The position numbers were made by a program, and so were the translations under genes. Shown in pieces: positions 1-64,000 of a stretch of DNA of 64,000 nt (positions are counted from its first letter, which is position 1; every line of letters begins with the position of its first letter). This DNA comes from Spirosoma montaniterrae. Lineage in GTDB: Bacteria > Bacteroidota > Bacteroidia > Cytophagales > Spirosomataceae. The notes beneath the pieces are model-generated. The model made no database searches, was not told the origin of the DNA, and saw only the letters and a list, made by a program, of their open reading frames with translations. The stretch is from positions 124,001 to 188,000 of the forward strand of contig NZ_CP014263.1 in the NCBI RefSeq assembly GCF_001988955.1, in the 5' to 3' direction.

Positions 1-1781
1 TTCATAGACTGAAACGTCGCCTGTCCCGAGGCAGAGCGTCGGATTTTCAGGCAGGTCTTCGCTCTGAATACCCATCTCGCGAGCGTACTTTATCACCGCA
101 GCCGCACGCGTCTTCTTAATCAACTGTGCGCTGACGGTATTGATGGATTGCCCCAATGCTTCGCGCAGCGATAAACTTCGACCACTATAACGGCCCGTCG
201 AGTTCTTAGGCATCCAGGCCGGGCCGCCGTTGTTGTCTTCACCATGTGCAAATACAACCGGGCGGTCGACCACATGGCTACAGGGAGTCACAAAGCCCTG
301 ATCCATAGCCGTTAAATACACAAACGGTTTAAACGTTGACCCCGGCTGTCGGCGGCTTTGGCGCACATGATCGAACTTCATGTGTTTGAAGTTGATACCA
401 CCTACCCACGCTTTTACGTGCCCGTAGCGCGGGTCCATCGACATAAAGCCCGTGTTCAGCAGTCGCTTGTAATACCGAATCGAATCCAGCGAACTCATGG
501 TGGTATCTTTCTCATTGCGCTTGCCGCCGTACACGAACACCTTCATTTTCACTGGCTTGCGCATTTCACGCCAGATGGCTTTTTCGTCTTCGCCGTATTC
601 GGCTTTGAGCTGTTTGTAGCGGGCCGTTCGGCGGGCTACGTTCTCGATGAAGCCCGGTATTTCAACGTATTTTTTCGTGCGTCTGTCCTGCTGTACCCAC
701 GGATTGCGGCCCCGCCAGTGTTCGTAAAATTTACGTTGCTGATCGCGCATATTCGTCATAATGGCCTCTTCGGCATACGCCTGCATCCGCGAGTCGATGG
801 TGGTGTAAATTTTCAGACCACTCGTATAAAGGTCAAGCTCGGCGCCGGGATTCTCTTCGTTATACTGCCGAATCCATCGCTTGATGTCGTCTTTGATAAC
901 CGACCGAAAATAAGCCGCCATGCCTGTATTCTGGTTCTCGATATTAAAGTCAAGTTTAAGCGGCTTACGCTTGTAGGCGAAAAACTGTTCGTCGGTCAGG
1001 AATTTGTATTTTTTCATTTGCGACAGTACCACATTCCGGCGTTCGCGGGTGCGGTCTTCATACAGGCGCGGGTTATACAGCGTCGGGTTTTTGAGCATAC
1101 CGACCAGCATAGCCGCTTCTTCAACGTCTAACTGCCAGGGTTCTTTATCGAAATACGACTTAGCCGCTGTTTTGATACCATACGTATTATTGCCAAACGA
1201 CACCGTGTTCAGGTACATCATAATGATTTCCTGCTTGGTGTAATTGCGTTCGAGTCTTACGGCCAGAATCCACTCTTTCGTTTTGGCAATTACCAGCCCA
1301 ATAACCGGAATGCGGCCCAGCGGCCCACGCAGTTCTTCCCGGCGTGTATCGAACAGGTTTTTGGCCGTTTGCTGCGTCAGCGTACTGCCCCCCCCGAACT
1401 CGACGCATTCCGAAACGTCAGAAAACCACTCACTGCCCGAAACAGCGAGCGTGGGTCGATGCCGGAATGTTTTACAAAACGGGCATCTTCAGTAGATAAC
1501 AATGCCGACACCACATTGGGAGATACCTGCGAAATTTCGATGGGTGTCCGGTTTTCAACGTAGTACTTGCCGAGCAGTTGATTATCAGCCGTATATACCT
1601 CCGATGCTTCTTCGCTTTTCGGGTTCTCAAGTGCCTTCAAACTGGGCATTCCGCCAAACAGCCACAGAAAATTATAGCTGACGGCCAATATATACAGCAC
1701 CAGTAAACCAATGCCAATCAGCGTATACCGCCAGATATTTCGAATAAAATTGCGGTATGTACCAGAAGCAAAGTCGAACAT
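1..1781 (-). CDS. Penicillin-binding protein 1A (bifunctional transglycosylase/transpeptidase), partial and frameshifted
   Basis: Class A PBP that polymerises and cross-links peptidoglycan at the outer face of the inner membrane. Residues 17-40 form one membrane anchor. The GT51 glycosyltransferase motif EDARF with catalytic Glu98 follows, then the GGGSTLTQQ motif. Further on the transpeptidase nucleophile motif STFK is read near 335-345, and an SxN-like SIN near 150. The reading frame breaks at a run of eight G (minus strand) at 1388-1395: the first 134 residues end in a premature stop, and one extra G restores GGGSTLTQQ and an open frame all the way to base 1. The C-terminus lies outside the window. 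The break is probably a sequencing deletion in a homopolymer, but slippage in vivo cannot be excluded. It lies 82 bp downstream of the sprE-like gene on the same strand. Confidence 0.88.
1388..1395 (-). repeat. G8 homopolymer at frameshift site
   Basis: Run of eight C on the plus strand, G on the coding strand of the PBP1A gene, exactly at the conserved GGGSTLTQQ motif. With nine G the frame would be continuous; with eight it terminates a few codons later. Confidence 0.9.
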
Positions 1782-1862
1782 TTGAAGAGAGTGATGTAAA
1801 ATATCGAATACTGATTACCTGCGTCGGACTGATTCAATAGTCAGCGTTCAACAGTTTATAAT

Positions 1863-4116
1863 TCATTTTCTATTGGCGGTTGGCTGATCGGCTGCTGCCT
1901 GCATTTCTTTGGCACGCGACAGTAGCGCACTCGCCGGGTAGTCACGAACGAATTCGTTGAGTGCCTGCCGATAAGGCCCAACGCCCTGCACCTTACCAAT
2001 CAAAATAGCGCGTAACAAGGCCAATTTATCTTCAAACTGCGTACCGGCCAACAGGCTCATCGACGTCTCGGCGCGGCCAGGGCTTCGGTTGGGTTGTTGC
2101 CTTTATACAGTTCGTAAATGTCGGTGTAAACCCTCAGTGCTTTAACTTCCGAGTCGTTGGTATGTTCGGCGGGTTTGCCCACCAGCCGGGCGTAAGACGT
2201 GTTTGGGTAGTCGACAATCAGCTTATCTTTCCAGACGGATGTTTTTCCCAACTGCTCATTCGACAAATGGAGCAAATAATACACCTCTGGCTTTTGAATC
2301 GTATTGGATAGCTGCTCAATAACCGTTCAAACACCGGGATAGCATCGGCAGGTTGATTCAACTGAAATTTGTAGAGCTTTCCCAATTTGTAAAGCGCGTT
2401 TTCGATCTGCTGATGTGCCTGCGCCTGTGCAGCCTGACCAAACGGAATCTGCGCCATCAACGCATCTTTCTGTGCGCGTCGGCCCGTAGTAGCTCCACCC
2501 GGCAGACCCGGCGTAGCGTTGATGGCATCGGTCTGCCGAAGGGGAGCGTTAGGATTTTGTGCGTTAGCGGGTGAGTTGCCATTAAGAGGGCTATTCACAG
2601 CGGCCACTGCATCGGCAGCTTCTTTGTTACTCCGTCGCCAGTTGTCTTCGAGCGGACGATTGCCCCAGCGCACCGAAAACTCCTGCCGCCCCTGACTCAG
2701 CGCAACCGGATTATAGAGCACCCACCGTTCGTTGGGCGGGAGATTGGAGTTCACTGCGCCCGGCACCATGCCAACATTGCCACCCGATGCACGGTCAACG
2801 ATTTGCTGCGCCAGTGCGGCCTGTTCTTTATCGCGTTTTGCCCGCTCGTCCAGCACATTGTCTAACGCTTTGTCGAGTGCTGCCGGGCTTAGCTGCGCCA
2901 GTGCCAGCAGACTGTCGTTAGTACGGATGGTGTTTTTATACAGTACAAACTCATCCAGCGTTTTCTTACGGGCGAGCAGCGTTGCGTAGTTGGGCGATTG
3001 TTGCGGCAGCAGGGCCAACGCGCTATCGTGATATGCTTTCGCATTGGCGTAGTCGGCTTTCTTCTCAAAATAGAGCCGACCAATTTCCAGGTACGTACCC
3101 GATACCTGCGCCGAGCCCGGCCCCGCTTCCCGAATAGATTGCCGATAGTAATCAATGGCTTTATCGATGCGTCCGCTACGGGCTTCGAGCAAACCCATCG
3201 TATAATAAATTTTATCTTTCAGGTCGGCGTTTTTTTGATCGTTCAATAGCCGCTCGAATGTTTCGGCTGACTGCGCCATACGTTTCTGATCGCCGGTCAG
3301 GCCATTGCTTTGAATGGCATACAGATTGGCGTAAAACGTCTGATCGTAGGAGGGGTGGGAGCGAAGCACTTGCCGGTACTCGTCAACGGCCTTTTGGGGT
3401 TGCCCAATCTGGTCATACAACTGTCCTGCAATCAGGTGTAATCGGGCCGTTGCTTCGTTCTTTTTCAGCATTGGAAAAGTGGCCTCCAAAATACCAGCCG
3501 CTGTTGGATATTCCCCTTTCTGCTGGTGCAGATACGCTTTGGTTAAATAAAAATCGCGGGTATTTTCTTTGTTGAGCGGTTGCGTACGCAAGTATTCGGC
3601 CACGTTCAGTGCGTTCGTGAAATCACCGGCTTCTGTATACGCCCGCATCAGATAGACCAAAGCCGTGTGTTTATCGTCTTCATTGGTGCCTTTGGTATTC
3701 ACGTACTTGAACACCTCGATAGCGTTCGGTAAATCCTGTTTCAGCAACCGCGCCCGACCAATCAGAATATAGGCATTATCGAGCCATTTGCTGTTCTGAT
3801 GCCGCTCTGGTATAATCGATGCTTTTTTGATGGCATCGTCTAACTGCGGCTTCACAGGCGTTACGGTGTTGGAATCGACAGGCAACAGAATCGGCAAAAG
3901 CTGATTATAGTTATCCTGCCGGGTTTTAAACAACATTTGTTCGGCACCGTCGATTTGGTCGAGGGCAATGTAGTAAGCGTTAAAATGGGCCGTCAGATTA
4001 TGATAGCCTTTGCTAACGGGTTTGTTGCTATACTGCGAACACGAAACCAGCCCGCCGGTCAGCCAGACGAAGACCGTTGCACGTAAAAATGGGCGGTTAC
4101 GAAAATTGAGAAGCAT
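1863..4116 (-). CDS. SprE/PorW-type TPR lipoprotein (type IX secretion/gliding), two frameshifts
   Basis: Long tetratricopeptide-repeat lipoprotein resembling SprE/PorW, an accessory component of type IX secretion and gliding in Bacteroidota. I place the start at 4116 because the protein then begins with a short basic segment, a hydrophobic stretch and a lipobox (LVSC); an in-frame start at 4170 would put 18 extra residues before it. TPR-like helices run through most of the chain. The frame is broken twice, each time as if one base were missing: near 2305 (after LLSSYP, resuming NTIQKPEVYY) and near 2075 (after PTEALA, resuming RAETSMSLL). Joined, the product is about 751 residues, ending QPTANRK. 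Family assignment rests on the N-terminal region and overall architecture. The three breaks in this and the next gene point to local sequence error. Confidence 0.75.
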
Positions 4117-4231
4117 TTGAAAAAAACGCGTAGACACTATAGCCAAAACGTTGCAGACGGGTTCAGTCATATAGAACGTTAGCCCAAATTAACGAAATTT
4201 GCTCCTAACCAACATCAGTTACCCCAACGAC

Positions 4232-4504
4232 ATGGAAAACCAGCCGGAAAAGTCTGACATAAACAGTGCCAAAAAAGCGGGGCCTGAAACTGATGTAAAG
4301 AAAGAAGCCGAGCGCACAACCTCATTTGCGCAATACAGCGGCATCGCCTTTCAGATGCTGGGCACTATCGGGCTGGGTGTTTATGCGGGTCTGAAACTCG
4401 ACGAATGGCAACAAAATGAACGCCCCATCTGGACCATTGTTTTGTCATTAACGGCAATTGGAGCGTCGCTGTATCTCTTCATCCGGCAATTGACCAATAA
4501 ATAA
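4232..4504 (+). CDS. AtpZ/AtpI-family membrane protein
   Basis: Small protein of 90 residues at the head of the ATP synthase gene set. The first 35 residues are charged and hydrophilic; two hydrophobic segments follow (about residues 38-55 and 66-83), the second after a DEW motif, the usual layout of AtpZ/AtpI proteins thought to help assemble or stabilise the c-ring and to handle magnesium. I use the ATG at 4232 rather than a TTG at 4199. The stop overlaps the next start (TAATG at 4502-4506), so the two are probably translationally coupled. Function is by family and position. Confidence 0.75.
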   Translation: MENQPEKSDINSAKKAGPETDVKKEAERTTSFAQYSGIAFQMLGTIGLGVYAGLKLDEWQQNERPIWTIVLSLTAIGASLYLFIRQLTNK

Positions 4505-4866
4505 TGCTCTATTCTACACTCTTTACAGCTTTTGTGGCAATTGTATTTTTTGCAGTTGATCAATACGCACCCGTTGCCTGGCTCCACGCCAAATGGCCGG
4601 TGCTGCTGGTCTTTTACCTGACGATTTCGTTTCTGACGCACCGGCTGGTCGATACGGGTTTACAGGGGAATCGGGAGCGATTTATACCCCTGTTTTTAGC
4701 CAGCACCGTAGCACGGTTGGTACTCGGGTTGGCTTTTGTCGGTTTTTTCCTCTATCAGGGCATCGATGCCCGCCGAACGTTCGTACTAAACTTTCTGGTG
4801 CTTTATATAATTTATACTGGCTTTGAGATGTGGGCCATTAATCGTAAATTGCGCCAAAATTCGTAA
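4504..4866 (+). CDS. Small membrane protein in the ATP synthase operon
   Basis: Protein of 120 residues with about four hydrophobic segments (near residues 5-20, 30-45, 63-83 and 90-108) and a basic C-terminus (NRKLRQNS). It starts inside the stop codon of the AtpZ-like gene and ends 19 bp before atpB, so it is part of the same unit. Its position suggests it takes the place of the AtpI-like assembly factor found in other phyla, but I recognise no specific motif. Function unknown. Confidence 0.7.
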   Translation: MLYSTLFTAFVAIVFFAVDQYAPVAWLHAKWPVLLVFYLTISFLTHRLVDTGLQGNRERFIPLFLASTVARLVLGLAFVGFFLYQGIDARRTFVLNFLVLYIIYTGFEMWAINRKLRQNS

Positions 4867-4885
4867 AAACGATCAGTACCATCAC

Positions 4886-5989
4886 ATGATGCGTTCGACT
4901 CTTCATAGATTGTTATTAGCTATTGCGCTCATTTTGAGTCCGGTAGCTTTCTCGCAGGCGCAAGAACACGGGCACGACGACCACGCAGCGGCTCAACACG
5001 GCGAACAGAAAGGGAAATTTGATGTGGGTGGAATGATTATGCACCACATTAAAGACGACCACGGTTGGGAATTTGCTCATGGCGTTACGCTGCCGTTGCC
5101 AATTATTTTGTACTCGCAGGACCGGGGTCTGGAAGTATTCTCATCGTCGCGGCTGGCGCATGGTCAGGTTTATAACGACTATAAACTTGAGCACGGCAAA
5201 ATTCACCGGGTCGATGCGGCTGGTAACGAGAATCACGAAGCGCATTTTTATAATTTTTCGATTACGAAGAACGTAGCGTCGCTCATGTTGAGTGCCGTTA
5301 TTATGTTGCTAGTATTTACGTCGGTTCGGCGGGGTTATGAGAAGAACAAAGGCAAGGCACCCAAAGGATTACAGTCGTTCTTAGAGCCAATTATTCTGTT
5401 TGTTCGCGACGAAATCGCCAAACCGAGCATTGGTCCGAAATACACGAAGTTTTTGCCGTATTTGCTGACGCTGTTCTTCTTTATTCTTATCAACAACCTG
5501 CTGGGGCTGCTGCCTGGCGCGGCCAACCTCACAGGTAACATTGCCGTTACGCTCGTACTGGCCCTGATTACGTTCCTGATTGTGACCTTCAGTGGTAATA
5601 AACATTACTGGATGCACATTTTTAAGCCGTCGGGCGTTCCGGTGGCGTTGTTGCCAATCATGGTGCCGGTCGAAATTGTGGGCGTGTTCATGAAACCGCT
5701 TTCACTGATGATCCGATTGTTTGCCAACATCACGGCGGGGCACATCATTATTCTGAGTTTGCTCGGCCTGATTTTTATGGCGAACAGCCTCGGCGGTATG
5801 ACTACAAGCATCGCAATCAGCCCGGTTGTGCTGTTCTTTACCCTGTTTCTGAACCTGATCGAACTGCTGGTGGCGTTTCTCCAAGCGTTCATCTTTACGT
5901 TGCTGACGGCCATGTACATTGGCAGCGCGGTTGAGGAACATCACGAAGCCGATCACGGTATCGGTTACGAAGGCGCGGAAGCGCATTAA
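4886..5989 (+). CDS. atpB: F0F1 ATP synthase subunit a
   Basis: Stator subunit a, which forms the two proton half-channels next to the c-ring. The start chosen is the first ATG of the ATGATG pair at 4886; the protein then has a signal peptide ending near SQA and a His/Asp-rich extension (EHGHDDH) of the kind seen in Bacteroidota. Membrane helices occupy the rest. The essential arginine is in the segment LMIRLFANITAGH, and the last helix carries ELLVAFLQAFIFTLL. Upstream in-frame starts (4823) overlap the previous gene and lack a signal sequence. Followed 38 bp later by atpE. Confidence 0.95.
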   Translation: MMRSTLHRLLLAIALILSPVAFSQAQEHGHDDHAAAQHGEQKGKFDVGGMIMHHIKDDHGWEFAHGVTLPLPIILYSQDRGLEVFSSSRLAHGQVYNDYKLEHGKIHRVDAAGNENHEAHFYNFSITKNVASLMLSAVIMLLVFTSVRRGYEKNKGKAPKGLQSFLEPIILFVRDEIAKPSIGPKYTKFLPYLLTLFFFILINNLLGLLPGAANLTGNIAVTLVLALITFLIVTFSGNKHYWMHIFKPSGVPVALLPIMVPVEIVGVFMKPLSLMIRLFANITAGHIIILSLLGLIFMANSLGGMTTSIAISPVVLFFTLFLNLIELLVAFLQAFIFTLLTAMYIGSAVEEHHEADHGIGYEGAEAH

Positions 5990-6015
5990 TTAGCAATCTT
6001 TTGTTTCACTAATAA

Positions 6016-6285
<270 letters not shown>

Positions 6286-6363
6286 TTCGCCGTTGCTGCC
6301 ACAGCAAATCAATTAGGTACGTCGGCTGCATTAGGCGTCGGCACCTGTACCGACCAAGTACAC

Positions 6364-6410
6364 GATGCAGACCCGCCCGATTTGGGATTGCCAGCAGGTG
6401 GGTCTGCATC
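6364..6410 (+). other. Intercistronic stem-loop between atpE and atpF
   Basis: Inverted repeat of 14 bp (6364-6377 with 6397-6410; arms GATGCAGACCCGCC and GGTGGGTCTGCATC, one G-U pair) with a 19-nt loop. No T-run follows, so it looks less like a terminator than like an RNA processing or stabilising structure downstream of the c-subunit message, which is needed in excess over subunit b. Confidence 0.6.
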
Positions 6411-6454
6411 AAACAAAAGATTGATCAGAATCGTACATCATAAATCGTAAATTC

Positions 6455-6949
6455 ATGGATTTGCTTACTCCTGACCTTGGCTTGCTGTTCTGGCAAGTTA
6501 TTGTGTTTGTCGGTCTGTTCCTCATTTTGCGTGCGTTTGCCTGGGGGCCGATTACGGCCAGCCTGAACGAGCGCGAAAACAATATTCAGTCGGCTCTGGA
6601 TCTGGCTGAGAAAACAAGGGCTGAAATGGCCGCGCTGAAAGCCGACAACGAAAAGCTGCTGGCACAGGCCCGCACAGAACGCGACGCTATTCTGCGCGGT
6701 GCAAAAGAAACCGCCGATAAAATGGTGGCCGATTCGCGCGAGAAAGCCGAAGCCGAAGGCAAGCGTATGCTGGAACAGGCCCGCGAAGCCATGCAGAACG
6801 AGCGGCAGGCGTTGGTAGCCCAAATGAAAAAAGAAGTGGTTACACTTTCGCTCGACATTGCGGAGAAAGTACTGCGTAAAGAACTGAGCGACAAAGGCGC
6901 ACAGGCAAAATTAGTTGCGGACCTTGTGTCGCAGTCACGTTTAAACTAA
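6455..6949 (+). CDS. atpF: F0F1 ATP synthase subunit b
   Basis: Peripheral stalk subunit b of 164 residues: one N-terminal membrane helix (residues 8-28, LLFWQVIVFVGLFLILRAF) and a long, charged, Ala/Glu/Lys-rich coiled coil to the C-terminus, which docks on subunit delta. The motif FAWGPI after the helix is typical of the family. Ends 6 bp before atpH, indicating a shared transcript. Confidence 0.95.
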   Translation: MDLLTPDLGLLFWQVIVFVGLFLILRAFAWGPITASLNERENNIQSALDLAEKTRAEMAALKADNEKLLAQARTERDAILRGAKETADKMVADSREKAEAEGKRMLEQAREAMQNERQALVAQMKKEVVTLSLDIAEKVLRKELSDKGAQAKLVADLVSQSRLN

Positions 6950-6955
6950 TCGACT

Positions 6956-7495
6956 ATGGCTGTTGCTACCGTAGCATCCCGATATGCCAAGTCGCTGCTG
7001 GATTTGGCGAAAGAGCAGGGCATTACTGATACGCTCTATGCCGACATGAAGTTTTTTCGGAATACGCTGACCGATAATCGGCAGTTGAACCTCATTCTGA
7101 AGAACCCCATTGTACGGGCCGAAAAGAAGAACGCTATTGTAAAAAGCGTTTTTGGTAATCGGTTGAGTCCCGTTATGATGTCGTTTCTGGGCATTGTAGC
7201 TCGTAAAAACCGCGAAGCCATCGTTGATTCGATTGCTGATGAATTCATCAGTCAGTACGACCGAATGAAAGGCATTCAGCACGCGGTTGTAATTACGACC
7301 ATGCCACTGACCGAATCACTGCGCGAGACGTTTAAAGCGATGATCGCTAAAGAAACGGGACTGACGCAGATTGAACTTGAAGAACGAATCGATCCTAAAT
7401 TGATTGGTGGTTACGTGCTACGTATCGGCGACCGGCAAATCGATGGGTCAATTCGGAGCCAACTGAATAATATCCGGTTGCAGTTTATGAATTAA
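6956..7495 (+). CDS. atpH: F0F1 ATP synthase subunit delta
   Basis: Subunit delta (OSCP type) of 179 residues, linking the peripheral stalk to the catalytic head. It has the N-terminal helical domain beginning VASRYAKSLLDLA and the C-terminal signature IDPKLIGGYVLRIGDRQID with a terminal SQLNNIRLQF. In related genomes atpA and atpG usually follow; here a 30-bp hairpin ends the unit and atpA lies 51 kb away. Confidence 0.95.
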   Translation: MAVATVASRYAKSLLDLAKEQGITDTLYADMKFFRNTLTDNRQLNLILKNPIVRAEKKNAIVKSVFGNRLSPVMMSFLGIVARKNREAIVDSIADEFISQYDRMKGIQHAVVITTMPLTESLRETFKAMIAKETGLTQIELEERIDPKLIGGYVLRIGDRQIDGSIRSQLNNIRLQFMN

Positions 7496-7504
7496 TTTCC
7501 TGTA

Positions 7505-7569
7505 GAGAGGAACAGAAATGACAAAAGCCATTACTCGACGTAATGGCTTTTGTCATTTCTGTTCCTCTC
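7505..7569. terminator. Perfect 30-bp inverted repeat, probable bidirectional terminator
   Basis: Arms 7505-7534 and 7540-7569 match perfectly over 30 bases with a 5-base loop (TCGAC). It sits between the convergent ends of atpH (plus) and the beta-lactamase-like gene (minus), with T-rich runs in the descending arm on the plus strand, so it probably stops transcription from both sides. The length and perfection are exceptional for a simple terminator. Confidence 0.75.
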
Positions 7570-7621
7570 GAACGTCAGCTCGTTTTGATAGATCGACAGA
7601 TTAGCGAATGAATCATAATCT

Positions 7622-8542
7622 TCACCACCACTTTTCATGACCTACGGCTGGTTTCCAGGTGGACTTTGGTTCGAAATGCCGCCACAGCAGGGCCGAAACG
7701 GTACGGAGCAGTGTGAAGCCTTCGTTGGCGCGTTCCCAGCTTTCGTCCTGTTGGTTTTTGGTCATCAGGCAAAAAACGTACTCGCCGTGGGGCGCATGAA
7801 CCAGCACCACTTCTGACCGAGACCGGTTTACGGCCCCGTTTTTAGTTGCCACTTTTATGTCGGGCGGTATCTGTGAAAGGGCGTCGTTGTCCCAATATTG
7901 TCGCCCCAGATTTCGGTACATTTCCTCGCTGGCGTCGGGGCTAATGGCGCGGCCCTGCCGGATATAGACCATCAATTCGGCTAACTCGCGGGGGGTGGTT
8001 TGGCCCCAGCCGTAGCGCGACCGGAAAGCTTCGCGGCCCGGCGTTCGGGAGTTGACACGCGTTTTCGGGAACCCGTTGGCATCGAGCCACGCGTTAATGG
8101 CTGTTCCTCCCCCGGCAAGTGCCTGACACCACAAACTGGCCGTGTTATCGCTTACGGTTTCCATCAGCATTACCACTTCACTCAGCGGAATTTTAGCCCC
8201 GTCGCGTAATTGGCCCGTAATGCCATCATCGTAATGCAGCGAGTCTTTGTAGACCAATTCCTGGCCGTATTTGAGTTCGCCTTTGTGAATTTTATCGAAC
8301 AAACCGCACATGATTGGGACTTTGATAGTGCTGGCGGTTGGGAACAGTGTGTCGGCGTTGATGGCTACGGTTTCGCCTGTGCGCAGGTTGCGGACATACA
8401 CGCCTGCGTCGCCCCGGAAGCCAGCGAGGGCATCCTTCAATTGCAGGTCGAGGTTGGTTTTGCGTTTGGTGTGTTGGGCTGAAATAGGGTTATTGACGAA
8501 TGTTAAACAGCACAGAAACAGGTATGTAGATAAGTAGCGCAT
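7622..8542 (-). CDS. Class A beta-lactamase-like serine hydrolase
   Basis: Exported protein of 306 residues with a signal peptide (cleavage near ISAQ). The class A fold is marked by the nucleophile motif STIK (Ser71-Lys74) and SDN (Ser130-Asn132). The third box is KNG (Lys233-Gly235) where KTG or KSG is usual, and the omega-loop glutamate is in PGREAF. Such proteins hydrolyse beta-lactams or cell-wall peptides in the periplasm; the altered third box makes the substrate uncertain. The start codon overlaps the stop of the upstream acetyltransferase gene (TGATG), so the two are probably co-expressed. Confidence 0.85.
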   Translation of the reverse strand: MRYLSTYLFLCCLTFVNNPISAQHTKRKTNLDLQLKDALAGFRGDAGVYVRNLRTGETVAINADTLFPTASTIKVPIMCGLFDKIHKGELKYGQELVYKDSLHYDDGITGQLRDGAKIPLSEVVMLMETVSDNTASLWCQALAGGGTAINAWLDANGFPKTRVNSRTPGREAFRSRYGWGQTTPRELAELMVYIRQGRAISPDASEEMYRNLGRQYWDNDALSQIPPDIKVATKNGAVNRSRSEVVLVHAPHGEYVFCLMTKNQQDESWERANEGFTLLRTVSALLWRHFEPKSTWKPAVGHEKWW

Positions 8543-8979
8543 CAGATTTGAACGGGTTTGACAAGTTTGTAATGGGTTCGCTGAAAACCTTCACGTTCGT
8601 AGAATCGAACGGTATCGGCACGTTTTTGATTCGTCGTTACTTCCAGATTGATTAGGTTTTCACGATGCGAAAGTTCGGTTATGGCAGTTATTAATTGTCG
8701 CCCAATGCGTTCGTTGCGGCAATCGGGCCGGACATACAACTCCTGAATTTCGCCAACTTTGCCGACGTGGTGCAAGGCATATTGCACATAACAACTGACA
8801 AAGCCTACAACCTCATCCGCACGTTCGGCAATGAGATAAAAAGCCGCCGGATTTGTCAGATTGTACTGATATACCGCCATAAAACGGTCCAGGTCGAGCG
8901 TCTCTTCCTCCAAATCGCACAGAAACGTATAAATGGCGGGTGCGTCCTGTTCGATAGCATCCCTGATTTGTAATATCAT
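8542..8979 (-). CDS. GNAT-family N-acetyltransferase
   Basis: Protein of 145 residues with the GNAT fold: the beta-strand segment EIQELYVRPDCRNERIGRQL carries the acetyl-CoA pyrophosphate-binding loop (R/Q-x-x-G-x-G/A type, here RNERIG), and the C-terminal YEREGFQRTHYKLVK is the usual end of the fold. It resembles small acetyltransferases of the PhnO type, but the acceptor cannot be told. It is translationally coupled to the downstream beta-lactamase-like gene, which may hint at antibiotic or wall-fragment modification (inference). Confidence 0.85.
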   Translation of the reverse strand: MILQIRDAIEQDAPAIYTFLCDLEEETLDLDRFMAVYQYNLTNPAAFYLIAERADEVVGFVSCYVQYALHHVGKVGEIQELYVRPDCRNERIGRQLITAITELSHRENLINLEVTTNQKRADTVRFYEREGFQRTHYKLVKPVQI

Positions 8980-9080
8980 ATGTGGGGTAAAATAAGCTGG
9001 ATTATTCTTTTAGACAACAGGAGCAAATAACGTCGCTGAATTGGCTTCTGCATCTCTTCACATTAAAATAATTAAAATAT

Positions 9081-11624
9081 ATGTGCTATAGGTACAATTT
9101 TATTGACCGTTTTAATAGATTTGCAAAGCAGTACTTAACCGTAATACTTGTTTTGTGTATGCTTCCTCTATCAGCCACTTCGCAGCCAGGCACTACGCGT
9201 AGGGTCGCGCTCAATCCGCCAGCAACACCCCTGATTACCATTGATCCCTATACCAGCATCTGGTCGTTTGGCAGTCAACTCAACGCCGACGTTACCCGCC
9301 ACTGGACCGGCCAGCCGCACCAGCTCAACGGCTTGATTCGGGTTGATGGGCAAACGTTCCGGTTCATGGGCAATCCAACGTTTGCCGGGCAAACGCTAAT
9401 GGCGTCGGCGCAGCGGCAAGCATATCAGGCTCGCTATGTGACCGATAAACCTCTTACCGACAACTGGACTAAACCCGATTTCGATGATAGCCAATGGGCC
9501 ACCGGGCGCGGCACTTTCGGTAGTCGGGATAGTGACCCAACCAAGTGGACAACGCCCGATATCTACGTCCGGCGCGTGGTCGAACTCGATCAGGTGCCGG
9601 ATGGCCGATTGTTGGTGTCGGCTATTCAGAACGACAATTATGAACTGTTTATAAACGGCGAACGGGTTGCCAAAGCGTCGGGGGTTTCGCCCGATTATCG
9701 GTTAACGCCCACCAATCGCAACGTGTCGGAGGTGCTTCGGAAAGGTAAAAACGTGATTGCGTTTCATAGCCAAAATTTCGCTGGTCCGGGTTTTGTGGAT
9801 ATTGGTCTGGTAGAAGAACGGCCAATGGGTTTTAAAACCGCTACGCAGACGAACCGGCAGATGAACGCTACCCAGTCGGAATTTACGTTTACGGCTGCTG
9901 GTATCGAACTGGTCATCACGTTCACGGCTCCGTTGCTGATGGATAATCTGGACGTGCTGTCGCGGCCTGTGCAGTACATTAGCTACCGTGCTCGGTCTAC
10001 CGATGGCAAAACGCACGATGTTCAGCTATATACCGACGCATCGGCAGAATTAGCCGTGAATACGCCCAATCAGTTAGTGACGTGGCAGCGAGGCCGTACA
10101 ACCGCCCCCGGCCCGCAACTCGATTATATGCGCGTTGGTACTGTTGACCAGAAGGTATTGGGCCGTAAAGGCGACGATGTTCGCATCGACTGGGGGCACA
10201 TGTACCTTGCCTCGGCGGTGGAACCGGGTACGAGTCGGCGGATTGGTTCATTGGCGAGTACACTCAACCAATTTGAGCGCGAAGGCCGCGTAACCGACCT
10301 CCACGAGCGAATGCCACGCGTGGTGAGCGATAGTTTGCCGGTGCTGGCAACGAGTATGAACCTCGGCAATGTGGGCGAAAAAACCGTAAGTCGACACATG
10401 CTCATAGGGTACGATGATGTAAAGTCGGTCGAGTTTTTCGGGCAACCGCTCAATGCATGGTGGCGTCGGTCTGGCGACAAATCGATGGAGCAGGCATTGC
10501 AGGACGCCGAAACCGATTACGCCAAACTGCGGGCAAAATGTGATGCGTTCGATAAACAACTCTACAACGACGCCCTGGCGGCTGGTGGCCCAACGTATGC
10601 CGAATTGTGTGTGCTGACCTATCGGCAGGCCATTGCAGCCCACAAATTAGTGGCCGGTCCGAAAGGCGAAGCTTTTTTCTTCTCAAAAGAAAATTTTTCG
10701 AATGGTTCCATCGGCACCGTCGACGTTACGTACCCGTCGGCTCCGCTATTTCTGTTGTATAACCCTACCTTGCTGAAGGGAATGCTGGAACCAATTTTCC
10801 AGTATTCAGAAAGTGGACGCTGGACCAAGCCTTTTGCCGCCCACGACGTGGGTACGTACCCGCTGGCAAACGGGCAGACTTACGGCGAAGATATGCCCGT
10901 GGAAGAATGCGGTAATATGCTGGTACTAACGGCGGCTATTGCGGCTGTTGAAGGCAATGCCAACTACGCCCGCCAACACTGGCCCACGCTCACCACCTGG
11001 ACTAATTACCTGATTGAGAATGGGTTTGATCCGACAAATCAGCTTTGCACTGACGATTTTGCCGGACACATCGCCCGGAACGCCAACCTGTCGATCAAAG
11101 CTATTATGGGCATCGCGAGCTACGGGTATCTGGCCGGAAAAATGGGTGATAAGGCTACTGAAAAGAAGCACATCGATCTGGCCCGTGAGTTGGCCCGTAA
11201 ATGGATGAAACTGGCCGACAACGGCGATCACTACTCCCTGACGTTTGAAAACCCAGGCACCTGGAGCCAGAAGTACAACTTGGTCTGGGATAAACTGCTG
11301 AACCTGAACATCTTCCCGAAAGAAGTGGCGCAGAAAGAAATAGCCTATTACCTGACTAAGCAGCAGCCCTTTGGTTTACCCTTAGACAGTCGTAAAACCT
11401 ACACCAAATCAGACTGGATTATCTGGACAGCTACACTCGCTGACCGCCCGACCGATTTTGAGACGCTGATTGCGCCCGTACTGAAGTTTGCAAACGAAAG
11501 CCCCGACCGCGTGCCACTCAACGACTGGCACGAAACTACCAACGGCACTAAAGTTGGTTTTCAGGCCCGGTCGGTTGTTGGTGGGTACTTCATCAAACTG
11601 TTGCAGGCAAAGAGATTAAAGTAA
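9081..11624 (+). CDS. Exported GtaA-type (glutaminase A family) protein, DUF4964/DUF5127/DUF4965/DUF1793
   Basis: Large exported protein of 847 residues with a signal peptide (about residues 18-35). The N-terminal part (LITIDPYTSIWSFGSQLN) matches the DUF4964 type, followed by DUF5127, then DUF4965 and the C-terminal DUF1793 domain that gives the GtaA/glutaminase A family its name. Between residues 125 and 250 there is an inserted jelly-roll-like module (DFDDSQWATGRG ... DIYVRRVVEL) resembling the sugar-binding domain of family 2 glycosidases. The helical barrel half has a glycoside-hydrolase-like look, so the true substrate may be a glycan rather than glutamine. Single gene: no close neighbour on the same strand. 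Confidence 0.8.
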   Translation: MCYRYNFIDRFNRFAKQYLTVILVLCMLPLSATSQPGTTRRVALNPPATPLITIDPYTSIWSFGSQLNADVTRHWTGQPHQLNGLIRVDGQTFRFMGNPTFAGQTLMASAQRQAYQARYVTDKPLTDNWTKPDFDDSQWATGRGTFGSRDSDPTKWTTPDIYVRRVVELDQVPDGRLLVSAIQNDNYELFINGERVAKASGVSPDYRLTPTNRNVSEVLRKGKNVIAFHSQNFAGPGFVDIGLVEERPMGFKTATQTNRQMNATQSEFTFTAAGIELVITFTAPLLMDNLDVLSRPVQYISYRARSTDGKTHDVQLYTDASAELAVNTPNQLVTWQRGRTTAPGPQLDYMRVGTVDQKVLGRKGDDVRIDWGHMYLASAVEPGTSRRIGSLASTLNQFEREGRVTDLHERMPRVVSDSLPVLATSMNLGNVGEKTVSRHMLIGYDDVKSVEFFGQPLNAWWRRSGDKSMEQALQDAETDYAKLRAKCDAFDKQLYNDALAAGGPTYAELCVLTYRQAIAAHKLVAGPKGEAFFFSKENFSNGSIGTVDVTYPSAPLFLLYNPTLLKGMLEPIFQYSESGRWTKPFAAHDVGTYPLANGQTYGEDMPVEECGNMLVLTAAIAAVEGNANYARQHWPTLTTWTNYLIENGFDPTNQLCTDDFAGHIARNANLSIKAIMGIASYGYLAGKMGDKATEKKHIDLARELARKWMKLADNGDHYSLTFENPGTWSQKYNLVWDKLLNLNIFPKEVAQKEIAYYLTKQQPFGLPLDSRKTYTKSDWIIWTATLADRPTDFETLIAPVLKFANESPDRVPLNDWHETTNGTKVGFQARSVVGGYFIKLLQAKRLK

Positions 11625-11733
11625 CCCCGAGCTGCATAATCAGTATGCAAAAACAACTTAAAATTCTCAGAAATATATGTTGATTATAGCATATTACTGA
11701 CTGATTGCGCTTAACTTTAGTGTATTGAAGGAG

Positions 11734-11755
11734 GGGGTGCGAACACCGGCACCCC
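11734..11755 (+). other. Small hairpin in the kinase leader
   Basis: 7-bp stem (GGGGTGC/GCACCCC) with an 8-base loop, 18 bp before the histidine kinase start. No T-run. Possible leader structure; significance unknown. Confidence 0.3.
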
Positions 11756-11773
11756 GCTCTGAGCGATCTCCGC

Positions 11774-13720
11774 ATGGAAACACACCTTTCTACAGACGCC
11801 CTGCTTCGTTCGGTTTTCGATACGGTTCCTTATGGCATCTTAGTCTTTCAGACAATACGTAATCAGCACACGAATGAACCGACAGATTTGCGTCTGACAA
11901 TGGTCAACGCGCACGGCGCACGCGAGATGGGCAGCATACCGGCGGTAGTAACTGGAAAATTATATAGTGAATTGTTTTGTACGATCCAGGACGTCGAGCG
12001 ATACCAGAAAACATTGGCTGTTGTAAAAACTGGTATGCCGTTTCGATACGAAATAAAACAGGTGTCGACGCGAGACGGTGAACTTCATTGGTACGACGTT
12101 TTTGTACAGAAGTTAGACGATGGCGTAGTCATGACGGTCATGGACATGAGTGGCCGAAAACGGGCCGAGTTGAATGCCAGTCGGCAAACGGCTCTGTTGC
12201 AGAACGTTGTTGATCAGAGTCCCGCCGGCGTAGTACTAACGGAACCCATCTACAATGCTTCGGGTCATATTGTTGATTTTCGCTATCAGTTAACGAATAA
12301 ACTTAATGCTGAGCTTACAGGCTACACCATTGAGCAAATGGTAGGCCAGCCAATTTCGGCCCTGTTTCCGGGCTGGCAGCAACTCTCGCTATTCGAGTCG
12401 ATGGTAAGTGTGCTCCAAACGGGGGAACCACGGCAGTACACCGAAGAATACAACAATTACGGTGTAAAAGGCTGGTTTGAGTACTATTTCGTAAAGATGG
12501 AAGACGCTGTTCTGCTGATGTTTCTGGATGTAACCCGGTTGAAAACGGCGCAGGTGGCTCAGCAGCAACAGGCCGATTTGTTACAAAACGTAGTGCGTAA
12601 TTCGCCGACGGGTATTGTACTGTACGAGGCCGTTCGGGATGCCGAAACGGGCCATATCATAGATTTTATACACGCGTTGTCGAACCCTACCAATGATAAC
12701 GTGACGGGTCGTCCGAACGGTGGCGTGGTAGGCTTACAGGTACTTGAATATTACCCCACCAACCGCACAAACGGTCACTTCGATATACTGATAGAGGTGG
12801 TAGAAACCGGCCAGCCTCAACGCCAGTTGCTCGACTATCGGGCGCACGGCATCAATGGCTGGTACGACGCCCAGTACGTGAAACAGGGCGACGGCGTGTT
12901 GTTTACCTACCTCGATGTAACGGAAAGTCAGCTTTATCGCAGCCAGCTCGAAATGGCCAACCGCGAACTGAAACGCTCGAACGACAACCTTCAGCAATTT
13001 GCCTACGTAGCCAGTCACGATTTGCAGGAACCGCTCCGCAAAATTCAGTCGTTTGGTAATCTGCTTCAGATACAGGCCGGGGCAGGGCTGGGTGAAACTG
13101 CCCGCGACTACATTACGCGAATGCAGCAGTCTGCCGAGCGAATGTCACTGTTAATCAAAGATTTACTATCCTATTCACGCTTATCCGTACAGCCAGATCA
13201 GCACGAGCCTGTATCGCTTGCCGAACTAATCTCCGACATATTCGATGATCTTGGTATAGTGATTGAGCAAACACAAGCCACCGTCTCGGCGGGTGATTTG
13301 CCGGTTGTGCTGGGTAATCAGCTTCAGTTGTATCAATTATTCCAGAATTTAGTGAGCAATGCATTGAAGTTTTCGAGTATCGACAGAACAGATGCATCGG
13401 CTCCCACCGTGTCGATAACGGCACGCAAACTAAGTGGCCCTGCTCTTTTAGAACCGGGTATTCCGCTTGAGTTGTCTACCGGGTCAGTCGACCAGTGCTT
13501 TCAAGAAATCAGCATACAGGACAACGGTATCGGCTTCGACGAAAAATACTTAGATCGTATCTTTCAGGTATTTCAGCGGCTGCATGGTAAAAGCCAGTTC
13601 GCCGGGTCGGGTGTGGGTCTGGCAATCTGTAAAAAAGTGGTCGAGAACCACGGCGGAGCCATCACTGCCACCAGTCAGCTTGGCAAAGGAGCCACGTTTC
13701 GCGTGTATTTGCCGGGATAA
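11774..13720 (+). CDS. PAS-domain sensor histidine kinase
   Basis: Soluble sensor kinase of 648 residues with no membrane segment. Three PAS modules occupy about residues 8-130, 138-258 and 265-385; the second and third begin with near-repeats (SPAGVVLTEP and SPTGIVLYEA) and all end in a conserved (D)VTR/VTE-like strand. A HisKA helix carries the phospho-accepting His415 in ASHDLQEPLRK. The HATPase domain has an N box (NLVSNALKFSS), a G1 box (DNGIGF) and a G2 box (GSGVGLAICKKV). It is an orphan: no response regulator gene lies next to it, so its partner must be elsewhere. It is expected to sense a cytoplasmic ligand. Confidence 0.93.
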   Translation: METHLSTDALLRSVFDTVPYGILVFQTIRNQHTNEPTDLRLTMVNAHGAREMGSIPAVVTGKLYSELFCTIQDVERYQKTLAVVKTGMPFRYEIKQVSTRDGELHWYDVFVQKLDDGVVMTVMDMSGRKRAELNASRQTALLQNVVDQSPAGVVLTEPIYNASGHIVDFRYQLTNKLNAELTGYTIEQMVGQPISALFPGWQQLSLFESMVSVLQTGEPRQYTEEYNNYGVKGWFEYYFVKMEDAVLLMFLDVTRLKTAQVAQQQQADLLQNVVRNSPTGIVLYEAVRDAETGHIIDFIHALSNPTNDNVTGRPNGGVVGLQVLEYYPTNRTNGHFDILIEVVETGQPQRQLLDYRAHGINGWYDAQYVKQGDGVLFTYLDVTESQLYRSQLEMANRELKRSNDNLQQFAYVASHDLQEPLRKIQSFGNLLQIQAGAGLGETARDYITRMQQSAERMSLLIKDLLSYSRLSVQPDQHEPVSLAELISDIFDDLGIVIEQTQATVSAGDLPVVLGNQLQLYQLFQNLVSNALKFSSIDRTDASAPTVSITARKLSGPALLEPGIPLELSTGSVDQCFQEISIQDNGIGFDEKYLDRIFQVFQRLHGKSQFAGSGVGLAICKKVVENHGGAITATSQLGKGATFRVYLPG

Positions 13721-14371
13721 TCAAAACGTCTGCAACGCGTCTGACTCAAAAATGTGCTTGCCCGTCAGGCCCTGCTGAGTGGTTTGAAACATGGCATTGG
13801 CGACCTTCGCAGCTTCTACGCCCTTGTATTTGGCGGGTATAAGTGGGTTGAACAACCGCATGGCTCCTTCGGCCAATCGCTCGCCTAACCGGTTTTCAGC
13901 GCGATTACCCAGCAGGAGCGACGGGCGGAAGATGAGCAGTGTTGAGTAATTCAGAGCGGCCAAATCGCGTTCAACCTCGCCTTTCACCCGGTTGTAATAA
14001 AACGTTGATTCGGTATCGGCACCCATAGCCGTCACAATGGCAAATTGTTGAGCACCATTCATCAAACCTAACCGGGCAATGTCGATAGGATATTGATAAT
14101 CAACTTTCCGGAATGCATCGCGCGAACCTGCTTTCTTCATGGTTGTGCCGAGGCAACAAAAAATATCATCGGCCTGAATTAATAATCCATTTGGATGATC
14201 GAAGTCAAACAAGATTTCCTGTAAATGCGGGTGCTGCCAGCCTAAGGGCTTGCGGGCCAACACCTTAACTTTGTCGTAGGTAGATGAATTGACTAAGCGA
14301 TGAGTTAACAAGTCGCCTATCAAGCCCGTTGCGCCAATTAGTAAGGCCGTTTTGTGAGAGAGTGGAGACAT
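13721..14371 (-). CDS. NAD(P)-binding atypical SDR oxidoreductase (HTATIP2-like)
   Basis: Protein of 216 residues with a Rossmann fold: dinucleotide motif GATGLIG near residues 13-19, a DDIFCCLGTTMKKAGS segment and YYNRVKGEVE, which places Tyr and Lys in the YxxxK arrangement of the SDR superfamily (here YNRVK). Layout and length fit the TIP30/HTATIP2-like atypical SDRs. Substrate unknown. Its stop codon directly abuts the stop codon of the convergent histidine kinase, with no base between them, and no terminator is visible. Confidence 0.85.
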   Translation of the reverse strand: MSPLSHKTALLIGATGLIGDLLTHRLVNSSTYDKVKVLARKPLGWQHPHLQEILFDFDHPNGLLIQADDIFCCLGTTMKKAGSRDAFRKVDYQYPIDIARLGLMNGAQQFAIVTAMGADTESTFYYNRVKGEVERDLAALNYSTLLIFRPSLLLGNRAENRLGERLAEGAMRLFNPLIPAKYKGVEAAKVANAMFQTTQQGLTGKHIFESDALQTF

Positions 14372-14445
14372 AGGTTAGGGGTATTTTCGCTAATTTAGTC
14401 GCTCCAATAACACACATTAACTGGATACGCCTAAAAATCTATTAT

Positions 14446-16929
14446 ATGCGCTTTATTCCACGGAAAACAGCCCTTTCCATTCTGTTCACAACCGCATTGC
14501 TGAGTCTGGCGTTTACGCTCAGCGACGATGCATTTATAAGCCAACTGGTCGAGAAATTCAAAGCCTACCATCAACAGCGACCCCTCGAAAAAACGTATCT
14601 GCACACCGACCGCGATACGTATCTGACCGGAGAAACCATCTGGCTGAAAGGCTACCTCTTCAGCGGCAATACCCACAATGCCGATACCATCAGCCGCGTA
14701 CTACACGTCGATCTGGTAGATGTGGCGGCCAAACGCGTTCGGCTGCGGATACAACTGAAAGCCACCAACAGCTATGCCCCCGGCCAGCTCGCCCTGCCCG
14801 ATACACTACCCGCCGGAACGTATCAACTGCGGGCCTACACTAATTATATGCGTAATGAACCCGACGCGTATTTTTTCACGAAAACGCTTGCGATTCTCAA
14901 GCCAGATGGGCAACTGACGCCAACGGCCCGCGCTGCGAGTAGCAAACCCGATGTTCAGTTTTTGCCCGAAGGCGGACAATTGGTTGAAGGCATCGATGGG
15001 CGCGTGGCGTTCAAAGCCGTTGACCAAACGGGCCGAAGCGTACCCATTGAAGGGTTTGTGCTGGGCGCGCAGAACGATACTGTTGTGGGCTTTTCGGCCA
15101 TGCATCAGGGTATGGGGTACTTCTCGGTCAAACCCGAAAACGGCCAAACCTACAAGGTTTTTGCGCGGGTGCCGGGCGGTGCGTTCGCGCCTTATCCGCT
15201 GCCTGCCATTCAGCCATTGGGCGTTACCATGCAGGTCGATAATCTGTCGAATAAAGACAACATTCGGGTGTATGTCCGTCATAATAAAACCAGCAACGAC
15301 CCGGCGGCAATGTTTACGCTGCTGGCTCAAACGCGTGGGCAGGTAGTTCAGGCCGCCAAGGTCTCGCTGGCGAAGAAAACAGCAGTGGTGCTGCTGCCCC
15401 GCGCCGACTTCCCGGAAGGCATTACCCAACTGACGCTGTTCGACGAAACGAACAAACCCGTTTGCGAACGACTGGCGTTCATCGACAAAAAAGATCAGAT
15501 TGCCATTGCGCTAACAACCAGCAAAACCACCTACGCCAGCCGCGAACGTGTTGACCTGACGTTGACCACGACCGACGCCGACGGCAAACCCGTACCCGCC
15601 AATCTCTCGCTGGCGGCTGTGGATGCCCGCCTGGCTCCGCAACTCGATACCAACGCGGCTACCATCACGTCGCACCTGTTGCTGTCGTCCGATCTGGTCG
15701 GCACCATCGAACAACCCGGCTACTATTTCAACCCGGCCAATACCGACCGCTTCGCCAAACTCGATTTGTTGCTGATGACGCAGGGCTGGCGACGCTTTGC
15801 CTGGACCGACGTGCTGGCTGAAACCCCTGCCGTTACCAAATATCCCGTCGAACGTGGCCTGACGCTGTCGGGCCGGGTGCTGCGACCGAGCCAGAAAGGC
15901 GTAAACGGCAAAGTAAACCTAACGTTTATTGTGGCCCAGCGCGACAGTGCCGGTAACTACAGCAATCGTGATTTTCTGATGGGCGAAACCGACGAGCAAG
16001 GCAACTACGCAGCGTATGATCTTAACTTTACCGACTCAACAACCGTGTTGGTGCAGGCTACGAAAGGTAAAGGAAATCGTGACCTGAGCATTACGCTCGA
16101 TCAGTTGCTGATGCCAACCGTAACCATTGTGCAGCCGCCCTACAACCCGCTCGAATTTGGACGCGACGAACTGGCCGAGTTCATCAAGCGCACCAACGAG
16201 TATATGGAAATTGAACGGCAGATTCGGCGCAACCGCGAGGTACTGCTGGAGAGCGTGACTGTACGGGCCAAAAAATACCAGGCTCCCGACACCCGCAAAA
16301 TTTACAGCAACGCCGACGCCACGGTGAAGTTCGACCAGAACAATACCGCCGGGCGTATGAATATTCTGGAGGTGATTCAGGGGCGCGTGGCCGGGGTGCA
16401 GGTAACGGGTTCGGGCATGAATGTGTCGGTAAACATTCGGGGGGCGGCCAATTTTGGCGGGGCCGTCGGGCCGCTGTTTGTGCTTGATGGCACACCGATG
16501 GATTTGCAGGGAATACTATCGATTCCGCCGACGGACGTCGATCAGGTCGATGTGCTGAAAGGACCGTCGGCAGCCATTTATGGGTCGCAGGCGGCTGGGG
16601 GCGTCATCTCGATTCTGACCAAACGCGGCTCGCCCAATTACGACCTCACCAAAGAAGCCGCGCCCGGTGTGCTGGTGGCTAAACTGGCCGGTTACGCGCC
16701 CGTGCGCGAGTTTTACGCCCCGCGCTACGACGCAAAAAAGCCCGAACACATAAGACCGGATTACCGCGCAACGCTATTCTGGAGTCCGATGATTCAAACC
16801 GACGAGCAGGGTAAAGCAACCGTATCATTCTACACGTCGGACAACAAAACGGATATTCGCCTGCAAGCTGAAGGTGCTACGTTCAGTGGAATGCCGGGTA
16901 TGGGCCGACGCACGCTGGCCGTTAAGTAA
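14446..16929 (+). CDS. Exported MG2-domain protein with C-terminal TonB-plug domain
   Basis: Exported protein of 827 residues. After a signal peptide (residues 1-25) comes an alpha-2-macroglobulin MG2-like region (LEKTYLHTDRDTYLTGETIW, about 45-150) followed by further Ig-like beta domains. Residues about 603-735 form a TonB-dependent-receptor plug (VIQGRVAGVQVTG ... VDVLKGPSAAIYGSQAAGGVI). No outer-membrane beta-barrel follows: the chain ends about 90 residues later. Proteins of this build are common in Bacteroidota; they may tether or gate a partner receptor, but the role is not established. Single gene between AT-rich spacers. Confidence 0.85.
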   Translation: MRFIPRKTALSILFTTALLSLAFTLSDDAFISQLVEKFKAYHQQRPLEKTYLHTDRDTYLTGETIWLKGYLFSGNTHNADTISRVLHVDLVDVAAKRVRLRIQLKATNSYAPGQLALPDTLPAGTYQLRAYTNYMRNEPDAYFFTKTLAILKPDGQLTPTARAASSKPDVQFLPEGGQLVEGIDGRVAFKAVDQTGRSVPIEGFVLGAQNDTVVGFSAMHQGMGYFSVKPENGQTYKVFARVPGGAFAPYPLPAIQPLGVTMQVDNLSNKDNIRVYVRHNKTSNDPAAMFTLLAQTRGQVVQAAKVSLAKKTAVVLLPRADFPEGITQLTLFDETNKPVCERLAFIDKKDQIAIALTTSKTTYASRERVDLTLTTTDADGKPVPANLSLAAVDARLAPQLDTNAATITSHLLLSSDLVGTIEQPGYYFNPANTDRFAKLDLLLMTQGWRRFAWTDVLAETPAVTKYPVERGLTLSGRVLRPSQKGVNGKVNLTFIVAQRDSAGNYSNRDFLMGETDEQGNYAAYDLNFTDSTTVLVQATKGKGNRDLSITLDQLLMPTVTIVQPPYNPLEFGRDELAEFIKRTNEYMEIERQIRRNREVLLESVTVRAKKYQAPDTRKIYSNADATVKFDQNNTAGRMNILEVIQGRVAGVQVTGSGMNVSVNIRGAANFGGAVGPLFVLDGTPMDLQGILSIPPTDVDQVDVLKGPSAAIYGSQAAGGVISILTKRGSPNYDLTKEAAPGVLVAKLAGYAPVREFYAPRYDAKKPEHIRPDYRATLFWSPMIQTDEQGKATVSFYTSDNKTDIRLQAEGATFSGMPGMGRRTLAVK

Positions 16930-16937
16930 TTAGGCAA

Positions 16938-17044
16938 GTAACGCGGCTGGACAGCCGCCTTTAGTTAGCAAAAGCGGTTTTCCAGGCTGCGAATCAGTCG
17001 ATACACCCAACGCACTATTGGCAGCGGCTTTCCAGCCGCGTTAC
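16938..17044. repeat. REP-like pair of GC-rich hairpins
   Basis: Outer arms GTAACGCGGCTGGA (16938-16951) and its exact reverse complement (17031-17044). Each end folds on its own: GCGGCTG-GA-CAGCCGC at the left, GCGGCT-TTCC-AGCCGC at the right. This resembles a doublet of repetitive extragenic palindromes and fills the space before the SMP-30 gene. Confidence 0.6.
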
Positions 17045-17050
17045 TTTGAT

Positions 17051-18058
17051 ATGAAACCTTTCCTTCTTTCGCTGTCTATTATAGCAGCATCTGCACTGCA
17101 TCAGGCGGTGGCTCAGTCGCCTTTCCCAACTATCGGCCAGATTGTTCGGGTTGATGCCAAGTTGGATAAACTTATTCCGGCTGATGCCAAAATTGAGGTT
17201 CTTGCCAGTGGCTTTACCTGGTCGGAAGGGCCGGTCTGGGTAAAAAATGGTAACTACCTGCTGTTTTCCGACGTGCCGGAGAATACTGTTTACAAATGGA
17301 CTGAGAAAGAAGGTATCAAGCCGTTTCTGAAACCATCGGGCTATACGGGCGTGGGTAATTACAGTCAGGAACCCGGCTCCAACGGCCTGACCATCGATGC
17401 ACAGGGACGGCTCATTTCGTGCGAACACGGCGACCGGCGCATCTCGGCCCTGCCCCTCGATGGTAGCGGAGGCAAACGCACACTGGCCGATCACTACAAC
17501 GGCAAACGCTTCAACAGCCCCAACGACGTGGTAGCGCACCCAAATGGCAGCTATTACTTCACCGATCCGCCCTACGGCCTGCCCAATCGCGAAAAAGAAG
17601 TGCCTGAAACGGGCGTGTACGGCGTGTATCGCATTGCGCCCAACGGCACCATTTCACTGGCCGTTCCTGACCTGACCCGCCCGAACGGCGTGGCCCTCTC
17701 GCCCGATGGCAAAACCCTGTACGTAGCCCAGTCTGACTGGCAGAATCCGGTAATTATGGCCTATCCGATTCAGGCTGATGGTTCAGTTGGGAAAGGCCAG
17801 CTGATTTTTGGGGCTGAAAACCTGAAAAAACAAAATCTGAAAGGCGGTTTCGATGGGCTGAAAACCGACCGCGACGGTAACATCTGGACTACTGGCCCCG
17901 GCGGTATACTGGTGCTGTCGGCGACGGGCGATTTTCTGGGGCATATCAAAACTGGCGTTGCCACCGCCAACTGCGCCTGGGGCGACGATGGCACTACGCT
18001 CTACATCACTGCCGATATGTATTTGTGCCGGGTGAAAACCACAGCCCGAGGCTGGTAG
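17051..18058 (+). CDS. SMP-30/gluconolactonase-like protein
   Basis: Exported six-bladed beta-propeller of the SMP-30/gluconolaconase/LRE family, 335 residues from the ATG at 17051, which gives a signal peptide ending AVAQ. An in-frame ATG at 17018 only adds a stretch encoded by the repeat. Family signatures are SGFTWSEGPVWV (metal-ligand Glu), FNSPNDVVAHPNG (metal-ligand Asn) and RPNGVALSPDGKTLYVAQSD. Such enzymes open sugar lactones in a metal-dependent manner. Nearest neighbours do not share a pathway, so the substrate cannot be inferred. Confidence 0.9.
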   Translation: MKPFLLSLSIIAASALHQAVAQSPFPTIGQIVRVDAKLDKLIPADAKIEVLASGFTWSEGPVWVKNGNYLLFSDVPENTVYKWTEKEGIKPFLKPSGYTGVGNYSQEPGSNGLTIDAQGRLISCEHGDRRISALPLDGSGGKRTLADHYNGKRFNSPNDVVAHPNGSYYFTDPPYGLPNREKEVPETGVYGVYRIAPNGTISLAVPDLTRPNGVALSPDGKTLYVAQSDWQNPVIMAYPIQADGSVGKGQLIFGAENLKKQNLKGGFDGLKTDRDGNIWTTGPGGILVLSATGDFLGHIKTGVATANCAWGDDGTTLYITADMYLCRVKTTARGW

Positions 18059-18070
18059 AAATTGCAGATA

Positions 18071-18145
18071 TCGAATATTGAATAGTTAATTCTGAATGTT
18101 TATTATCGACCGATGAACATTCGATAGTCGACGGGCAATATTCGA
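18071..18145. repeat. Nested inverted repeats in the spacer before mrdA
   Basis: Outer arms TCGAATATTG (18071-18080) and CAATATTCGA (18136-18145); inner arms GAATGTT (18094-18100) and AACATTC (18116-18122). Possible terminator of the lactonase gene or a small mobile palindrome. Confidence 0.45.
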
Positions 18146-18158
18146 CACTACATTTTAG

Positions 18159-18166
18159 TATCTTTG
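18159..18166 (+). promoter_or_regulatory. Bacteroidota -7 promoter element for mrdA-rodA
   Basis: TATCTTTG matches the TAnnTTTG -7 consensus of the Bacteroidota primary sigma factor, 45 bp before the mrdA start. The -33 element is not clear. Confidence 0.5.
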
Positions 18167-18210
18167 ATATGCTTTATTCGTCGTAGCTTGATTAGCAGTG
18201 GGTTATTCTC

Positions 18211-20178
18211 ATGGTAGAGAATCGGAAGTGGGTTATTATTGGCGTTTTTTGCTTGGTTGGGCTGATTTATCTGGCCCGGCTATTTCATCTACAGGTGCTC
18301 GACGACACCTATTCACTCGGTGCGTCGAAAAACTCCATCAAGCGGGTTGTTGAAATTCCGTATCGCGGCCAGATTTACGACCGCAACAGTAAGCTGATTG
18401 TTTACAACACGCCCGTTTACGATCTGTATGTAACGCCGAAACAGGTACGCATCCCCGACACAACGGCGTTTTGCCGGATGATGGACATCAGCCAGTCGGA
18501 TTTCGACAGTATCATGGGCATTGCCAAAAACTACTCGCCCGTGAAGCCGTCGCTGTTTATGCGGCAACTCTCGAAAGAAGATTTTGCCCGTATTCAGGAC
18601 GCATTAGTCGATTATCGGGGCTTCGAGCCGGTCATTAGTTCCATGCGTACCTATCCGGCCCATACGCTCGCCAATGCGCTGGGTTATGTCAGCGAAATCA
18701 GTAAAAAACAGATCGATGAACAGGAAACGCCTTACTACCGGCAAGGCGATTACGTGGGTCATAACGGGCTGGAAGAGCAGTATGAAGAGCAGTTGCGTGG
18801 TCGGCGGGGCGTTAAGTTTATGATGCAGAATGTGCGGGGCGTTAACAAAGGCTCGTGGAAAAATGGAGCCTTTGACACACTCGCCGTGGCCGGGCAGAAC
18901 CTGATTACGGGTATCGACGTGGAGGTTCAACGCTATGCTGACAGCCTGATGGTCAACAAGGTAGGGGCTGTAGTGGCCGTTGAGCCATCGACCGGCGAGA
19001 TTCTGGTGTCGGTATCGGCCCCAACGTATGACCCCAATCTGCTATCGAGCCGGTTTTTCTCGAAAAATTATCGGGCATTGGTCAAAAATCCGTACAAGCC
19101 GCTGATTAACCGCCCGATTATGGCGAGTTACCGGCCCGGCAGCACGTTCAAGCTGATTCAGGCTTTGATTGCCCAGCAGCAGGGATCGCTGTTTCCGAGT
19201 ACATTCTACGGCCACGGCGGTTCGCCGATGCGGTGCCACTGCCGGGGTGGCAATACACTGCGCGGGGCCGTTACCAACTCCTGCAACCCGTATTTCTACA
19301 ACGTCTTTCGGAAGTTTATTTACCATAACGGGCAACCAAATACGTTCAGGGCGTCGGCAACGGGGCTGCAACAGTGGCACAGCATGGTCGAGAAGTTTGG
19401 CATTGGTCAGAAACTCGGCGTTGACATGCCCAGCGAACTCAAAGGCAATCTGCCCACGGTGAATTATTACGACAAAGTGTATGGGGGCGAACTGCGCTGG
19501 AAATTCTCGAACGTGTATTCGCTCAGCATCGGCGAGGGCGAACTGCTCATCAGCCCGCTCAAATTAGTCAACTTAGCCGCTACCATTGCCAACCGGGGCT
19601 GGTACATCACACCCCACTACATCAAAGGCTTTGGCAAGGCGGGCGTAGGCATACCCAATGAATACAAAGTCCGTCACGAAACGGGTGTCGACTATAAATA
19701 TTACCTGCCCGTAATCGACGGAATGCGCGGTGCCGTGGCGCATGGCACCGTGACGCCCTTAGCCAACATTGCCGGTATCGACCTGTGCGGCAAAACCGGT
19801 ACGTCGCAAAACGCCAAGTTCGGCCACAAGTACGACCATTCGATTTTCATTGGGTTTGCCCCGATGAACAATCCCAAAATAGCGGTAGCCGTATTTGTTG
19901 AAAATGCCGGTTGGGGTGGGGTAGCGGCTGCGTCGGTGGCAGCTTTGGTGGCCGAGCGATACCTGAAACGTAAAACCGAAGCTAAAGTTCTGGAAGCCAA
20001 AGTGCTGGCCGCAAACTACCTGCCGCCTGCCAGCCAACTGGCAAAGCCCAAACCAAAGGCTCCGAAAAAAGATACCACCCGCCCGCCCGACGAACTGCCC
20101 AAACCCGCACCCGCCAAGCCGTTGATGACAGCCACGCGCCCGAAATCAGTAACAATAGTTGCCGTTAGTGGAAACTGA
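18211..20178 (+). CDS. mrdA: Penicillin-binding protein 2
   Basis: Elongation-specific class B PBP of 655 residues, which cross-links peptidoglycan along the lateral wall. One N-terminal membrane helix (residues 8-26), a dimerisation domain and a transpeptidase domain with STFK (Ser311), SCN (Ser357) and KTG (Lys528). The last 60 residues are Lys/Pro-rich and probably disordered. Followed 6 bp later by rodA, its SEDS glycosyltransferase partner. The usual upstream mreC and mreD are absent here. Confidence 0.95.
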   Translation: MVENRKWVIIGVFCLVGLIYLARLFHLQVLDDTYSLGASKNSIKRVVEIPYRGQIYDRNSKLIVYNTPVYDLYVTPKQVRIPDTTAFCRMMDISQSDFDSIMGIAKNYSPVKPSLFMRQLSKEDFARIQDALVDYRGFEPVISSMRTYPAHTLANALGYVSEISKKQIDEQETPYYRQGDYVGHNGLEEQYEEQLRGRRGVKFMMQNVRGVNKGSWKNGAFDTLAVAGQNLITGIDVEVQRYADSLMVNKVGAVVAVEPSTGEILVSVSAPTYDPNLLSSRFFSKNYRALVKNPYKPLINRPIMASYRPGSTFKLIQALIAQQQGSLFPSTFYGHGGSPMRCHCRGGNTLRGAVTNSCNPYFYNVFRKFIYHNGQPNTFRASATGLQQWHSMVEKFGIGQKLGVDMPSELKGNLPTVNYYDKVYGGELRWKFSNVYSLSIGEGELLISPLKLVNLAATIANRGWYITPHYIKGFGKAGVGIPNEYKVRHETGVDYKYYLPVIDGMRGAVAHGTVTPLANIAGIDLCGKTGTSQNAKFGHKYDHSIFIGFAPMNNPKIAVAVFVENAGWGGVAAASVAALVAERYLKRKTEAKVLEAKVLAANYLPPASQLAKPKPKAPKKDTTRPPDELPKPAPAKPLMTATRPKSVTIVAVSGN

Positions 20179-20184
20179 AGCAAA

Positions 20185-21465
20185 ATGTCTCGCTCAAACG
20201 ATCCTTTTTCGCAGAATATCGACTGGCTTACGCTGGTGCTTTACCTCGGTTGCGTAACGATGGGGTGGCTCAACGTATATGCCGCCGTATATAGCCCCGA
20301 AGATCATACCAGCCTGTTCGACATGACCACCAACGCCGGGAAGCAAATGATGTGGATTGGCACAACGGTCATTCTGGTCATTTGCATTCTGGTGCTCAAC
20401 CATAAGTTTTTCGATTCATTTGCGTACCTGTTTTACGCCTTTATGATTCTGATGCTATTGCTGGTACTCGTAGCCGGTACGAACATCAACGGGTCGCGGT
20501 CGTGGTTCAGGTTCGGCGCGTTTCAGATTCAACCCGCCGAGTTTGCCAAGGTTGCTACGGCTCTCGCGTTGGCAAAATACGTAGACAATCCGGGTATTAA
20601 CCTCGCAAAGCAGAAAGATTTGATGTATATCGGCGGTATCATTGTGCTGCCGTGTATTCTGATTCTGGCCTCGAACGAAACGGGTTCTACGCTCGTTTTT
20701 GCCTCGTTCGTTATTATGCTGTACCGCGAAGGGCTACCCGGCTGGATTCCTGCTTTGGGCCTTACGGTGGCCGCGCTGTTTGTGCTGGCTCTCATTTTTC
20801 CTCCACTCTATATCTTCGCCGGTATTGTGGCTCTGATGGCGGTTATTGTGCTGCTGATGCCGCGCTACAACCGCACCGTCAGCAATTTTATTTCGATGGG
20901 CCTGATCGTAGGGGGTATGATGGTGGTAGTGCTGGGCGTCGATTTCTTCGTGAATCACGTACTGCAAAAACACCAGCGCAACCGCATCAAAGTACTGGTC
21001 GACCCCACCATCGACCCGCTCGGCGTGGGCTGGAACGTGACACAGGCCAAAATTGCCATCGGCTCCGGGCGGTTGCAGGGCAAGGGATTTCTGGAAGGCA
21101 CCCAAACCAAATTCGACTTCGTACCCGAACAAAGCACCGACTTTATTTTCTGCACCATTGGTGAAGAACACGGCTTCATTGGCAGTGCAATCGTGATTGC
21201 GCTGTTTGTTGGGCTGTTGTCGCGGATTGTGATTCTGGCCGAGAAGCAGCGCAGCAAGTTTGCGCGGGTTTATGGCTACTGCGTGGCCGGCATTATTTTC
21301 TTCCACGTCATGGTAAATATCGGCATGACCATCGGGCTGATGCCCGTAATTGGTATTCCGCTGCCATTTTTCAGCTACGGCGGCTCGTCGCTCTGGTCGT
21401 TTTCGATACTGCTGTTCATCTTCCTCAAACTCGACTCACGCCGAACGGCTCTGATGCGGAGGTGA
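20185..21465 (+). CDS. rodA: Rod-shape-determining SEDS glycosyltransferase RodA
   Basis: Polytopic membrane protein of 426 residues that polymerises lipid II together with PBP2. About ten membrane segments are visible. SEDS hallmarks include the loop GSRSWFRFGAFQIQPAEFAK, the segment GRLQGKGFLEGTQTKFDFVPEQSTDFIF with the EQSTDFI signature, and the terminal IPLPFFSYGGSSLWS. Transcribed with mrdA. Confidence 0.96.
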   Translation: MSRSNDPFSQNIDWLTLVLYLGCVTMGWLNVYAAVYSPEDHTSLFDMTTNAGKQMMWIGTTVILVICILVLNHKFFDSFAYLFYAFMILMLLLVLVAGTNINGSRSWFRFGAFQIQPAEFAKVATALALAKYVDNPGINLAKQKDLMYIGGIIVLPCILILASNETGSTLVFASFVIMLYREGLPGWIPALGLTVAALFVLALIFPPLYIFAGIVALMAVIVLLMPRYNRTVSNFISMGLIVGGMMVVVLGVDFFVNHVLQKHQRNRIKVLVDPTIDPLGVGWNVTQAKIAIGSGRLQGKGFLEGTQTKFDFVPEQSTDFIFCTIGEEHGFIGSAIVIALFVGLLSRIVILAEKQRSKFARVYGYCVAGIIFFHVMVNIGMTIGLMPVIGIPLPFFSYGGSSLWSFSILLFIFLKLDSRRTALMRR

Positions 21466-21552
21466 ACGAGGCAGTTCGCCGACACCCTCGACGCTGTTCA
21501 CAACTTACGATGTGGTGTTTTCCAGCACGTGTACAGTGCGGAAACGGTAGCT

Positions 21553-22569
21553 TCATTTTACAGCGGGCATATATCGGTCGCGCAGGGCCAGAAACGAAAA
21601 TACGGTTCGGTGGTAGGGATTGAACTCCGGGTCTGGAATGCCCGACGGTGGCACGGCAGATGAGCCGTATCCGGTCTGGAACATATCGTGGTGGTAGATG
21701 ACGTAGCCGCCTGCCTGCCACACGGCCCCAATTTGCAGAATGTGGTCGTGTGGGTCGGAGCCGTTTTTGGGGCCACCGTGCGCGGGCGTACCGTTGCGGG
21801 CCGGTTCATCGTCCACTACGGGCTTTTTGTAGCGTTTCAGCAGGTACGTAATTTCAGTAGGGGCCACTTCCCAGTGCCGCCCGCTATATTGTCGACTGGT
21901 GTGCGGGCTAAGATAGTCGAGCGTTTCGTTCTGTTTACGGTCGCCCAGAATACCGCTTATGCCCGGCGAATTCGTTACAAGCCGGCTTGGGTCAATGGCT
22001 TTCACCGTTTTGTAATGATCGATTACCCGCTCCGACAACTCATTCCAGATTTGAATGGTGAGGTTGCGATGGGGCAGCAGTTCGCGCGTTACGGTCGACA
22101 CGGCACGGTTGGCCGCCAGCGAGTCGAGCCGGATGTTGCTGTAATAACTTTCCTGCGAAAACAGAGCCAGCTCAACCACCATGCCCATCTGATCGGCATC
22201 GGTCAGAATGGCCTTCAGCGTGGCGAGGTGCTGCGGCTGTAGGGAGCCATCGGGCCGGTAGAGCGTGGTAGTCAGGTCGCTGTCTACGAACTTGCTTTTG
22301 TTGTCCCACTGGCACCAGATACGCAGCACGTTGATACCATATTTCTGAAACTTCGCCAGCCACTGTTTCCGGTCGGCACTGCTTTTGTTGAACGTCGGGT
22401 TGTAGATGGCGTTGAAAAAGCTGACGCCCGTAAACGGGAACGGTCGGCCATCGCGGTAGAAATTCGTCCCTTGAATAGTCAGGTCGCCGTAAGGCTGAGC
22501 ACACAGTGAAAGAGTGAAAGAGCGAAAGAGTGAAAGAGTGAAAGCTAACCGAAGCAGGAAGTGGGTCAT
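21553..22569 (-). CDS. Exported GH5-like cellulase-family glycoside hydrolase
   Basis: Exported (beta/alpha)8-barrel hydrolase of 338 residues. Recognisable family 5-type features are the opening GTNFYRDGRPFPFTGVSFF, YGINVLRIWCQWD after the second strand and the acid/base motif IWNELS. The signal peptide is unusual: it is encoded by five 8-bp repeats (22505-22544), giving FTLSLFRSFTLSL. The gene lies downstream of the two transketolase-half genes on the minus strand (22-bp gap) and probably shares their promoter, putting it under the 24490 palindrome. Substrate (mannan, glucan or other) cannot be told. Confidence 0.85.
   Translation of the reverse strand: MTHFLLRLAFTLSLFRSFTLSLCAQPYGDLTIQGTNFYRDGRPFPFTGVSFFNAIYNPTFNKSSADRKQWLAKFQKYGINVLRIWCQWDNKSKFVDSDLTTTLYRPDGSLQPQHLATLKAILTDADQMGMVVELALFSQESYYSNIRLDSLAANRAVSTVTRELLPHRNLTIQIWNELSERVIDHYKTVKAIDPSRLVTNSPGISGILGDRKQNETLDYLSPHTSRQYSGRHWEVAPTEITYLLKRYKKPVVDDEPARNGTPAHGGPKNGSDPHDHILQIGAVWQAGGYVIYHHDMFQTGYGSSAVPPSGIPDPEFNPYHRTVFSFLALRDRYMPAVK
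22505..22544 (-). repeat. Five tandem 8-bp repeats in signal-peptide coding sequence
   Basis: Five copies of AGTGAAAG (third copy AGCGAAAG) on the plus strand, inside the GH5-like gene just after its start. The unit is not a multiple of three, so gain or loss of one copy shifts the frame of everything downstream. Confidence 0.85.
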
Positions 22570-22591
22570 GGTTCAGGTTGTTAGAAGTCAT

Positions 22592-23572
22592 TCAGATTAG
22601 TACTTCACGCCTGACCTTTCTGCTCAGGGCCAGGCGGGCGGCTTTGGCAATGTCGGTGGGGGTCATCAGGTGCCGCGCAAACAATTCGTCGATGCCGCCA
22701 CTTTCCACAAACTTGTCTCGAACGCCGATGCGCTGAACCGGTGCAGGCCATTCGTCGGTCAACACTTCGCTAACGGCGTCGCCCAGGCCGCCGTAAATGC
22801 TGGCATTCTCGGCAGTGACGGCGCAACCCGTTTTGCTTAGCGACTGCACAATCAACGTCCGGTCGATGGGTTTGACCGACGCCAGATGAATCACCTCAGC
22901 GTCGATGCCTTCGCGGGCCAGTTGGTCGGCGGCATCCAAACAAAACCAGGTCATAATACCGGTGCCAAACAGCGTTACGTCGGCTCCTTCGCGCAGGGTT
23001 TCGCCCCGGCCCCAGACAAACTCGTGGTCAGGCCCGAACAGTTCCGGCACGGCATAGCGCGTGACGCGGAAATAGACCGGGCCGGGCGTATTCATGGCCG
23101 TATGCATCACGGCCCGCAGGTCGGCGTTGGAGCCGGGGTCGGCCACGAGCAGGTTGGGTAGCGAACGCATCACGGCCAAATCTTCGATGCAATTGTGCGA
23201 AGCCCCAGCCCGGCTCGTCGGAATGCCGCAGTACGAACCGGGAATTTTGACGTTCAGTTTGGGGAAGCAAATCGAAATAGCCAACTGATCGAGGGCACGC
23301 CGGGCCGCAAAAGCCGCGAAGGTCGATGGCATGCTCGTGAAGCCTTCGAGGGCCAGCCCGGCGGCCATGCCAAACAGGTTTTGTTCGGCAATACCTACCT
23401 GCACAAACCGGTCGGGAAAGCGTTTTTTAAAACCAGTGGCTTTGGTGGACGTATGCAGGTCGGCATCTAAAAAAATCAGATTGTCGTGCCGGTGGCCCAG
23501 TTCGAGCAGCGTGTGCCCGAAGGCGTCGCGCAGCGAAGCGTCGCCCGATTCGTTGTCGTTATTCTCCGCCAT
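22592..23572 (-). CDS. Transketolase C-terminal half (pyrimidine-binding/C-terminal subunit)
   Basis: Protein of 326 residues holding the Pyr and C-terminal domains of a split transketolase. The catalytic glutamate that activates thiamine diphosphate is in the motif VGIAEQNLFGMAAG; the C-terminal domain follows (GTGIMTWFCLDAADQLAREG). It overlaps the gene for the N-terminal half by 14 bp, so the two subunits are made together. Split transketolases include the apulose-4-phosphate transketolase AptA/AptB; the apiosidase-like genes nearby make that role possible, but an ordinary pentose role is equally compatible with the sequence. Confidence 0.88.
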   Translation of the reverse strand: MAENNDNESGDASLRDAFGHTLLELGHRHDNLIFLDADLHTSTKATGFKKRFPDRFVQVGIAEQNLFGMAAGLALEGFTSMPSTFAAFAARRALDQLAISICFPKLNVKIPGSYCGIPTSRAGASHNCIEDLAVMRSLPNLLVADPGSNADLRAVMHTAMNTPGPVYFRVTRYAVPELFGPDHEFVWGRGETLREGADVTLFGTGIMTWFCLDAADQLAREGIDAEVIHLASVKPIDRTLIVQSLSKTGCAVTAENASIYGGLGDAVSEVLTDEWPAPVQRIGVRDKFVESGGIDELFARHLMTPTDIAKAARLALSRKVRREVLI

Positions 23573-24467
23573 AAAAAACGTCTTTTTGGAATTGTTTCGT
23601 TAGTCGACTATAGCCTTCTTCGGGATACCCGTAGGTTCTTGACACCTCGCGCAGCATGGCATCGGCGGTATCGGGGTCGGGCGCGTGCGTGTGCCATTTG
23701 TAGTTGAACTCGGCCTGCTCGATGCCTTTGCCTTTTACGGTATGGGCGATAATGACAATTGGTTTGCCGTTGGGCATGAGCCAGCGTGCCTGATGCAGGG
23801 CCGAAGCCACGGCGTCGAGGTCGTGCCCGTCGATTTCCAGCACCTGCCAGCCAAATGCCCGCCATTTGTCGGCAAAGGGTTCAATGCTCATCAAATCCCA
23901 GACAAATCCCTTTGCCATCGCTTTGTTATAATCGACTATGGCAATCAGATTATCTAAGTGGTAATGAGCCGCCGACATGGCCGCTTCCCAGACGTTGCCC
24001 TCGTTGCATTCGCCATCGCCCAGCACACAAAACACCCGCGAGCGCGGATTTTCTTTTTTGCGCAACCCCATCGCCATACCCACAGCCACCGATAGGCCCA
24101 TGCCCAGCGGCCCACCAGAATTCTCGATGCCCGGTGCCGAGTCGATATGCGTGTGGCCTTCCAGCCCGTCGGGTTCGCAGTACGTATAAATGCGCTCGGT
24201 AGGCATGAACCCGCGCAGGGCCAAAGCCGCATACAGAGCCGGCGAACCGTGCGCTTTCGACAGAATCAGCCGGTCGCGGGTGGGCAAGTGGGGCCGTTGC
24301 GGGTCGAGCGTCATCTCGTGGAAATACAGCACAGCCAGCAGTTCGGCCATCGAAAACGAACCGCCGATATGCCCCCACTGGCTAAAGGCAATCATTTCCA
24401 GCGATAACCGACGAATCTGATATGCCTGAAAAGCCAGGTCTTGCTGTTGTTGTGAGGATAAATGCAT
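23559..24467 (-). CDS. Transketolase N-terminal half (ThDP-binding subunit)
   Basis: PP domain of the split transketolase, 302 residues from the ATG at 24467 (a longer in-frame start at 24524 would run through the operator). Motifs: GHIGGSFSMAELLAVLYF, SKAHGSPALYAAL, and the ThDP/magnesium motif GDGECNEGNVWEA with Asn in DYNKAMAKG. First gene of a minus-strand unit with the C-terminal half and the GH5-like hydrolase. The palindrome at 24490-24503 lies 23 bp upstream of its start and could overlap a -7-like element (TACAATTG), suggesting repression by the GntR regulator. Confidence 0.88.
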   Translation of the reverse strand: MHLSSQQQQDLAFQAYQIRRLSLEMIAFSQWGHIGGSFSMAELLAVLYFHEMTLDPQRPHLPTRDRLILSKAHGSPALYAALALRGFMPTERIYTYCEPDGLEGHTHIDSAPGIENSGGPLGMGLSVAVGMAMGLRKKENPRSRVFCVLGDGECNEGNVWEAAMSAAHYHLDNLIAIVDYNKAMAKGFVWDLMSIEPFADKWRAFGWQVLEIDGHDLDAVASALHQARWLMPNGKPIVIIAHTVKGKGIEQAEFNYKWHTHAPDPDTADAMLREVSRTYGYPEEGYSRLTKQFQKDVFYGGE

Positions 24468-24489
24468 AATAGCATACAATTTTCTTTGC

Positions 24490-24503
24490 AATTGTACACA
24501 ATT
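24490..24503. promoter_or_regulatory. GntR-type operator palindrome, copy 1
   Basis: AATTGTACACAATT: arms AATTGT and ACAATT around two bases, as in FadR-subfamily GntR operators. It lies between the divergent transketolase and MFS genes. A related half-site (ACAATT) sits at 24476-24482. Identical 14-mers occur at 40792 and 41651. Confidence 0.7.
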
Positions 24504-24562
24504 AAGTAGAAGTTTGCAAGACAATACTTTTTATTTTAGCGAAAAAAAGCTGAGCTTCTCCC

Positions 24563-25867
24563 ATGTTTACGCCCTATACCGTGCCAACTGCTACAATTAC
24601 TACTCCGCCGGGCTGGTTTACGCGTACCCGCCACTGGTGGATTCTGGCAACGCTGTTCGGTGCTACGTTCTTAAACTATTTCGACCGGCAAACGCTTAGT
24701 GTTGCCATCGAACCGATTAGCCGCGAATTTGGCCTGACCACCGCCGACCGGGGTACGTTGCTGGCGGCTTTCGTGTATGCGTATGCGTGCGCCCACCTGT
24801 TCATTGGCTTTATCATCGACCGAGTCCAGAATATTCGCCGATTTTTCGCGGTGATGGTCGTTGGCTGGAGTGTATGTACGGTGCTGGTTGGCTTAACCAC
24901 TAACTCCACGCAGATTCTGTGGCTTCGCTACGCGCTGGGTGTGTTTGAAGCGGCCAATTTTCCGCTTTGTCTGCTACTGATTGCCCGGCTGTTTCCGGCC
25001 CGTCAGCGGAGTTTAGCTGCCGGTATTTTCAACAGCGGGGCTGTATTGGCAACGCTGACGGCCCCCAAATTAGTCATTTACTTCTCGACCGAGTTCAACT
25101 GGCGATACAGCTTTTACGTCACTGGTGGGCTGGGTCTGGTATGGCTCGTGTTTTGGTTGCTGGTGTATCGAAACCCCACCCCCGGCCCCTCCCCAGTAGG
25201 GAGGGGAGAAAACCATCCGGGTCCTGCTCCCCTCCCTATTGGGGAGGGGCCGGGGGTGGGGTTTGTGGGGTCACTTTTTCGACTGCCCGCTTTCTGGCTG
25301 ATTACGTTTATTGGTATCGGGTTGTTGCCGGGCTGGTATTTTATGTCGCAGTGGTTGCCAACCTACCTGACCCAACGCTGGAACGTGGCCTACAACCAAT
25401 CATTGGGCGACCGGCTTACGCTGGTTTATCTTGTACAGGACGTGGGCCTGTGGGTTGGCGGGGGGCTTGTGTGGTGGTTGAGCAAGCGCATGAATGTGCT
25501 GGCGGCCCGTAAAAGCGTGATTGTTGGTGCTTACGTACTGATGATGGCAATTGTGCTGCTGCCACAGGCTGAAACCATTGGCAGTACGCTGGCAATTCTG
25601 TGCGTATATGTGTTTGGTCTGGCAGCCTGGCAGGCTAACCAACAGGCGTTTAAGCAGGACGTACTGCCGGGTCGGGTGGCAACGGTAGCCGCGCTGGTAG
25701 GCTTTGCCGAAACGCTGTCGAGCGCGTTTCTGGTGCAGAAAGTGGGGCAGGTGGCGCAGGAGACGGGCGGATTCAACGCTATTTTCTGGTTGCTGGCCGG
25801 GTGCTTTACAGTGGCGATAGTGGCCGTGCTATGTTTACAAAAAAAGTGGATTCTAACGAATGGTTGA
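24563..25867 (+). CDS. MFS transporter (ACS family-like) with an in-frame palindromic insert
   Basis: Twelve-helix inner-membrane transporter of 434 residues. Helix 1 carries FLNYFDRQTLSVA, typical of anion:cation symporters for sugar acids; the loop GFIIDRVQNIRRFF is the conserved MFS loop. Between helices 6 and 7 (about residues 204-234) the chain contains a translated C-rich palindromic element (PTPGPSPVGRGE ... LPIGEGPGVGF) that is not part of the family. First gene of a plus-strand unit with the racemase-like, DUF4038 and esterase-apiosidase genes, opposite the transketolase unit and next to the 24490 operator. Confidence 0.9.
   Translation: MFTPYTVPTATITTPPGWFTRTRHWWILATLFGATFLNYFDRQTLSVAIEPISREFGLTTADRGTLLAAFVYAYACAHLFIGFIIDRVQNIRRFFAVMVVGWSVCTVLVGLTTNSTQILWLRYALGVFEAANFPLCLLLIARLFPARQRSLAAGIFNSGAVLATLTAPKLVIYFSTEFNWRYSFYVTGGLGLVWLVFWLLVYRNPTPGPSPVGRGENHPGPAPLPIGEGPGVGFVGSLFRLPAFWLITFIGIGLLPGWYFMSQWLPTYLTQRWNVAYNQSLGDRLTLVYLVQDVGLWVGGGLVWWLSKRMNVLAARKSVIVGAYVLMMAIVLLPQAETIGSTLAILCVYVFGLAAWQANQQAFKQDVLPGRVATVAALVGFAETLSSAFLVQKVGQVAQETGGFNAIFWLLAGCFTVAIVAVLCLQKKWILTNG
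25171..25264. repeat. C-rich palindromic repeat, copy 1 (inside MFS gene)
   Basis: 94-bp imperfect palindrome: left arm 25171-25206 beginning AAACCCCACCCCCGGCCCCT, right arm 25229-25264 ending GGCCGGGGGTGGGGTTT. Same family as 37487-37573 and 61335-61430. Here it is translated within the central loop of the transporter without breaking the frame. Confidence 0.9.
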
Positions 25868-26008
25868 GTGATTGAATGGTTGGATGATTGAGTGGTTGAA
25901 TGATTGAATGGAGTGCAAGGATTATACTCAATCATTCAACCACTCAATCACTTAACCATTCAATCACCCAATCATTCAACCATTCAATCATCCAACCATT
26001 CAATCACT
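25859..26008. repeat. 8-bp tandem arrays in inverted arrangement
   Basis: Left array (25859-25912) of 8-bp units of the form RATGRTTG, right array (25926-26008) of the complementary form (CAATCATT, CAACCATT, CAATCACT). Together they can form a very long imperfect hairpin between the MFS and racemase genes. The left array begins in the last codons of the MFS gene. Confidence 0.8.
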
Positions 26009-26012
26009 TTTT

Positions 26013-26831
26013 ATGATTTCTCTCTTCAGCGAATACATGCGCCTGACAGGTACGCCGACGCTCGGTAGCGAGCCGTCGGGAGACCCGGCATTGGTCGGTA
26101 AGAAACTCGGCGTAGTCAACGGGTCGAACTGGGTTAGTTTATGGTCTACGTATTTCGGGCGAACGGTGCTGCCGGGGGTGAAAATCGTGCAGGTGGGCAA
26201 TGAGGGCGTTCAACTTAACTTTATGGATGCCCACCACCGGGGCGATACCTGCCCACCCCAATTGAACATCGACCTGACCATCCGCTACGCCAAAGACCTT
26301 ATTGATCTGGTGGGCGTCGATGCCATCTTACTGTCGTGTTCAACCATGAATCGGGCGGCTCCGGCAGTTCGCGAAGCACTGGCTCCGCTGGGCGTGCCGG
26401 TGGTGCAGATTGACGAAGCCATGATGGAAGAAGCCGTGCAAACCGGTACCGCACCGGCGGACCGGACGGAGCGGGTTCGTGATGGAAAAATTCTGGTTGT
26501 AGCCACGCACGGTCCAACGGTGGCAAGTACGCAGGCTCTCCTTCAGGAAACAGCCGACCGTATGGGCAAGTCCGTTCAGTTTGCCGGAGCCACGGTAGAA
26601 GACGCCTTTCACCTGCTTGGCGACGGGCGTATCGAAGAGCACAATGAACTTATTGCCAACGTCATACGCGAAGCCCAGCAACACGATTCCATCGACGTAG
26701 TGGTGCTGGCGCAATTGTCGATGAGCGTGTTTTGCTTTTCGTATCCCGACCCGATAGCCGCGTTCGGCATACCCGTGCTGAACAGTGGCGAAACGGGCTT
26801 TCGGCGGGTAGGTGACGTATTAAACTCCTAA
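26013..26831 (+). CDS. Asp/Glu/hydantoin racemase-family protein
   Basis: Cytoplasmic protein of 272 residues with the two-domain racemase fold. Two candidate catalytic cysteines are present: one in AILLSCSTMNRAAPAVRE in the N-terminal half, the other in LAQLSMSVFCFSYPD in the C-terminal half, matching the pseudo-symmetric pair of this superfamily (aspartate/glutamate racemase, hydantoin racemase, maleate isomerase). The substrate is not evident; in a sugar-acid region it might act on a carboxylic acid intermediate (inference). It ends 6 bp before the next gene. Confidence 0.85.
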   Translation: MISLFSEYMRLTGTPTLGSEPSGDPALVGKKLGVVNGSNWVSLWSTYFGRTVLPGVKIVQVGNEGVQLNFMDAHHRGDTCPPQLNIDLTIRYAKDLIDLVGVDAILLSCSTMNRAAPAVREALAPLGVPVVQIDEAMMEEAVQTGTAPADRTERVRDGKILVVATHGPTVASTQALLQETADRMGKSVQFAGATVEDAFHLLGDGRIEEHNELIANVIREAQQHDSIDVVVLAQLSMSVFCFSYPDPIAAFGIPVLNSGETGFRRVGDVLNS

Positions 26832-26837
26832 AACTTT

Positions 26838-28424
26838 ATGAAAACCATCTTACTCCTCCTCTCAACCTGTCTCGCGGCATTGGCCGACGTACCGCGCTGG
26901 TCGGTGCAGGAAATTACCCTGACGGCGTCGGGGCGTTACAACAACCCCTACACCGACGCCCGCGTGTCGGCTACGTTTACCGGACCGGGCGGTGTCTCGC
27001 ACGAAGTGGGCGGATTCTGGTACGAAGGCAACACGTTTAAAATTCGGTTTACGCCCACTGCCGAGGGCCGCTGGACCTACGTAACGCGCTCTGCCGACAA
27101 GGGGCTGAACAACCAGAAAGGAAGCCTGACCTGCAATGCCCCGAAGGCTGGCAATCACGGGTTTATTCGGCGTGACGCCGACCATCCGCACCATTTTATG
27201 TATGACGATGGGACGCGATATTTCATGCTCGGCACAACGTATTACGGCATTCTCAGCACGGCCATTGCCGGAGATACGTGGAAACAGGCTATCGACAGTT
27301 GCGCCCACTATGGCATTACGAAAATCCGGTTTCGGGTCAATATAAAGCTCTGCAAAAACAGCACCCAGCCCGGCCCCTGCTCGTCGGTGTGGGGCAGCGA
27401 CGGCAAAGACCATGACCAACTTAACCCGGCGCATTTGCGGCTGGTCGATGAGGTGCTGACGTATATGAACGAGCGGGGCATTGTAGCCGATCTGATGCCG
27501 TTCGATTCGCAGGAGAGTTTTTATGGGACCGACGAGCAGGACTTGCGCTACCTCCGTTACCTGATGGCCCGATACGCATCTTACCCGAACGTAATCTGGT
27601 GTTTGACGAACGAGTTTCAGCGGGTGCCCAATAAACCGAGGGAGTTCTGGAACACAGCCGGGACAATTATCCGGCAGCATGACCCTTACGCAAGCTATAA
27701 ACAAAACCTGCGCCCGCTGTCGATTCACCCGTTTGGTGGGCAGAGCAACGGGGCTCAGTTCCAGTTTCACGACCAGCCGTGGCCGGTTCATGTCATTCTG
27801 CAATCGGGTCGGTTCGTGCCTGCCGATACGCTCAACGTGATTACGCTCCGCAACCGGGGCCATAATATGCCCATAGTCAATGATGAGTTTGGCTATTTCG
27901 ACGACGACATCCGCGAGTGGGGTAAGGGCGGCTATAATCAAACTGTGCATCGCAACGCCCTCTGGAGCATCTATTTAGCAGGCGGTTATGCCACTATTGG
28001 CGACAAGGCGCAATACGCCGACGGTAAACCGTATCACTCGGCCATCTGGCACCCGCGCCCCGAATACGCTGACCTGAAACACCTGAATACCTTTTTTACT
28101 AAAACCGGCCTGCCTTACTGGGCAATGGAACCGGCCAATACGTTAGTTTCGGCGGGCGAACGTACCTACGCGCTGGCTACCGGCGATGGTAAAATGGGCA
28201 TCGTCTACGCAGCCGCTGGCGGAACCGCTCAACTGCTATTGCCCTACGGCACCTACACGGCTCACCTGCTCGACCCGCGCACAGGCCGCGATACCGCCCT
28301 GCCCAACTGGACTGGCGGACAACCCGTTACACTGACATGTCCTGACACGCAGGATTGGGTTGTGTATTTCCGACGTAGTGGGCAGGGGCTTGCCCAGCAG
28401 GTTAGTAAAACGGTAAAAGATTGA
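26838..28424 (+). CDS. Exported DUF5060/DUF4038 glycoside hydrolase-like protein
   Basis: Exported protein of 528 residues. A short signal peptide precedes an Ig-like DUF5060 domain (about residues 20-115: EVGGFWYEGNTFKIRFTPT then EGRWTY). The DUF4038 TIM barrel follows (HHFMYDDGTRYFMLGTTYYG ... VIWCLTNEFQR), with the apparent acid/base in NEFQ. The C-terminal 90 residues form a small beta domain ending DTQDWVVYF, the putative collagen-binding type found in this family. Related proteins are glycosidases, including GH140 apiosidases. Its stop overlaps the vicinity of the next start (TTGAACACCATG), so the two are co-translated. Confidence 0.85.
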   Translation: MKTILLLLSTCLAALADVPRWSVQEITLTASGRYNNPYTDARVSATFTGPGGVSHEVGGFWYEGNTFKIRFTPTAEGRWTYVTRSADKGLNNQKGSLTCNAPKAGNHGFIRRDADHPHHFMYDDGTRYFMLGTTYYGILSTAIAGDTWKQAIDSCAHYGITKIRFRVNIKLCKNSTQPGPCSSVWGSDGKDHDQLNPAHLRLVDEVLTYMNERGIVADLMPFDSQESFYGTDEQDLRYLRYLMARYASYPNVIWCLTNEFQRVPNKPREFWNTAGTIIRQHDPYASYKQNLRPLSIHPFGGQSNGAQFQFHDQPWPVHVILQSGRFVPADTLNVITLRNRGHNMPIVNDEFGYFDDDIREWGKGGYNQTVHRNALWSIYLAGGYATIGDKAQYADGKPYHSAIWHPRPEYADLKHLNTFFTKTGLPYWAMEPANTLVSAGERTYALATGDGKMGIVYAAAGGTAQLLLPYGTYTAHLLDPRTGRDTALPNWTGGQPVTLTCPDTQDWVVYFRRSGQGLAQQVSKTVKD

Positions 28425-28429
28425 ACACC

Positions 28430-30709
28430 ATGAAGATACTCCTTTTCCTTCTCCTTTCCGTGGCGGTTCACGCCCAGATTCAGACGCTCACATATCCCTC
28501 GGCCCTCAATAAGCAGGACGTCCCGATTATGGTGTACTTGCCGCCCGGCTACGAAAGCAGCGCGGGACGTTACCCAGTGGTGTACAACCTGCACGGCGGG
28601 GGCGGCACACCCGAACGCCAATGGGATCGCACCCGCAAAACCCTGACCGATGCCATGGATAACCGGAAGGCCCGACCCATGATTTACGTGTATGTCAACG
28701 GCTTGGGCAATACCAACTTTGTCAATAACGCAGCCGGGAAGATGATCGAACGTAGCATCGTGACCGAGTTGATTCCATTCATCGACGCGAAATACCGAAC
28801 CATTGCCTCGCGCGAAGGGCGTGCCGTCGATGGTTTCTCCATGGGTGGCTACGGTGCGCTGATGCTGGCGTTCAAAAACCCCGAACTTTTCTCGTCGGTT
28901 GTATCGTATGGGGCCGCATTGGTGATTGGCGCAACCGATAAAAATTACAAAGATGCCGCCGATTTCGCCCAATATGACCCCCGTGCGCTTACGGTAAAAA
29001 ATCGCGGGGCCATTCTGAAAAACCTCCGCGTCCGCATGGTTTGTGGCGACAGCGACTGGCTGTTTACGAGCAACGTAAAGTTTCAGGCGCATTTGGATAG
29101 CCTGAAAATTCCGTCGGATTGGGTGGTAGTGCCGGGGCTGGCACACTGTACGCAATGCCTGTACGAAAACGTAGGGGTTGAGAGCCTGAAGTTCATAGAA
29201 GAAGGCTTCGCGCTGGCAACCAAAAAGAAGCCAATGAACGGCCCCTGGCAACGGCGCAAAAATGCCCCAATCGTGGCTAAGGTGAGCGGCTTTGGTAACG
29301 AACCCTTGCCCTACCGCCCGTCTGGAGCATTGCCGCGCCTGAAAGTGAGCGAGAACAAACGGTTTCTGGTGACAGAATCGGGGCGTCCGTTTTTCTGGCT
29401 GGCCGATACGGGCTGGATGCTGTTTCACAAACTCGACCGCGAAGAGATCGACAAATATTTCGAGAACCGGGCCGCGCAGCAGTTTTCGGTCGTGATGGGA
29501 ATGCTGTTGCCCTGGCTTCCGGGCCAGACAAACGTGTATGGCGAAACCGCTTTCGAGAACAGCGACTACACCAAACCCAATAAAAAATACTGGCAGCACG
29601 TCGATTACATCGTCGAACAGTCGGCGGCTAAGGGGCTGTATCTGTGCATGGTACCGGCCTGGGCGTTGAACTACGTAGAACCCAAAAAAGGCACGACCGA
29701 CACCACCAACCGGCTCGATGCCAGGACTGCCTACGCTTACGGCAAATTTCTGGGCAACCGTTACAATAAGGCTCTCAACATAGTCTGGATGCTGGGGGGC
29801 GACATCCGGCCCACACGCTACGCGGTCTACGACGCCCTTGCCAAAGGCATCACCGACGGCGTTGGTGGCGACCCCGATATGGCTCTGTTCACCTACCATC
29901 CGCCCTCTGGTCAACCGTCGTCGGTGGGGTTTTGCCATGATCGGCCCTGGCTCGATGTCAACTTAGTACAAACCGGCCACGATTACTGGCGGCTGGGCTA
30001 CAACATCATTGCCGCCAATTACGCCCTCACACCGCCGAAACCCACCGTCGACGGCGAACCGTGCTACGAAAATCACCCCGTTCGGCACAAGTTCGATAAC
30101 GGCGTTTTCACGGACTGGTACATGCGGATGCGGGCCTACTGGTCGTTGTTTGCGGGTGCGTTCGGTTATACCTATGGCGGTAACGGCGTCTGGCAGATGG
30201 ACAAAAAGGGTCAGGAACCGTTTCTGAAAACGCACGCTAATCTGAGTTGGGACGAAGCCCTTCACCTGCCCGGTGCCGAACAGATGCGGCACGTTCGCTC
30301 CCTGATGGAATCGCGCCCGTTTTTGAGCCGCCTGCCCGACGACGGCTCTATACTGCGTTCGCCGGTGGGCGAAAAAGCCGAACGTACCCAGGCTACCTTC
30401 GGGGCCGACCGGAGCTGGGCCATGATTTACCTGACGAGCGGGCAGAACGTAAAGCCTAACCTGACCAACCTGCGCGGGAAAACCCTCAACGGCTGGTGGT
30501 TCAACCCGCGCACGGGGCAAGTGTGCGACGAAACCGGGCAACCTACGGGCAAACCCTTCCGGCAGTTCACCCACGCCGAAGACAAAGTTGAACTGAACCC
30601 GCCCGGCGACCCCGGCGAAGGCAACGACTGGGTTTTGGTGCTGGACGATGCCGACCGTGGTTATCCGGTGCCGGGTACGGCAGTTGGGGCCGTAGCGGCA
30701 ACGAAATAG
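28430..30709 (+). CDS. Exported CE1-like esterase fused to GH140-like (DUF4038) apiosidase domain
   Basis: Two-enzyme exported protein of 759 residues. Residues 1-16 are a signal peptide. Residues about 17-265 form an alpha/beta-hydrolase esterase of the CE1/esterase-D kind with nucleophile Ser137 in GFSMGGYG and the probable histidine in GLAHCTQ. From about residue 285 a DUF4038 barrel begins (FLVTESGRPFFWLADTGWML) and continues through NIVWMLGGD and TVDGEPCYEN, with a C-terminal beta domain ending NDWVLVLDD. DUF4038 includes the GH140 apiosidases acting on rhamnogalacturonan-II. The fusion would let one protein remove an ester and a sugar from a plant glycan. The start used is the ATG at 28430, not the TTG at 28421. 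Confidence 0.85.
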   Translation: MKILLFLLLSVAVHAQIQTLTYPSALNKQDVPIMVYLPPGYESSAGRYPVVYNLHGGGGTPERQWDRTRKTLTDAMDNRKARPMIYVYVNGLGNTNFVNNAAGKMIERSIVTELIPFIDAKYRTIASREGRAVDGFSMGGYGALMLAFKNPELFSSVVSYGAALVIGATDKNYKDAADFAQYDPRALTVKNRGAILKNLRVRMVCGDSDWLFTSNVKFQAHLDSLKIPSDWVVVPGLAHCTQCLYENVGVESLKFIEEGFALATKKKPMNGPWQRRKNAPIVAKVSGFGNEPLPYRPSGALPRLKVSENKRFLVTESGRPFFWLADTGWMLFHKLDREEIDKYFENRAAQQFSVVMGMLLPWLPGQTNVYGETAFENSDYTKPNKKYWQHVDYIVEQSAAKGLYLCMVPAWALNYVEPKKGTTDTTNRLDARTAYAYGKFLGNRYNKALNIVWMLGGDIRPTRYAVYDALAKGITDGVGGDPDMALFTYHPPSGQPSSVGFCHDRPWLDVNLVQTGHDYWRLGYNIIAANYALTPPKPTVDGEPCYENHPVRHKFDNGVFTDWYMRMRAYWSLFAGAFGYTYGGNGVWQMDKKGQEPFLKTHANLSWDEALHLPGAEQMRHVRSLMESRPFLSRLPDDGSILRSPVGEKAERTQATFGADRSWAMIYLTSGQNVKPNLTNLRGKTLNGWWFNPRTGQVCDETGQPTGKPFRQFTHAEDKVELNPPGDPGEGNDWVLVLDDADRGYPVPGTAVGAVAATK

Positions 30710-30711
30710 GA

Positions 30712-31176
30712 TTACTCAACGGCAAAGACGCGAATTATCACTTCATCTGCCCGCCGTTCGCCCGTGGCAACAAACACGGTGCGGCCCAGCCAGTCGTGCG
30801 GGCCGGGGGCCACTTCAAACATTGGCGTGGTGCGGAAATAGTACTCGGCAGGATCGACCCATTCACCGTCGGCTACCCGTTTCAAGACCTCAGCCGGGCC
30901 GTGTCGGTAGCCCCGGTTGGTAATTAGAATCAATGTACCATCGTCGGTTTGCAGTGTATAGCGGGCTTCTACTTCGGCCACGCCATCGGGCCGAACTATC
31001 TGCCAGTCGGCCCCGCCGGGTAGCACATTCCCGCGCAACGGCGTACCGTCGGGCATGGTGCCGTTGAAGGTGCCGCCCGTAATTGGTATAATGCGCCGAT
31101 GGCCGCGTGTGGTAGGGCCGAGGTCCTGCATCGGGCCGAGCGTTGCCGTAATAACGAAGGCGGGGCTTAGGCGCAT
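30712..31176 (-). CDS. DUF3237 domain protein
   Basis: Protein of 154 residues matching the DUF3237 family: LGPTTRGHRRIIPITGGTFNG near the start, then LPGGADWQIVRPDGVAEVEARYTLQT and YFRTTPMFE. A small beta-barrel of unknown function, often next to flavin monooxygenases, as here: its start overlaps the stop of the upstream FAD monooxygenase gene by one base. It ends 2 bp from the convergent esterase-apiosidase gene. Role unknown. Confidence 0.82.
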   Translation of the reverse strand: MRLSPAFVITATLGPMQDLGPTTRGHRRIIPITGGTFNGTMPDGTPLRGNVLPGGADWQIVRPDGVAEVEARYTLQTDDGTLILITNRGYRHGPAEVLKRVADGEWVDPAEYYFRTTPMFEVAPGPHDWLGRTVFVATGERRADEVIIRVFAVE

Positions 31177-32420
31177 TATACCTGACTCAGTTTTTCGCGC
31201 TCAAACCCTGCTATCTGTTTGTAGCGTTGGGCGATAGTTTCCAACTCCCCGCGCGTAATCACGTCTTCTACTTGCTGAAAACCCAGTGGGGCGCGTTCTT
31301 CAGCCAGTTGCATCACTTGTTCAGGGCCGTTTTGCCGGTTCATCAACACAATCTGCGCCGTTGGGGCAAGCCGGGCTGTTTCGTAGGCTTGCAAAGCCGC
31401 CGGAATGTCGTCGGGCGAATTTGTTAGCGCGTCGGTGAGTGCGCGGGCGTCTAAAATGGCTTGCGATGCGCCATTGGAGCCGATAGGATACATGGGGTGG
31501 GCCGCGTCGCCCAGTAGCGTCACACGACCGAATGTCCAGCGGGGCAGCGGGTCGCGGTCAACCATTGGGTAAGCGTACACGGCGTCGGTTGAGTCGATCA
31601 GGGCTGGCACGTCGAGCCAGTCGAATTGCCAGTTGGCGAAAGGCGGGGCAAACGTAGCCGGGTCTGCTTTGCGGTTCCAGTCTTGCCGAACGGGCATCGT
31701 ATCGGTGCCCACGTTTAACTCAGCAATCCAGTTAACGCGCGAACGGCCCTGATACGCCAGCAGCGGGTCGATGGGGTAGGCCACAAACTTCTGGTCGGCA
31801 TGACCGATCATAACCATCGAGCGGCCCGTCAGAAACGGCTCGGCCACCGAAACGCCCCGCCACAGCATCCGCCCCGACCAGCGCGGCAAACCTTCGTCGG
31901 GGTAAAACGTGCGCCGAACTACCGAATGAATACCATCGGCCCCAACCAGCGCGTCGGCCCATTCGTCGGCTACGGTTTCGCCCGTTTCGCGATTTACAAA
32001 CCGTGCCCGAACCTGCTCGTCAAACGTCTCGAAGTCAGACAGGTGGCAACCCGTTCGCACGTTATCGGCACCCAGCCGGGCAATGGCTTCATCGAGCAGC
32101 AACATCTGCAACCGGCCCCGATGAATGGAGTACTGCGGCCAAGCATAGCCCGCAGCCCGACCACGCGGCTCGGTCCAGATGAGTTGCCCAAACTTATTGT
32201 AATAGCTCAGGTCGGCAGTCGGAATACCGGTGGTTTCCAATTGGGCTTGAAGCCCGAGCCGCGTCAGTTCGCGCACGGCATGGGGCAGCAGGTTGATGCC
32301 CACGCCCAGCGGCTGGAGCGTCGGCACCGATTCATAGACCCGAACCGAAATACCTGCGTCGTGTAGGGCGAGGGCCGTAACCAGCCCGCCAATGCCGCCC
32401 CCGGCAATTGTGATATGCAT
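31176..32420 (-). CDS. FAD-dependent monooxygenase (PhzS/salicylate hydroxylase-like)
   Basis: Group A flavin monooxygenase of 414 residues. The FAD-binding Rossmann motif is GGGIGG (residues 7-12), the second flavin motif DALVGADGIHSVVRR and the third GDAAHPMYPIGSNGASQAI. The last resembles the sequence seen in PhzS-type flavin-dependent oxidoreductases. It would use NAD(P)H and oxygen to hydroxylate an aromatic or enolic substrate in the cytoplasm. Paired with DUF3237 downstream. Why it sits in a sugar region is unclear; a plant phenolic released by the esterase is one possibility (inference). Confidence 0.88.
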   Translation of the reverse strand: MHITIAGGGIGGLVTALALHDAGISVRVYESVPTLQPLGVGINLLPHAVRELTRLGLQAQLETTGIPTADLSYYNKFGQLIWTEPRGRAAGYAWPQYSIHRGRLQMLLLDEAIARLGADNVRTGCHLSDFETFDEQVRARFVNRETGETVADEWADALVGADGIHSVVRRTFYPDEGLPRWSGRMLWRGVSVAEPFLTGRSMVMIGHADQKFVAYPIDPLLAYQGRSRVNWIAELNVGTDTMPVRQDWNRKADPATFAPPFANWQFDWLDVPALIDSTDAVYAYPMVDRDPLPRWTFGRVTLLGDAAHPMYPIGSNGASQAILDARALTDALTNSPDDIPAALQAYETARLAPTAQIVLMNRQNGPEQVMQLAEERAPLGFQQVEDVITRGELETIAQRYKQIAGFEREKLSQV

Positions 32421-32422
32421 AC

Positions 32423-32507
32423 TGATTGACTGTTGAATGATTGATTTGTTGAATGAAATGTTGGTGTTTATTCAATCATGCAACAAGTCAATCATTCAAT
32501 CATTGAT
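32423..32507. repeat. Inverted 8-bp-type repeats between gntR and the monooxygenase gene
   Basis: Left part with TTGAATGATTG and TTGTTGAATG units, right part with CAATCATGCAAC and CAATCATTCAATCATTG. Same sequence style as 25859-26008. It may act as a terminator for the gntR unit. Confidence 0.6.
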
Positions 32508-33206
32508 TTATGCTGGATAGTGATACACGCGTAGTAACTTCACCAACTCGCGTTTGAGATTGTCTAAGTGGGCAATCATCTGTTCTTCAGCCAGATCGGC
32601 CTGTTTGACTAAGATGGTTTCGACAAACTGCTGATGTTCGGCCACGGTCTTGTCGATGCGACCTTCCATTGCCAGAATCCCGACTTTGAGCCGGTGCCAC
32701 TGTACATTGAGGTTCTTCACGACGCTCTCCGACCGTTTGTTGTCGGCCATTTTGAACAGGTGAGCGTGCAATCGGCGGTCGAGTTCGAGCCACTGTTGCA
32801 GCCAGGTCTCTTCGTCTTTCTGGTCTGTTTGACGGGCGGCCAAAAACAACTTCATCTCCTCCTGAATTACGTGAAGTTCGGCGAAATCATCGTCGCTGCC
32901 TCGCAGGGCGGCCCACTTGGCTACGCGCCCTTCGATGGCGGCTTTAAGATCAAAAATCTCCTCTATCTCCTTGATCGACAGAATGTAAACTTTTTTTCGG
33001 GCATTGTGCGTCACAATCAGCCCTTCCTGCTCTAAACGTTTTAGAGCCTCGCGAACGGGCGTTCGGCCAATGCCAAACCGCTCCGACAGGGCAATTTCGG
33101 TAACAGCCTCGCCCGGCTTGATGCTCAGACTCAGAATGTTATCCAGAATTACTTCATAGGCTTCCTGCCAGGCTTTCTTGTTGGTCGATAATTCGGTGGC
33201 TTCCAT
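32508..33206 (-). CDS. GntR-family (FadR/FCD subfamily) transcriptional regulator
   Basis: Cytoplasmic regulator of 232 residues from the ATG at 33206 (a longer start at 33257 would cover the likely operator). A winged helix-turn-helix occupies residues about 12-75, with the GntR signature ALSERFGIGRTPVREALKRL and EQEGLI. An all-helical FCD ligand-binding domain follows (about 85-220), the type that binds carboxylic acids, often with a metal ion. It is the only regulator in the 21-54 kb region. FCD-type GntR proteins bind short palindromes such as TTGTnnACAA, matching the three AATTGTACACAATT sites; it is thus the likely regulator of the region and of itself. Confidence 0.9.
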   Translation of the reverse strand: MEATELSTNKKAWQEAYEVILDNILSLSIKPGEAVTEIALSERFGIGRTPVREALKRLEQEGLIVTHNARKKVYILSIKEIEEIFDLKAAIEGRVAKWAALRGSDDDFAELHVIQEEMKLFLAARQTDQKDEETWLQQWLELDRRLHAHLFKMADNKRSESVVKNLNVQWHRLKVGILAMEGRIDKTVAEHQQFVETILVKQADLAEEQMIAHLDNLKRELVKLLRVYHYPA

Positions 33207-33212
33207 AGATTG

Positions 33213-33246
33213 TTGTATTCGGTTGTACGAATATCTGCATACAATT
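33213..33246. promoter_or_regulatory. GntR half-sites upstream of gntR
   Basis: Three TTGTA-type half-sites: TTGTATTC (33213-33220), TTGTACGA (33223-33230) on the plus strand and AATTGTATGC on the minus strand (33237-33246). They fall just before the gntR start and suggest weak autoregulation. Confidence 0.4.
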
Positions 33247-33274
33247 TGGTTAACCAACGAAATGCAGACCCGGT

Positions 33275-34165
33275 TTAGATACTCCGCAAATACGCTATGC
33301 TGTTCGGCACCTGCTGCCGTGCATTTGGGTTCTCGTCTTCGATATAAAAATACTTGATGCTGGTCTTGCGGGCTGCTTTCAGCACCGCCGGAATATCGAT
33401 TTGGCCCGTGCCAAGCGTCACGTCATTTTCGGGGGGTGTACCGCCCGACAGATTGCCCTCGACCCCCTTCTTCAGGTCTTTGATGTGCATCAGTTTGAAT
33501 CGTTTCGGGTAGCGTTGCAGCAACTCCGCCGGATTCTGACCAGGGTGAAATACCCACAAAATATCCATCTCATACGATACGTCGTCAGGGTTGGTGTTTT
33601 GCAGCATGTAGTCGAAATACGTCAGAGGGGCGGCTTCCCGACCGGGATTCGTATTTTCCTTCCACGGCTGAAACTCGAAGCCGTGATTATGATACACGAA
33701 CGTCAATCCGGCCTCGCGAAGTTTTTTGCCCACGGTATTGAACTCGCCCGAAATTTTCTGCGCCTGTGCCAGGTCGAAGGGGGCTTTGCGCGGGAACGAA
33801 CCCAGCCGGACAAATTCGGCACCCAGCGTTTTGGCGTCCTGAATAATCTGGTCGGTTTTGTTCATAAGCGGGTCATAGCCAACACCGTAGCTCGTGCAGC
33901 GCATGCCTCGTTCGTCTAAAAGTTTCCGCAGTTCGGCGGGGGTTTTGCCAAACAGACTCGACATCTCCATGTTCGTCACCCCCAGCGACTTAATCATATC
34001 GAGTGTGCCGGGAACGTCTTTGGCAAACTCGTTGCGGAATGTGTATGACACCAGACCCGGATGCTCTTTGAGCGATTTACTGAACCGAGACGACGGAGAA
34101 AACGCCACGAGCACAGCAATTAGAATAAAACAGTTAATACGTTGCATACAGAAGTTTTTGGTCAT
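33275..34165 (-). CDS. Exported sugar phosphate isomerase/epimerase-like TIM barrel
   Basis: Xylose-isomerase-like (AP endonuclease 2 superfamily) barrel of 296 residues preceded by a hydrophobic export signal (CFILIAVLVAFSPS). Metal-ligand-type segments: FVYHNHGFEFQP, SYEMDILWVFH, KLMHIKDLKKG and the final YFYIEDEN. Starts at the ATG at 34165, two bases after the Gfo/Idh stop, so coupled to it; an alternative ATG is at 34147. Because the protein appears to be exported, its substrate is a free sugar or glycoside rather than a phosphate. Paired exported Gfo/Idh and TIM-barrel proteins take part in 3-keto-glycoside chemistry in other Bacteroidota, which is a reasonable guess here. Confidence 0.85.
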   Translation of the reverse strand: MTKNFCMQRINCFILIAVLVAFSPSSRFSKSLKEHPGLVSYTFRNEFAKDVPGTLDMIKSLGVTNMEMSSLFGKTPAELRKLLDERGMRCTSYGVGYDPLMNKTDQIIQDAKTLGAEFVRLGSFPRKAPFDLAQAQKISGEFNTVGKKLREAGLTFVYHNHGFEFQPWKENTNPGREAAPLTYFDYMLQNTNPDDVSYEMDILWVFHPGQNPAELLQRYPKRFKLMHIKDLKKGVEGNLSGGTPPENDVTLGTGQIDIPAVLKAARKTSIKYFYIEDENPNARQQVPNSIAYLRSI

Positions 34166-34167
34166 GT

Positions 34168-35502
34168 TCACACAATCACATTCCAGCCCTTTTCATACTC
34201 ACGTTTCCAGAGTTTTTGTGCCTCGCGGTTGTCGAGAATGCGTCCGTTAGCGGGGTTGCAGGTCAGGATACTGCCGGTGCGGTAGGCAATGTTGCCCAAC
34301 TGCGGCAACAACGTCGATTTGTGGCCTTCGCTGATGGGGGCGGTCAGTTTGGTGGTGCCACGAACGGCTTCCACGAAGTTGGCTATGTGCAACGCGTCCA
34401 TGTCGCCGGTCGCGCTCACGGTGTTGGTGGCGTCCATCTTGTCGCCCTTTTTCACCTCTTTTACCAGCTTGTTTTTACCGTCGAAGACCTTGTAATCGGC
34501 CCCGCCCGGAATAACCATCGTGCCGTTGTCGCCATAGAAAATTACGCCCCGACCACTGCCTTCGATGGGGTGGCTGTTGCACGAACGGCCCTCCCAGGTC
34601 ATCATTACCCGGCCCGGAAATTCGTAGTTAATCACCTGCGTATCGGGCGTTTCCCAGTCGTCTTCAAAGTGCAGCCGCCCGCCCGTCGAGCTGACTTTGG
34701 TGGGGTAATCGACGCCCAGGCCCCAGCGCATTACGTCTAATTCGTGGGTGCCGTTGTTGAGAGACTCGCCCGTGCCCCAGTGCCAGAACCAGTGCCAGTT
34801 GTAATGCACGAGGTTGTCTTTGAACTCCCGACGGGGGGCGGGGCCTTGCCAGAGGTCGAAATTCAGGTTGGCTGGCACTGGAGCCGGTTTGCCCGTGCCA
34901 ATGCTTTTGCGGCCCGCAGCATACCAGCCCTTCGCCAGATACACCCGCCCAATAATGCCCTCCTTCAGTGATTTTGTGGCCTCCTGTAAGGTCGGAAACG
35001 AACGTCGCTGACTGCCCAACTGCACCAGCCGGTTGTATTTCTGCGCGGCTTCTACCAGCATTTCGCCCTCGGCGGGGTTATGGCTGCACGGCTTCTCAAC
35101 GTACACGTGCTTGCCTGCCTGACAGGCCATAATAGCCGCTGGCGCGTGCCAGTGGTCGGGGGCGGCAATGGCGAGGGCGTCGAGGTCTTTTTCGCGGAGC
35201 AGGTTGCGCACGTCGGGGACGAGCTTTGGTTTTTTACCCGAAATTTTTTCCACTTCAGCAGCCGCTTTTTCGGCAGCCGTTGTATCTACGTCGCAGATGT
35301 AGCCGACCACTACGTTGGGTAATTTGGCAAACTGCTGGGCCAGATACAACCCCCGGCTATTGACGCCCATCACGCCGATAACGACCGTATCGTTGGGTGC
35401 CCCGCGAAAGGCAAACGAAGGCGCAAACGACAGCGTCAGGCCCGCTGTGGCAGAGGTTTTGAGAAAGGTTCTTCGAGAGGTCATATTCAGCGTGTTTTCC
35501 AT
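34168..35502 (-). CDS. Tat-exported Gfo/Idh/MocA-family oxidoreductase
   Basis: Protein of 444 residues with a twin-arginine signal (SRRTFLK at residues 9-15, then a hydrophobic stretch to about 32). The NAD-binding Rossmann motif is VIGVMGVNSRG, and the family's catalytic segment VYVEKPCSHNP carries the Glu-Lys-Pro motif; a C-terminal alpha/beta domain follows. Tat export fits a protein folded around its cofactor in the cytoplasm. Likely role: periplasmic oxidation or isomerisation of a sugar taken in by the upstream SusC/SusD. The start at 35502 directly abuts a 186-bp repeat element; an ATG at 35484 is an alternative. Confidence 0.88.
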   Translation of the reverse strand: MENTLNMTSRRTFLKTSATAGLTLSFAPSFAFRGAPNDTVVIGVMGVNSRGLYLAQQFAKLPNVVVGYICDVDTTAAEKAAAEVEKISGKKPKLVPDVRNLLREKDLDALAIAAPDHWHAPAAIMACQAGKHVYVEKPCSHNPAEGEMLVEAAQKYNRLVQLGSQRRSFPTLQEATKSLKEGIIGRVYLAKGWYAAGRKSIGTGKPAPVPANLNFDLWQGPAPRREFKDNLVHYNWHWFWHWGTGESLNNGTHELDVMRWGLGVDYPTKVSSTGGRLHFEDDWETPDTQVINYEFPGRVMMTWEGRSCNSHPIEGSGRGVIFYGDNGTMVIPGGADYKVFDGKNKLVKEVKKGDKMDATNTVSATGDMDALHIANFVEAVRGTTKLTAPISEGHKSTLLPQLGNIAYRTGSILTCNPANGRILDNREAQKLWKREYEKGWNVIV

Positions 35503-35688
35503 GTAGAGACGCAAGATTTTGCGTCTTTGACCGACAGCAAGATTTTGCGTCTTTGACCGACAGCAGGATTTTGCGTCTCTATCCTCTATTTGCTTAGGTC
35601 ACTGTTGGTTAAAGACGCAATTGATTGTTGTTGGTCGAATACGTAACGGGTTGCTATCGGTCAAAGACGCAAAATCTTGCGTCTCTAC
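35503..35688. mobile_element. MITE-like element with 32-bp terminal inverted repeats
   Basis: Perfect inverted repeats of 32 bp at 35503-35534 and 35657-35688, starting GTAGAGACGCAAGATTTTGC. The left end continues as a 26-bp tandem repeat (about 2.7 copies, units from 35511 and 35537). Each end also holds a smaller palindrome, GAGACGCAA-GATT-TTGCGTCTC in type. The element fills the whole gap between the Gfo/Idh start and the susD stop. No coding capacity; no clear target duplication. Confidence 0.7.
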
Positions 35689-37470
35689 TTAATATCCTTC
35701 GTTCTGATGGTCTTTATTCGTTGGATCGCTCAGGCGGTCGATGTGAACGGCCTGCGGAATGGGCATCAGTTTGTGATACGGTTGCAAACCCGTTGCCTGC
35801 GTGTTGTACCGCTTCACCCAGTCGTAGAACAGCTCGGTGCGGAGCAGGTCGTACTTCTCGTGACCTTCGCCCAGCAACTCACGCGCCCGCTCGTTCATCA
35901 TAAACGTAACGATTTTTGTGGCCGAATTCACCGAATCAACCGGTATCAGCATCTGATTCACAGTACTTTTAGTCAGGTCGGCGCGGGAGCCGCCTTCGGT
36001 GGTCAGAAACTGCCCCGGCTTCACCTCGCCTTCTTTATAGGCCGCCCGCTCACGCACTTTGTTGATGTATTCTACCGCCTTCGCGTAGCGACCCATACGC
36101 CCATGTGCTTCGGCAGCAATCAGGTACGTTTCGGCCAGCCGGGCGTACCACCAATCGCGCGATGATACGATGGTGAGGTCGGCGCGGTTTGGGTCGAGCG
36201 ATTTGAGCAGCACCGGGAACCGCTTCTGCGTACCCTGCACAAACTTGTTACGCGGAATCCAGGTGTACGACCGCCGGGCAATGGTGGCGTCCGAAACGCC
36301 CGCGTCCATCGACAGGTAAATAGCCGTGTCGCCCTCGGCGAAGCGGGCTTTCCCAACCAGCGAGGGGTTGGGCGCGTTGGCAGCGGTCCATTTCGGAATG
36401 GTGGCCGCGTTGTTGGCATAAAACACCCACTTGAAATTCTTGTAGAACCGCGAGTCCCACTTCCGAAATCCTTTGCCCCAGTCGAACATGTTGAGCGCGT
36501 AATCGGTCGGCACTGTTCGAATGCCCGGACGTCCGTTCGGAATGTCGCGTTTCATGCCCGCTACTACGTCGTAGCCCCACAGCCAGCAAACGTGCGTCCA
36601 GTTGCCGGTTTTGTCGAACCCGCCGAACCGAATATCCGGGTTGAACGTAATGGCAAAGATTACTTCGCTATTACGCTGATTACCAATGTCTATGAGCCGT
36701 CCGTAATCCGATACAAGCGAGTACGTACCGGAGTTGATAACGGCTTCGGCGTAGTGGGCCGCGCTGTCCATGTCGGTGGTTTTCTGGCCGCGTGCGTCGG
36801 TTATGGCACTACCGCGTGTCAGATAGACTTTGGCCAGCAGGTGGTTGGCCGCTCCACGTGTGGCGCGGCCGTAGTTGCGGGCCACGGCGGGTAAACTCGC
36901 CGATGCAAAACGCAAATCATTGATAATAGCCTGATAAACAGCCGCTACCGATGCACGCTGAAAATCCTTGCGGGCTTCGAGGTTCGGCGTCAGTTGCAAC
37001 GGCACCCGGCCAAACTGCTGCACGAGGTGGAAGTAGTAAAACGCCCGCATAAACCGCGCTTCGCCAATCCACTGGTTGCGGTTGGCCGTTGTCGTCAGAA
37101 ACGAACTCGCCGGTACAATCGGCGTTTTCTCGATTACGATGTTGGCCGTATTGATGCCCCGGTAATAGGCCGTCCAGAGCGTGCTGAGGTTGGCGTGGGT
37201 CGAGTTCAGGGTAGCGTTGTATTCGTTGAAGACCTTGCCGGTCGAGCCGTCGGTCCAGATGTGCGTACCGAGTACGTTCATGTCCACACCCACGTTTTCG
37301 GTCGCGTGGAAGTCACGTAGCGGAGCATATACGGCGTTAAGAGCCTTGCCGATACCGTCTTCGGTGTCGTAATATTCATACGACGTACCCGATACGATTT
37401 CTTCTTCGAGATAGTCTTTGCAGCCTGCCAACACGAAGGCAATCAGGAGAAAAATATAGATTGATTTCAT
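35689..37470 (-). CDS. SusD/RagB-family nutrient-binding lipoprotein 1
   Basis: Outer-membrane surface lipoprotein of 593 residues that captures glycan and delivers it to its SusC partner. A lipoprotein signal ends in the lipobox LAGC (Cys16). The N-terminal TPR-like helices (YYRGINTANIVIEKTP, WIGEARFMRAFYYFHLVQQFGRVPL) and the C-terminal RagB part (MMNERARELLGEGHEKYDLLRT) are clear. The end KDHQNEGY is the usual SusD terminus. Lies downstream of susC1, separated by a strong palindrome. Confidence 0.95.
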   Translation of the reverse strand: MKSIYIFLLIAFVLAGCKDYLEEEIVSGTSYEYYDTEDGIGKALNAVYAPLRDFHATENVGVDMNVLGTHIWTDGSTGKVFNEYNATLNSTHANLSTLWTAYYRGINTANIVIEKTPIVPASSFLTTTANRNQWIGEARFMRAFYYFHLVQQFGRVPLQLTPNLEARKDFQRASVAAVYQAIINDLRFASASLPAVARNYGRATRGAANHLLAKVYLTRGSAITDARGQKTTDMDSAAHYAEAVINSGTYSLVSDYGRLIDIGNQRNSEVIFAITFNPDIRFGGFDKTGNWTHVCWLWGYDVVAGMKRDIPNGRPGIRTVPTDYALNMFDWGKGFRKWDSRFYKNFKWVFYANNAATIPKWTAANAPNPSLVGKARFAEGDTAIYLSMDAGVSDATIARRSYTWIPRNKFVQGTQKRFPVLLKSLDPNRADLTIVSSRDWWYARLAETYLIAAEAHGRMGRYAKAVEYINKVRERAAYKEGEVKPGQFLTTEGGSRADLTKSTVNQMLIPVDSVNSATKIVTFMMNERARELLGEGHEKYDLLRTELFYDWVKRYNTQATGLQPYHKLMPIPQAVHIDRLSDPTNKDHQNEGY

Positions 37471-37486
37471 AGTGATTTGAAGGTTT

Positions 37487-37573
37487 ACCCCACCCCAACC
37501 CCTCCCCGTTAGGGAGGGGCTTTGAACCCGGATAGTTTAGCCCCTCCCTAACGGGGAGGGGTTGGGGTGGGGT
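37487..37573. repeat. C-rich palindromic repeat, copy 2 (susC-susD junction)
   Basis: Perfect 34-bp inverted repeat (37487-37520 and 37540-37573) with a 19-base loop; arms begin ACCCCACCCCAACCCCTCCC. It lies between the stop of susC1 and the start of susD1 and would form a very stable RNA hairpin in their message. Confidence 0.9.
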
Positions 37574-37583
37574 GGGGTGGTTT

Positions 37584-40500
37584 TCACAAGCCCACATTCA
37601 ACCCAAAGATGAATGCGATGCGGTTGGGTGTTTCGGCAGCACCCGCGCCTTCGGGGTCGAGAATGTCCCGGTTGCTGGTCCAGATGAACGGATTATCGAC
37701 GGTGGTGTAAACGCGCATCCGGTTCAGCTTCAGTCGATTGGTCAGGGCCGAAGGCAGCGTGTAGGCCAGCGTGGCCGTGCGGATGCGGACAAACGACCCG
37801 TTGGAGTAGCGCAGGGCCGACGAGTAGAGCGGGCGTTCGCGGTCGCTGGGGCGGGGGAACGTACCGCTGGTATTCGTCGGTGTCCAGTAATCGACTTTTA
37901 CGTGGTTGACCCGCCCGCCCAGAAACGCGCTCAGGTTATAAATGTCAGTTCCGTAGGTTAGTCCTTGCCGGGTAAAGGCAAACACCGACAACTCCAACCC
38001 TTTGTAACTGAACGTATTGTTCAGACTGGCGATGTATTTAGGCCGGTCGTTGCCCACAATAGTCAGATCGGCGGTGTTGATGATGCCGTCGTTGTTCACG
38101 TCTACCACTTTGATGTCGCCGGGCCGAAAGCCATTGCGCCCTTTGTCGTTGAACGCCTTCATCAGTTCGAGGTCTTCGGGCGTGTTTTGCCAGATGCGGT
38201 CAAACTTGTAATCGTAGAATACGCTCAGGGGTTGCCCGATAAACCAGCGGTTGCCGAGGTCATCGACCTTGCCTTTGTAGAGTTCGACAATGGCTTCGCG
38301 GTTGCGCGAGAACATCCAGTCGGTAGTCCAGTTAAAGCCGCCCGGTGTCCGCACGTTCACCGTCGAGAGGTTCAGTTCAACCCCGTCGTTGCGCGTGGAG
38401 CCGATGTTTCGCAGGTAGCTGCCAAAGCCCGATACGGTAGGTAGTTGGTCTTGTAACAGCAGATCGTAGGTGTTGGAGCGATAGACGTTCAGCGAACCGC
38501 TTACCCGCCCTTTGAACAGACTGAAATCCAGGCCGATGTTGGCCGAGGCCGTGCGCTCCCAGAACAGGTTCGGGTTGCGGATGTTGGCGGGCTGAAACCC
38601 AAACGCGGGCACTTCGTCCCACGAATACACCGTGCGGCCCAGCGACCCCTGCGTTTGGTACGGGTCGATAGACGTATTACCCGTTTCGCCATAACCCACG
38701 CGGAATTTCAGTTCGTCCAGGAACGTAACCCGGCGCATAAACGGCTCTTCGGAGAGGTTGTAGGCCAGCGACGCCGAGGGGAAGAATGAGAACTTGCGGC
38801 CCGGTGCCAGCCTCGACGAGCCATCCAGGCGGCCCGTGAGCGTCAGGTAATACTTACTGGCAAAATTGTAGTTGACCCGTCCCATGTACGACAGCAGCCG
38901 CCAGCGCGACAACTCACTGCTTACGCTCGTGATGTTCTCTGCCGTGCCAACGTTGTAAAATTCCTGATACTCATACGGTAAGCCCGTTACGTTGCTGCCC
39001 GACCGTTCAGTGCGCTCGTCCTGAATACTCTGCAACACGGTCAGGTTCAGGTCGTGTTTGTCGTTGAACCGGCGGTTATAGAACAGCAGGTTTTCGAGCG
39101 TATAGCCGTAGCGGTGGTTCTGATTGTACTGCGCCGAGGGTGCCCCGCCCTTGCCTTCCGACGATAGCGACGCGTAGAAAATGCCGCCCCGCGTCATACT
39201 GAAATCGGGTCCGAAATTGACGCGGTATTTCAACCCTTTTATCAGATCGAGTTCGGCGTACAGACTGCCGAAGAAGCGCGTGTTCCGGTCTTCGCGCACA
39301 ACCCCCTCAATATCGTAAAGCGGGTTGTAGGTAAACGCGTCGTTGCCGGGGTTGAAAATCAGCGCACCCAGTGAATCGCGCGGTACGGCAATCGGAATCA
39401 CCCGCGACGCCTGATAATACGTGTTGGTATTTTTGTTCTGGATGGAATAGGCAAACGTAGTGGAGAAACCCACGCGGGCGCGGGCCGATACCTGATGGTC
39501 GAGGTTGAAGCGGGTGGTATAGCGATTGAAATCCTTGCCTTTCATCACGCCGTTGTCGCTGAAATACGCTCCCGACAGCAGGAAACGCGTTTTTTCGTTG
39601 CCGCCACTGAGCGTTAGCTGATGACTTTGCAGAGCCGACGACTGGAGAATCATGCCCGGCCAGTCGGTGGTTTGGATGCGTTCGGGGTGGTACGAACCGT
39701 CGGGGTCGTAGGCGTTCCGAACGTTCTGCCAGGCGTAAAAATCCAGCCCGGCAAACATGGTTGAATCTTCGAGCCGATTCGGTGTTGGCGATTTATACAC
39801 GAAACCGGTGCTGCGGTTGCGGTAGGCTTCGCGGTTCATCTCCACAAACTCCGGCCCGTTCATCAGCGTCAGCCGTTTCGAGGGCGATTGAATGCCGTAA
39901 AAGCCATCATACGTAATAGCCGTTTTGCCCGATTTACCGCGTTTGGTTGTAATCAGAATCACGCCGTTGGCCCCACGAGAGCCGTAAATAGCCGTTGCCG
40001 ACGCATCTCTCAGCACTTCGAGCGATTCGATGTCGCCGGGGTTGAAATCGTTCAGGCTACCACCCGACAGCGGTACGCCATCGACCACAAAGAGCGGGTC
40101 GTTGGAGGCCCGAAACGAGCGATTGCCCCGAATACGAATGGCCGCCGACTCGCCGGGGCCGTAGTCGTTGGTGGCGACATCGACACCCGGCGCACGGCCC
40201 TGCAACGCCTGTACTACGTTCGTAACCGGCACCTGCTGAATCTGTTGCGACGATACCGTACTGATTGCCCCCGTTACGTCGCGCCGACGTTGCGTACCAT
40301 AACCCACCACCACCACTTCGTTGAGCGATTGCTCATCGGGGGTCAGCGTTACGTCAATAGACGAGCGCGGTTGGCCGTTGCCATTGCCAACGGCCACTTC
40401 CTGCGGGGTGTAGCCTACGAACGAGAAAACGAGCGTGGCCGGTCCGTCGCCACGGTTCTGAGAAGCCCGAATCTGATACTGCCCGTTGGCGTCGGTGGTG

Positions 40501-40700
40501 GTGCCGGTAGATGAGCCTTTCAGCAGTACGCTAACGCCGGGCATACCTTTACCATCTTCGCCACGCACCTGCCCGGTCAGCATCGCGTCGGTTGGGTTAC
40601 CCGATTGCGCCTGCAAATCGGGTGCATAGCTTATCAGCAGCAAGACCCATAACCATAGGCCCGACCCGCCAATAATCAATTGGTGGAGAGATGTTTTCAT
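37584..40700 (-). CDS. SusC/RagA-family TonB-dependent outer-membrane transporter 1
   Basis: Outer-membrane channel of 1038 residues that imports glycan fragments with energy from TonB. Signal peptide to about residue 32; carboxypeptidase-regulatory-like domain (GMPGVSVLLKGSSTGTTTDA), plug (VVVVGYGTQRRRDVTGAIST, VQALQGRAPGVDV, DPLFVVDGVPL, LRDASATAIYGSRGANGVI), then a 22-strand barrel. First gene of the minus-strand unit susC-susD-Gfo/Idh-isomerase-gntR. A Bacteroidota promoter element and three operator-like sites lie upstream. Confidence 0.96.
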   Translation of the reverse strand: MKTSLHQLIIGGSGLWLWVLLLISYAPDLQAQSGNPTDAMLTGQVRGEDGKGMPGVSVLLKGSSTGTTTDANGQYQIRASQNRGDGPATLVFSFVGYTPQEVAVGNGNGQPRSSIDVTLTPDEQSLNEVVVVGYGTQRRRDVTGAISTVSSQQIQQVPVTNVVQALQGRAPGVDVATNDYGPGESAAIRIRGNRSFRASNDPLFVVDGVPLSGGSLNDFNPGDIESLEVLRDASATAIYGSRGANGVILITTKRGKSGKTAITYDGFYGIQSPSKRLTLMNGPEFVEMNREAYRNRSTGFVYKSPTPNRLEDSTMFAGLDFYAWQNVRNAYDPDGSYHPERIQTTDWPGMILQSSALQSHQLTLSGGNEKTRFLLSGAYFSDNGVMKGKDFNRYTTRFNLDHQVSARARVGFSTTFAYSIQNKNTNTYYQASRVIPIAVPRDSLGALIFNPGNDAFTYNPLYDIEGVVREDRNTRFFGSLYAELDLIKGLKYRVNFGPDFSMTRGGIFYASLSSEGKGGAPSAQYNQNHRYGYTLENLLFYNRRFNDKHDLNLTVLQSIQDERTERSGSNVTGLPYEYQEFYNVGTAENITSVSSELSRWRLLSYMGRVNYNFASKYYLTLTGRLDGSSRLAPGRKFSFFPSASLAYNLSEEPFMRRVTFLDELKFRVGYGETGNTSIDPYQTQGSLGRTVYSWDEVPAFGFQPANIRNPNLFWERTASANIGLDFSLFKGRVSGSLNVYRSNTYDLLLQDQLPTVSGFGSYLRNIGSTRNDGVELNLSTVNVRTPGGFNWTTDWMFSRNREAIVELYKGKVDDLGNRWFIGQPLSVFYDYKFDRIWQNTPEDLELMKAFNDKGRNGFRPGDIKVVDVNNDGIINTADLTIVGNDRPKYIASLNNTFSYKGLELSVFAFTRQGLTYGTDIYNLSAFLGGRVNHVKVDYWTPTNTSGTFPRPSDRERPLYSSALRYSNGSFVRIRTATLAYTLPSALTNRLKLNRMRVYTTVDNPFIWTSNRDILDPEGAGAAETPNRIAFIFGLNVGL

Positions 40701-40747
40701 GCAGGTAACAGACTAATAGGTTCTTGAGAAAAGGCTAACTTCTCCAG

Positions 40748-40755
40748 CAAACGTA
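40748..40755 (-). promoter_or_regulatory. -7 promoter element of the susC1 unit
   Basis: Minus-strand TACGTTTG, a full match to TAnnTTTG, 47 bp upstream of the susC1 start. The sequence 19-26 bases further upstream (ATTGTG) takes the -33 position and coincides with an operator half-site (40775-40782). Confidence 0.6.
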
Positions 40756-40791
40756 CAAAAGAAAATATTATATCACACAATTAATCATAAA

Positions 40792-40805
40792 AATTGTACA
40801 CAATT
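40792..40805. promoter_or_regulatory. GntR-type operator palindrome, copy 2
   Basis: AATTGTACACAATT, flanked by half-sites ACACAATT at 40775-40782 and AATTGTGT at 40814-40821. The three centres are spaced about 19-20 bp, two helical turns, so dimers could bind on one face. Upstream of the susC1 promoter and downstream of the lectin-like gene. Confidence 0.7.
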
Positions 40806-40823
40806 ATTTTCTTAATTGTGTTA

Positions 40824-41561
40824 TTACTCTCCCAAATCGGTTAGACGTGCCCGAATGAAGCGCATGCCGGGGAAAGTTGTCTGAAGTTCGGCGTCGATTC
40901 CGCCCAACCATGCATATCGCAAATCGCTGATACGCACGTCGTTACCCTGCTTGCCCGTGGTGCGGCATGATGCTTTGCTGCCATCGGGCAGGTACAAACT
41001 GGCGATCCCATCGTGCCACTCCATTTTTATATAGATACGCTGCCGCCCATCGGCTACCGGTTTCCACCAGGCGTAATCGCCCATCACCTGCTCTGTTTTC
41101 TCCGTCTCGCCCGCGTTGTTAGCTCCTAACACCACAATTTTCGACCAGCCGTGCCCAACGGCCATACCTTCGCGGGCCTGACCGAGCCGTAGCGCAAACA
41201 CGTGTTTCTGCATCGATGCCAGATCGGCCACGCCCGATACGCCCGCCCAATGCACGTCGGGGTGGTGCGTTTTACCCCGGAACGTTTTCAGCGGTGCCAC
41301 GGGTGGCTGATCGGCGGTGAGCCAAAACTCGAATGTGCCGTTGCGAACCGGATAGCCTGCATCCCAGACTAATCGCTGATCGTTGTCGGTTACGCGCCAG
41401 CCGTTGTCCCACACGCCCCCCCGAACCGTGCCGGAGAAAGCCGCCGGGCCTTTCGTCAGATCGGTATCGAACACAATGGTGCCGGTTTTTGATTCTGCCG
41501 AAAGCAGTACAGCCAACCAGATAAAATACAGACGCAGGCTAAAAAATAAGACGATGGTCAT
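40824..41561 (-). CDS. Exported concanavalin/lectin-fold protein
   Basis: Exported protein of 245 residues from the ATG at 41561 (a TTG at 41576 is less likely). After a hydrophobic signal the chain resembles a beta-jelly-roll lectin/glucanase fold: WDNGWRVTDNDQRLVWDAG, GTFEFWLT, then RIYIKMEWHDGIASLYLPDG. The same pattern (GGWRSAGGRIIYDAG, GYFEATI, YRMEWNRGRLTYTIDGK) makes up the N-terminal part of the divergent gene at 41730, so the two share a domain. Likely glycan binding; catalytic residues not identified. Probable single-gene unit next to the 41651 operator. Confidence 0.7.
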   Translation of the reverse strand: MTIVLFFSLRLYFIWLAVLLSAESKTGTIVFDTDLTKGPAAFSGTVRGGVWDNGWRVTDNDQRLVWDAGYPVRNGTFEFWLTADQPPVAPLKTFRGKTHHPDVHWAGVSGVADLASMQKHVFALRLGQAREGMAVGHGWSKIVVLGANNAGETEKTEQVMGDYAWWKPVADGRQRIYIKMEWHDGIASLYLPDGSKASCRTTGKQGNDVRISDLRYAWLGGIDAELQTTFPGMRFIRARLTDLGE

Positions 41562-41650
41562 AGCGACAGGCCACAATCGGTGGCTTAAACGAATAGATGA
41601 ATCGATAAACTACAGACAAAGATTATTATTTACACACAAATAAACCAAAA

Positions 41651-41664
41651 AATTGTACACAATT
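41651..41664. promoter_or_regulatory. GntR-type operator palindrome, copy 3
   Basis: AATTGTACACAATT between the divergent genes 40824-41561 and 41730. On the plus strand a TTTTTG (41666-41671) and, 19 bases on, TATTTAG (41691) are weak candidates for -33 and -7 elements, placing the operator directly upstream of the promoter. Confidence 0.65.
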
Positions 41665-41729
41665 ATTTTTGTTTTTGGATTTTTTGTCCGTATTTAGCCC
41701 CGTCATAACCCCTACTTCCTAAACCTGTT

Positions 41730-44006
41730 ATGAAGCGTTGTCAACTGATTATCAGCTTTCTGCTCGGCTTGATAGCCGTCCAATGTCAACTTCAGGCGCA
41801 ATCAGTTCCCGAACGGGTACTGGTGCAGGACGCCTTAGCCGGTCAAACAACGGGGAAACCGCAGGGAGCCGGAGCGTTTGTCGAAGCGGGCGGCTGGCGC
41901 AGTGCGGGCGGACGGATTATTTACGATGCAGGCGAAGCCATTGAGCGCGGCTATTTCGAGGCTACCATTCGGGGTATGACGCTACCGGCAGTCGGTGCGG
42001 CCAAGTCGAATATTCTATCGGCCTGGGAATCGGGCGAGCCATTCAAATCGGGTAAGGAAAAAGGCAGCAACTGGATGCTGCGGATTGGTACGTCGTGCCA
42101 TCTTAAGATGCTGGCATTCAGCGACGGATCGGGCACGCGCTACGAAGTCAATGTACCCGACGTAACGGTGCGGGGTGAAGCACACCGTTACCGGATGGAG
42201 TGGAACCGGGGGCGGCTGACTTACACCATCGACGGAAAACGATTAGGCGAATTTCCGTTTGCCCGGATGAGCCTGCGGTACTTCGTGATTGGTCTCGACA
42301 ACTCGTTTGTCAGCGACGCCCTCACCGACCCGGCTCCCATCATTAGCGACGTTCGATTGGTCAGCCAATCCGAACCCATGCCCACTACGCCCGTTGCTAC
42401 CGAGGTCGTGGAACGATACGGTATTTTTGATAAAATCTTTATTGGTAATTCGTCACAAACCACTGATAGTCAAACAAAAGCGATGTTCACTCGCCATGCG
42501 GGCGGCACGTATGAAATTCCGCTTTTTCCTGACGGTGCCAACGGCTGGCGATTCCGCTTCTCACCGGATTCGCCCGGTCGCTGGACGTGGCGCATCCAGT
42601 CTGCCGATGCCCGGCTGAATGGGCAAACGGGCGTATTTACCTGCGTACCATCCGACAACCGGGGCGGGGTGATTGTGAAAGGCCACGCGCCCGGTCGCGA
42701 GCTGACCTACCAGAATGGGCGTCCGTACTGGCTGATGGGGGAGACAAACTGGGCCGCTTTCCGCGCTGAACCAACCGAAAATCTGACGTTTGACACGTTC
42801 CGGCAGTACGTCGATAAGCGGGTTGGTCAGGGCTTTACGTTCCTCCAAACAGCCCTGCTGCCGGGAGGGAGTAACGAAGGTGGTAAACCATTTTTAGACC
42901 GGGCCATGACCCAACCCAATCTGGCCTACTGGCAGGCCATTGACCGGCGTGTAAACTACCTGAACCAAAAAGGCATAACACCCCTGCTCGTGCTGGCCTG
43001 GGGCGACCGCCAGAACCCGCTCGGTGCTACGGCCTGGTCTGACTTTGCCGATCAAACCGCCCGCGAACGGTATGCTGCATACGTCATTGCCCGCTACTCG
43101 GCTTACAACGTAGCGTTTGGCATTGCCGCCGACTGGAACAAGACAGACGACAGCCCCACACAAGCGGCCCGCATGGACCGACTCGGCACGCTGATGCAGC
43201 AGACCGATCCGCACCACCGCTGGATTACCATTCTGGGCGATGCGGGTAAAGAGGCCGGGTCGGTGAGTCGGTTTGCCGGGGCATCGTGGATGAGTTTTTA
43301 TGATTTCCGCAATAGCCTGCAAAACCTGTACGTCCGCAACTACACGTATCAAATCCCCCAGAAAATTACCGTGCATACGGGCTACGCGCCCGTCGATGCT
43401 ACGCCCGATGCGTTTCGGCACGCCACCTGGGACGTAGTGATGGCCGGTAATTATCCCGTTACGGCTTTTGCCGATACGTACCTCGGCGGGTTGCAGTTCG
43501 GCGGCAAATTCGGGGCCGATTCGGCAGCACAACGAGTGAAATTCGAGCAGCTTGCCTTGCTGCGGCATTTTTTTGAAGAGGTAGCACCCAACGGCAACGG
43601 ACGGGGTGAGTGGTCGTGGATAAAACCCTTCCACCGCTCGTTCCGGGCCGACACGCTGATTCGGGCCGCTATCGGACGTAGTGCCGACGGGCCGCGCCAT
43701 ACTCCGCCCACCGTGATGCACAGCGTATTGGCCAAAGAGGGCAAAGGCTTTACGGCGGTAGTGTATATGCGCGGGCAGGCCGGGCCGCACACGCTGACGC
43801 CCCTGCACGACCCCCTCGACCCGGCACCGAAGCTTACGCAGCGGCTCCATTCCATCCATCGCTACAACCCCCGCACGGGCGAGTACGTCCACGAGCGCGA
43901 CGTAACGGGTACGTCGGCCACGCTCACGCTGACTCCGCCCGACGCGCAGGACTGGGTATTCGTGGTTCAGCGCAAAAACGTCTTCGACCCGCTGGCTGCC
44001 AAGTAA
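41730..44006 (+). CDS. Exported lectin-fold/DUF5060/DUF4038 glycoside hydrolase-like protein
   Basis: Exported protein of 758 residues. Signal peptide to about residue 23; lectin-like jelly roll (about 30-215), DUF5060 Ig-like domain (about 225-315: FTRHAGGTYEIPLFPDGANG, PGRWTWRIQ), DUF4038 barrel (about 335-640: ELTYQNGRPYWLMGETNWAA) and a C-terminal beta domain ending DAQDWVFVVQ. The residue following the barrel strand in VAFGIAADWNK suggests an altered catalytic position compared with the 26838 protein (NEFQ). First gene of the long plus-strand unit that includes SusC2/SusD2. Likely an exo-glycosidase on the imported glycan. Confidence 0.82.
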   Translation: MKRCQLIISFLLGLIAVQCQLQAQSVPERVLVQDALAGQTTGKPQGAGAFVEAGGWRSAGGRIIYDAGEAIERGYFEATIRGMTLPAVGAAKSNILSAWESGEPFKSGKEKGSNWMLRIGTSCHLKMLAFSDGSGTRYEVNVPDVTVRGEAHRYRMEWNRGRLTYTIDGKRLGEFPFARMSLRYFVIGLDNSFVSDALTDPAPIISDVRLVSQSEPMPTTPVATEVVERYGIFDKIFIGNSSQTTDSQTKAMFTRHAGGTYEIPLFPDGANGWRFRFSPDSPGRWTWRIQSADARLNGQTGVFTCVPSDNRGGVIVKGHAPGRELTYQNGRPYWLMGETNWAAFRAEPTENLTFDTFRQYVDKRVGQGFTFLQTALLPGGSNEGGKPFLDRAMTQPNLAYWQAIDRRVNYLNQKGITPLLVLAWGDRQNPLGATAWSDFADQTARERYAAYVIARYSAYNVAFGIAADWNKTDDSPTQAARMDRLGTLMQQTDPHHRWITILGDAGKEAGSVSRFAGASWMSFYDFRNSLQNLYVRNYTYQIPQKITVHTGYAPVDATPDAFRHATWDVVMAGNYPVTAFADTYLGGLQFGGKFGADSAAQRVKFEQLALLRHFFEEVAPNGNGRGEWSWIKPFHRSFRADTLIRAAIGRSADGPRHTPPTVMHSVLAKEGKGFTAVVYMRGQAGPHTLTPLHDPLDPAPKLTQRLHSIHRYNPRTGEYVHERDVTGTSATLTLTPPDAQDWVFVVQRKNVFDPLAAK

Positions 44007-44063
44007 TTTGTTTGAATCGATTGCCAGCGGATTTGTGCATGTATCCTCTAAACCTTAATCGTT

Positions 44064-47000
44064 ATGAAGTCAGTTTTAGCGATTCAATTTCTGGGGTGTT
44101 TTTTTTACACCCTGTTCGTGTGCTTTCCGGCCATCTCCGTCGCCGAAACATCGGGCGCGCAAAAGGCTGCTGCCGCCGACCGCACGGTGAACGGGCGCGT
44201 GACCGACGAAACAGGAAGCGGTTTGCCGGGCGTGAGTGTGGCCGTGAAAGGCACCAACCGGGGCACCACTACCGATGCCGAAGGTCGCTACCGTATCGCT
44301 GTACCCGACAGCCCCGGAACAATACTTGTCTTTTCGTTTGTGGGGTATCTGGCGCAGGAGGTACGGGTTGGCAACCAGTCTGCCCTCAACGTCAGCCTGC
44401 AAATCGATACCAAAGCACTTAGCGAAGTAGTGGTGGTCGGCTATGGCGAACAGAACCGGCGCGACGTAACCGGCTCGGTAGCGTCGATTTCGGCCCGGCA
44501 AATCGAGAATGTACCCGTAACCGGCCTCGATCAGGCTCTGACGGGGCAGTTGGCGGGCGTGCAGGTGCAGGAAACTACGGGCGCACCCGGTGGCACCATC
44601 AACGTGCGGGTACGGGGCAGCGGCTCAATTGGCGCGGGCAACGAACCGCTGTACGTGGTTGATGGATTTCCGGGCGTAACGAACATCACAGCCATCAATC
44701 CCAATGATATTCAGTCGATTGAGGTACTGAAAGACGCCAGCGCGGCTGCCATTTATGGGTCAAGAGGGGCCAACGGCGTTGTAATCATTACGACCAAACA
44801 AGGCCGCAATGGACGCACTACGTTCCGGCTGGATACGTACACGGGCTTTCAGAACGTGCTCCGCAAGGTCGACGTGCTGAACGCAACCGAGTACGCTAAA
44901 TTTCATATCGACTCTAAAAACAACGCCTACGCCGACGCAGGGGGCATTACCGACTTCACAAGGTTCAAAAACTCGCGTCGGCCTATCGGCAATCAGGTGT
45001 TGCCGTTGTATCTGCTCAATGATTCCTCGAACGTGATCAACCCGGCGTTGGGGGCTGGTACCGACTGGCAGGATGCCATTTTCCGCACGGCACCGATCAA
45101 CAACGTTCAGCTAACGGCAACCGGTGGTAATGAACGTACCCGCTTTGCCGTAACGGGCGGCTATTTCAACCAGCAGGGCATTATTGTCAGTTCAGGTTTT
45201 CAACGGTACTCCGTCCGGTTAAACCTTGATACCGACCTGACGCGAACGGTAAAATTAGGCATCAATCTGGCTCCAACCTTCAGCCAGCGGCAGATCGTGA
45301 ATTCAGATGATACCTGGTCGCGGGAGGGGGTGGTACTGACAGCACTGACCATTTCGCCCCACATTCCGCTACAGTTGCCCGATGGCACGTATCCGGGTCA
45401 GTATCAGCTTGGAACGCCCGGTTTCAACGCCATGATTAATCCCTATGCCATTGCTACTCAGTACAAGCAGGGTGAGAAAGAATTTACGACAACGGGTCGG
45501 CTCTACCTCGACTGGAACCCCCTGCCCGGACTTACGGCCCGCACGTCCATTGGCACCAACGTAGTCAGTTCATCGTATAACGGCTATTATCCGTCGTATC
45601 TGGGCCGGGGCGGGTCGGCACCACCGTCGCTGGCGCGGGCCGAAGCTCGCCCGTCGTTGCTATTCAACTGGGTCAATACCAACACACTAACCTATACGCG
45701 CTCGCTGGCTGGCAAGCATAATCTGTTGTTCCTGCTGGGCAACGAAACCCAGAAACAGGGCGTTGAGGACACGTATGTACGGGGGGAGAAATTCTCGTCG
45801 GATGCCGCGCCTTACGTTGGCGCAGCCGGGTTAATTACCGCTGGTTCGGGTGGTTTGTCGGAGTGGTCGCTGCTGTCGTACTTCGGGCGCGTCACCTACG
45901 ATTACGCCGGTCGGTATCTGCTCACCTTCAACATCCGGCGCGATGGGTCGAGCCGGTTTGGGCCAAACTACAAATGGGGAACGTTCCCATCGGCTTCGGC
46001 GGGCTGGCAGGTGCTTGACGAGCCGTTTATGCAATCGGTAAAACCCGTTGTTTCGGCCCTGAAACTGCGGGCCAGCTACGGGCTGGGTGGCAACAACAAC
46101 ATCGGCAACTACGCCTATCAGGGCCTGCTCTCCGACCAAAACTATATTTTCGGGGCCGGGCTGGGTGAGTTGGTTACGGGGCTGGCCCCTGCCAGTTTGG
46201 TCAACCCCGATTTGCGCTGGGAAACCTCGCGGCAGGGCGACGTAGGGATCGATGCCGGTTTTTTCAACGACCGGCTGCAACTGACCGTCGATTACTACGA
46301 CAAGGTAACGCAGGATTTGCTGTTGAACGTGAACGTACCCCGTATTACGGGCTACCAGCGCATTCTGACCAACATTGGGCGTGTGCGCAATTGGGGCTGG
46401 GAGTTTTCGCTCAACTCGCGCAACCTCAAAGGCGGCTCCGGGCTGGAGTGGACGACCAACCTGAACCTGTCGTTCAACCGCAACAAAGTGCTGGCTCTCG
46501 GCGCTACCGGCGACCGGATTTTGTCGGGCACGTCGCAGATTTTCGAGTCGCACGTAGTTGAAGTAGGGCAACCGCTGGGTAATTTCTACGGCTATCAGAT
46601 TCTGGGCGTGTTCAATACGCAGGAAGAAATTAATAACCACGCCCGCTGGGGTTCAGGCCCCGTGACGCGGCCCGGCGATTACAAGTTTCAGGATACCAAC
46701 GGCGACGGAATTATCAACGCATCGGATCGGACCATTCTGGGCAATGCGTTTCCGAAGCTCATTTACGGCCTGACCAATAATTTCCGCTATCGGGGCATTG
46801 AACTGAGCGTACTGATTCAGGGCAACTACGGCAATCAGGTTATTAACGGCACCTCGCGGTTTATGGCCACGCAGCGACCTGGCAACAACCAGTATCGGCG
46901 CGTCATCGAAGGCGCGTGGCAATCGCCCGAAAATCCCGGCACGGGATATGCGCGGCTGGGCGGTTCGTCGAACAACATCATCAACATGAACTCGATTTGG

Positions 47001-47255
47001 GTAGAAGATGGGTCGTTTCTGCGCATCCGAACCGTTTCGCTGGGTTATAACCTGCCCACGGCGTTGCTGAAACCGCTGGGCCTGCGCGGGGGGCGGGTAT
47101 ACGCGCTAATGCAGAACCCGCTGATGCTGAGCAACTACATGGGTTATAATCCCGACGTTAGTTTCAGTGGTCGGGCCGTGCTGAACCCCGGCGTCGATTA
47201 TGGCACCTATCCGCTGGCCCGCGCCACTACGTTTGGTTTGACTGTAGATTTTTAA
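44064..47255 (+). CDS. SusC/RagA-family TonB-dependent outer-membrane transporter 2
   Basis: Outer-membrane transporter of 1063 residues. Signal peptide, carboxypeptidase-like domain (VNGRVTDETGSGLPGVSVA), plug (VVVVGYGEQNRRDVTGSVAS, QALTGQLAGVQVQ, EPLYVVDGFPG, LKDASAAAIYGSRGANGVV) and beta-barrel ending YPLARATTFGLTVDF. It follows the hydrolase gene by 57 bp and precedes susD2 by 12 bp. Distinct from SusC1 in sequence, so the region has two uptake systems, probably for different fragments. Confidence 0.96.
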   Translation: MKSVLAIQFLGCFFYTLFVCFPAISVAETSGAQKAAAADRTVNGRVTDETGSGLPGVSVAVKGTNRGTTTDAEGRYRIAVPDSPGTILVFSFVGYLAQEVRVGNQSALNVSLQIDTKALSEVVVVGYGEQNRRDVTGSVASISARQIENVPVTGLDQALTGQLAGVQVQETTGAPGGTINVRVRGSGSIGAGNEPLYVVDGFPGVTNITAINPNDIQSIEVLKDASAAAIYGSRGANGVVIITTKQGRNGRTTFRLDTYTGFQNVLRKVDVLNATEYAKFHIDSKNNAYADAGGITDFTRFKNSRRPIGNQVLPLYLLNDSSNVINPALGAGTDWQDAIFRTAPINNVQLTATGGNERTRFAVTGGYFNQQGIIVSSGFQRYSVRLNLDTDLTRTVKLGINLAPTFSQRQIVNSDDTWSREGVVLTALTISPHIPLQLPDGTYPGQYQLGTPGFNAMINPYAIATQYKQGEKEFTTTGRLYLDWNPLPGLTARTSIGTNVVSSSYNGYYPSYLGRGGSAPPSLARAEARPSLLFNWVNTNTLTYTRSLAGKHNLLFLLGNETQKQGVEDTYVRGEKFSSDAAPYVGAAGLITAGSGGLSEWSLLSYFGRVTYDYAGRYLLTFNIRRDGSSRFGPNYKWGTFPSASAGWQVLDEPFMQSVKPVVSALKLRASYGLGGNNNIGNYAYQGLLSDQNYIFGAGLGELVTGLAPASLVNPDLRWETSRQGDVGIDAGFFNDRLQLTVDYYDKVTQDLLLNVNVPRITGYQRILTNIGRVRNWGWEFSLNSRNLKGGSGLEWTTNLNLSFNRNKVLALGATGDRILSGTSQIFESHVVEVGQPLGNFYGYQILGVFNTQEEINNHARWGSGPVTRPGDYKFQDTNGDGIINASDRTILGNAFPKLIYGLTNNFRYRGIELSVLIQGNYGNQVINGTSRFMATQRPGNNQYRRVIEGAWQSPENPGTGYARLGGSSNNIINMNSIWVEDGSFLRIRTVSLGYNLPTALLKPLGLRGGRVYALMQNPLMLSNYMGYNPDVSFSGRAVLNPGVDYGTYPLARATTFGLTVDF

Positions 47256-47267
47256 CCGGCTATCACC

Positions 47268-48749
47268 ATGAAATTCATCCGTTTTTCTTCGGCCCTGCTG
47301 TTGCTGACCCTGAGCGGCTGTAGCGAATCGTTTCTGGACCTACAGCCCAACACGCAGGTTTCTACGAATACGTTTTACCAATCGGCGTCTGATTTCCGGA
47401 CGGCGGTCAATGCGGCCTACGCGGCTCTACAGGCCGACGGACTGTACGGTAGCGTTTACATCCATTTCTCGGAAGTACCCGCCGACAATGCGGGCGTTCA
47501 GAACCCCAACGGCGCGGGTGGCATTGCCCAGAACGAGTTCGATCAGTTTGTGGTGACGCCCGTAAACCCCAGCCTGCTGTCGTTTTATTCGGCCAGTTAT
47601 GCGGCCATTCAGCGGTGCAACATTGTGCTGGGCCGCATCGAAGCCTCGGCAGTTACGCCCGCGCTGAAAAACCAGTTTACCGGTGAAACCAGGTTTATTC
47701 GGGGGCTGATGTATTTCAATCTGGTACGGTTTTTCGGCGGGGTGCCGCTGGTACTGAACGAAATCAACGCTGCCGAAGAGGGTTACACCTACACGCGGGC
47801 CTCGGCGGATGACGTGTACAAACAGGTTCTGGCCGACCTGACCGATGCCGAAACCAAACTGCCCGTTTCGTATACCGGAGCCGATATTGGCCGGGCCACG
47901 AGCGGAGCCGCCAAAGCCCTGCTCGGTAAGGTGTATTTGACCCAGAAAAATTACGCGCAGGCTGTTGTGAAACTCAAAGAGGTGATCGACCTGACCGGTA
48001 CGGGTGGGCGCGTGTATGACCTGGCTCCCCGTTACATCGACAATTTCGACCCGGCCCGTTCTAATAATTCAGGGCACAAAGAATCCCTATTTGAGATTCA
48101 GTACAAAACGGGCGGTATCGGCGAAGGCAGTGGCTATACCAACGGGTCGGCCCCACCCAACGGGCCGCTTACGCTAACGGGTGTGGGTAACGGCAATGGG
48201 CAGTTTATCTGGCCCACCGTGCAGGTATTCAACGCGTTTCCGCGTTCTGACCCGCGCCGGTCGGCCAATCTCGATTCGCTGATTATCAATGGGCAGTTGC
48301 AACGGTACGTTAAAAAATACCTGCAACCCGTTTACGGCTCCATTCCGTTCAATCAGGCGGATTCGGACATGAACTTTCCGGTGCTGCGCTTTGCCGATGT
48401 GCTGCTGATGTACGCGGAGGCACTCAACGAAACCAATAGCGGTCCCAACGCCGTAGCTTACGACGCCATCAACCGCGTTCGTCGGCGGGCACACGGTGTT
48501 ACAACGTCGGCCTTCGACATACCCGCCGGGCTGAACAAGGCGGCTTTTGCGCTGGCAGTCGAAAACGAACGACGGCTCGAACTGGCTTTTGAGGGCCACC
48601 GCTGGCCCGACCTGGTTCGGACCGACCGGGCCATTCCGGTCATGACCGCGCTGGGCTTTCGCGTACAGCCGCACCAATTGATTTTTCCGATTCCGCAGGC
48701 CGAAATTGACATTAATCCGGGTAAAATGACGCAGAATCCGGGGTATTAG
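47268..48749 (+). CDS. SusD/RagB-family nutrient-binding lipoprotein 2
   Basis: Surface lipoprotein of 493 residues, the partner of SusC2. Lipobox LSGC near residue 18, then SESFLDLQPN, the standard SusD opening. Helical repeat segments (AIQRCNIVLGRIEAS, ETRFIRGLMYFNLVRFFGGVPL) and the C-terminal RagB domain (LRFADVLLMYAEALNE, RRLELAFEGHRWPDLVRTDR) end in IDINPGKMTQNPGY. Confidence 0.96.
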   Translation: MKFIRFSSALLLLTLSGCSESFLDLQPNTQVSTNTFYQSASDFRTAVNAAYAALQADGLYGSVYIHFSEVPADNAGVQNPNGAGGIAQNEFDQFVVTPVNPSLLSFYSASYAAIQRCNIVLGRIEASAVTPALKNQFTGETRFIRGLMYFNLVRFFGGVPLVLNEINAAEEGYTYTRASADDVYKQVLADLTDAETKLPVSYTGADIGRATSGAAKALLGKVYLTQKNYAQAVVKLKEVIDLTGTGGRVYDLAPRYIDNFDPARSNNSGHKESLFEIQYKTGGIGEGSGYTNGSAPPNGPLTLTGVGNGNGQFIWPTVQVFNAFPRSDPRRSANLDSLIINGQLQRYVKKYLQPVYGSIPFNQADSDMNFPVLRFADVLLMYAEALNETNSGPNAVAYDAINRVRRRAHGVTTSAFDIPAGLNKAAFALAVENERRLELAFEGHRWPDLVRTDRAIPVMTALGFRVQPHQLIFPIPQAEIDINPGKMTQNPGY

Positions 48750-48779
48750 CCGTAGTTTTTTCATAGGTTGGATGTGAAT

Positions 48780-48811
48780 CCTCCGGTGGCTCTGTCAGCG
48801 GAGGTATTTTT
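48780..48811 (+). terminator. Possible attenuator/terminator hairpin after susD2
   Basis: CCTCCG (48780-48785) pairs with CGGAGG (48799-48804) across a 13-base loop and is followed by a T-rich run (TATTTTTA). It could partly stop transcription before the glycosidase gene. Confidence 0.4.
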
Positions 48812-48839
48812 AGGCCAACCGTCCTTTCCCTTATTCCCC

Positions 48840-51212
48840 ATGCGTTTTTTCCTTTCATTACTGCTTCTGCTATCGGTTGTTGGGTCTGGTTTCGCCCAAA
48901 CGCCCCTCAACCTCGCGCGGGCCGTTGTTTACTGCCCGACCGGCGCCACCACACCCGAACGAAAGGCCGCTCAGATGCTGGTCGAAGAGATTCAGAAACG
49001 AACCCGAATTCGGTTGGCGCAAGCGACGCAGTGGCCCACCAGCAACTCGCCCGTTATTGCCGTAGGGCAGGCCGTCGCGCTGAAAAAAACAGGCCGAAAA
49101 GCACCTCCGGTCCAAACGCCTAAAGACGGTTTTCAGGTACGTGTCGATGCTGCGCCGGGGCAACCAATCATCTGGGTGCAGGGCAACGACCCACGTGGCA
49201 CAGTCTTCGGTGCTGGCTGGCTGCTGCGGCAGCTAACCCTGATGCGGGATACGGTTCTGGCGGATAATTCGCTGGCCATCAGCACAGCCCCGCAAACTCC
49301 GCTCCGGGGGCATCAGTTGGGCTACCGGGCCACGCCCAACTCCTACGACGGCTGGGACCTTGCCCAGTGGGAGCAGTACATCCGCGATTTAGTCGTGTTT
49401 GGAGCCAATGCCATCGAACTGATTCCACCCCGCTCCGATACCGACCGCGACAGTCCCCATTTTCCGTTGCCACCCATGGAAACCATGATTGGTATGTCGC
49501 AACTGGCGGCTGATTATGGCTTAGACGTGTGGGTGTGGTATCCGGCCCTGGACGATGATTACAGCAAGCCCGAAACGGTGCAGTTTGCCCTCAACGAGTG
49601 GGGCAACGTGTTGAAGCAACTGCCGAAACTAAACGCCATTCTGGTGCCCTGTGGCGACCCCGGCCATACCCCGCCCCAACTGCTGGTGCCGATGCTGGAA
49701 AAACAGGCGGCTCAGTTGAAAAAATACCATGCCAATGTACAGTGGTGGATGTCGCCCCAGGGGTTCGATGAGAAGCGGCTCGCTACCTTCAAAGCCCTGA
49801 TTGAGCAAAACCCGCCCTGGCTGACAGGACTGGCTTATGGCCCCTGGATGCGGCTGTCGCTGCCCGATTTTCGGAAGTGGACGCCCGCCCGTTACCCCAT
49901 CCGGCAATACCCCGATATTACGCACTCGCACCGCTGCCAGTATCCCGTGCCCGACTGGGACTATGCCTACGTGCTGACGCAGCACCGCGAACCCATCAAC
50001 CCGCGCCCGCAGGATATGGCAGCCATTTATCGCTATTCCGCCCCGCACACCATCGGCTACATCACGTATTCGGAAGGCTGCAACGACGATGTGAACAAAG
50101 CCATCTGGAGTGCGCTCGGCTGGGATCCAAACCAGCCCGTTGACCAGATTCTGCGCGAATACAGCCGCTACTTTATTGGCCCCGCCGTAGCCGACCGTTT
50201 TGCCAGCGGATTACAGCGTCTGGAACAAAACTGGCGCGGCTCCGTTCGGACCAACACCGGGATTGATAGTACGCTGGCTCTTTTTCAGCAAGTAGAACAG
50301 CAGGCCGGGCCGCATTTATTGCAAAACTGGCGATTTCAGCAGGCTCTGTTTCGGGCGTATTATGATGCTTATGTCCGGCAGCGGGTTTTGCACGAACAGC
50401 ACCTCGAAACCGATGCACTGGCAATGCTGACAAATGCACCCGTATTAGGGTCGGCGGGGGCCATGCAACGGGCTGTTGAGCGGCTGGCAGAGGCCGAAAC
50501 ACAACCGGTAGCGTTACCGCTGAAAATGCGGGTATTGGAGTTAGGCGAAGCGTTGTTCCAAACCATAAACATGCAGTTGTACATGAAACGCCACGCGGCT
50601 GTACGCTCCGACGGGGCCACGCTCGAACGGCTGAATACGCCCCTCAACAACCGTTCGTATGTGCTCCAACGTTTTAGTTCAATTGCTACGTTGACTACTG
50701 AAAACGAACGACTTGTGCAGCTCCGGGCGTTGCAGGCCGAACTACAGCCGCATGAAAATCAGCCCGGCGTACTGTATGACGATCTCGGCAATCCGGCCCG
50801 GCAACCGCATCTGGTAAAAGCCGACACGTACAAAAATGATCCCGATTTTTTGAAAACGCCATTGACCATTAACGAGCAGCGGGCACCCGGTTCACTACGT
50901 TACCCGCTATCGTGGTACAGTCATGTCATGGGCCTCTACGACCAACCCATTCGGCTGCATTACGACGGTCTCGACCCGGCGGCCCGCTACAAAGTACGGG
51001 TTGTATATGCCAGTGGCCCGGTGCGCATGGTGGCGAATCAGAACACAGAAATCCATCCACTGCAAAAAAAAGAATTTACATTGCTGGAGTACGACTTGCC
51101 CGCCGAAACTACCCGCACGGGTACGCTCGATCTCTCGTGGACGGGTACGCCCCGTGCGGGCGAGTCGGGTCGGGGGAATCAGGTGAGTGAGGTATGGTTG
51201 ATAAAGCAGTGA
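48840..51212 (+). CDS. Exported glycosidase with GH67/GH20-like architecture
   Basis: Exported protein of 790 residues from the ATG at 48840, which gives a signal peptide ending GFAQ; the upstream in-frame ATG at 48768 adds a stretch with no signal character. Residues about 30-145 form the small alpha/beta domain (ERKAAQMLVEEIQKRT) that precedes the catalytic barrel in alpha-glucuronidases and hexosaminidases. The barrel follows (RGHQLGYRATPNSYDGWDL, FGANAIELIPPRSD, DVWVWYPALDDD) and a helical C-terminal part. Similar proteins include GH67-type alpha-glucuronidases, but the exact family is uncertain. With a hexuronate-type transporter downstream, a uronic acid substrate is plausible. Confidence 0.7.
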   Translation: MRFFLSLLLLLSVVGSGFAQTPLNLARAVVYCPTGATTPERKAAQMLVEEIQKRTRIRLAQATQWPTSNSPVIAVGQAVALKKTGRKAPPVQTPKDGFQVRVDAAPGQPIIWVQGNDPRGTVFGAGWLLRQLTLMRDTVLADNSLAISTAPQTPLRGHQLGYRATPNSYDGWDLAQWEQYIRDLVVFGANAIELIPPRSDTDRDSPHFPLPPMETMIGMSQLAADYGLDVWVWYPALDDDYSKPETVQFALNEWGNVLKQLPKLNAILVPCGDPGHTPPQLLVPMLEKQAAQLKKYHANVQWWMSPQGFDEKRLATFKALIEQNPPWLTGLAYGPWMRLSLPDFRKWTPARYPIRQYPDITHSHRCQYPVPDWDYAYVLTQHREPINPRPQDMAAIYRYSAPHTIGYITYSEGCNDDVNKAIWSALGWDPNQPVDQILREYSRYFIGPAVADRFASGLQRLEQNWRGSVRTNTGIDSTLALFQQVEQQAGPHLLQNWRFQQALFRAYYDAYVRQRVLHEQHLETDALAMLTNAPVLGSAGAMQRAVERLAEAETQPVALPLKMRVLELGEALFQTINMQLYMKRHAAVRSDGATLERLNTPLNNRSYVLQRFSSIATLTTENERLVQLRALQAELQPHENQPGVLYDDLGNPARQPHLVKADTYKNDPDFLKTPLTINEQRAPGSLRYPLSWYSHVMGLYDQPIRLHYDGLDPAARYKVRVVYASGPVRMVANQNTEIHPLQKKEFTLLEYDLPAETTRTGTLDLSWTGTPRAGESGRGNQVSEVWLIKQ

Positions 51213-51216
51213 AAAG

Positions 51217-51780
51217 ATGTCTATGACGACGCACGACGAATTCGTACCAGCAGGCTCCATTCCGCTGGGGGTTTACGAATGCCCGGTGCCGTACAAGCGG
51301 CTACTGACCCCGGTTATGCTGGCGCACCTGAGCGCGACGTGCCGGATCAAGTACCACAAAGACACCTCCTGTAATACGGCGGACGTAGCAGCCAAATTAG
51401 TCGTTGTACCCCGCCCGGACTTTGGCTTTTTCGACGCGCATCTGCCCAATGCCGTGGCATCGTTGCGGCTGGGAGCCAGTGGGTTATCGCCCATCGCGGC
51501 CAATTACTTTCCGGAAGTTGTGGCCTGGTTGTGTCAGCACGTTCACGACCCGGCTGAACAGGAAACCGTCGATTGGCTACAGGCTGAACTAACCCGCATC
51601 AACGCCCTGATTCATGAACAGTACCCGACCAGTGCCAAACAGTTTTTGCGGAACCGGGGCTTACCCATAACCACCGTTTGCCGAACGGCGTCGAGTACGT
51701 TGCCTGCCAAACATCACACCGCCCTCAGCGCATTACACCGTAACGTGGCCGAGTGGCACGAACGGCTGAACCTGAATTAA
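51217..51780 (+). CDS. N-terminally truncated DHDPS/N-acetylneuraminate lyase-family protein
   Basis: Protein of 187 residues corresponding only to the C-terminal part of a dihydrodipicolinate synthase-family aldolase (usually about 300). It starts just before the barrel strand with the catalytic tyrosine region (IPLGVYECPVPYKRLL) and keeps the Schiff-base lysine segment (IKYHKDTSC) and FDAHLPNAVASLRLGASG. The first 110-130 residues, including the substrate-binding GTTGE-type loop, are absent; the upstream bases belong to the glycosidase, which ends 4 bp earlier. Either a decayed remnant or a domain kept for another purpose. An intact relative would cleave or dehydrate a keto-deoxy sugar acid. 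Confidence 0.7.
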   Translation: MSMTTHDEFVPAGSIPLGVYECPVPYKRLLTPVMLAHLSATCRIKYHKDTSCNTADVAAKLVVVPRPDFGFFDAHLPNAVASLRLGASGLSPIAANYFPEVVAWLCQHVHDPAEQETVDWLQAELTRINALIHEQYPTSAKQFLRNRGLPITTVCRTASSTLPAKHHTALSALHRNVAEWHERLNLN

Positions 51781-51794
51781 CACACGCAACGCCA

Positions 51795-53111
51795 ATGCAA
51801 CCGAATCTGCCCGCATCTTCCACCGATCTACCCGGAACACTCCGGCAGCCATCAGTCGCTACCCTGGGTCGGTTTCGCTGGCGGATTGGGGCACTGATTG
51901 CCTTCGCCAATACCATCAATTACATCGACCGGCAGGTGCTGGGGCTGCTTGCACCCGACCTGCAACGGCAGTTTGGCTGGTCGGAGGTGGAGTACGGTTA
52001 TATTGTCACGGCGTTTCAGGGGGCGTTTGCGGTGGGGTATCTGCTGTTCGGCTGGTTTATCGACCGTTACGGCACTAAAATCGGCTATGCTTTGGCCTTG
52101 ACACTCTGGAGTCTGGCCGCTATGGGTCACGGGTGGGCGCGGTCGGTAGTTCAGTTCGGGCTGGCGCGGGCGGTGCTGGGGTTGGGCGAAGGCGGCAATA
52201 CTCCGGCGGCCATCAAAGCGTTCTCCGAATATTTCCCGAAGCGGGAGCGGGCGTTCATTACGGGAATTTTTACGGCGGGGTCGAGTCTGGGGGCGGTGCT
52301 GGCCCCAATAGTGGTGCCGTTGCTGGCCGTTACGTTCGGCTGGCCAATGGCTTTCTTCGTAACGGGCGGGCTGGGGCTACTGTGGCTCATCGGCTGGTGG
52401 GCCTGGTACGAACGACCCGAAGCTCAAAAACGGCTGTCGGCAAGCGAACTGGCGTACATCCGCAGCGATGGCGACGTAGCGACTGGCCCCGCACCGACCT
52501 GGGCAAGTTTGCTTCGTTATCGGGCCACCTGGGCATTTGTGCTGGCCAAGTTTCTGACCGATCCCATTTTCTGGTTTTACCTCTACTGGCTCCCCAAATT
52601 CTTACAGAAACAATATGGCCTGAACATCACCGCATCCATTGGTCCACTGGTGTTCATCTACAGCGTTGTAGCCATCGGTGGCACGGTTGGTGGCTGGCTG
52701 TCGTCGCGGCTGTTGCAGCGCGGCTGGTCGGTGAACCGAAGCCGAAAATCCGTTATGCTCGCGTCGGCCCTGCTGATTACGCCCATTATTGGTGCGGCCT
52801 TCACGCAAAACCTGTGGCTGGCCGTTTGCCTGATTGCCCTGGCCGCAGCGGCTCACCAAAGCTGGTCGGCGGTGCTGTTCACGACCGTTTCCGACCAGTT
52901 TCCGCAGCAGGCCGTCGCGTCGGTGGTGGGTATTGGCGGCATGGCCGGGGCAGCAGGCGGTATGCTCATCGCCACCGCTACCGGCTACCTGCTCGATGCC
53001 ACGGGTAGCTACCTGCTCATCTTCGCCGTAGCCGCGTCGATTTATCTCGTCGCGCTGGGGCTATTTCAATGGTTAGTACCAACACTAAAAGGCAACATTC
53101 AAGGACTATGA
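51795..53111 (+). CDS. MFS transporter, hexuronate (ExuT-like) family
   Basis: Inner-membrane symporter of 438 residues from the ATG at 51795, 14 bp after the previous stop (51753 is an earlier in-frame start inside that gene). Twelve helices; helix 1 has FANTINYIDRQVLGLLAPDL and the loop GWFIDRYGTKIGYA, both typical of bacterial hexuronate transporters of the anion:cation symporter family. The neighbouring GH67-like enzyme and RraA aldolase fit uptake of a uronic or aldonic acid. The stop overlaps the start of the next gene (ATGA). Confidence 0.9.
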   Translation: MQPNLPASSTDLPGTLRQPSVATLGRFRWRIGALIAFANTINYIDRQVLGLLAPDLQRQFGWSEVEYGYIVTAFQGAFAVGYLLFGWFIDRYGTKIGYALALTLWSLAAMGHGWARSVVQFGLARAVLGLGEGGNTPAAIKAFSEYFPKRERAFITGIFTAGSSLGAVLAPIVVPLLAVTFGWPMAFFVTGGLGLLWLIGWWAWYERPEAQKRLSASELAYIRSDGDVATGPAPTWASLLRYRATWAFVLAKFLTDPIFWFYLYWLPKFLQKQYGLNITASIGPLVFIYSVVAIGGTVGGWLSSRLLQRGWSVNRSRKSVMLASALLITPIIGAAFTQNLWLAVCLIALAAAAHQSWSAVLFTTVSDQFPQQAVASVVGIGGMAGAAGGMLIATATGYLLDATGSYLLIFAVAASIYLVALGLFQWLVPTLKGNIQGL

Positions 53112-53845
53112 CTCATTCCGAACTGCTTAAGCTCAAACGCTGGAACACGCCTACCGTTTATAACGGCTGGGAGCAAATTACCCGCCACGACACAACACGG
53201 GGCCATTTTAACCTCGACGAAACCCGCGACTACATGCCGCAGATGGGGCCGATGGTTGGCTACGCCGTAACAGTCGTGTGCGAACCGAGTAACCCGAAAC
53301 ACCTGCGCGAGAACCCCGACAACCTGCGGGCTTACCGCGAGTACATCGCCAGTGTGCCCGGCCCCAAAATCGTGGTCGTGCAGGATTTAGATAACCCGCA
53401 CATCGGCTCGTACTGGGGCGAGGTCAACGCCAATATCCACCGGAGTCTGGGTTGCGTAGGCACCATCACCCACGGGGCCATCCGCGACGTGGACGAGATG
53501 ACCAATGCCGGCTTTAAAGCCCTTGCCAAACGGATGTGCGTAGGCCATGCGTTTAGCTGGCCCGTGCGCTGGGGCGTCGAGGTCGAGGTGTTCGGTTGCC
53601 CGGTGAAGCCCGGCGATCTGATTCATGCCGATAAACATGGTTTCTTAGTGATTCCGCCTGAAGATCAGGACCGGATTTACGAAGCCAGTTGCTTTATGGA
53701 TGCCAACGAGTGCAACACGGTCATTGCAGCCGCCCGCGACGTAGCCGGACGACCCATGCCCGAGGTGCTGGCTGCCATGAATCAGGCTGGGGCCGATTTT
53801 GGCAAAGCCGCGCTGGAGAAATTTGGTCGAAAAGGTGAGTGGTGA
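53108..53845 (+). CDS. RraA-family aldolase/decarboxylase-like protein
   Basis: Cytoplasmic protein of 245 residues from the ATG at 53108, which overlaps the transporter's stop. It belongs to the RraA/HMG-CHA aldolase superfamily: HGAIRDVDEM carries the Arg and Asp of the active site, and VFGCPVKPGDLIHADKHGFLVIP is the conserved C-terminal GD(L/V)xxAD segment. Metal-dependent members split 4-hydroxy-4-methyl-2-oxoglutarate-type acids or decarboxylate oxaloacetate. In this setting it may cleave a branched keto acid made from the imported sugar acid (inference). Last gene of the unit; a hairpin follows. Confidence 0.85.
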   Translation: MTHSELLKLKRWNTPTVYNGWEQITRHDTTRGHFNLDETRDYMPQMGPMVGYAVTVVCEPSNPKHLRENPDNLRAYREYIASVPGPKIVVVQDLDNPHIGSYWGEVNANIHRSLGCVGTITHGAIRDVDEMTNAGFKALAKRMCVGHAFSWPVRWGVEVEVFGCPVKPGDLIHADKHGFLVIPPEDQDRIYEASCFMDANECNTVIAAARDVAGRPMPEVLAAMNQAGADFGKAALEKFGRKGEW

Positions 53846-53848
53846 ATA

Positions 53849-53890
53849 AATCGCGTATTCGGCAAAACATTTTTTACCGTATACGCGATT
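53849..53890 (+). terminator. Hairpin after the RraA gene
   Basis: Perfect 10-bp stem, AATCGCGTAT (53849-53858) with ATACGCGATT (53881-53890), and a 22-base T-containing loop, 4 bp after the stop codon. Likely end of the 41.7-53.8 kb transcript. Confidence 0.55.
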
Positions 53891-53947
53891 CTGGCAAACA
53901 TTTCGCTACCTTACTAACGTTATCGCAATAGAATACAACCCGATAGC

Positions 53948-53954
53948 GGAGGAG
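53948..53954 (+). promoter_or_regulatory. Strong Shine-Dalgarno site of the S41 protease gene
   Basis: GGAGGAG seven bases before the ATG at 53962. Purine-rich sites of this quality are rare in this window, where most genes have none. Confidence 0.6.
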
Positions 53955-53961
53955 ATAACGA

Positions 53962-55692
53962 ATGGAAACAACAGGACACCAACCGGAAGAAGAAAGAAAC
54001 GGAATAACCCCCATCGGCCACACAAAACCGGTTATTCAGAATGACAGAGCCACTGTACGGCTACCCATGCTGCTGGGCATTGCGCTGGCGGGTGGTATGC
54101 TTGTTGGTGCCACGTTTTTCGGCGGTACGAAAAGCCTGAATACGATTGGTAAAGGCTACACCAAGTACCGTGAAATTCTGCAGCTTATCGAAAACAACTA
54201 CGTCGATACGGTCAATACAGAGGAATTGGTCGACTATTCGATTGAGAAGATGTTGCTCAAACTCGACCCGCATACGTCGTATATGAATCCGCAGGATGCT
54301 ATTGCGGCCCGGTCGCAGTTAGAAGGCGGCTTCGATGGCATTGGCGTTGAATTTAACATCTACAAAGACACTGTCTATGTGGTAACGCCGTTAGCTGGCG
54401 GACCATCAGAAACGGCTGGTATTCAGAGTGGTGATAAAATCATCAAGGTCGATGAAACACCACTGGCAGGCGGCAAAGTCGATAACAGCAAAGTGTTTAA
54501 AACCCTGCGCGGTAAACGCGGCACAGAAGTAAGATTGACCATTCTACGCAAAGGATCGACCGAACCCAAAGTGTTCGCTATTACGCGCGACCGTATCCCG
54601 ACCTATTCGGTCGATGCCGCTTACATGGTTGATGGGCAAACGGGTTATATTAAAGTTAACCGATTCTCTGAAACTACCTACGACGAGTTCAAGACCGCGC
54701 TGACCTCGCTCAAACAGCAGGGTATGAAGCAGTTGCTACTCGATTTGCGGAATAACCCCGGCGGCTACATGGACCGTGCCACCAACATGGCCGACGAGTT
54801 TATTTCGGGCAATAAACTGCTGGTTTATACCGACGGCAAAGACAATCGCTACGACCGACAGACGTTTGCCAAACTGCCGGGTCAGTTTGAAGATGGTCCG
54901 CTCGTGGTACTGATCGATGAAGGTAGCGCGTCGGCGTCGGAGATTGTGGCGGGTGCGTTGCAAGACCACGACCGCGCCCTGATTGCTGGTCGGCGGTCGT
55001 TTGGCAAAGGATTGGTTCAGATGCCCGTACAACTGTCCGATGGTTCGGAACTGCGGCTGACCATTTCCCGCTATTTCACGCCCAGCGGTCGCAGCATTCA
55101 GAAACCGTATGTGATGGGGCAGGAGGGCGACTACGAAAAAGAACTCGAACAACGCTCGAAACGGGGTGAGTACTACGTGGCCGATTCAATCAAAAATGAT
55201 CCGAAGCTGAAATTTAAAACCGACGCCGGGCGTGTGGTATACGGCGGGGGAGGCATTACGCCCGACTATTTTATTCCGCGCGATTCGACCTGGCAAACGG
55301 CGTATTTGGTGCAGTTATATGGCAAGAATATCATCCGTGAATTCGCCATGGAATTCGCCAACGATAATCGGAAGAAGTTGGAGAAGATGCCTTTCGCTGA
55401 GTTCGACCGCTCGGTAGTTATCGGCGACGATCAACTGGCTCGGTTGGTGAAAGAGGCTACTGCTGAGGGGATTAAGTTTAACGAGAAAGAATACAATCGC
55501 TCGAAAAACTACATCCGTACTCAGATTAAAGCATTGGTGGCCCGCAATATTTATCAAAAAGCTAACAAGGCCGGGCAGAACAATGAGTTTTTCAAAGTGG
55601 TCGGGGAGTCTGACGACACGTATCAAAAAGCACTCAAACTCTTCGACCGCGCCGACAAACTCGCCCACGGAGCAGTGAGTTACAATAAATAG
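53962..55692 (+). CDS. S41-family carboxy-terminal processing peptidase
   Basis: Periplasmic serine protease of 576 residues anchored by one helix (residues about 34-54). PDZ domain (EGGFDGIGVEFNIYKDTVYV ... GGKVDNSKVF), then the S41 catalytic core with the nucleophile in DEGSASASEIVAGAL and the lysine in RRSFGKGLVQ, a Ser-Lys dyad. Such CtpA/Prc-type enzymes trim C-termini of envelope proteins or degrade misfolded ones. Single gene with its own strong ribosome-binding site; ends in a composite inverted repeat shared with the convergent gene. Confidence 0.94.
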   Translation: METTGHQPEEERNGITPIGHTKPVIQNDRATVRLPMLLGIALAGGMLVGATFFGGTKSLNTIGKGYTKYREILQLIENNYVDTVNTEELVDYSIEKMLLKLDPHTSYMNPQDAIAARSQLEGGFDGIGVEFNIYKDTVYVVTPLAGGPSETAGIQSGDKIIKVDETPLAGGKVDNSKVFKTLRGKRGTEVRLTILRKGSTEPKVFAITRDRIPTYSVDAAYMVDGQTGYIKVNRFSETTYDEFKTALTSLKQQGMKQLLLDLRNNPGGYMDRATNMADEFISGNKLLVYTDGKDNRYDRQTFAKLPGQFEDGPLVVLIDEGSASASEIVAGALQDHDRALIAGRRSFGKGLVQMPVQLSDGSELRLTISRYFTPSGRSIQKPYVMGQEGDYEKELEQRSKRGEYYVADSIKNDPKLKFKTDAGRVVYGGGGITPDYFIPRDSTWQTAYLVQLYGKNIIREFAMEFANDNRKKLEKMPFAEFDRSVVIGDDQLARLVKEATAEGIKFNEKEYNRSKNYIRTQIKALVARNIYQKANKAGQNNEFFKVVGESDDTYQKALKLFDRADKLAHGAVSYNK

Positions 55693-55776
55693 GGTTGTAA
55701 GGGGCAGGGTGTAGGGTTGGAAAGGCGTTTTGTTTGCTTACGCCCTTTCCAACCCTACTCCTTACAACCTTACCCC
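55691..55776. repeat. Composite inverted repeat between convergent genes
   Basis: GTAGGGTTGGAAAGGCG (55711-55727) pairs with CGCCCTTTCCAACCCTAC (55741-55758, one extra C); outside these, GGTTGTAAGG pairs with CCTTACAACC. It overlaps the last base of the protease stop and probably acts as a bidirectional terminator; the sequence style resembles a palindromic repeat element. Confidence 0.6.
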
Positions 55777-55784
55777 TTTTTCCC

Positions 55785-56225
55785 CTACTCCTTTTTCTTA
55801 AACTGATAGGTCAGCCCCAGCAGCGACTGGAACGCGCCGATTTTGAAATCTTTACGCGAGTAGGGAGCTAACTCAACAGCCGCCCGCAAACCCGGCACAA
55901 ACGGCACCTGTACGCGAACGCCCACGTGCAGCGAATAACCTTCCAGAATGTCGCGGTTATCGATGCTGTTCAGGGCATTAAACCGAACGCCCAGACCGGT
56001 GTAGACGTTGTATTGCGTTTTGCGCGATACATTCACGAGCGGGCAAAGCGTAGTGGCAAGCGAACCGAACGTAGTGTTGGTTTGCAACCGCGTGTCGAGC
56101 CAGAATGCCCGGTTAGGATTTGTACTTACCGAGATAACGTTGTTGAATGGGTAGTAGGCCACAGAAGCCTGACCGAATGCCGACATAGAAAGGCCGATGA
56201 GTAAAACTGTCAATGCGTGTTTCAT
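55785..56225 (-). CDS. Small exported outer-membrane-like protein of unknown function
   Basis: Protein of 146 residues with a signal peptide (cleavage near AFGQ). The rest alternates hydrophobic and polar residues in beta-strand fashion (YNVYTGLGVRFN, GYSLHVGVRVQVPF, SLLGLTYQF), as in small outer-membrane beta-barrels; it ends FKKKE rather than an aromatic residue. I recognise no family. It follows the 56295 gene on the same strand by 69 bp. Confidence 0.65.
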   Translation of the reverse strand: MKHALTVLLIGLSMSAFGQASVAYYPFNNVISVSTNPNRAFWLDTRLQTNTTFGSLATTLCPLVNVSRKTQYNVYTGLGVRFNALNSIDNRDILEGYSLHVGVRVQVPFVPGLRAAVELAPYSRKDFKIGAFQSLLGLTYQFKKKE

Positions 56226-56294
56226 GGCCGCAAAACAACAACTTTCCGGTTATAAACAAGACGCATCGGCCAGAAAACGACCACCCGGTTTATA

Positions 56295-56732
56295 CTACAT
56301 CCGGGTTTCGGTTGATGTACATATATCGCGCAGGGTAATCAGGCGTTGGGGCAATTGCTCCTGCAAACCCGGCGTACTGAGCCGGAACGTTTGTTCCTGG
56401 GTTTGGTGACCGTCGGAAATAACGAGCGTATAGGCACCGTCGTTTATTTGGCTGAAGTCGAATTTTTGCCGGAAACGCAAATTACGTTTAGGCAGCACTT
56501 CAGTGAAAAGTTCACGCCCTTTTGCGTCATAAACCGCTACGCGAATCGGCCCGGCAAATTTCAGCCGCTCAATGTTTACCCACAGTTTCGACGGTTCCTT
56601 AGCCGCATAGGTGCCTACGGCAAACGTTTTCTCTTCATAATACGGTGCCTGCTGCGCCACACCCCACGACGATGCCAACAGAGCCGCTCCCAGCAGCAAC
56701 GCCTTCAGTCCTGAATTCCAACCTGCTTTCAT
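56295..56732 (-). CDS. Small exported Ig-like protein of unknown function
   Basis: Protein of 145 residues with a signal peptide ending GVAQ. The mature part looks like a single beta-sandwich: KLWVNIERLKFAGPIRVAVYDAKG, NLRFRQKFDFSQINDGAYTLVISDG, QEQTFRLS. The segment GAYTLVISDG resembles the strand pair at the end of type IX secretion sorting domains, but the length and C-terminus do not match. Function unknown. Downstream of ffh on the same strand. Confidence 0.65.
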   Translation of the reverse strand: MKAGWNSGLKALLLGAALLASSWGVAQQAPYYEEKTFAVGTYAAKEPSKLWVNIERLKFAGPIRVAVYDAKGRELFTEVLPKRNLRFRQKFDFSQINDGAYTLVISDGHQTQEQTFRLSTPGLQEQLPQRLITLRDICTSTETRM

Positions 56733-56746
56733 GATGTTTGTTGTTA

Positions 56747-56773
56747 GCGTACCCCGACTTGTTCGGAGTACGC
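56747..56773 (-). other. Hairpin between ffh and the downstream gene
   Basis: 11-bp stem with one mismatch (GCGTACCCCGA/TCGGAGTACGC) and a 5-base loop, 14 bp upstream of the 56732 start. No T-run, so termination of ffh here is uncertain. Confidence 0.35.
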
Positions 56774-56850
56774 CAGAAAGATGCAGGCAGGCAAAGCCGC
56801 GTTTCAGGAAATAGACGAGCGGCTGATTTTCCGGGGTGAAAGGCGAAGGG

Positions 56851-58170
56851 TTAGCGCATCATCTTGTTGAGCTTGCCCGATGCCTGCATTGTGTTCATCT
56901 TCTTCATCATCTTACGCATCTCATCGAATTGCTTCATGAGGTTGTTCACCTGCGTAATGTCAGTGCCGGAGCCTTTGGCAATACGCTTCCGGCGACTTCC
57001 GTCGATGATGTCGGGGCGTTGGCGTTCGAGCGGTGTCATCGAACTAATGATGGCTTCGATAGGCTTGAATGAATCGTTGTCGATGTCCAGGTCTTTGATC
57101 ATCTTGCCCATGCCCGGAATCATGCCGAGCAGGTCTTTCACGTTGCCCATCTTCTTGATCTGCTGCAACTGACTCAGAAAATCGTCGAAGTCGAACTGGT
57201 TTTTGCGCATCTTGGCGTTGATGCGCTTGGCTTCATCTTCGTCAAACGCCTGCTGTGCCCGTTCAACCAGCGAAATCACGTCGCCCATACCCAAAATCCG
57301 GCTTGCCATCCGGTCGGGGTAGAACACGTCGAGGGCTTCCATTTTTTCGCCCGTGCTGATAAACTTAATCGGCTTATTAACAATCGTTTTAATCGAAAGC
57401 GCGGCCCCACCGCGTGCGTCGCCGTCGAGTTTGGTCAGCACAACACCGTCGAAATTGAGCCGGTCGTTGAAGGTCTTTGCCGTATTTACAGCGTCTTGCC
57501 CGGTCATCGAATCAACTACGAACAGCGTTTCGGCAGGCGTAATGGCGCGTTTTACGGCTTCAATTTCCTGCATCATCGCTTCGTCAATCGCCAGGCGACC
57601 GGCGGTGTCGACAATCACGATTTTCTTACCCGTTTTGCGGGCGTGGGCAATGGCATTCTGCGCGATGCTGACCGCATTTTTGTTCTCCGGCTCGCTATAC
57701 ACCTCAACGCCAACCTGTTCGCCCAGTACTTTCAACTGATCGATAGCTGCCGGGCGGTAGATATCATCGGCTACGAGCAGCACATTACGGCCCTGTTTTT
57801 TGAGATAACTGGCAAGCTTACCCGAAAACGTCGTTTTTCCTGACCCCTGCAAACCTGCAATCAGAATTACGGCGGGTTCGCCTTTGAGGTTGATGCTCTG
57901 CGCTTCGCCACCCATCAGGTCGGTCAGTTCTTCCTGCACGATCTTGACGAACAGTTGACCCGGTTCTACCGAAATCAGCACCTTCCGGTCAATGGCTTTT
58001 TCTTTGATGCGGTCGGTAATGTCTTTGGCGACCTTATAGTTTACGTCGGCATCGGTAAGTGCCCGGCGCACCTCTTTGATTGTGGCGGCCACGTTGATGT
58101 CGGTAATGCGGCCTTGCCCTTTAAGGGTTTTAATGGCCTTATTAAGCTTATCCTGAAGATTCTCGAACAT
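56851..58170 (-). CDS. ffh: Signal recognition particle GTPase Ffh
   Basis: SRP54 protein of 439 residues from the ATG at 58170 (MFENLQDKL). N domain, then the GTPase with G1 GLQGSGKTT (residues 106-114), DTAGR, and TKLDGDARGG. The M domain follows, with methionine-rich helices and KRIAKGSGT, which binds 4.5S RNA. It delivers membrane proteins to FtsY and the translocon. The methionine-rich end (MRKMMKKMNTMQASGKLNKM) is typical. The hicA gene ends 4 bp before its start. Confidence 0.97.
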   Translation of the reverse strand: MFENLQDKLNKAIKTLKGQGRITDINVAATIKEVRRALTDADVNYKVAKDITDRIKEKAIDRKVLISVEPGQLFVKIVQEELTDLMGGEAQSINLKGEPAVILIAGLQGSGKTTFSGKLASYLKKQGRNVLLVADDIYRPAAIDQLKVLGEQVGVEVYSEPENKNAVSIAQNAIAHARKTGKKIVIVDTAGRLAIDEAMMQEIEAVKRAITPAETLFVVDSMTGQDAVNTAKTFNDRLNFDGVVLTKLDGDARGGAALSIKTIVNKPIKFISTGEKMEALDVFYPDRMASRILGMGDVISLVERAQQAFDEDEAKRINAKMRKNQFDFDDFLSQLQQIKKMGNVKDLLGMIPGMGKMIKDLDIDNDSFKPIEAIISSMTPLERQRPDIIDGSRRKRIAKGSGTDITQVNNLMKQFDEMRKMMKKMNTMQASGKLNKMMR

Positions 58171-58174
58171 TGGT

Positions 58175-58378
58175 TTATACGTCGCTCCGGTCAATACCGG
58201 CTTGTTTTAGAATGGAGAAGAACGTTCCTTTCGCCATATCCCTATTCCCATGCATCGGCACTGGAATGGTGCGGTTTAGTTCTTCACTGAAATAGATATG
58301 GTGGCTACCTTTGATCCGCTGGAGTTGCCAGCCTCGTTCCTCCAGCAGCGTAATCAGTCGTTTCGGCGAGTAATTCAT
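58175..58378 (-). CDS. hicA: HicA-type mRNA interferase toxin
   Basis: Toxin of 67 residues with the double-stranded-RNA-binding-like fold of HicA. The family signature is complete: SPKRLITLLEERGWQLQRIKG, then GSHHIYF with the catalytic histidine, and TIPVPMHGNRDMAKGTF. HicA cleaves mRNA and tmRNA when free of its antitoxin. It lies 7 bp downstream of hicB, so the order is hicB-hicA. Confidence 0.9.
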   Translation of the reverse strand: MNYSPKRLITLLEERGWQLQRIKGSHHIYFSEELNRTIPVPMHGNRDMAKGTFFSILKQAGIDRSDV

Positions 58379-58385
58379 GTACTGC

Positions 58386-58637
58386 CTATGCGGCTTGATT
58401 TGTCAAATGGGTACTGGGTAGATAGATTGAATACTCAAACGTTTCACTATCATCCATAATTGAAATACCTTTTTCGGCATACACCTCCAGGCATCCTTCA
58501 GCCGCTTCACGCGCCATTGCGATGGCTTCTTCAATGGTTTCGCCCCAGGTCACGCAACCGGGTATGGATGGAACCATAGCAGTATAAAGGCCCTCAGGTT
58601 CCCGACGTAATAAAACGCGATACGTTGCCTGTTGCAT
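58386..58637 (-). CDS. hicB: HicB-type antitoxin
   Basis: Antitoxin of 83 residues from the ATG at 58637 (MQQATYRV); a longer in-frame start at 58703 would overlap the AT-rich promoter spacer. The partial RNase H-like fold of HicB is recognised by EGLYTAMVPSIPGCVTWGET followed by IEEAIAMAREAAEGCLE. No C-terminal helix-turn-helix or ribbon-helix-helix is seen, so any autoregulation would be indirect. Partner of the adjacent HicA. Confidence 0.85.
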   Translation of the reverse strand: MQQATYRVLLRREPEGLYTAMVPSIPGCVTWGETIEEAIAMAREAAEGCLEVYAEKGISIMDDSETFEYSIYLPSTHLTNQAA

Positions 58638-58751
58638 CGAACTTTTTGTTAAGAAGTACAAAGATAACAGTTTCTGGCGGGCCTTATTAGAAAAGTCTAA
58701 CAATCAGTTTGCAAATCGGGCGGGTAACACGTTTTTATCAATTTTTAATCG

Positions 58752-58759
58752 TACCTTTG
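58752..58759 (+). promoter_or_regulatory. -7 promoter element of atpA-atpG
   Basis: TACCTTTG, an exact match to the Bacteroidota -7 consensus, 38 bp before the atpA start. It shows that atpA-atpG is driven from its own promoter here. Confidence 0.65.
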
Positions 58760-58797
58760 CGGCCTGAAATCAATCGTTTTAATCTCATCCTATACAT

Positions 58798-60372
58798 ATG
58801 GAATCCGTAAGACCCGACGAGATATCAGCCATCCTGCGCCAGCAACTGGCCGGAACTCAAACCGAGGCTGAACTCGAAGAAGTCGGTACGGTGCTGCAAA
58901 TCGGCGACGGCGTAGCGCGTATCTACGGCCTCTCGAAAGTGCAGGCCGGTGAATTGCTGTCGTTCGAAAACGGCCTTCAGGCCATGGCTCTGAACCTCGA
59001 AGAAGATAACGTAGGGGCCGTATTGCTGGGCGACTACTCCGAAATCAAAGAAGGTGACACCGTAAAACGGACCGACCAGATTGCCTACGTGAACGTGGGT
59101 GATGGTATTCTGGGCCGGGTTGTGAACACGCTCGGTCTGCCTATCGATGGTATGGGGCCAATTCAGGGCGACATGTTCGCGATGCCTCTGGAGCGCAAAG
59201 CACCGGGTGTAATTTTCCGCCAGCCCGTAAATGAACCGCTGCAAACAGGTATCAAGGCTATCGATGCCATGATTCCCATCGGGCGCGGTCAGCGCGAGCT
59301 GATTATTGGCGACCGTCAGACGGGGAAAACCGCTGTGGCTATCGACACGATCATCAACCAGAAAGAATTTTACGACAAAGGCCAGCCCGTTTACTGCATC
59401 TACGTAGCCTGCGGTCAGAAAGCATCGACGGTGAAGCAGGTAGAGGCCACGCTCCGCAAAGCCGGTGCGATGGACTATACCGTAATTGTGTCGGCCAATG
59501 CATCGGACCCTTCGCCGATGCAGTTCTTTGCGCCGTTTACGGGTGCTGCCATTGGTGAATATTTCCGCGACACGGGCCGTCCGGCATTGGTCGTTTATGA
59601 CGATCTGTCGAAGCAGGCCGTGGCTTACCGCGAGGTGTCGCTGTTGCTGCGTCGTCCGCCCGGTCGCGAAGCCTACCCGGGCGACGTATTCTACCTGCAC
59701 AGCCGGTTGCTGGAGCGGGCCGCCAAAATCAACGCCAACGACGATATTGCCAAAAATATGAACGACCTGCCGCCGAGTCTGAAAGACAAGGTGAAAGGGG
59801 GCGGTTCGCTGACGGCTCTGCCGATTATCGAAACGCAGGCAGGCGACGTATCGGCCTATATTCCGACCAACGTAATTTCGATTACCGACGGGCAGATTTT
59901 CCTTGAATCGAACCTGTTCAACGCGGGTATTCGTCCGGCCATCAACGTAGGTATTTCGGTATCGCGGGTGGGTGGTAATGCTCAGATCAAGTCGATGAAG
60001 AAAGTAGCCGGTACGCTGAAACTCGATCAGGCGCAGTTCCGCGAACTGGAAGCCTTCGCCAAGTTCGGCTCCGACCTCGATGCATCGACCAAACTGACCA
60101 TCGAGCGGGGTCGGCGTAATCAGGAAATGCTGAAACAGCCACAGTACTCGCCGGTGCCGGTTGAGCAGCAGGTGGCTATCATCTATGCATCGACCAATGG
60201 CCTGCTCGACAAAGTGCCGGTTGAAAAAGTGAAAGCCTTTGAAAGCGCATTCGGTTCGGTACTCAGTGCGCAATACCCCGCTGTTCTGGCTGACCTACGC
60301 GCCGGTAAACTCAGCGATGAAGCCACATCTACGATTCGGAAAGTAGTGGCCGATTTGGCCGCGAATTACTAA
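58798..60372 (+). CDS. atpA: F0F1 ATP synthase subunit alpha
   Basis: Subunit alpha of 524 residues, the non-catalytic nucleotide-binding subunit of the F1 head. Walker A GDRQTGKT (residues 171-178), the [34 protein letters not shown] region with the arginine that reaches the catalytic site, and the C-terminal helical domain are all present. It has its own promoter and is followed 14 bp later by atpG. The genes for subunit beta and epsilon are not in the window. Confidence 0.98.
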
Positions 60373-60386
60373 ACTTTAAGTAGACT

Positions 60387-61280
60387 ATGGCATCTCTTAA
60401 AGAAGTACGCAGCCGTATCACGTCGGTGAATTCGACGCAGCAGATTACCAAAGCCATGAAAATGGTGGCGGCTGCCAAGTTGCGTCGGGCGCAGGAAAAC
60501 ATCACGCAGTTTCGGCCTTATGCGCAGAAATTGAAACAAATGCTGGGTACGGTATCGGCAGGTGCCGAAACAGCCACCGATAGCCCGTATAAGCAGGCGC
60601 GGCCCGTTGAGCGCGTACTCCTGATTGTTGTTACGTCTGACCGGGGTTTGTGCGGTGCCTTCAACACCAACGTAGTGAAAGGCGCGCTTACCCTGATCGA
60701 TGAGAAGTACGCAGCACAGGCGCGTTCGGGCAATGTCGAGATTATGGCAATTGGCAAGAAAGGGGGCGAAGCATTCATCCGCCGGGGCTTCCGGGTCAAC
60801 ACGGCTCACATGGACGTGTTTACATCGCTGAGCTTCTCGAGGGTGAAAGCAGCCGCTGAAGAAGCCATGAACGGATTTGCCAGTGGTCAGTACGACGCTG
60901 TCGAGATTGTGTACAACGAGTTCCGCAATGCTGCCGTTCAGATCGTGCGCACCGAGCAGATGCTGCCTATCGTGCCTACGCCCCCGGCTGCGGCTGCGGG
61001 TAGCGCAACATCGGTTACGAACTACCTGTTTGAGCCATCGGAAGAAGAAATCGTTACAGAACTGATTCCGAAGACGCTGAAAACGCAGTTGTACAAAGCC
61101 GTGCTGGACTCGAACGCATCGGAACACGGTGCCCGGATGACCGCGATGGACAAAGCGACCGAAAACGCGGGTGAACTGCTGAAAGAACTTCGGCTGGTCT
61201 ATAACCGCACCCGTCAGGCCGCTATCACAACCGAGATTCTCGAAATCGTTGGCGGTGCCGAAGCATTGGCTGCTGCGTAA
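60387..61280 (+). CDS. atpG: F0F1 ATP synthase subunit gamma
   Basis: Central rotor shaft of 297 residues. The N-terminal helix (SLKEVRSRITSVNSTQQITK, then AMKMVAAAKLRRAQE) and the C-terminal helix (ASEHGARMTAMDKATENAGEL, then YNRTRQAAITTEILEIVGGAEAL) form the coiled coil inside the head; the middle Rossmann-like part has SDRGLCGAFN. A clear terminator follows. Confidence 0.97.
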   Translation: MASLKEVRSRITSVNSTQQITKAMKMVAAAKLRRAQENITQFRPYAQKLKQMLGTVSAGAETATDSPYKQARPVERVLLIVVTSDRGLCGAFNTNVVKGALTLIDEKYAAQARSGNVEIMAIGKKGGEAFIRRGFRVNTAHMDVFTSLSFSRVKAAAEEAMNGFASGQYDAVEIVYNEFRNAAVQIVRTEQMLPIVPTPPAAAAGSATSVTNYLFEPSEEEIVTELIPKTLKTQLYKAVLDSNASEHGARMTAMDKATENAGELLKELRLVYNRTRQAAITTEILEIVGGAEALAAA

Positions 61281-61302
61281 GACAAATACAGATTTTTTTA
61301 TA

Positions 61303-61333
61303 AAAAAACACCGCCCCGAAAGCGGTGTTTTTT
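61303..61333 (+). terminator. Rho-independent terminator after atpG
   Basis: Stem AACACCGC/GCGGTGTT extended by A/T pairs (61303-61314 with 61322-61333), loop CCCGAAA, ending in a T-run. Confidence 0.85.
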
Positions 61334-61334
61334 G

Positions 61335-61430
61335 TACCCCACCCCCAACCCCTCCCCATTAGGGAGGGGCCAAGCGATAACGCTTACGTAAGTAAGCCCC
61401 TCCCTAATGGGGAGGGGTTGGGGTGGGGTA
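61335..61430. repeat. C-rich palindromic repeat, copy 3
   Basis: Left arm 61335-61370 (TACCCCACCCCCAACCCCTC...), right arm 61396-61430, nearly perfect over 35 bp; the loop holds a small AAGCG-ATAA-CGCTT hairpin. It directly follows the atpG terminator and stops 1 bp from the maeB stop codon. Confidence 0.9.
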
Positions 61431-61431
61431 T

Positions 61432-63696
61432 TTACCGCTGCGCTTCGGTAACGGCGATGGCAACCATATTCACGATTTCGCGCTCCGACGAACCGACCTG
61501 TAAGACGTGAACGGGCTTGCGCAAACCGAGCAGTACCGGACCGATGGTGTCGAAATTGGCAACTTTCGAGAGCAGGTTATAGGCAATGTTTGCCGACGAC
61601 AGATTCGGAAAAATCAGCGTGTTGGCCCCCTCATCGACCAGGCGGCTAAGCGGGTAGTTCTGCCGAAGCAGGTCGGTGTCGAAAGCGAGGTGAGCCTGCA
61701 TTTCACCATCTACGAGCAGGTCGGGGCGTTTGGCGTGCAGCAGTTCAACGGCCCGGTTCATTTTTTCAGCATCGTCGCCTTTGGCACTGCCGAAGTTGGA
61801 ATAGGTCACGAGTGCGATGCGGGGTTTTACATTGAAACGCTCGACGGCGTGGGCCGTTAGTTCGGTGATTTCAACGATTTCTTCGGCGGTGGGATCAAAA
61901 TTTACCGTCGTGTCCGACAGAAAGAGTGGGCCGCGTTTGGTCAGCATGATGTACATACCGGCCACTTTCTTTACCCCGTGTTGTTTGCCAATCACTTGCA
62001 GCGCGGGCCGGATTGTATCGGGATAGTTGCTGTTCAGGCCCGAAATCAGCGCGTCGGCCTCACCGTTTTCCACCATCATTACGCCGAAATAACTCCGTTG
62101 CGACATGCGCCGGTGTGCCTCGCGCATCGAAATGCCTTTCCGGTAGCGTTTCTGGTAAAATAAGTCGGCGTAGGTCTGTACCGGCCCGGCCTGCTCTGGC
62201 GAACGCGGGTCGATAATGGGGGAGTTGCCCAGATCAAGGTTATTCTGCGCCAGAATAGAGCGGATGAGGGCTTCGTTGCCAAGCAGAATAGGGTAGGCAA
62301 TGCCTTCATCCAGCACTTGCTGGGCGGCTTTCAAAACAGTCGGATTTTCGGCATCGGCAAACACAACCCGGCCCGGATTCGACTTTGCCTTCGTATGCAC
62401 GACCCGCGTTAGCCGATTGTCTTTACCCTGTCGCTGAGTTAGTTGCGTTTCGTAGGTGGCCCAATCGGTAATGGGTTGCCGCGCTACCCCCGACTCTATG
62501 GCAGCCCGTGCTACTGCCGGAGCCACGTAGGTGAGCAAGCGCGGGTCAACGGGTTTCGGAATAATGTAGTTCCGGCCAAACATCAGATTGGCTTCGCCAT
62601 AGGCTAAATTTACCAGATCGGGTACGGTTTTCTTAGCTAAGTCGGCCAGCGCATGAACAGCGGCTAATTTCATGGCTTCGTTGATTTCCGTGGCCCGAAC
62701 GTCGAGTGCGCCCCGAAAAATATAGGGGAAACCCAGCACATTGTTCACCTGATTTGGATAGTCTGACCGGCCCGTTGCCATGACTACGTCGGGGCGGGCG
62801 GCCATCGCGTCGTCGTAGCTGATTTCGGGCGTGGGGTTCGCCATCGCGAAGACAATCGGATTGTCGGTCATTGACTGCACCATTGCCTGATTCACGACAT
62901 TGCCTTTCGAGAGACCCACAAACACGTCGGCCCCAACAAATGCTTCTTCGAGCGTTCGTAGATCGCGTGAGGTGGCAAAAACTGCTTTGCGGGCATCGAG
63001 ATCGGTACGGTCGGCCCGAATGACACCCTTGCTGTCGCACATGACGATATTTTCGAGTTTAGCCCCCAGCGACACGTACAGCTTCGTGCAGGAAATGGCC
63101 GACGCTCCGGCTCCATTGACCAGAATTTTTACCTTATCGATGTCTTTGCCAACCAGTTCGAGTGCGTTGAGCAGGGCAGCCGCGCTGATAATGGCCGTGC
63201 CGTGCTGATCGTCGTGCATGATTGGAATACTGAGTTCCTGCTTCAGCCGCTCTTCGATCTCGAAACATTCGGGGGCTTTGATGTCTTCGAGGTTAATGCC
63301 GCCGAAAGTAGGTTGCAGAATTTTCACCATCCGCACAAATTCATCGACGTCTTTGGTGTCCAATTCAATATCGAACACGTCGATGTCGGCATAAATCTTG
63401 AACAGCAGCCCTTTACCTTCCATAACGGGTTTGCTGGCTTCAGGGCCAATGTCGCCCAGACCCAGTACTGCTGTTCCGTTCGAGATTACGGCTACGAGGT
63501 TGCCTTTGGCCGTGTATTTATACACGTCTTCGATGTTGTCGGCAATGGCTAAGCACGGTTCGGCCACGCCCGGCGAGTAGGCAAGCGTCAGGTCGCGCTG
63601 GGTGTTGTAGGCTTTGGTGGGTACGACTTCTAATTTGCCGGGTCGTCCTTCGGCATGGTAGTTAAGGGCATCTTCGCGCCTAATCTTCTGGTTCAT
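61432..63696 (-). CDS. maeB: NADP-dependent malic enzyme with phosphotransacetylase-like domain
   Basis: Large malic enzyme of 754 residues from the ATG at 63696, which lies right after the promoter element. It decarboxylates malate to pyruvate with NAD(P). The malic domain is seen in [20 protein letters not shown], the metal site region [20 protein letters not shown] and the dinucleotide motif [11 protein letters not shown]. After about residue 430 comes a phosphate acetyl/butyryltransferase-like domain ([20 protein letters not shown]), a regulatory module in this subfamily. Confidence 0.95.
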
Positions 63697-63702
63697 AGCG
63701 GG

Positions 63703-63710
63703 CAAAGGTA
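63703..63710 (-). promoter_or_regulatory. -7 promoter element of maeB
   Basis: Minus-strand TACCTTTG, exact consensus, ending 6 bp before the maeB ATG, so the transcript would start at or next to the start codon (leaderless). No ribosome-binding site fits in between. Confidence 0.65.
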
Positions 63711-63744
63711 CTAATTGCCACGAAATTTGTTTTTCTGAACCTGC

Positions 63745-64000
63745 TCAGAACCGCACCCCTACCTGAACGGCTCCAACGTAGATGGGTGTTTCAGCCGTTT
63801 GCCCAACAATAGGATGCCGGTTCGACTGGTAGGCAACATAGGAAAAGCCGAGAGGTTGCAGATTGACATAGAGGGGCAGTTTTCGTTGCTCATTGAAACG
63901 AACGGTATAGCCTACCAGCACGCCCACTTCGTAATCAGTGCTGCGGTAGCTGCGGCCATCGACTACCGAACCTTCCAGCCGACCCGGCCCAATGGCGTTG
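63745..64000 (-). CDS. Outer-membrane beta-barrel protein, C-terminal fragment
   Basis: Only the last 85 residues or so are in the window; the start lies beyond base 64000. Beta-strand-like alternation (YEVGVLVGYTVRFN, LPLYVNLQPLGFSYVAY, YVGAVQVGVRF) and a final phenylalanine are typical of outer-membrane barrels inserted by BamA. No specific family is recognised. Confidence 0.6.
   Translation of the reverse strand, partial: NAIGPGRLEGSVVDGRSYRSTDYEVGVLVGYTVRFNEQRKLPLYVNLQPLGFSYVAYQSNRHPIVGQTAETPIYVGAVQVGVRF

Follow-up and report, generated by a model that had tools for sequence, protein, structure and literature searches.

A predicted GntR regulon linking two SusCD systems with sugar breakdown in Spirosoma montaniterrae

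Glycan loci of Bacteroidota are usually described with their own local sensors, such as HTCS, SusR-like regulators, or ECF sigma/anti-sigma pairs. HTCS and SusR-like proteins act as such local sensors (PMC3878776). The locus described here raises the question of whether one regulator could serve several transcription units, as an earlier note on this DNA proposed from a GntR gene and three identical palindromes. Judging by its sequence, we consider it highly probable that positions 21553-53845 of the window (the whole 64-kb stretch of DNA analyzed) form one regulon under a GntR protein of the FCD/FadR subfamily acting at these palindromes. One cytoplasmic GntR appears to join two SusCD systems and a central-carbon branch in a single switch.

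Palindromes in the window and in the genome

The 14-mer AATTGTACACAATT was found again at the three places named in the note, 24490-24503, 40792-40805, and 41651-41664, all of them intergenic, against 0 copies expected in 100 shuffles. The genome-wide search that the note suggested was run with AATTGTNNACAATT on all 5,797,678 bases. It returned the same three places and none further, with 0 matches for the reversed control, so that the many unrelated copies named in the note as contrary evidence were absent from the 5.80 Mb. All three copies lie within 9.2 kb of the sole FCD gene. Within the genome, the exact operator is confined to its presumed targets, which makes the regulon directly testable, along with its inducer and pathway.

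Loose matches mean little, as up to two mismatches gave 192 matches in the whole genome versus 127 for the control, and these places were dropped as further regulon members. Beyond the exact copies there are 14 one-mismatch places. Outside the window, six near-matches were examined with their surroundings, comprising 4 of these 14 (one also a ATTGTNNACAAT place) and two further ATTGTNNACAAT places. Four are inside open reading frames (ORFs), one is at an ORF end, and one is just upstream of an ORF. They were rejected as targets, since none stands beside island homologues, as far as the initial residues of neighboring ORFs show by eye.

Promoter elements were called by eye against what we take to be the -33/-7 consensus. 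The note placed every palindrome in a promoter spacer, which broadly agrees with what was seen: all three copies are intergenic and either overlap likely -33/-7 elements or border on them. In the transketolase promoters, both in the window and in the related loci L028 and L042, the operator lies over the likely -7 element, with the start codon following about 30 bp later; in the minus direction of operator 1, the right arm TACAATTG can act as the -7 element. The main operators of api3 and susC1 are directly upstream of the likely -33 element. The note also described three sites two helical turns apart near susC1. This holds in part: a full site with half-sites about 22-23 bp away was seen there, and the flanks, unlike 24468, 33233, and 41628, are outside the 14 best matches of the matrix described below.

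The regulator and the island

The predicted regulator carries an N-terminal GntR winged helix and a C-terminal FCD domain (Pfam PF00392 and PF07729, 2.7e-14 and 2.2e-20, respectively, both above the cutoff). It is the only FCD-domain protein of the whole genome and is encoded between the palindromes, so no FCD paralogue competes for the sites. Its gene is on the susC1 strand, downstream of susC1, and palindromes stand at susC1 and at api3-susC2. The note's description of it as the only regulator of the region held among the 22 Pfam-scanned proteins of 21553-53845, 2 of which had no Pfam match. Residues D143, H147, H191, and H213, which presumably bind a metal, are invariant in three orthologues and aligned with D/H/H/H in 3fms.

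According to PMC4494728, FadR-subfamily operators have the consensus TKGT/ACMA, in which 2-3 nt separate GT from AC. Both forms of the predicted site, TTGT-AC-ACAA and TTGT-AT-ACAA, match it with a 2-nt spacing, which suggests that the TTGT-NN-ACAA sites would be GntR operators. The TTGTA half-sites that the note saw before gntR itself number three (33213, 33223, and 33240). They are the densest TTGTA/TACAA cluster of the window, in its sole 60-bp stretch with three.

The island (21553-53845; ~32 kb) holds 22 genes in five predicted units (Table 1). It exceeds the limits of 24468-53845 given earlier, as the unit at 24490 extends down to 21553. Identities to the L028 locus are 81% for transketolase N, 73% for transketolase C, and 66% for the GH5-like protein. 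Unit C is on one strand throughout and may give one or more transcripts. The api2 product matched the 8t9w "Apiosidase" (apiosidases belong to family GH140) with an E value of 1.5e-96. The substrate of the regulon would be a plant glycan, perhaps one containing apiose.

Table 1. Predicted operators, transcription units, and regulator gene, with positions in the window
Feature	Position	Strand	Remarks
Unit A	21553..24467	-	Transketolase N (23559-24467), transketolase C (22592-23572), GH5-like protein (21553-22569)
Accessory operator	24468..24481	.	AATTGTATGCTATT on - strand; 22 bp from operator 1; matrix rank 4
Operator 1	24490..24503	.	AATTGTACACAATT; divergent promoter, transketolase N (-)/MFS1 (+); same place in L028 and L042
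Unit B	24563..30709	+	MFS1, Asp/Glu-racemase-like, DUF5060/apiosidase-like (api1), esterase-apiosidase-like fusion (api2)
Unit C	30712..40700	-	susC1, susD1, GFO/IDH/MocA oxidoreductase, TIM-barrel isomerase-like, gntR, FAD monooxygenase, DUF3237
gntR	32508..33206	-	HTH_GntR + FCD (Pfam), 232 aa; predicted repressor; start agrees with orthologues
Weak predicted operator, gntR promoter	33233..33246	.	AATTGTATGCAGAT on - strand; matrix rank 5
Operator 2	40792..40805	.	Upstream of susC1; half-sites about 22-23 bp away on each side
Unit D	40824..41561	-	Protein of about 245-250 aa, no family match, probably secreted (by eye)
Weak accessory site near operator 3	41628	.	Matrix rank 7
Operator 3	41651..41664	.	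Between ~250-aa gene (-) and api3-susC2-susD2 (+)
Unit E	41730..53845	+	api3 (apiosidase-like), susC2, susD2, 814-aa protein, short DHDPS-like, MFS2, RraA-like aldolase

Regulator and palindrome in related genomes

Five gntR copies were found in four genomes, two of the copies in a poor metagenome-assembled genome (MAG). In G286, a Cytophagales MAG of another family, the gntR orthologue is 58% identical. Its 6.4 Mb contain exactly two exact palindromes, both on the gntR contig and no more than 23 kb from the orthologue. One occupies the position in the split-transketolase promoter that it has in the window. The second precedes, by about 270 bp, a susC that matches susC2 in two pieces (53% and 42% identity) and has a susD (46% to susD2) after it. 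The link between regulator and palindrome thus passed an independent test, and the one-circuit interpretation of the note is supported by the uniqueness of the 14-mer, the single FCD protein, and the conservation in G286. The G286 susC next to the palindrome appears as two open frames, a break also seen in parts of the loci of G298.

In the fragmented MAG G298, copies stand at a transketolase homologue and at a susC-like start; a third, on contig C76, is apparently coding and was left out of the count. Both G286 and G298 have a DUF1537-type kinase gene beside gntR. The orthologue of G084 is more distant (45%) and adjoins a sulfatase/heparinase-type SusCD locus. No exact palindrome was found near this gntR; directly before the gene lie two imperfect sites of related sequence, spaced by 22 bp. 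Since the loci of G286 and G084 also contain genes for an ECF sigma factor and a FecR-like protein, the GntR is not the sole regulator there. Between families, regulator, operators, and core enzymes are conserved and the surface machinery differs. The cassette looks horizontally acquired.

The ATTGTNNACAAT pattern occurs at 14, 14, and 10 places in G286, G298, and G084, respectively. In addition to the counted sites, four of these places, centered on ATTGTATACAAT (one in G286 and three in G298; L049-L052), were read in context. Three are inside ORFs, and L052 of G298 is in an intergenic stretch, with a sulfatase-like gene 261 bp further on (by eye); it was left out of the site count and could be a further target in that genome. 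The count also omits TTTTGTATACAAAT of G084 (L031, 7490), which is within a putative ORF.

A matrix was built from six sites of the relatives alone: three of G286, two of G084, and one of G298 (C129). The set did not include the two sites on C120 of G298 or the one on C23, which nearly duplicate G286 sites. In the 64-kb window, this matrix placed the three palindromes at ranks 1-3, followed by 24468 and the gntR promoter, and 20 simulated windows (first-order Markov) gave 0 equal-score matches. The accompanying gene table spans 21553-55692, and matches beyond it carry no coding label; those at 17284 and 18396 are inside an SMP-30-like gene and a penicillin-binding-protein gene, respectively.

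Proposed circuit, alternatives, and known systems

In the circuit that we propose, a GntR dimer would bind AATTGTACACAATT at three promoter regions, and weaker sites 22-23 bp from the main ones and at its own promoter. Bound GntR, probably a repressor, would keep the five transcription units in check. Under its control would be the two SusCD pairs for glycan uptake, the hydrolytic functions, the two MFS proteins for transport across the inner membrane, and sugar or sugar-acid breakdown through the split transketolase and the racemase-like, oxidoreductase, and aldolase proteins. Release would probably follow when a small hydroxy- or sugar-acid intermediate occupies the metal site of the FCD domain.

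It is very improbable that the palindromes are due to chance or are relics of copied promoter DNA with no regulatory meaning. Sites 2 and 3 (40792 and 41651) have a 21-bp core in common, and one may therefore derive from the other by duplication. However, 0 copies were expected by shuffling, none lies elsewhere in the 5.8 Mb, and the same type of palindrome stands at homologous genes in another family; the shuffles and whole-genome counts ruled out chance or low complexity. Binding by a regulator encoded elsewhere, for instance of the MarR/OhrR type with similar operators, also has a low probability. The 35 genus-mates lacking a close relative of the GntR contain the pattern 12 times in about 261 Mb, or ~1 per 22 Mb (hand sum), and none of the 12 copies adjoins island homologues (by eye). 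In one genome (G030), the identical 14-mer immediately precedes a gene whose product resembles, by eye, an OhrR/MarR regulator, so the palindrome sequence alone cannot name its protein. What argues against such a protein here is that every exact copy in this genome and in G286 is near gntR and sugar genes, that inspection of the 22 island proteins showed no second regulator, and that the gntR promoter itself ranks fifth in the window.

An activating GntR, or one that activates at some promoters and represses at others, is a somewhat unlikely but appreciable alternative. The api3 and susC1 operators are in a position that activators also use, just upstream of the likely -33 element. Repression fits the transketolase promoters, where the operator covers the likely -7 element in the window as well as in L028 and L042 (by eye). 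Beyond the repressor circuit that we favor, we tentatively raise the possibility of a self-contained, mobile island for apiose-type branched plant sugars. Its regulator, operators, split transketolase, racemase-like protein, and GH5-like protein would travel between Cytophagales families, each host adding its own SusCD pairs to the GntR circuit. The breakdown route, with a split transketolase and, in relatives, a DUF1537-type kinase, would then differ from the apiose pathways known to us.

The apiosidase-like hydrolases of the island fit a comparison with AptA/AptB, the split transketolase of D-apiose degradation (PMC13001218). Both transketolases are encoded by two genes. Identities to the Escherichia coli SE15 locus are 41% (N) and 37% (C), no better than the 42-44% between the island transketolase N and other short transketolase-N proteins, and the route was therefore not assigned to AptAB apiose breakdown. 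The AptAB locus regulator, as far as that source describes it, belongs to another family than the island GntR. No FGGY domain, as in the kinase AplK of D-apiose pathway I, was found among the 22 island proteins, and no ABC transporter, as in the AptAB system, was seen in the island.

In Zobellia galactanivorans, alginate catabolism is reportedly under a GntR-family repressor, AusR (work of Dudek and colleagues, 2020), said to be an FCD protein acting on SusCD-containing units. AusR is a repressor of a glycan-catabolic system in Bacteroidota, as we predict for the GntR of the island; its system serves alginate, whereas the present island has apiosidase-like hydrolases and a split transketolase. 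Because a GntR repressor of a glycan locus in Bacteroidota has already been described, the present system is not new in kind. The note's remark that no such regulon was known is best toned down, as a GntR-family repressor of alginate catabolism is in print for Zobellia, albeit with other genes. A search of the open-access literature gave no report of the present regulon or of ATTGTATACAAT with a GntR protein. FadR/FCD regulators as described in PMC4494728 likewise combine HTH and FCD domains with a TTGT-NN-ACAA palindrome and sites in divergent promoters; the half-boxes there are 7-12 nt from the site center, whereas the predicted accessory sites of the island are spaced about 22 bp from the main ones, center to center. 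The alginate PULs of Bacteroides eggerthii and B. ovatus have GntR regulators of the FadR family (PMC11381880, accessible part). Unlike the island, they carry alginate lyase genes, with no operator reported in that part of the source, and, as here, the GntR gene is found together with SusCD and an MFS transporter.

Palindromes and regulator of the island

The island between 21553 and 53845 encodes 22 proteins, which were assigned by Pfam and NCBIfam scans and grouped into five units by strand and spacing rather than transcripts. The earlier note had named gntR as the only regulator of the region, and no other was seen among the 22 proteins in these scans. Its product is also the single FCD-domain protein of the genome. 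The three identical palindromes on which the proposed circuit was built proved to be exact copies of AATTGTACACAATT, all intergenic and each upstream of genes. An exact search of the whole single contig of 5,797,678 bases, of which the window spans 124001-188000, returned no copy of AATTGTNNACAATT beyond these three. Assuming uniform placement, three sites would all fall within 9.2 kb of a given gene with a probability of about 3e-8, calculated after the fact. Matches with up to two mismatches were common genome-wide (192, versus 127 for the reversed-pattern control), so only the exact or near-exact form is informative. Six near-matches outside the window were inspected, four lying within reading frames, one at a frame end and one just upstream of a frame; by eye, no island homologues stood beside these six, among which are 4 of the 14 places with a single mismatch.

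A matrix built from six sites of relatives only was scanned over the window and ranked the three palindromes first. Their score was never reached in 20 simulated 64-kb windows (top score, 20.0). The TTGTA half-sites claimed ahead of gntR were borne out: no 60-bp stretch of the window other than that before this gene holds three TTGTA/TACAA half-sites, and the gntR promoter also appears among the matrix matches. As for the three spaced sites proposed near susC1, the full palindrome stood, whereas the flanking half-sites exist but fall outside the top 14 matrix matches.

Features of the island and palindrome copies in the related MAG G298
Feature	Position	Strand	Score (bits)	Content or context
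Unit A		-		Split transketolase N and C, GH5-like protein
Unit B		+		MFS, Asp/Glu-racemase-like, two apiosidase-like hydrolases (api1, api2)
Unit C		-		susC1, susD1, GFO/IDH/MocA oxidoreductase, TIM-barrel protein, gntR, FAD monooxygenase, DUF3237
Unit D		-		One protein without family
Unit E		+		Apiosidase-like protein (api3), susC2, susD2, family-less 814-aa protein, short DHDPS-like protein, MFS, RraA-like aldolase
gntR	32508-33206	-
api3	41730-44006	+
Three-domain protein	28421-30709
Inverted repeat	32421-32507			Between gntR and FAD monooxygenase gene
250-aa protein	40824-41561
187-aa DHDPS-like protein	51217-51780
Matrix ranks 1-3	24490, 40792, 41651		22.97	Three palindromes (sites 1-3)
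Matrix rank 4	24468		13.1	22 bp from site 1
Matrix rank 5	33233		11.8	gntR promoter
Matrix rank 6	17284			Inside unrelated gene
Matrix rank 7	41628			23 bp from site 3
G298 copy of AATTGTNNACAATT	Contig C120			Before transketolase homologue
G298 copy of AATTGTNNACAATT	Contig C23			Before susC-like start akin to that of G286 (by eye)
G298 copy of AATTGTNNACAATT	Contig C76			In apparently coding sequence

Several further details of the island were recorded. The three-domain protein fuses feruloyl-esterase-like, apiosidase-like and Collagen_bind_2 domains. The match of the 187-aa protein is confined to the C-terminal half of the DHDPS profile, and this protein may be either a fragment or a half-barrel. 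The 250-aa protein resembles the N-terminal part of api3 at its start (by eye), with no Pfam match for either part. The imperfect inverted repeat, with arms TGAATGATTGA and TCAATCATTCA, was found by eye and is possibly a terminator.

Regulator homologues and their sites in other genomes

No close gntR relative was found in 35 genus-mates, 10 of which hold remote matches (24 to 37% identity), and the 222 family genomes contained one other orthologue at an E value of 1e-10 or better (G084, 45% identity). At 1e-25 or better, 390 evenly drawn genomes of the order yielded orthologues in two MAGs of one genus outside the family, G286 and G298; 395 evenly drawn genomes of the class added none, nor did 8 genomes of the family of G286. 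A scan of named genome contigs gave one locus, L028 in Cytophagales MAG YX1bin7, which is G286. Its GntR is 58% identical to that of the window over the alignment and 59% in the best segment.

The 6.4-Mb G286 contains two exact copies of AATTGTNNACAATT, both on the gntR contig and less than 23 kb from gntR (probability about 5e-5 under uniform placement, with the motif fixed beforehand). One occupies the same position as in the window, in the split-transketolase promoter. The other precedes, by about 270 bp, a susC present as two open frames (53% and 42% identity to susC2 in two pieces). Next come susD (46% to susD2) and, after it, an api2-like gene (39%), while between this palindrome and gntR is an api1-like gene (46%). 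A further site, ATTTGTATACAATT, is found close to where a DUF1537-type kinase gene begins; gntR comes directly after this gene. The kinase frame called from TTG contains this site, and its first domain starts only at residue 58.

G298, which is fragmented and 75% complete, has three exact copies. A second gntR copy on its contig C129 (47% identity to that of the window) has a TTGTATACAA site upstream of the kinase-gntR pair, with GH5-like and racemase-like genes as neighbours. The gntR-kinase cassette with TTGTATACAA sites is found on two contigs (loci L041 and L042), and the C120 gntR copy is interrupted in this MAG of low completeness. At position 2949 of locus L052 (contig C167), an intergenic AATTGTATACAATG lies 261 bp ahead of a sulfatase-like gene (by eye) and is possibly a further GntR target.

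In G084, two related sites 22 bp apart immediately precede gntR, which adjoins a sulfatase/heparinase-type SusCD locus, so this GntR lineage may not be tied to a single substrate. This locus (L029) encodes three sulfatases, a heparinase II/III-like protein and a PQQ dehydrogenase. Genes for an ECF sigma factor and a FecR-like protein are present in the loci of both G286 and G084 as well, which counts against a simple picture. The 35 genus-mates, which lack a close GntR relative, hold 12 occurrences of the pattern in a total of about 261 Mb (added up by hand); 6 of the 12 are inside ORFs of at least 110 aa, and by eye none has island homologues next to it. In one genus-mate (G030, locus L032, 9880-10340), AATTGTACACAATT and then AATTGTAGACAAT stand shortly before a regulator gene that looks OhrR/MarR-like by eye; such palindromes are therefore not private to GntR proteins. 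The GntR circuit as first proposed is well supported, and its extent is larger than stated.

Predicted control, origin and substrate

The predicted operator agrees with the FadR-subfamily operator consensus, TKGT/ACMA at 2-nt spacing, as given in PMC4494728. In the window, L028 and L042 alike, the right arm TACAATTG of the operator in the transketolase promoter lies about 20 bp past a TTG, with about 30 bp between the operator centre and the start codon (both by eye), so that this arm probably doubles as the transketolase -7 element. Bacteroidota promoters follow the consensus TTTG/TAnnTTTG, and the susC1 promoter has TACGTTTG at -7 and the half-site TTGTGTG at -33 (by eye). GntR on its operator would occlude promoter elements, which argues for repression. 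In other FCD proteins the conserved metal site points to a small carboxylate effector; because its Asp and three His are conserved here, a small carboxylate bound at this site is suggested as the GntR effector. We infer all three steps, namely the -7 role, repression and the effector type.

As judged from sequence comparison, the core cassette was likely transferred horizontally, together with its regulator and operators. Transketolase N is 81% identical to its counterpart from the other family, versus 44% for the best of the other 221 family genomes. The G+C content of 2-kb bins in 22001-54000 is 0.53 to 0.60; it is 0.51 to 0.52 in the next 6 kb, then 0.55 up to the window end, and ranges from 0.48 to 0.56 upstream.

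Apiose as the island substrate is a lead, not a finding. The api2 product matches the solved apiosidase 8t9w (E value of 1.5e-96) and 3kzs/5msy (1.9e-65), api1 and api3 showing remoter resemblance. The split transketolase shares 41% and 37% identity with AptAB of Escherichia coli SE15, no more than with other short transketolase-N proteins (42 to 44%), and the apiose assignment therefore stays at that level. The earlier note knew of no such regulon: the proposed regulon itself is new, but its type is already known, the nearest precedent for a GntR regulon reportedly being the alginate repressor of Zobellia.
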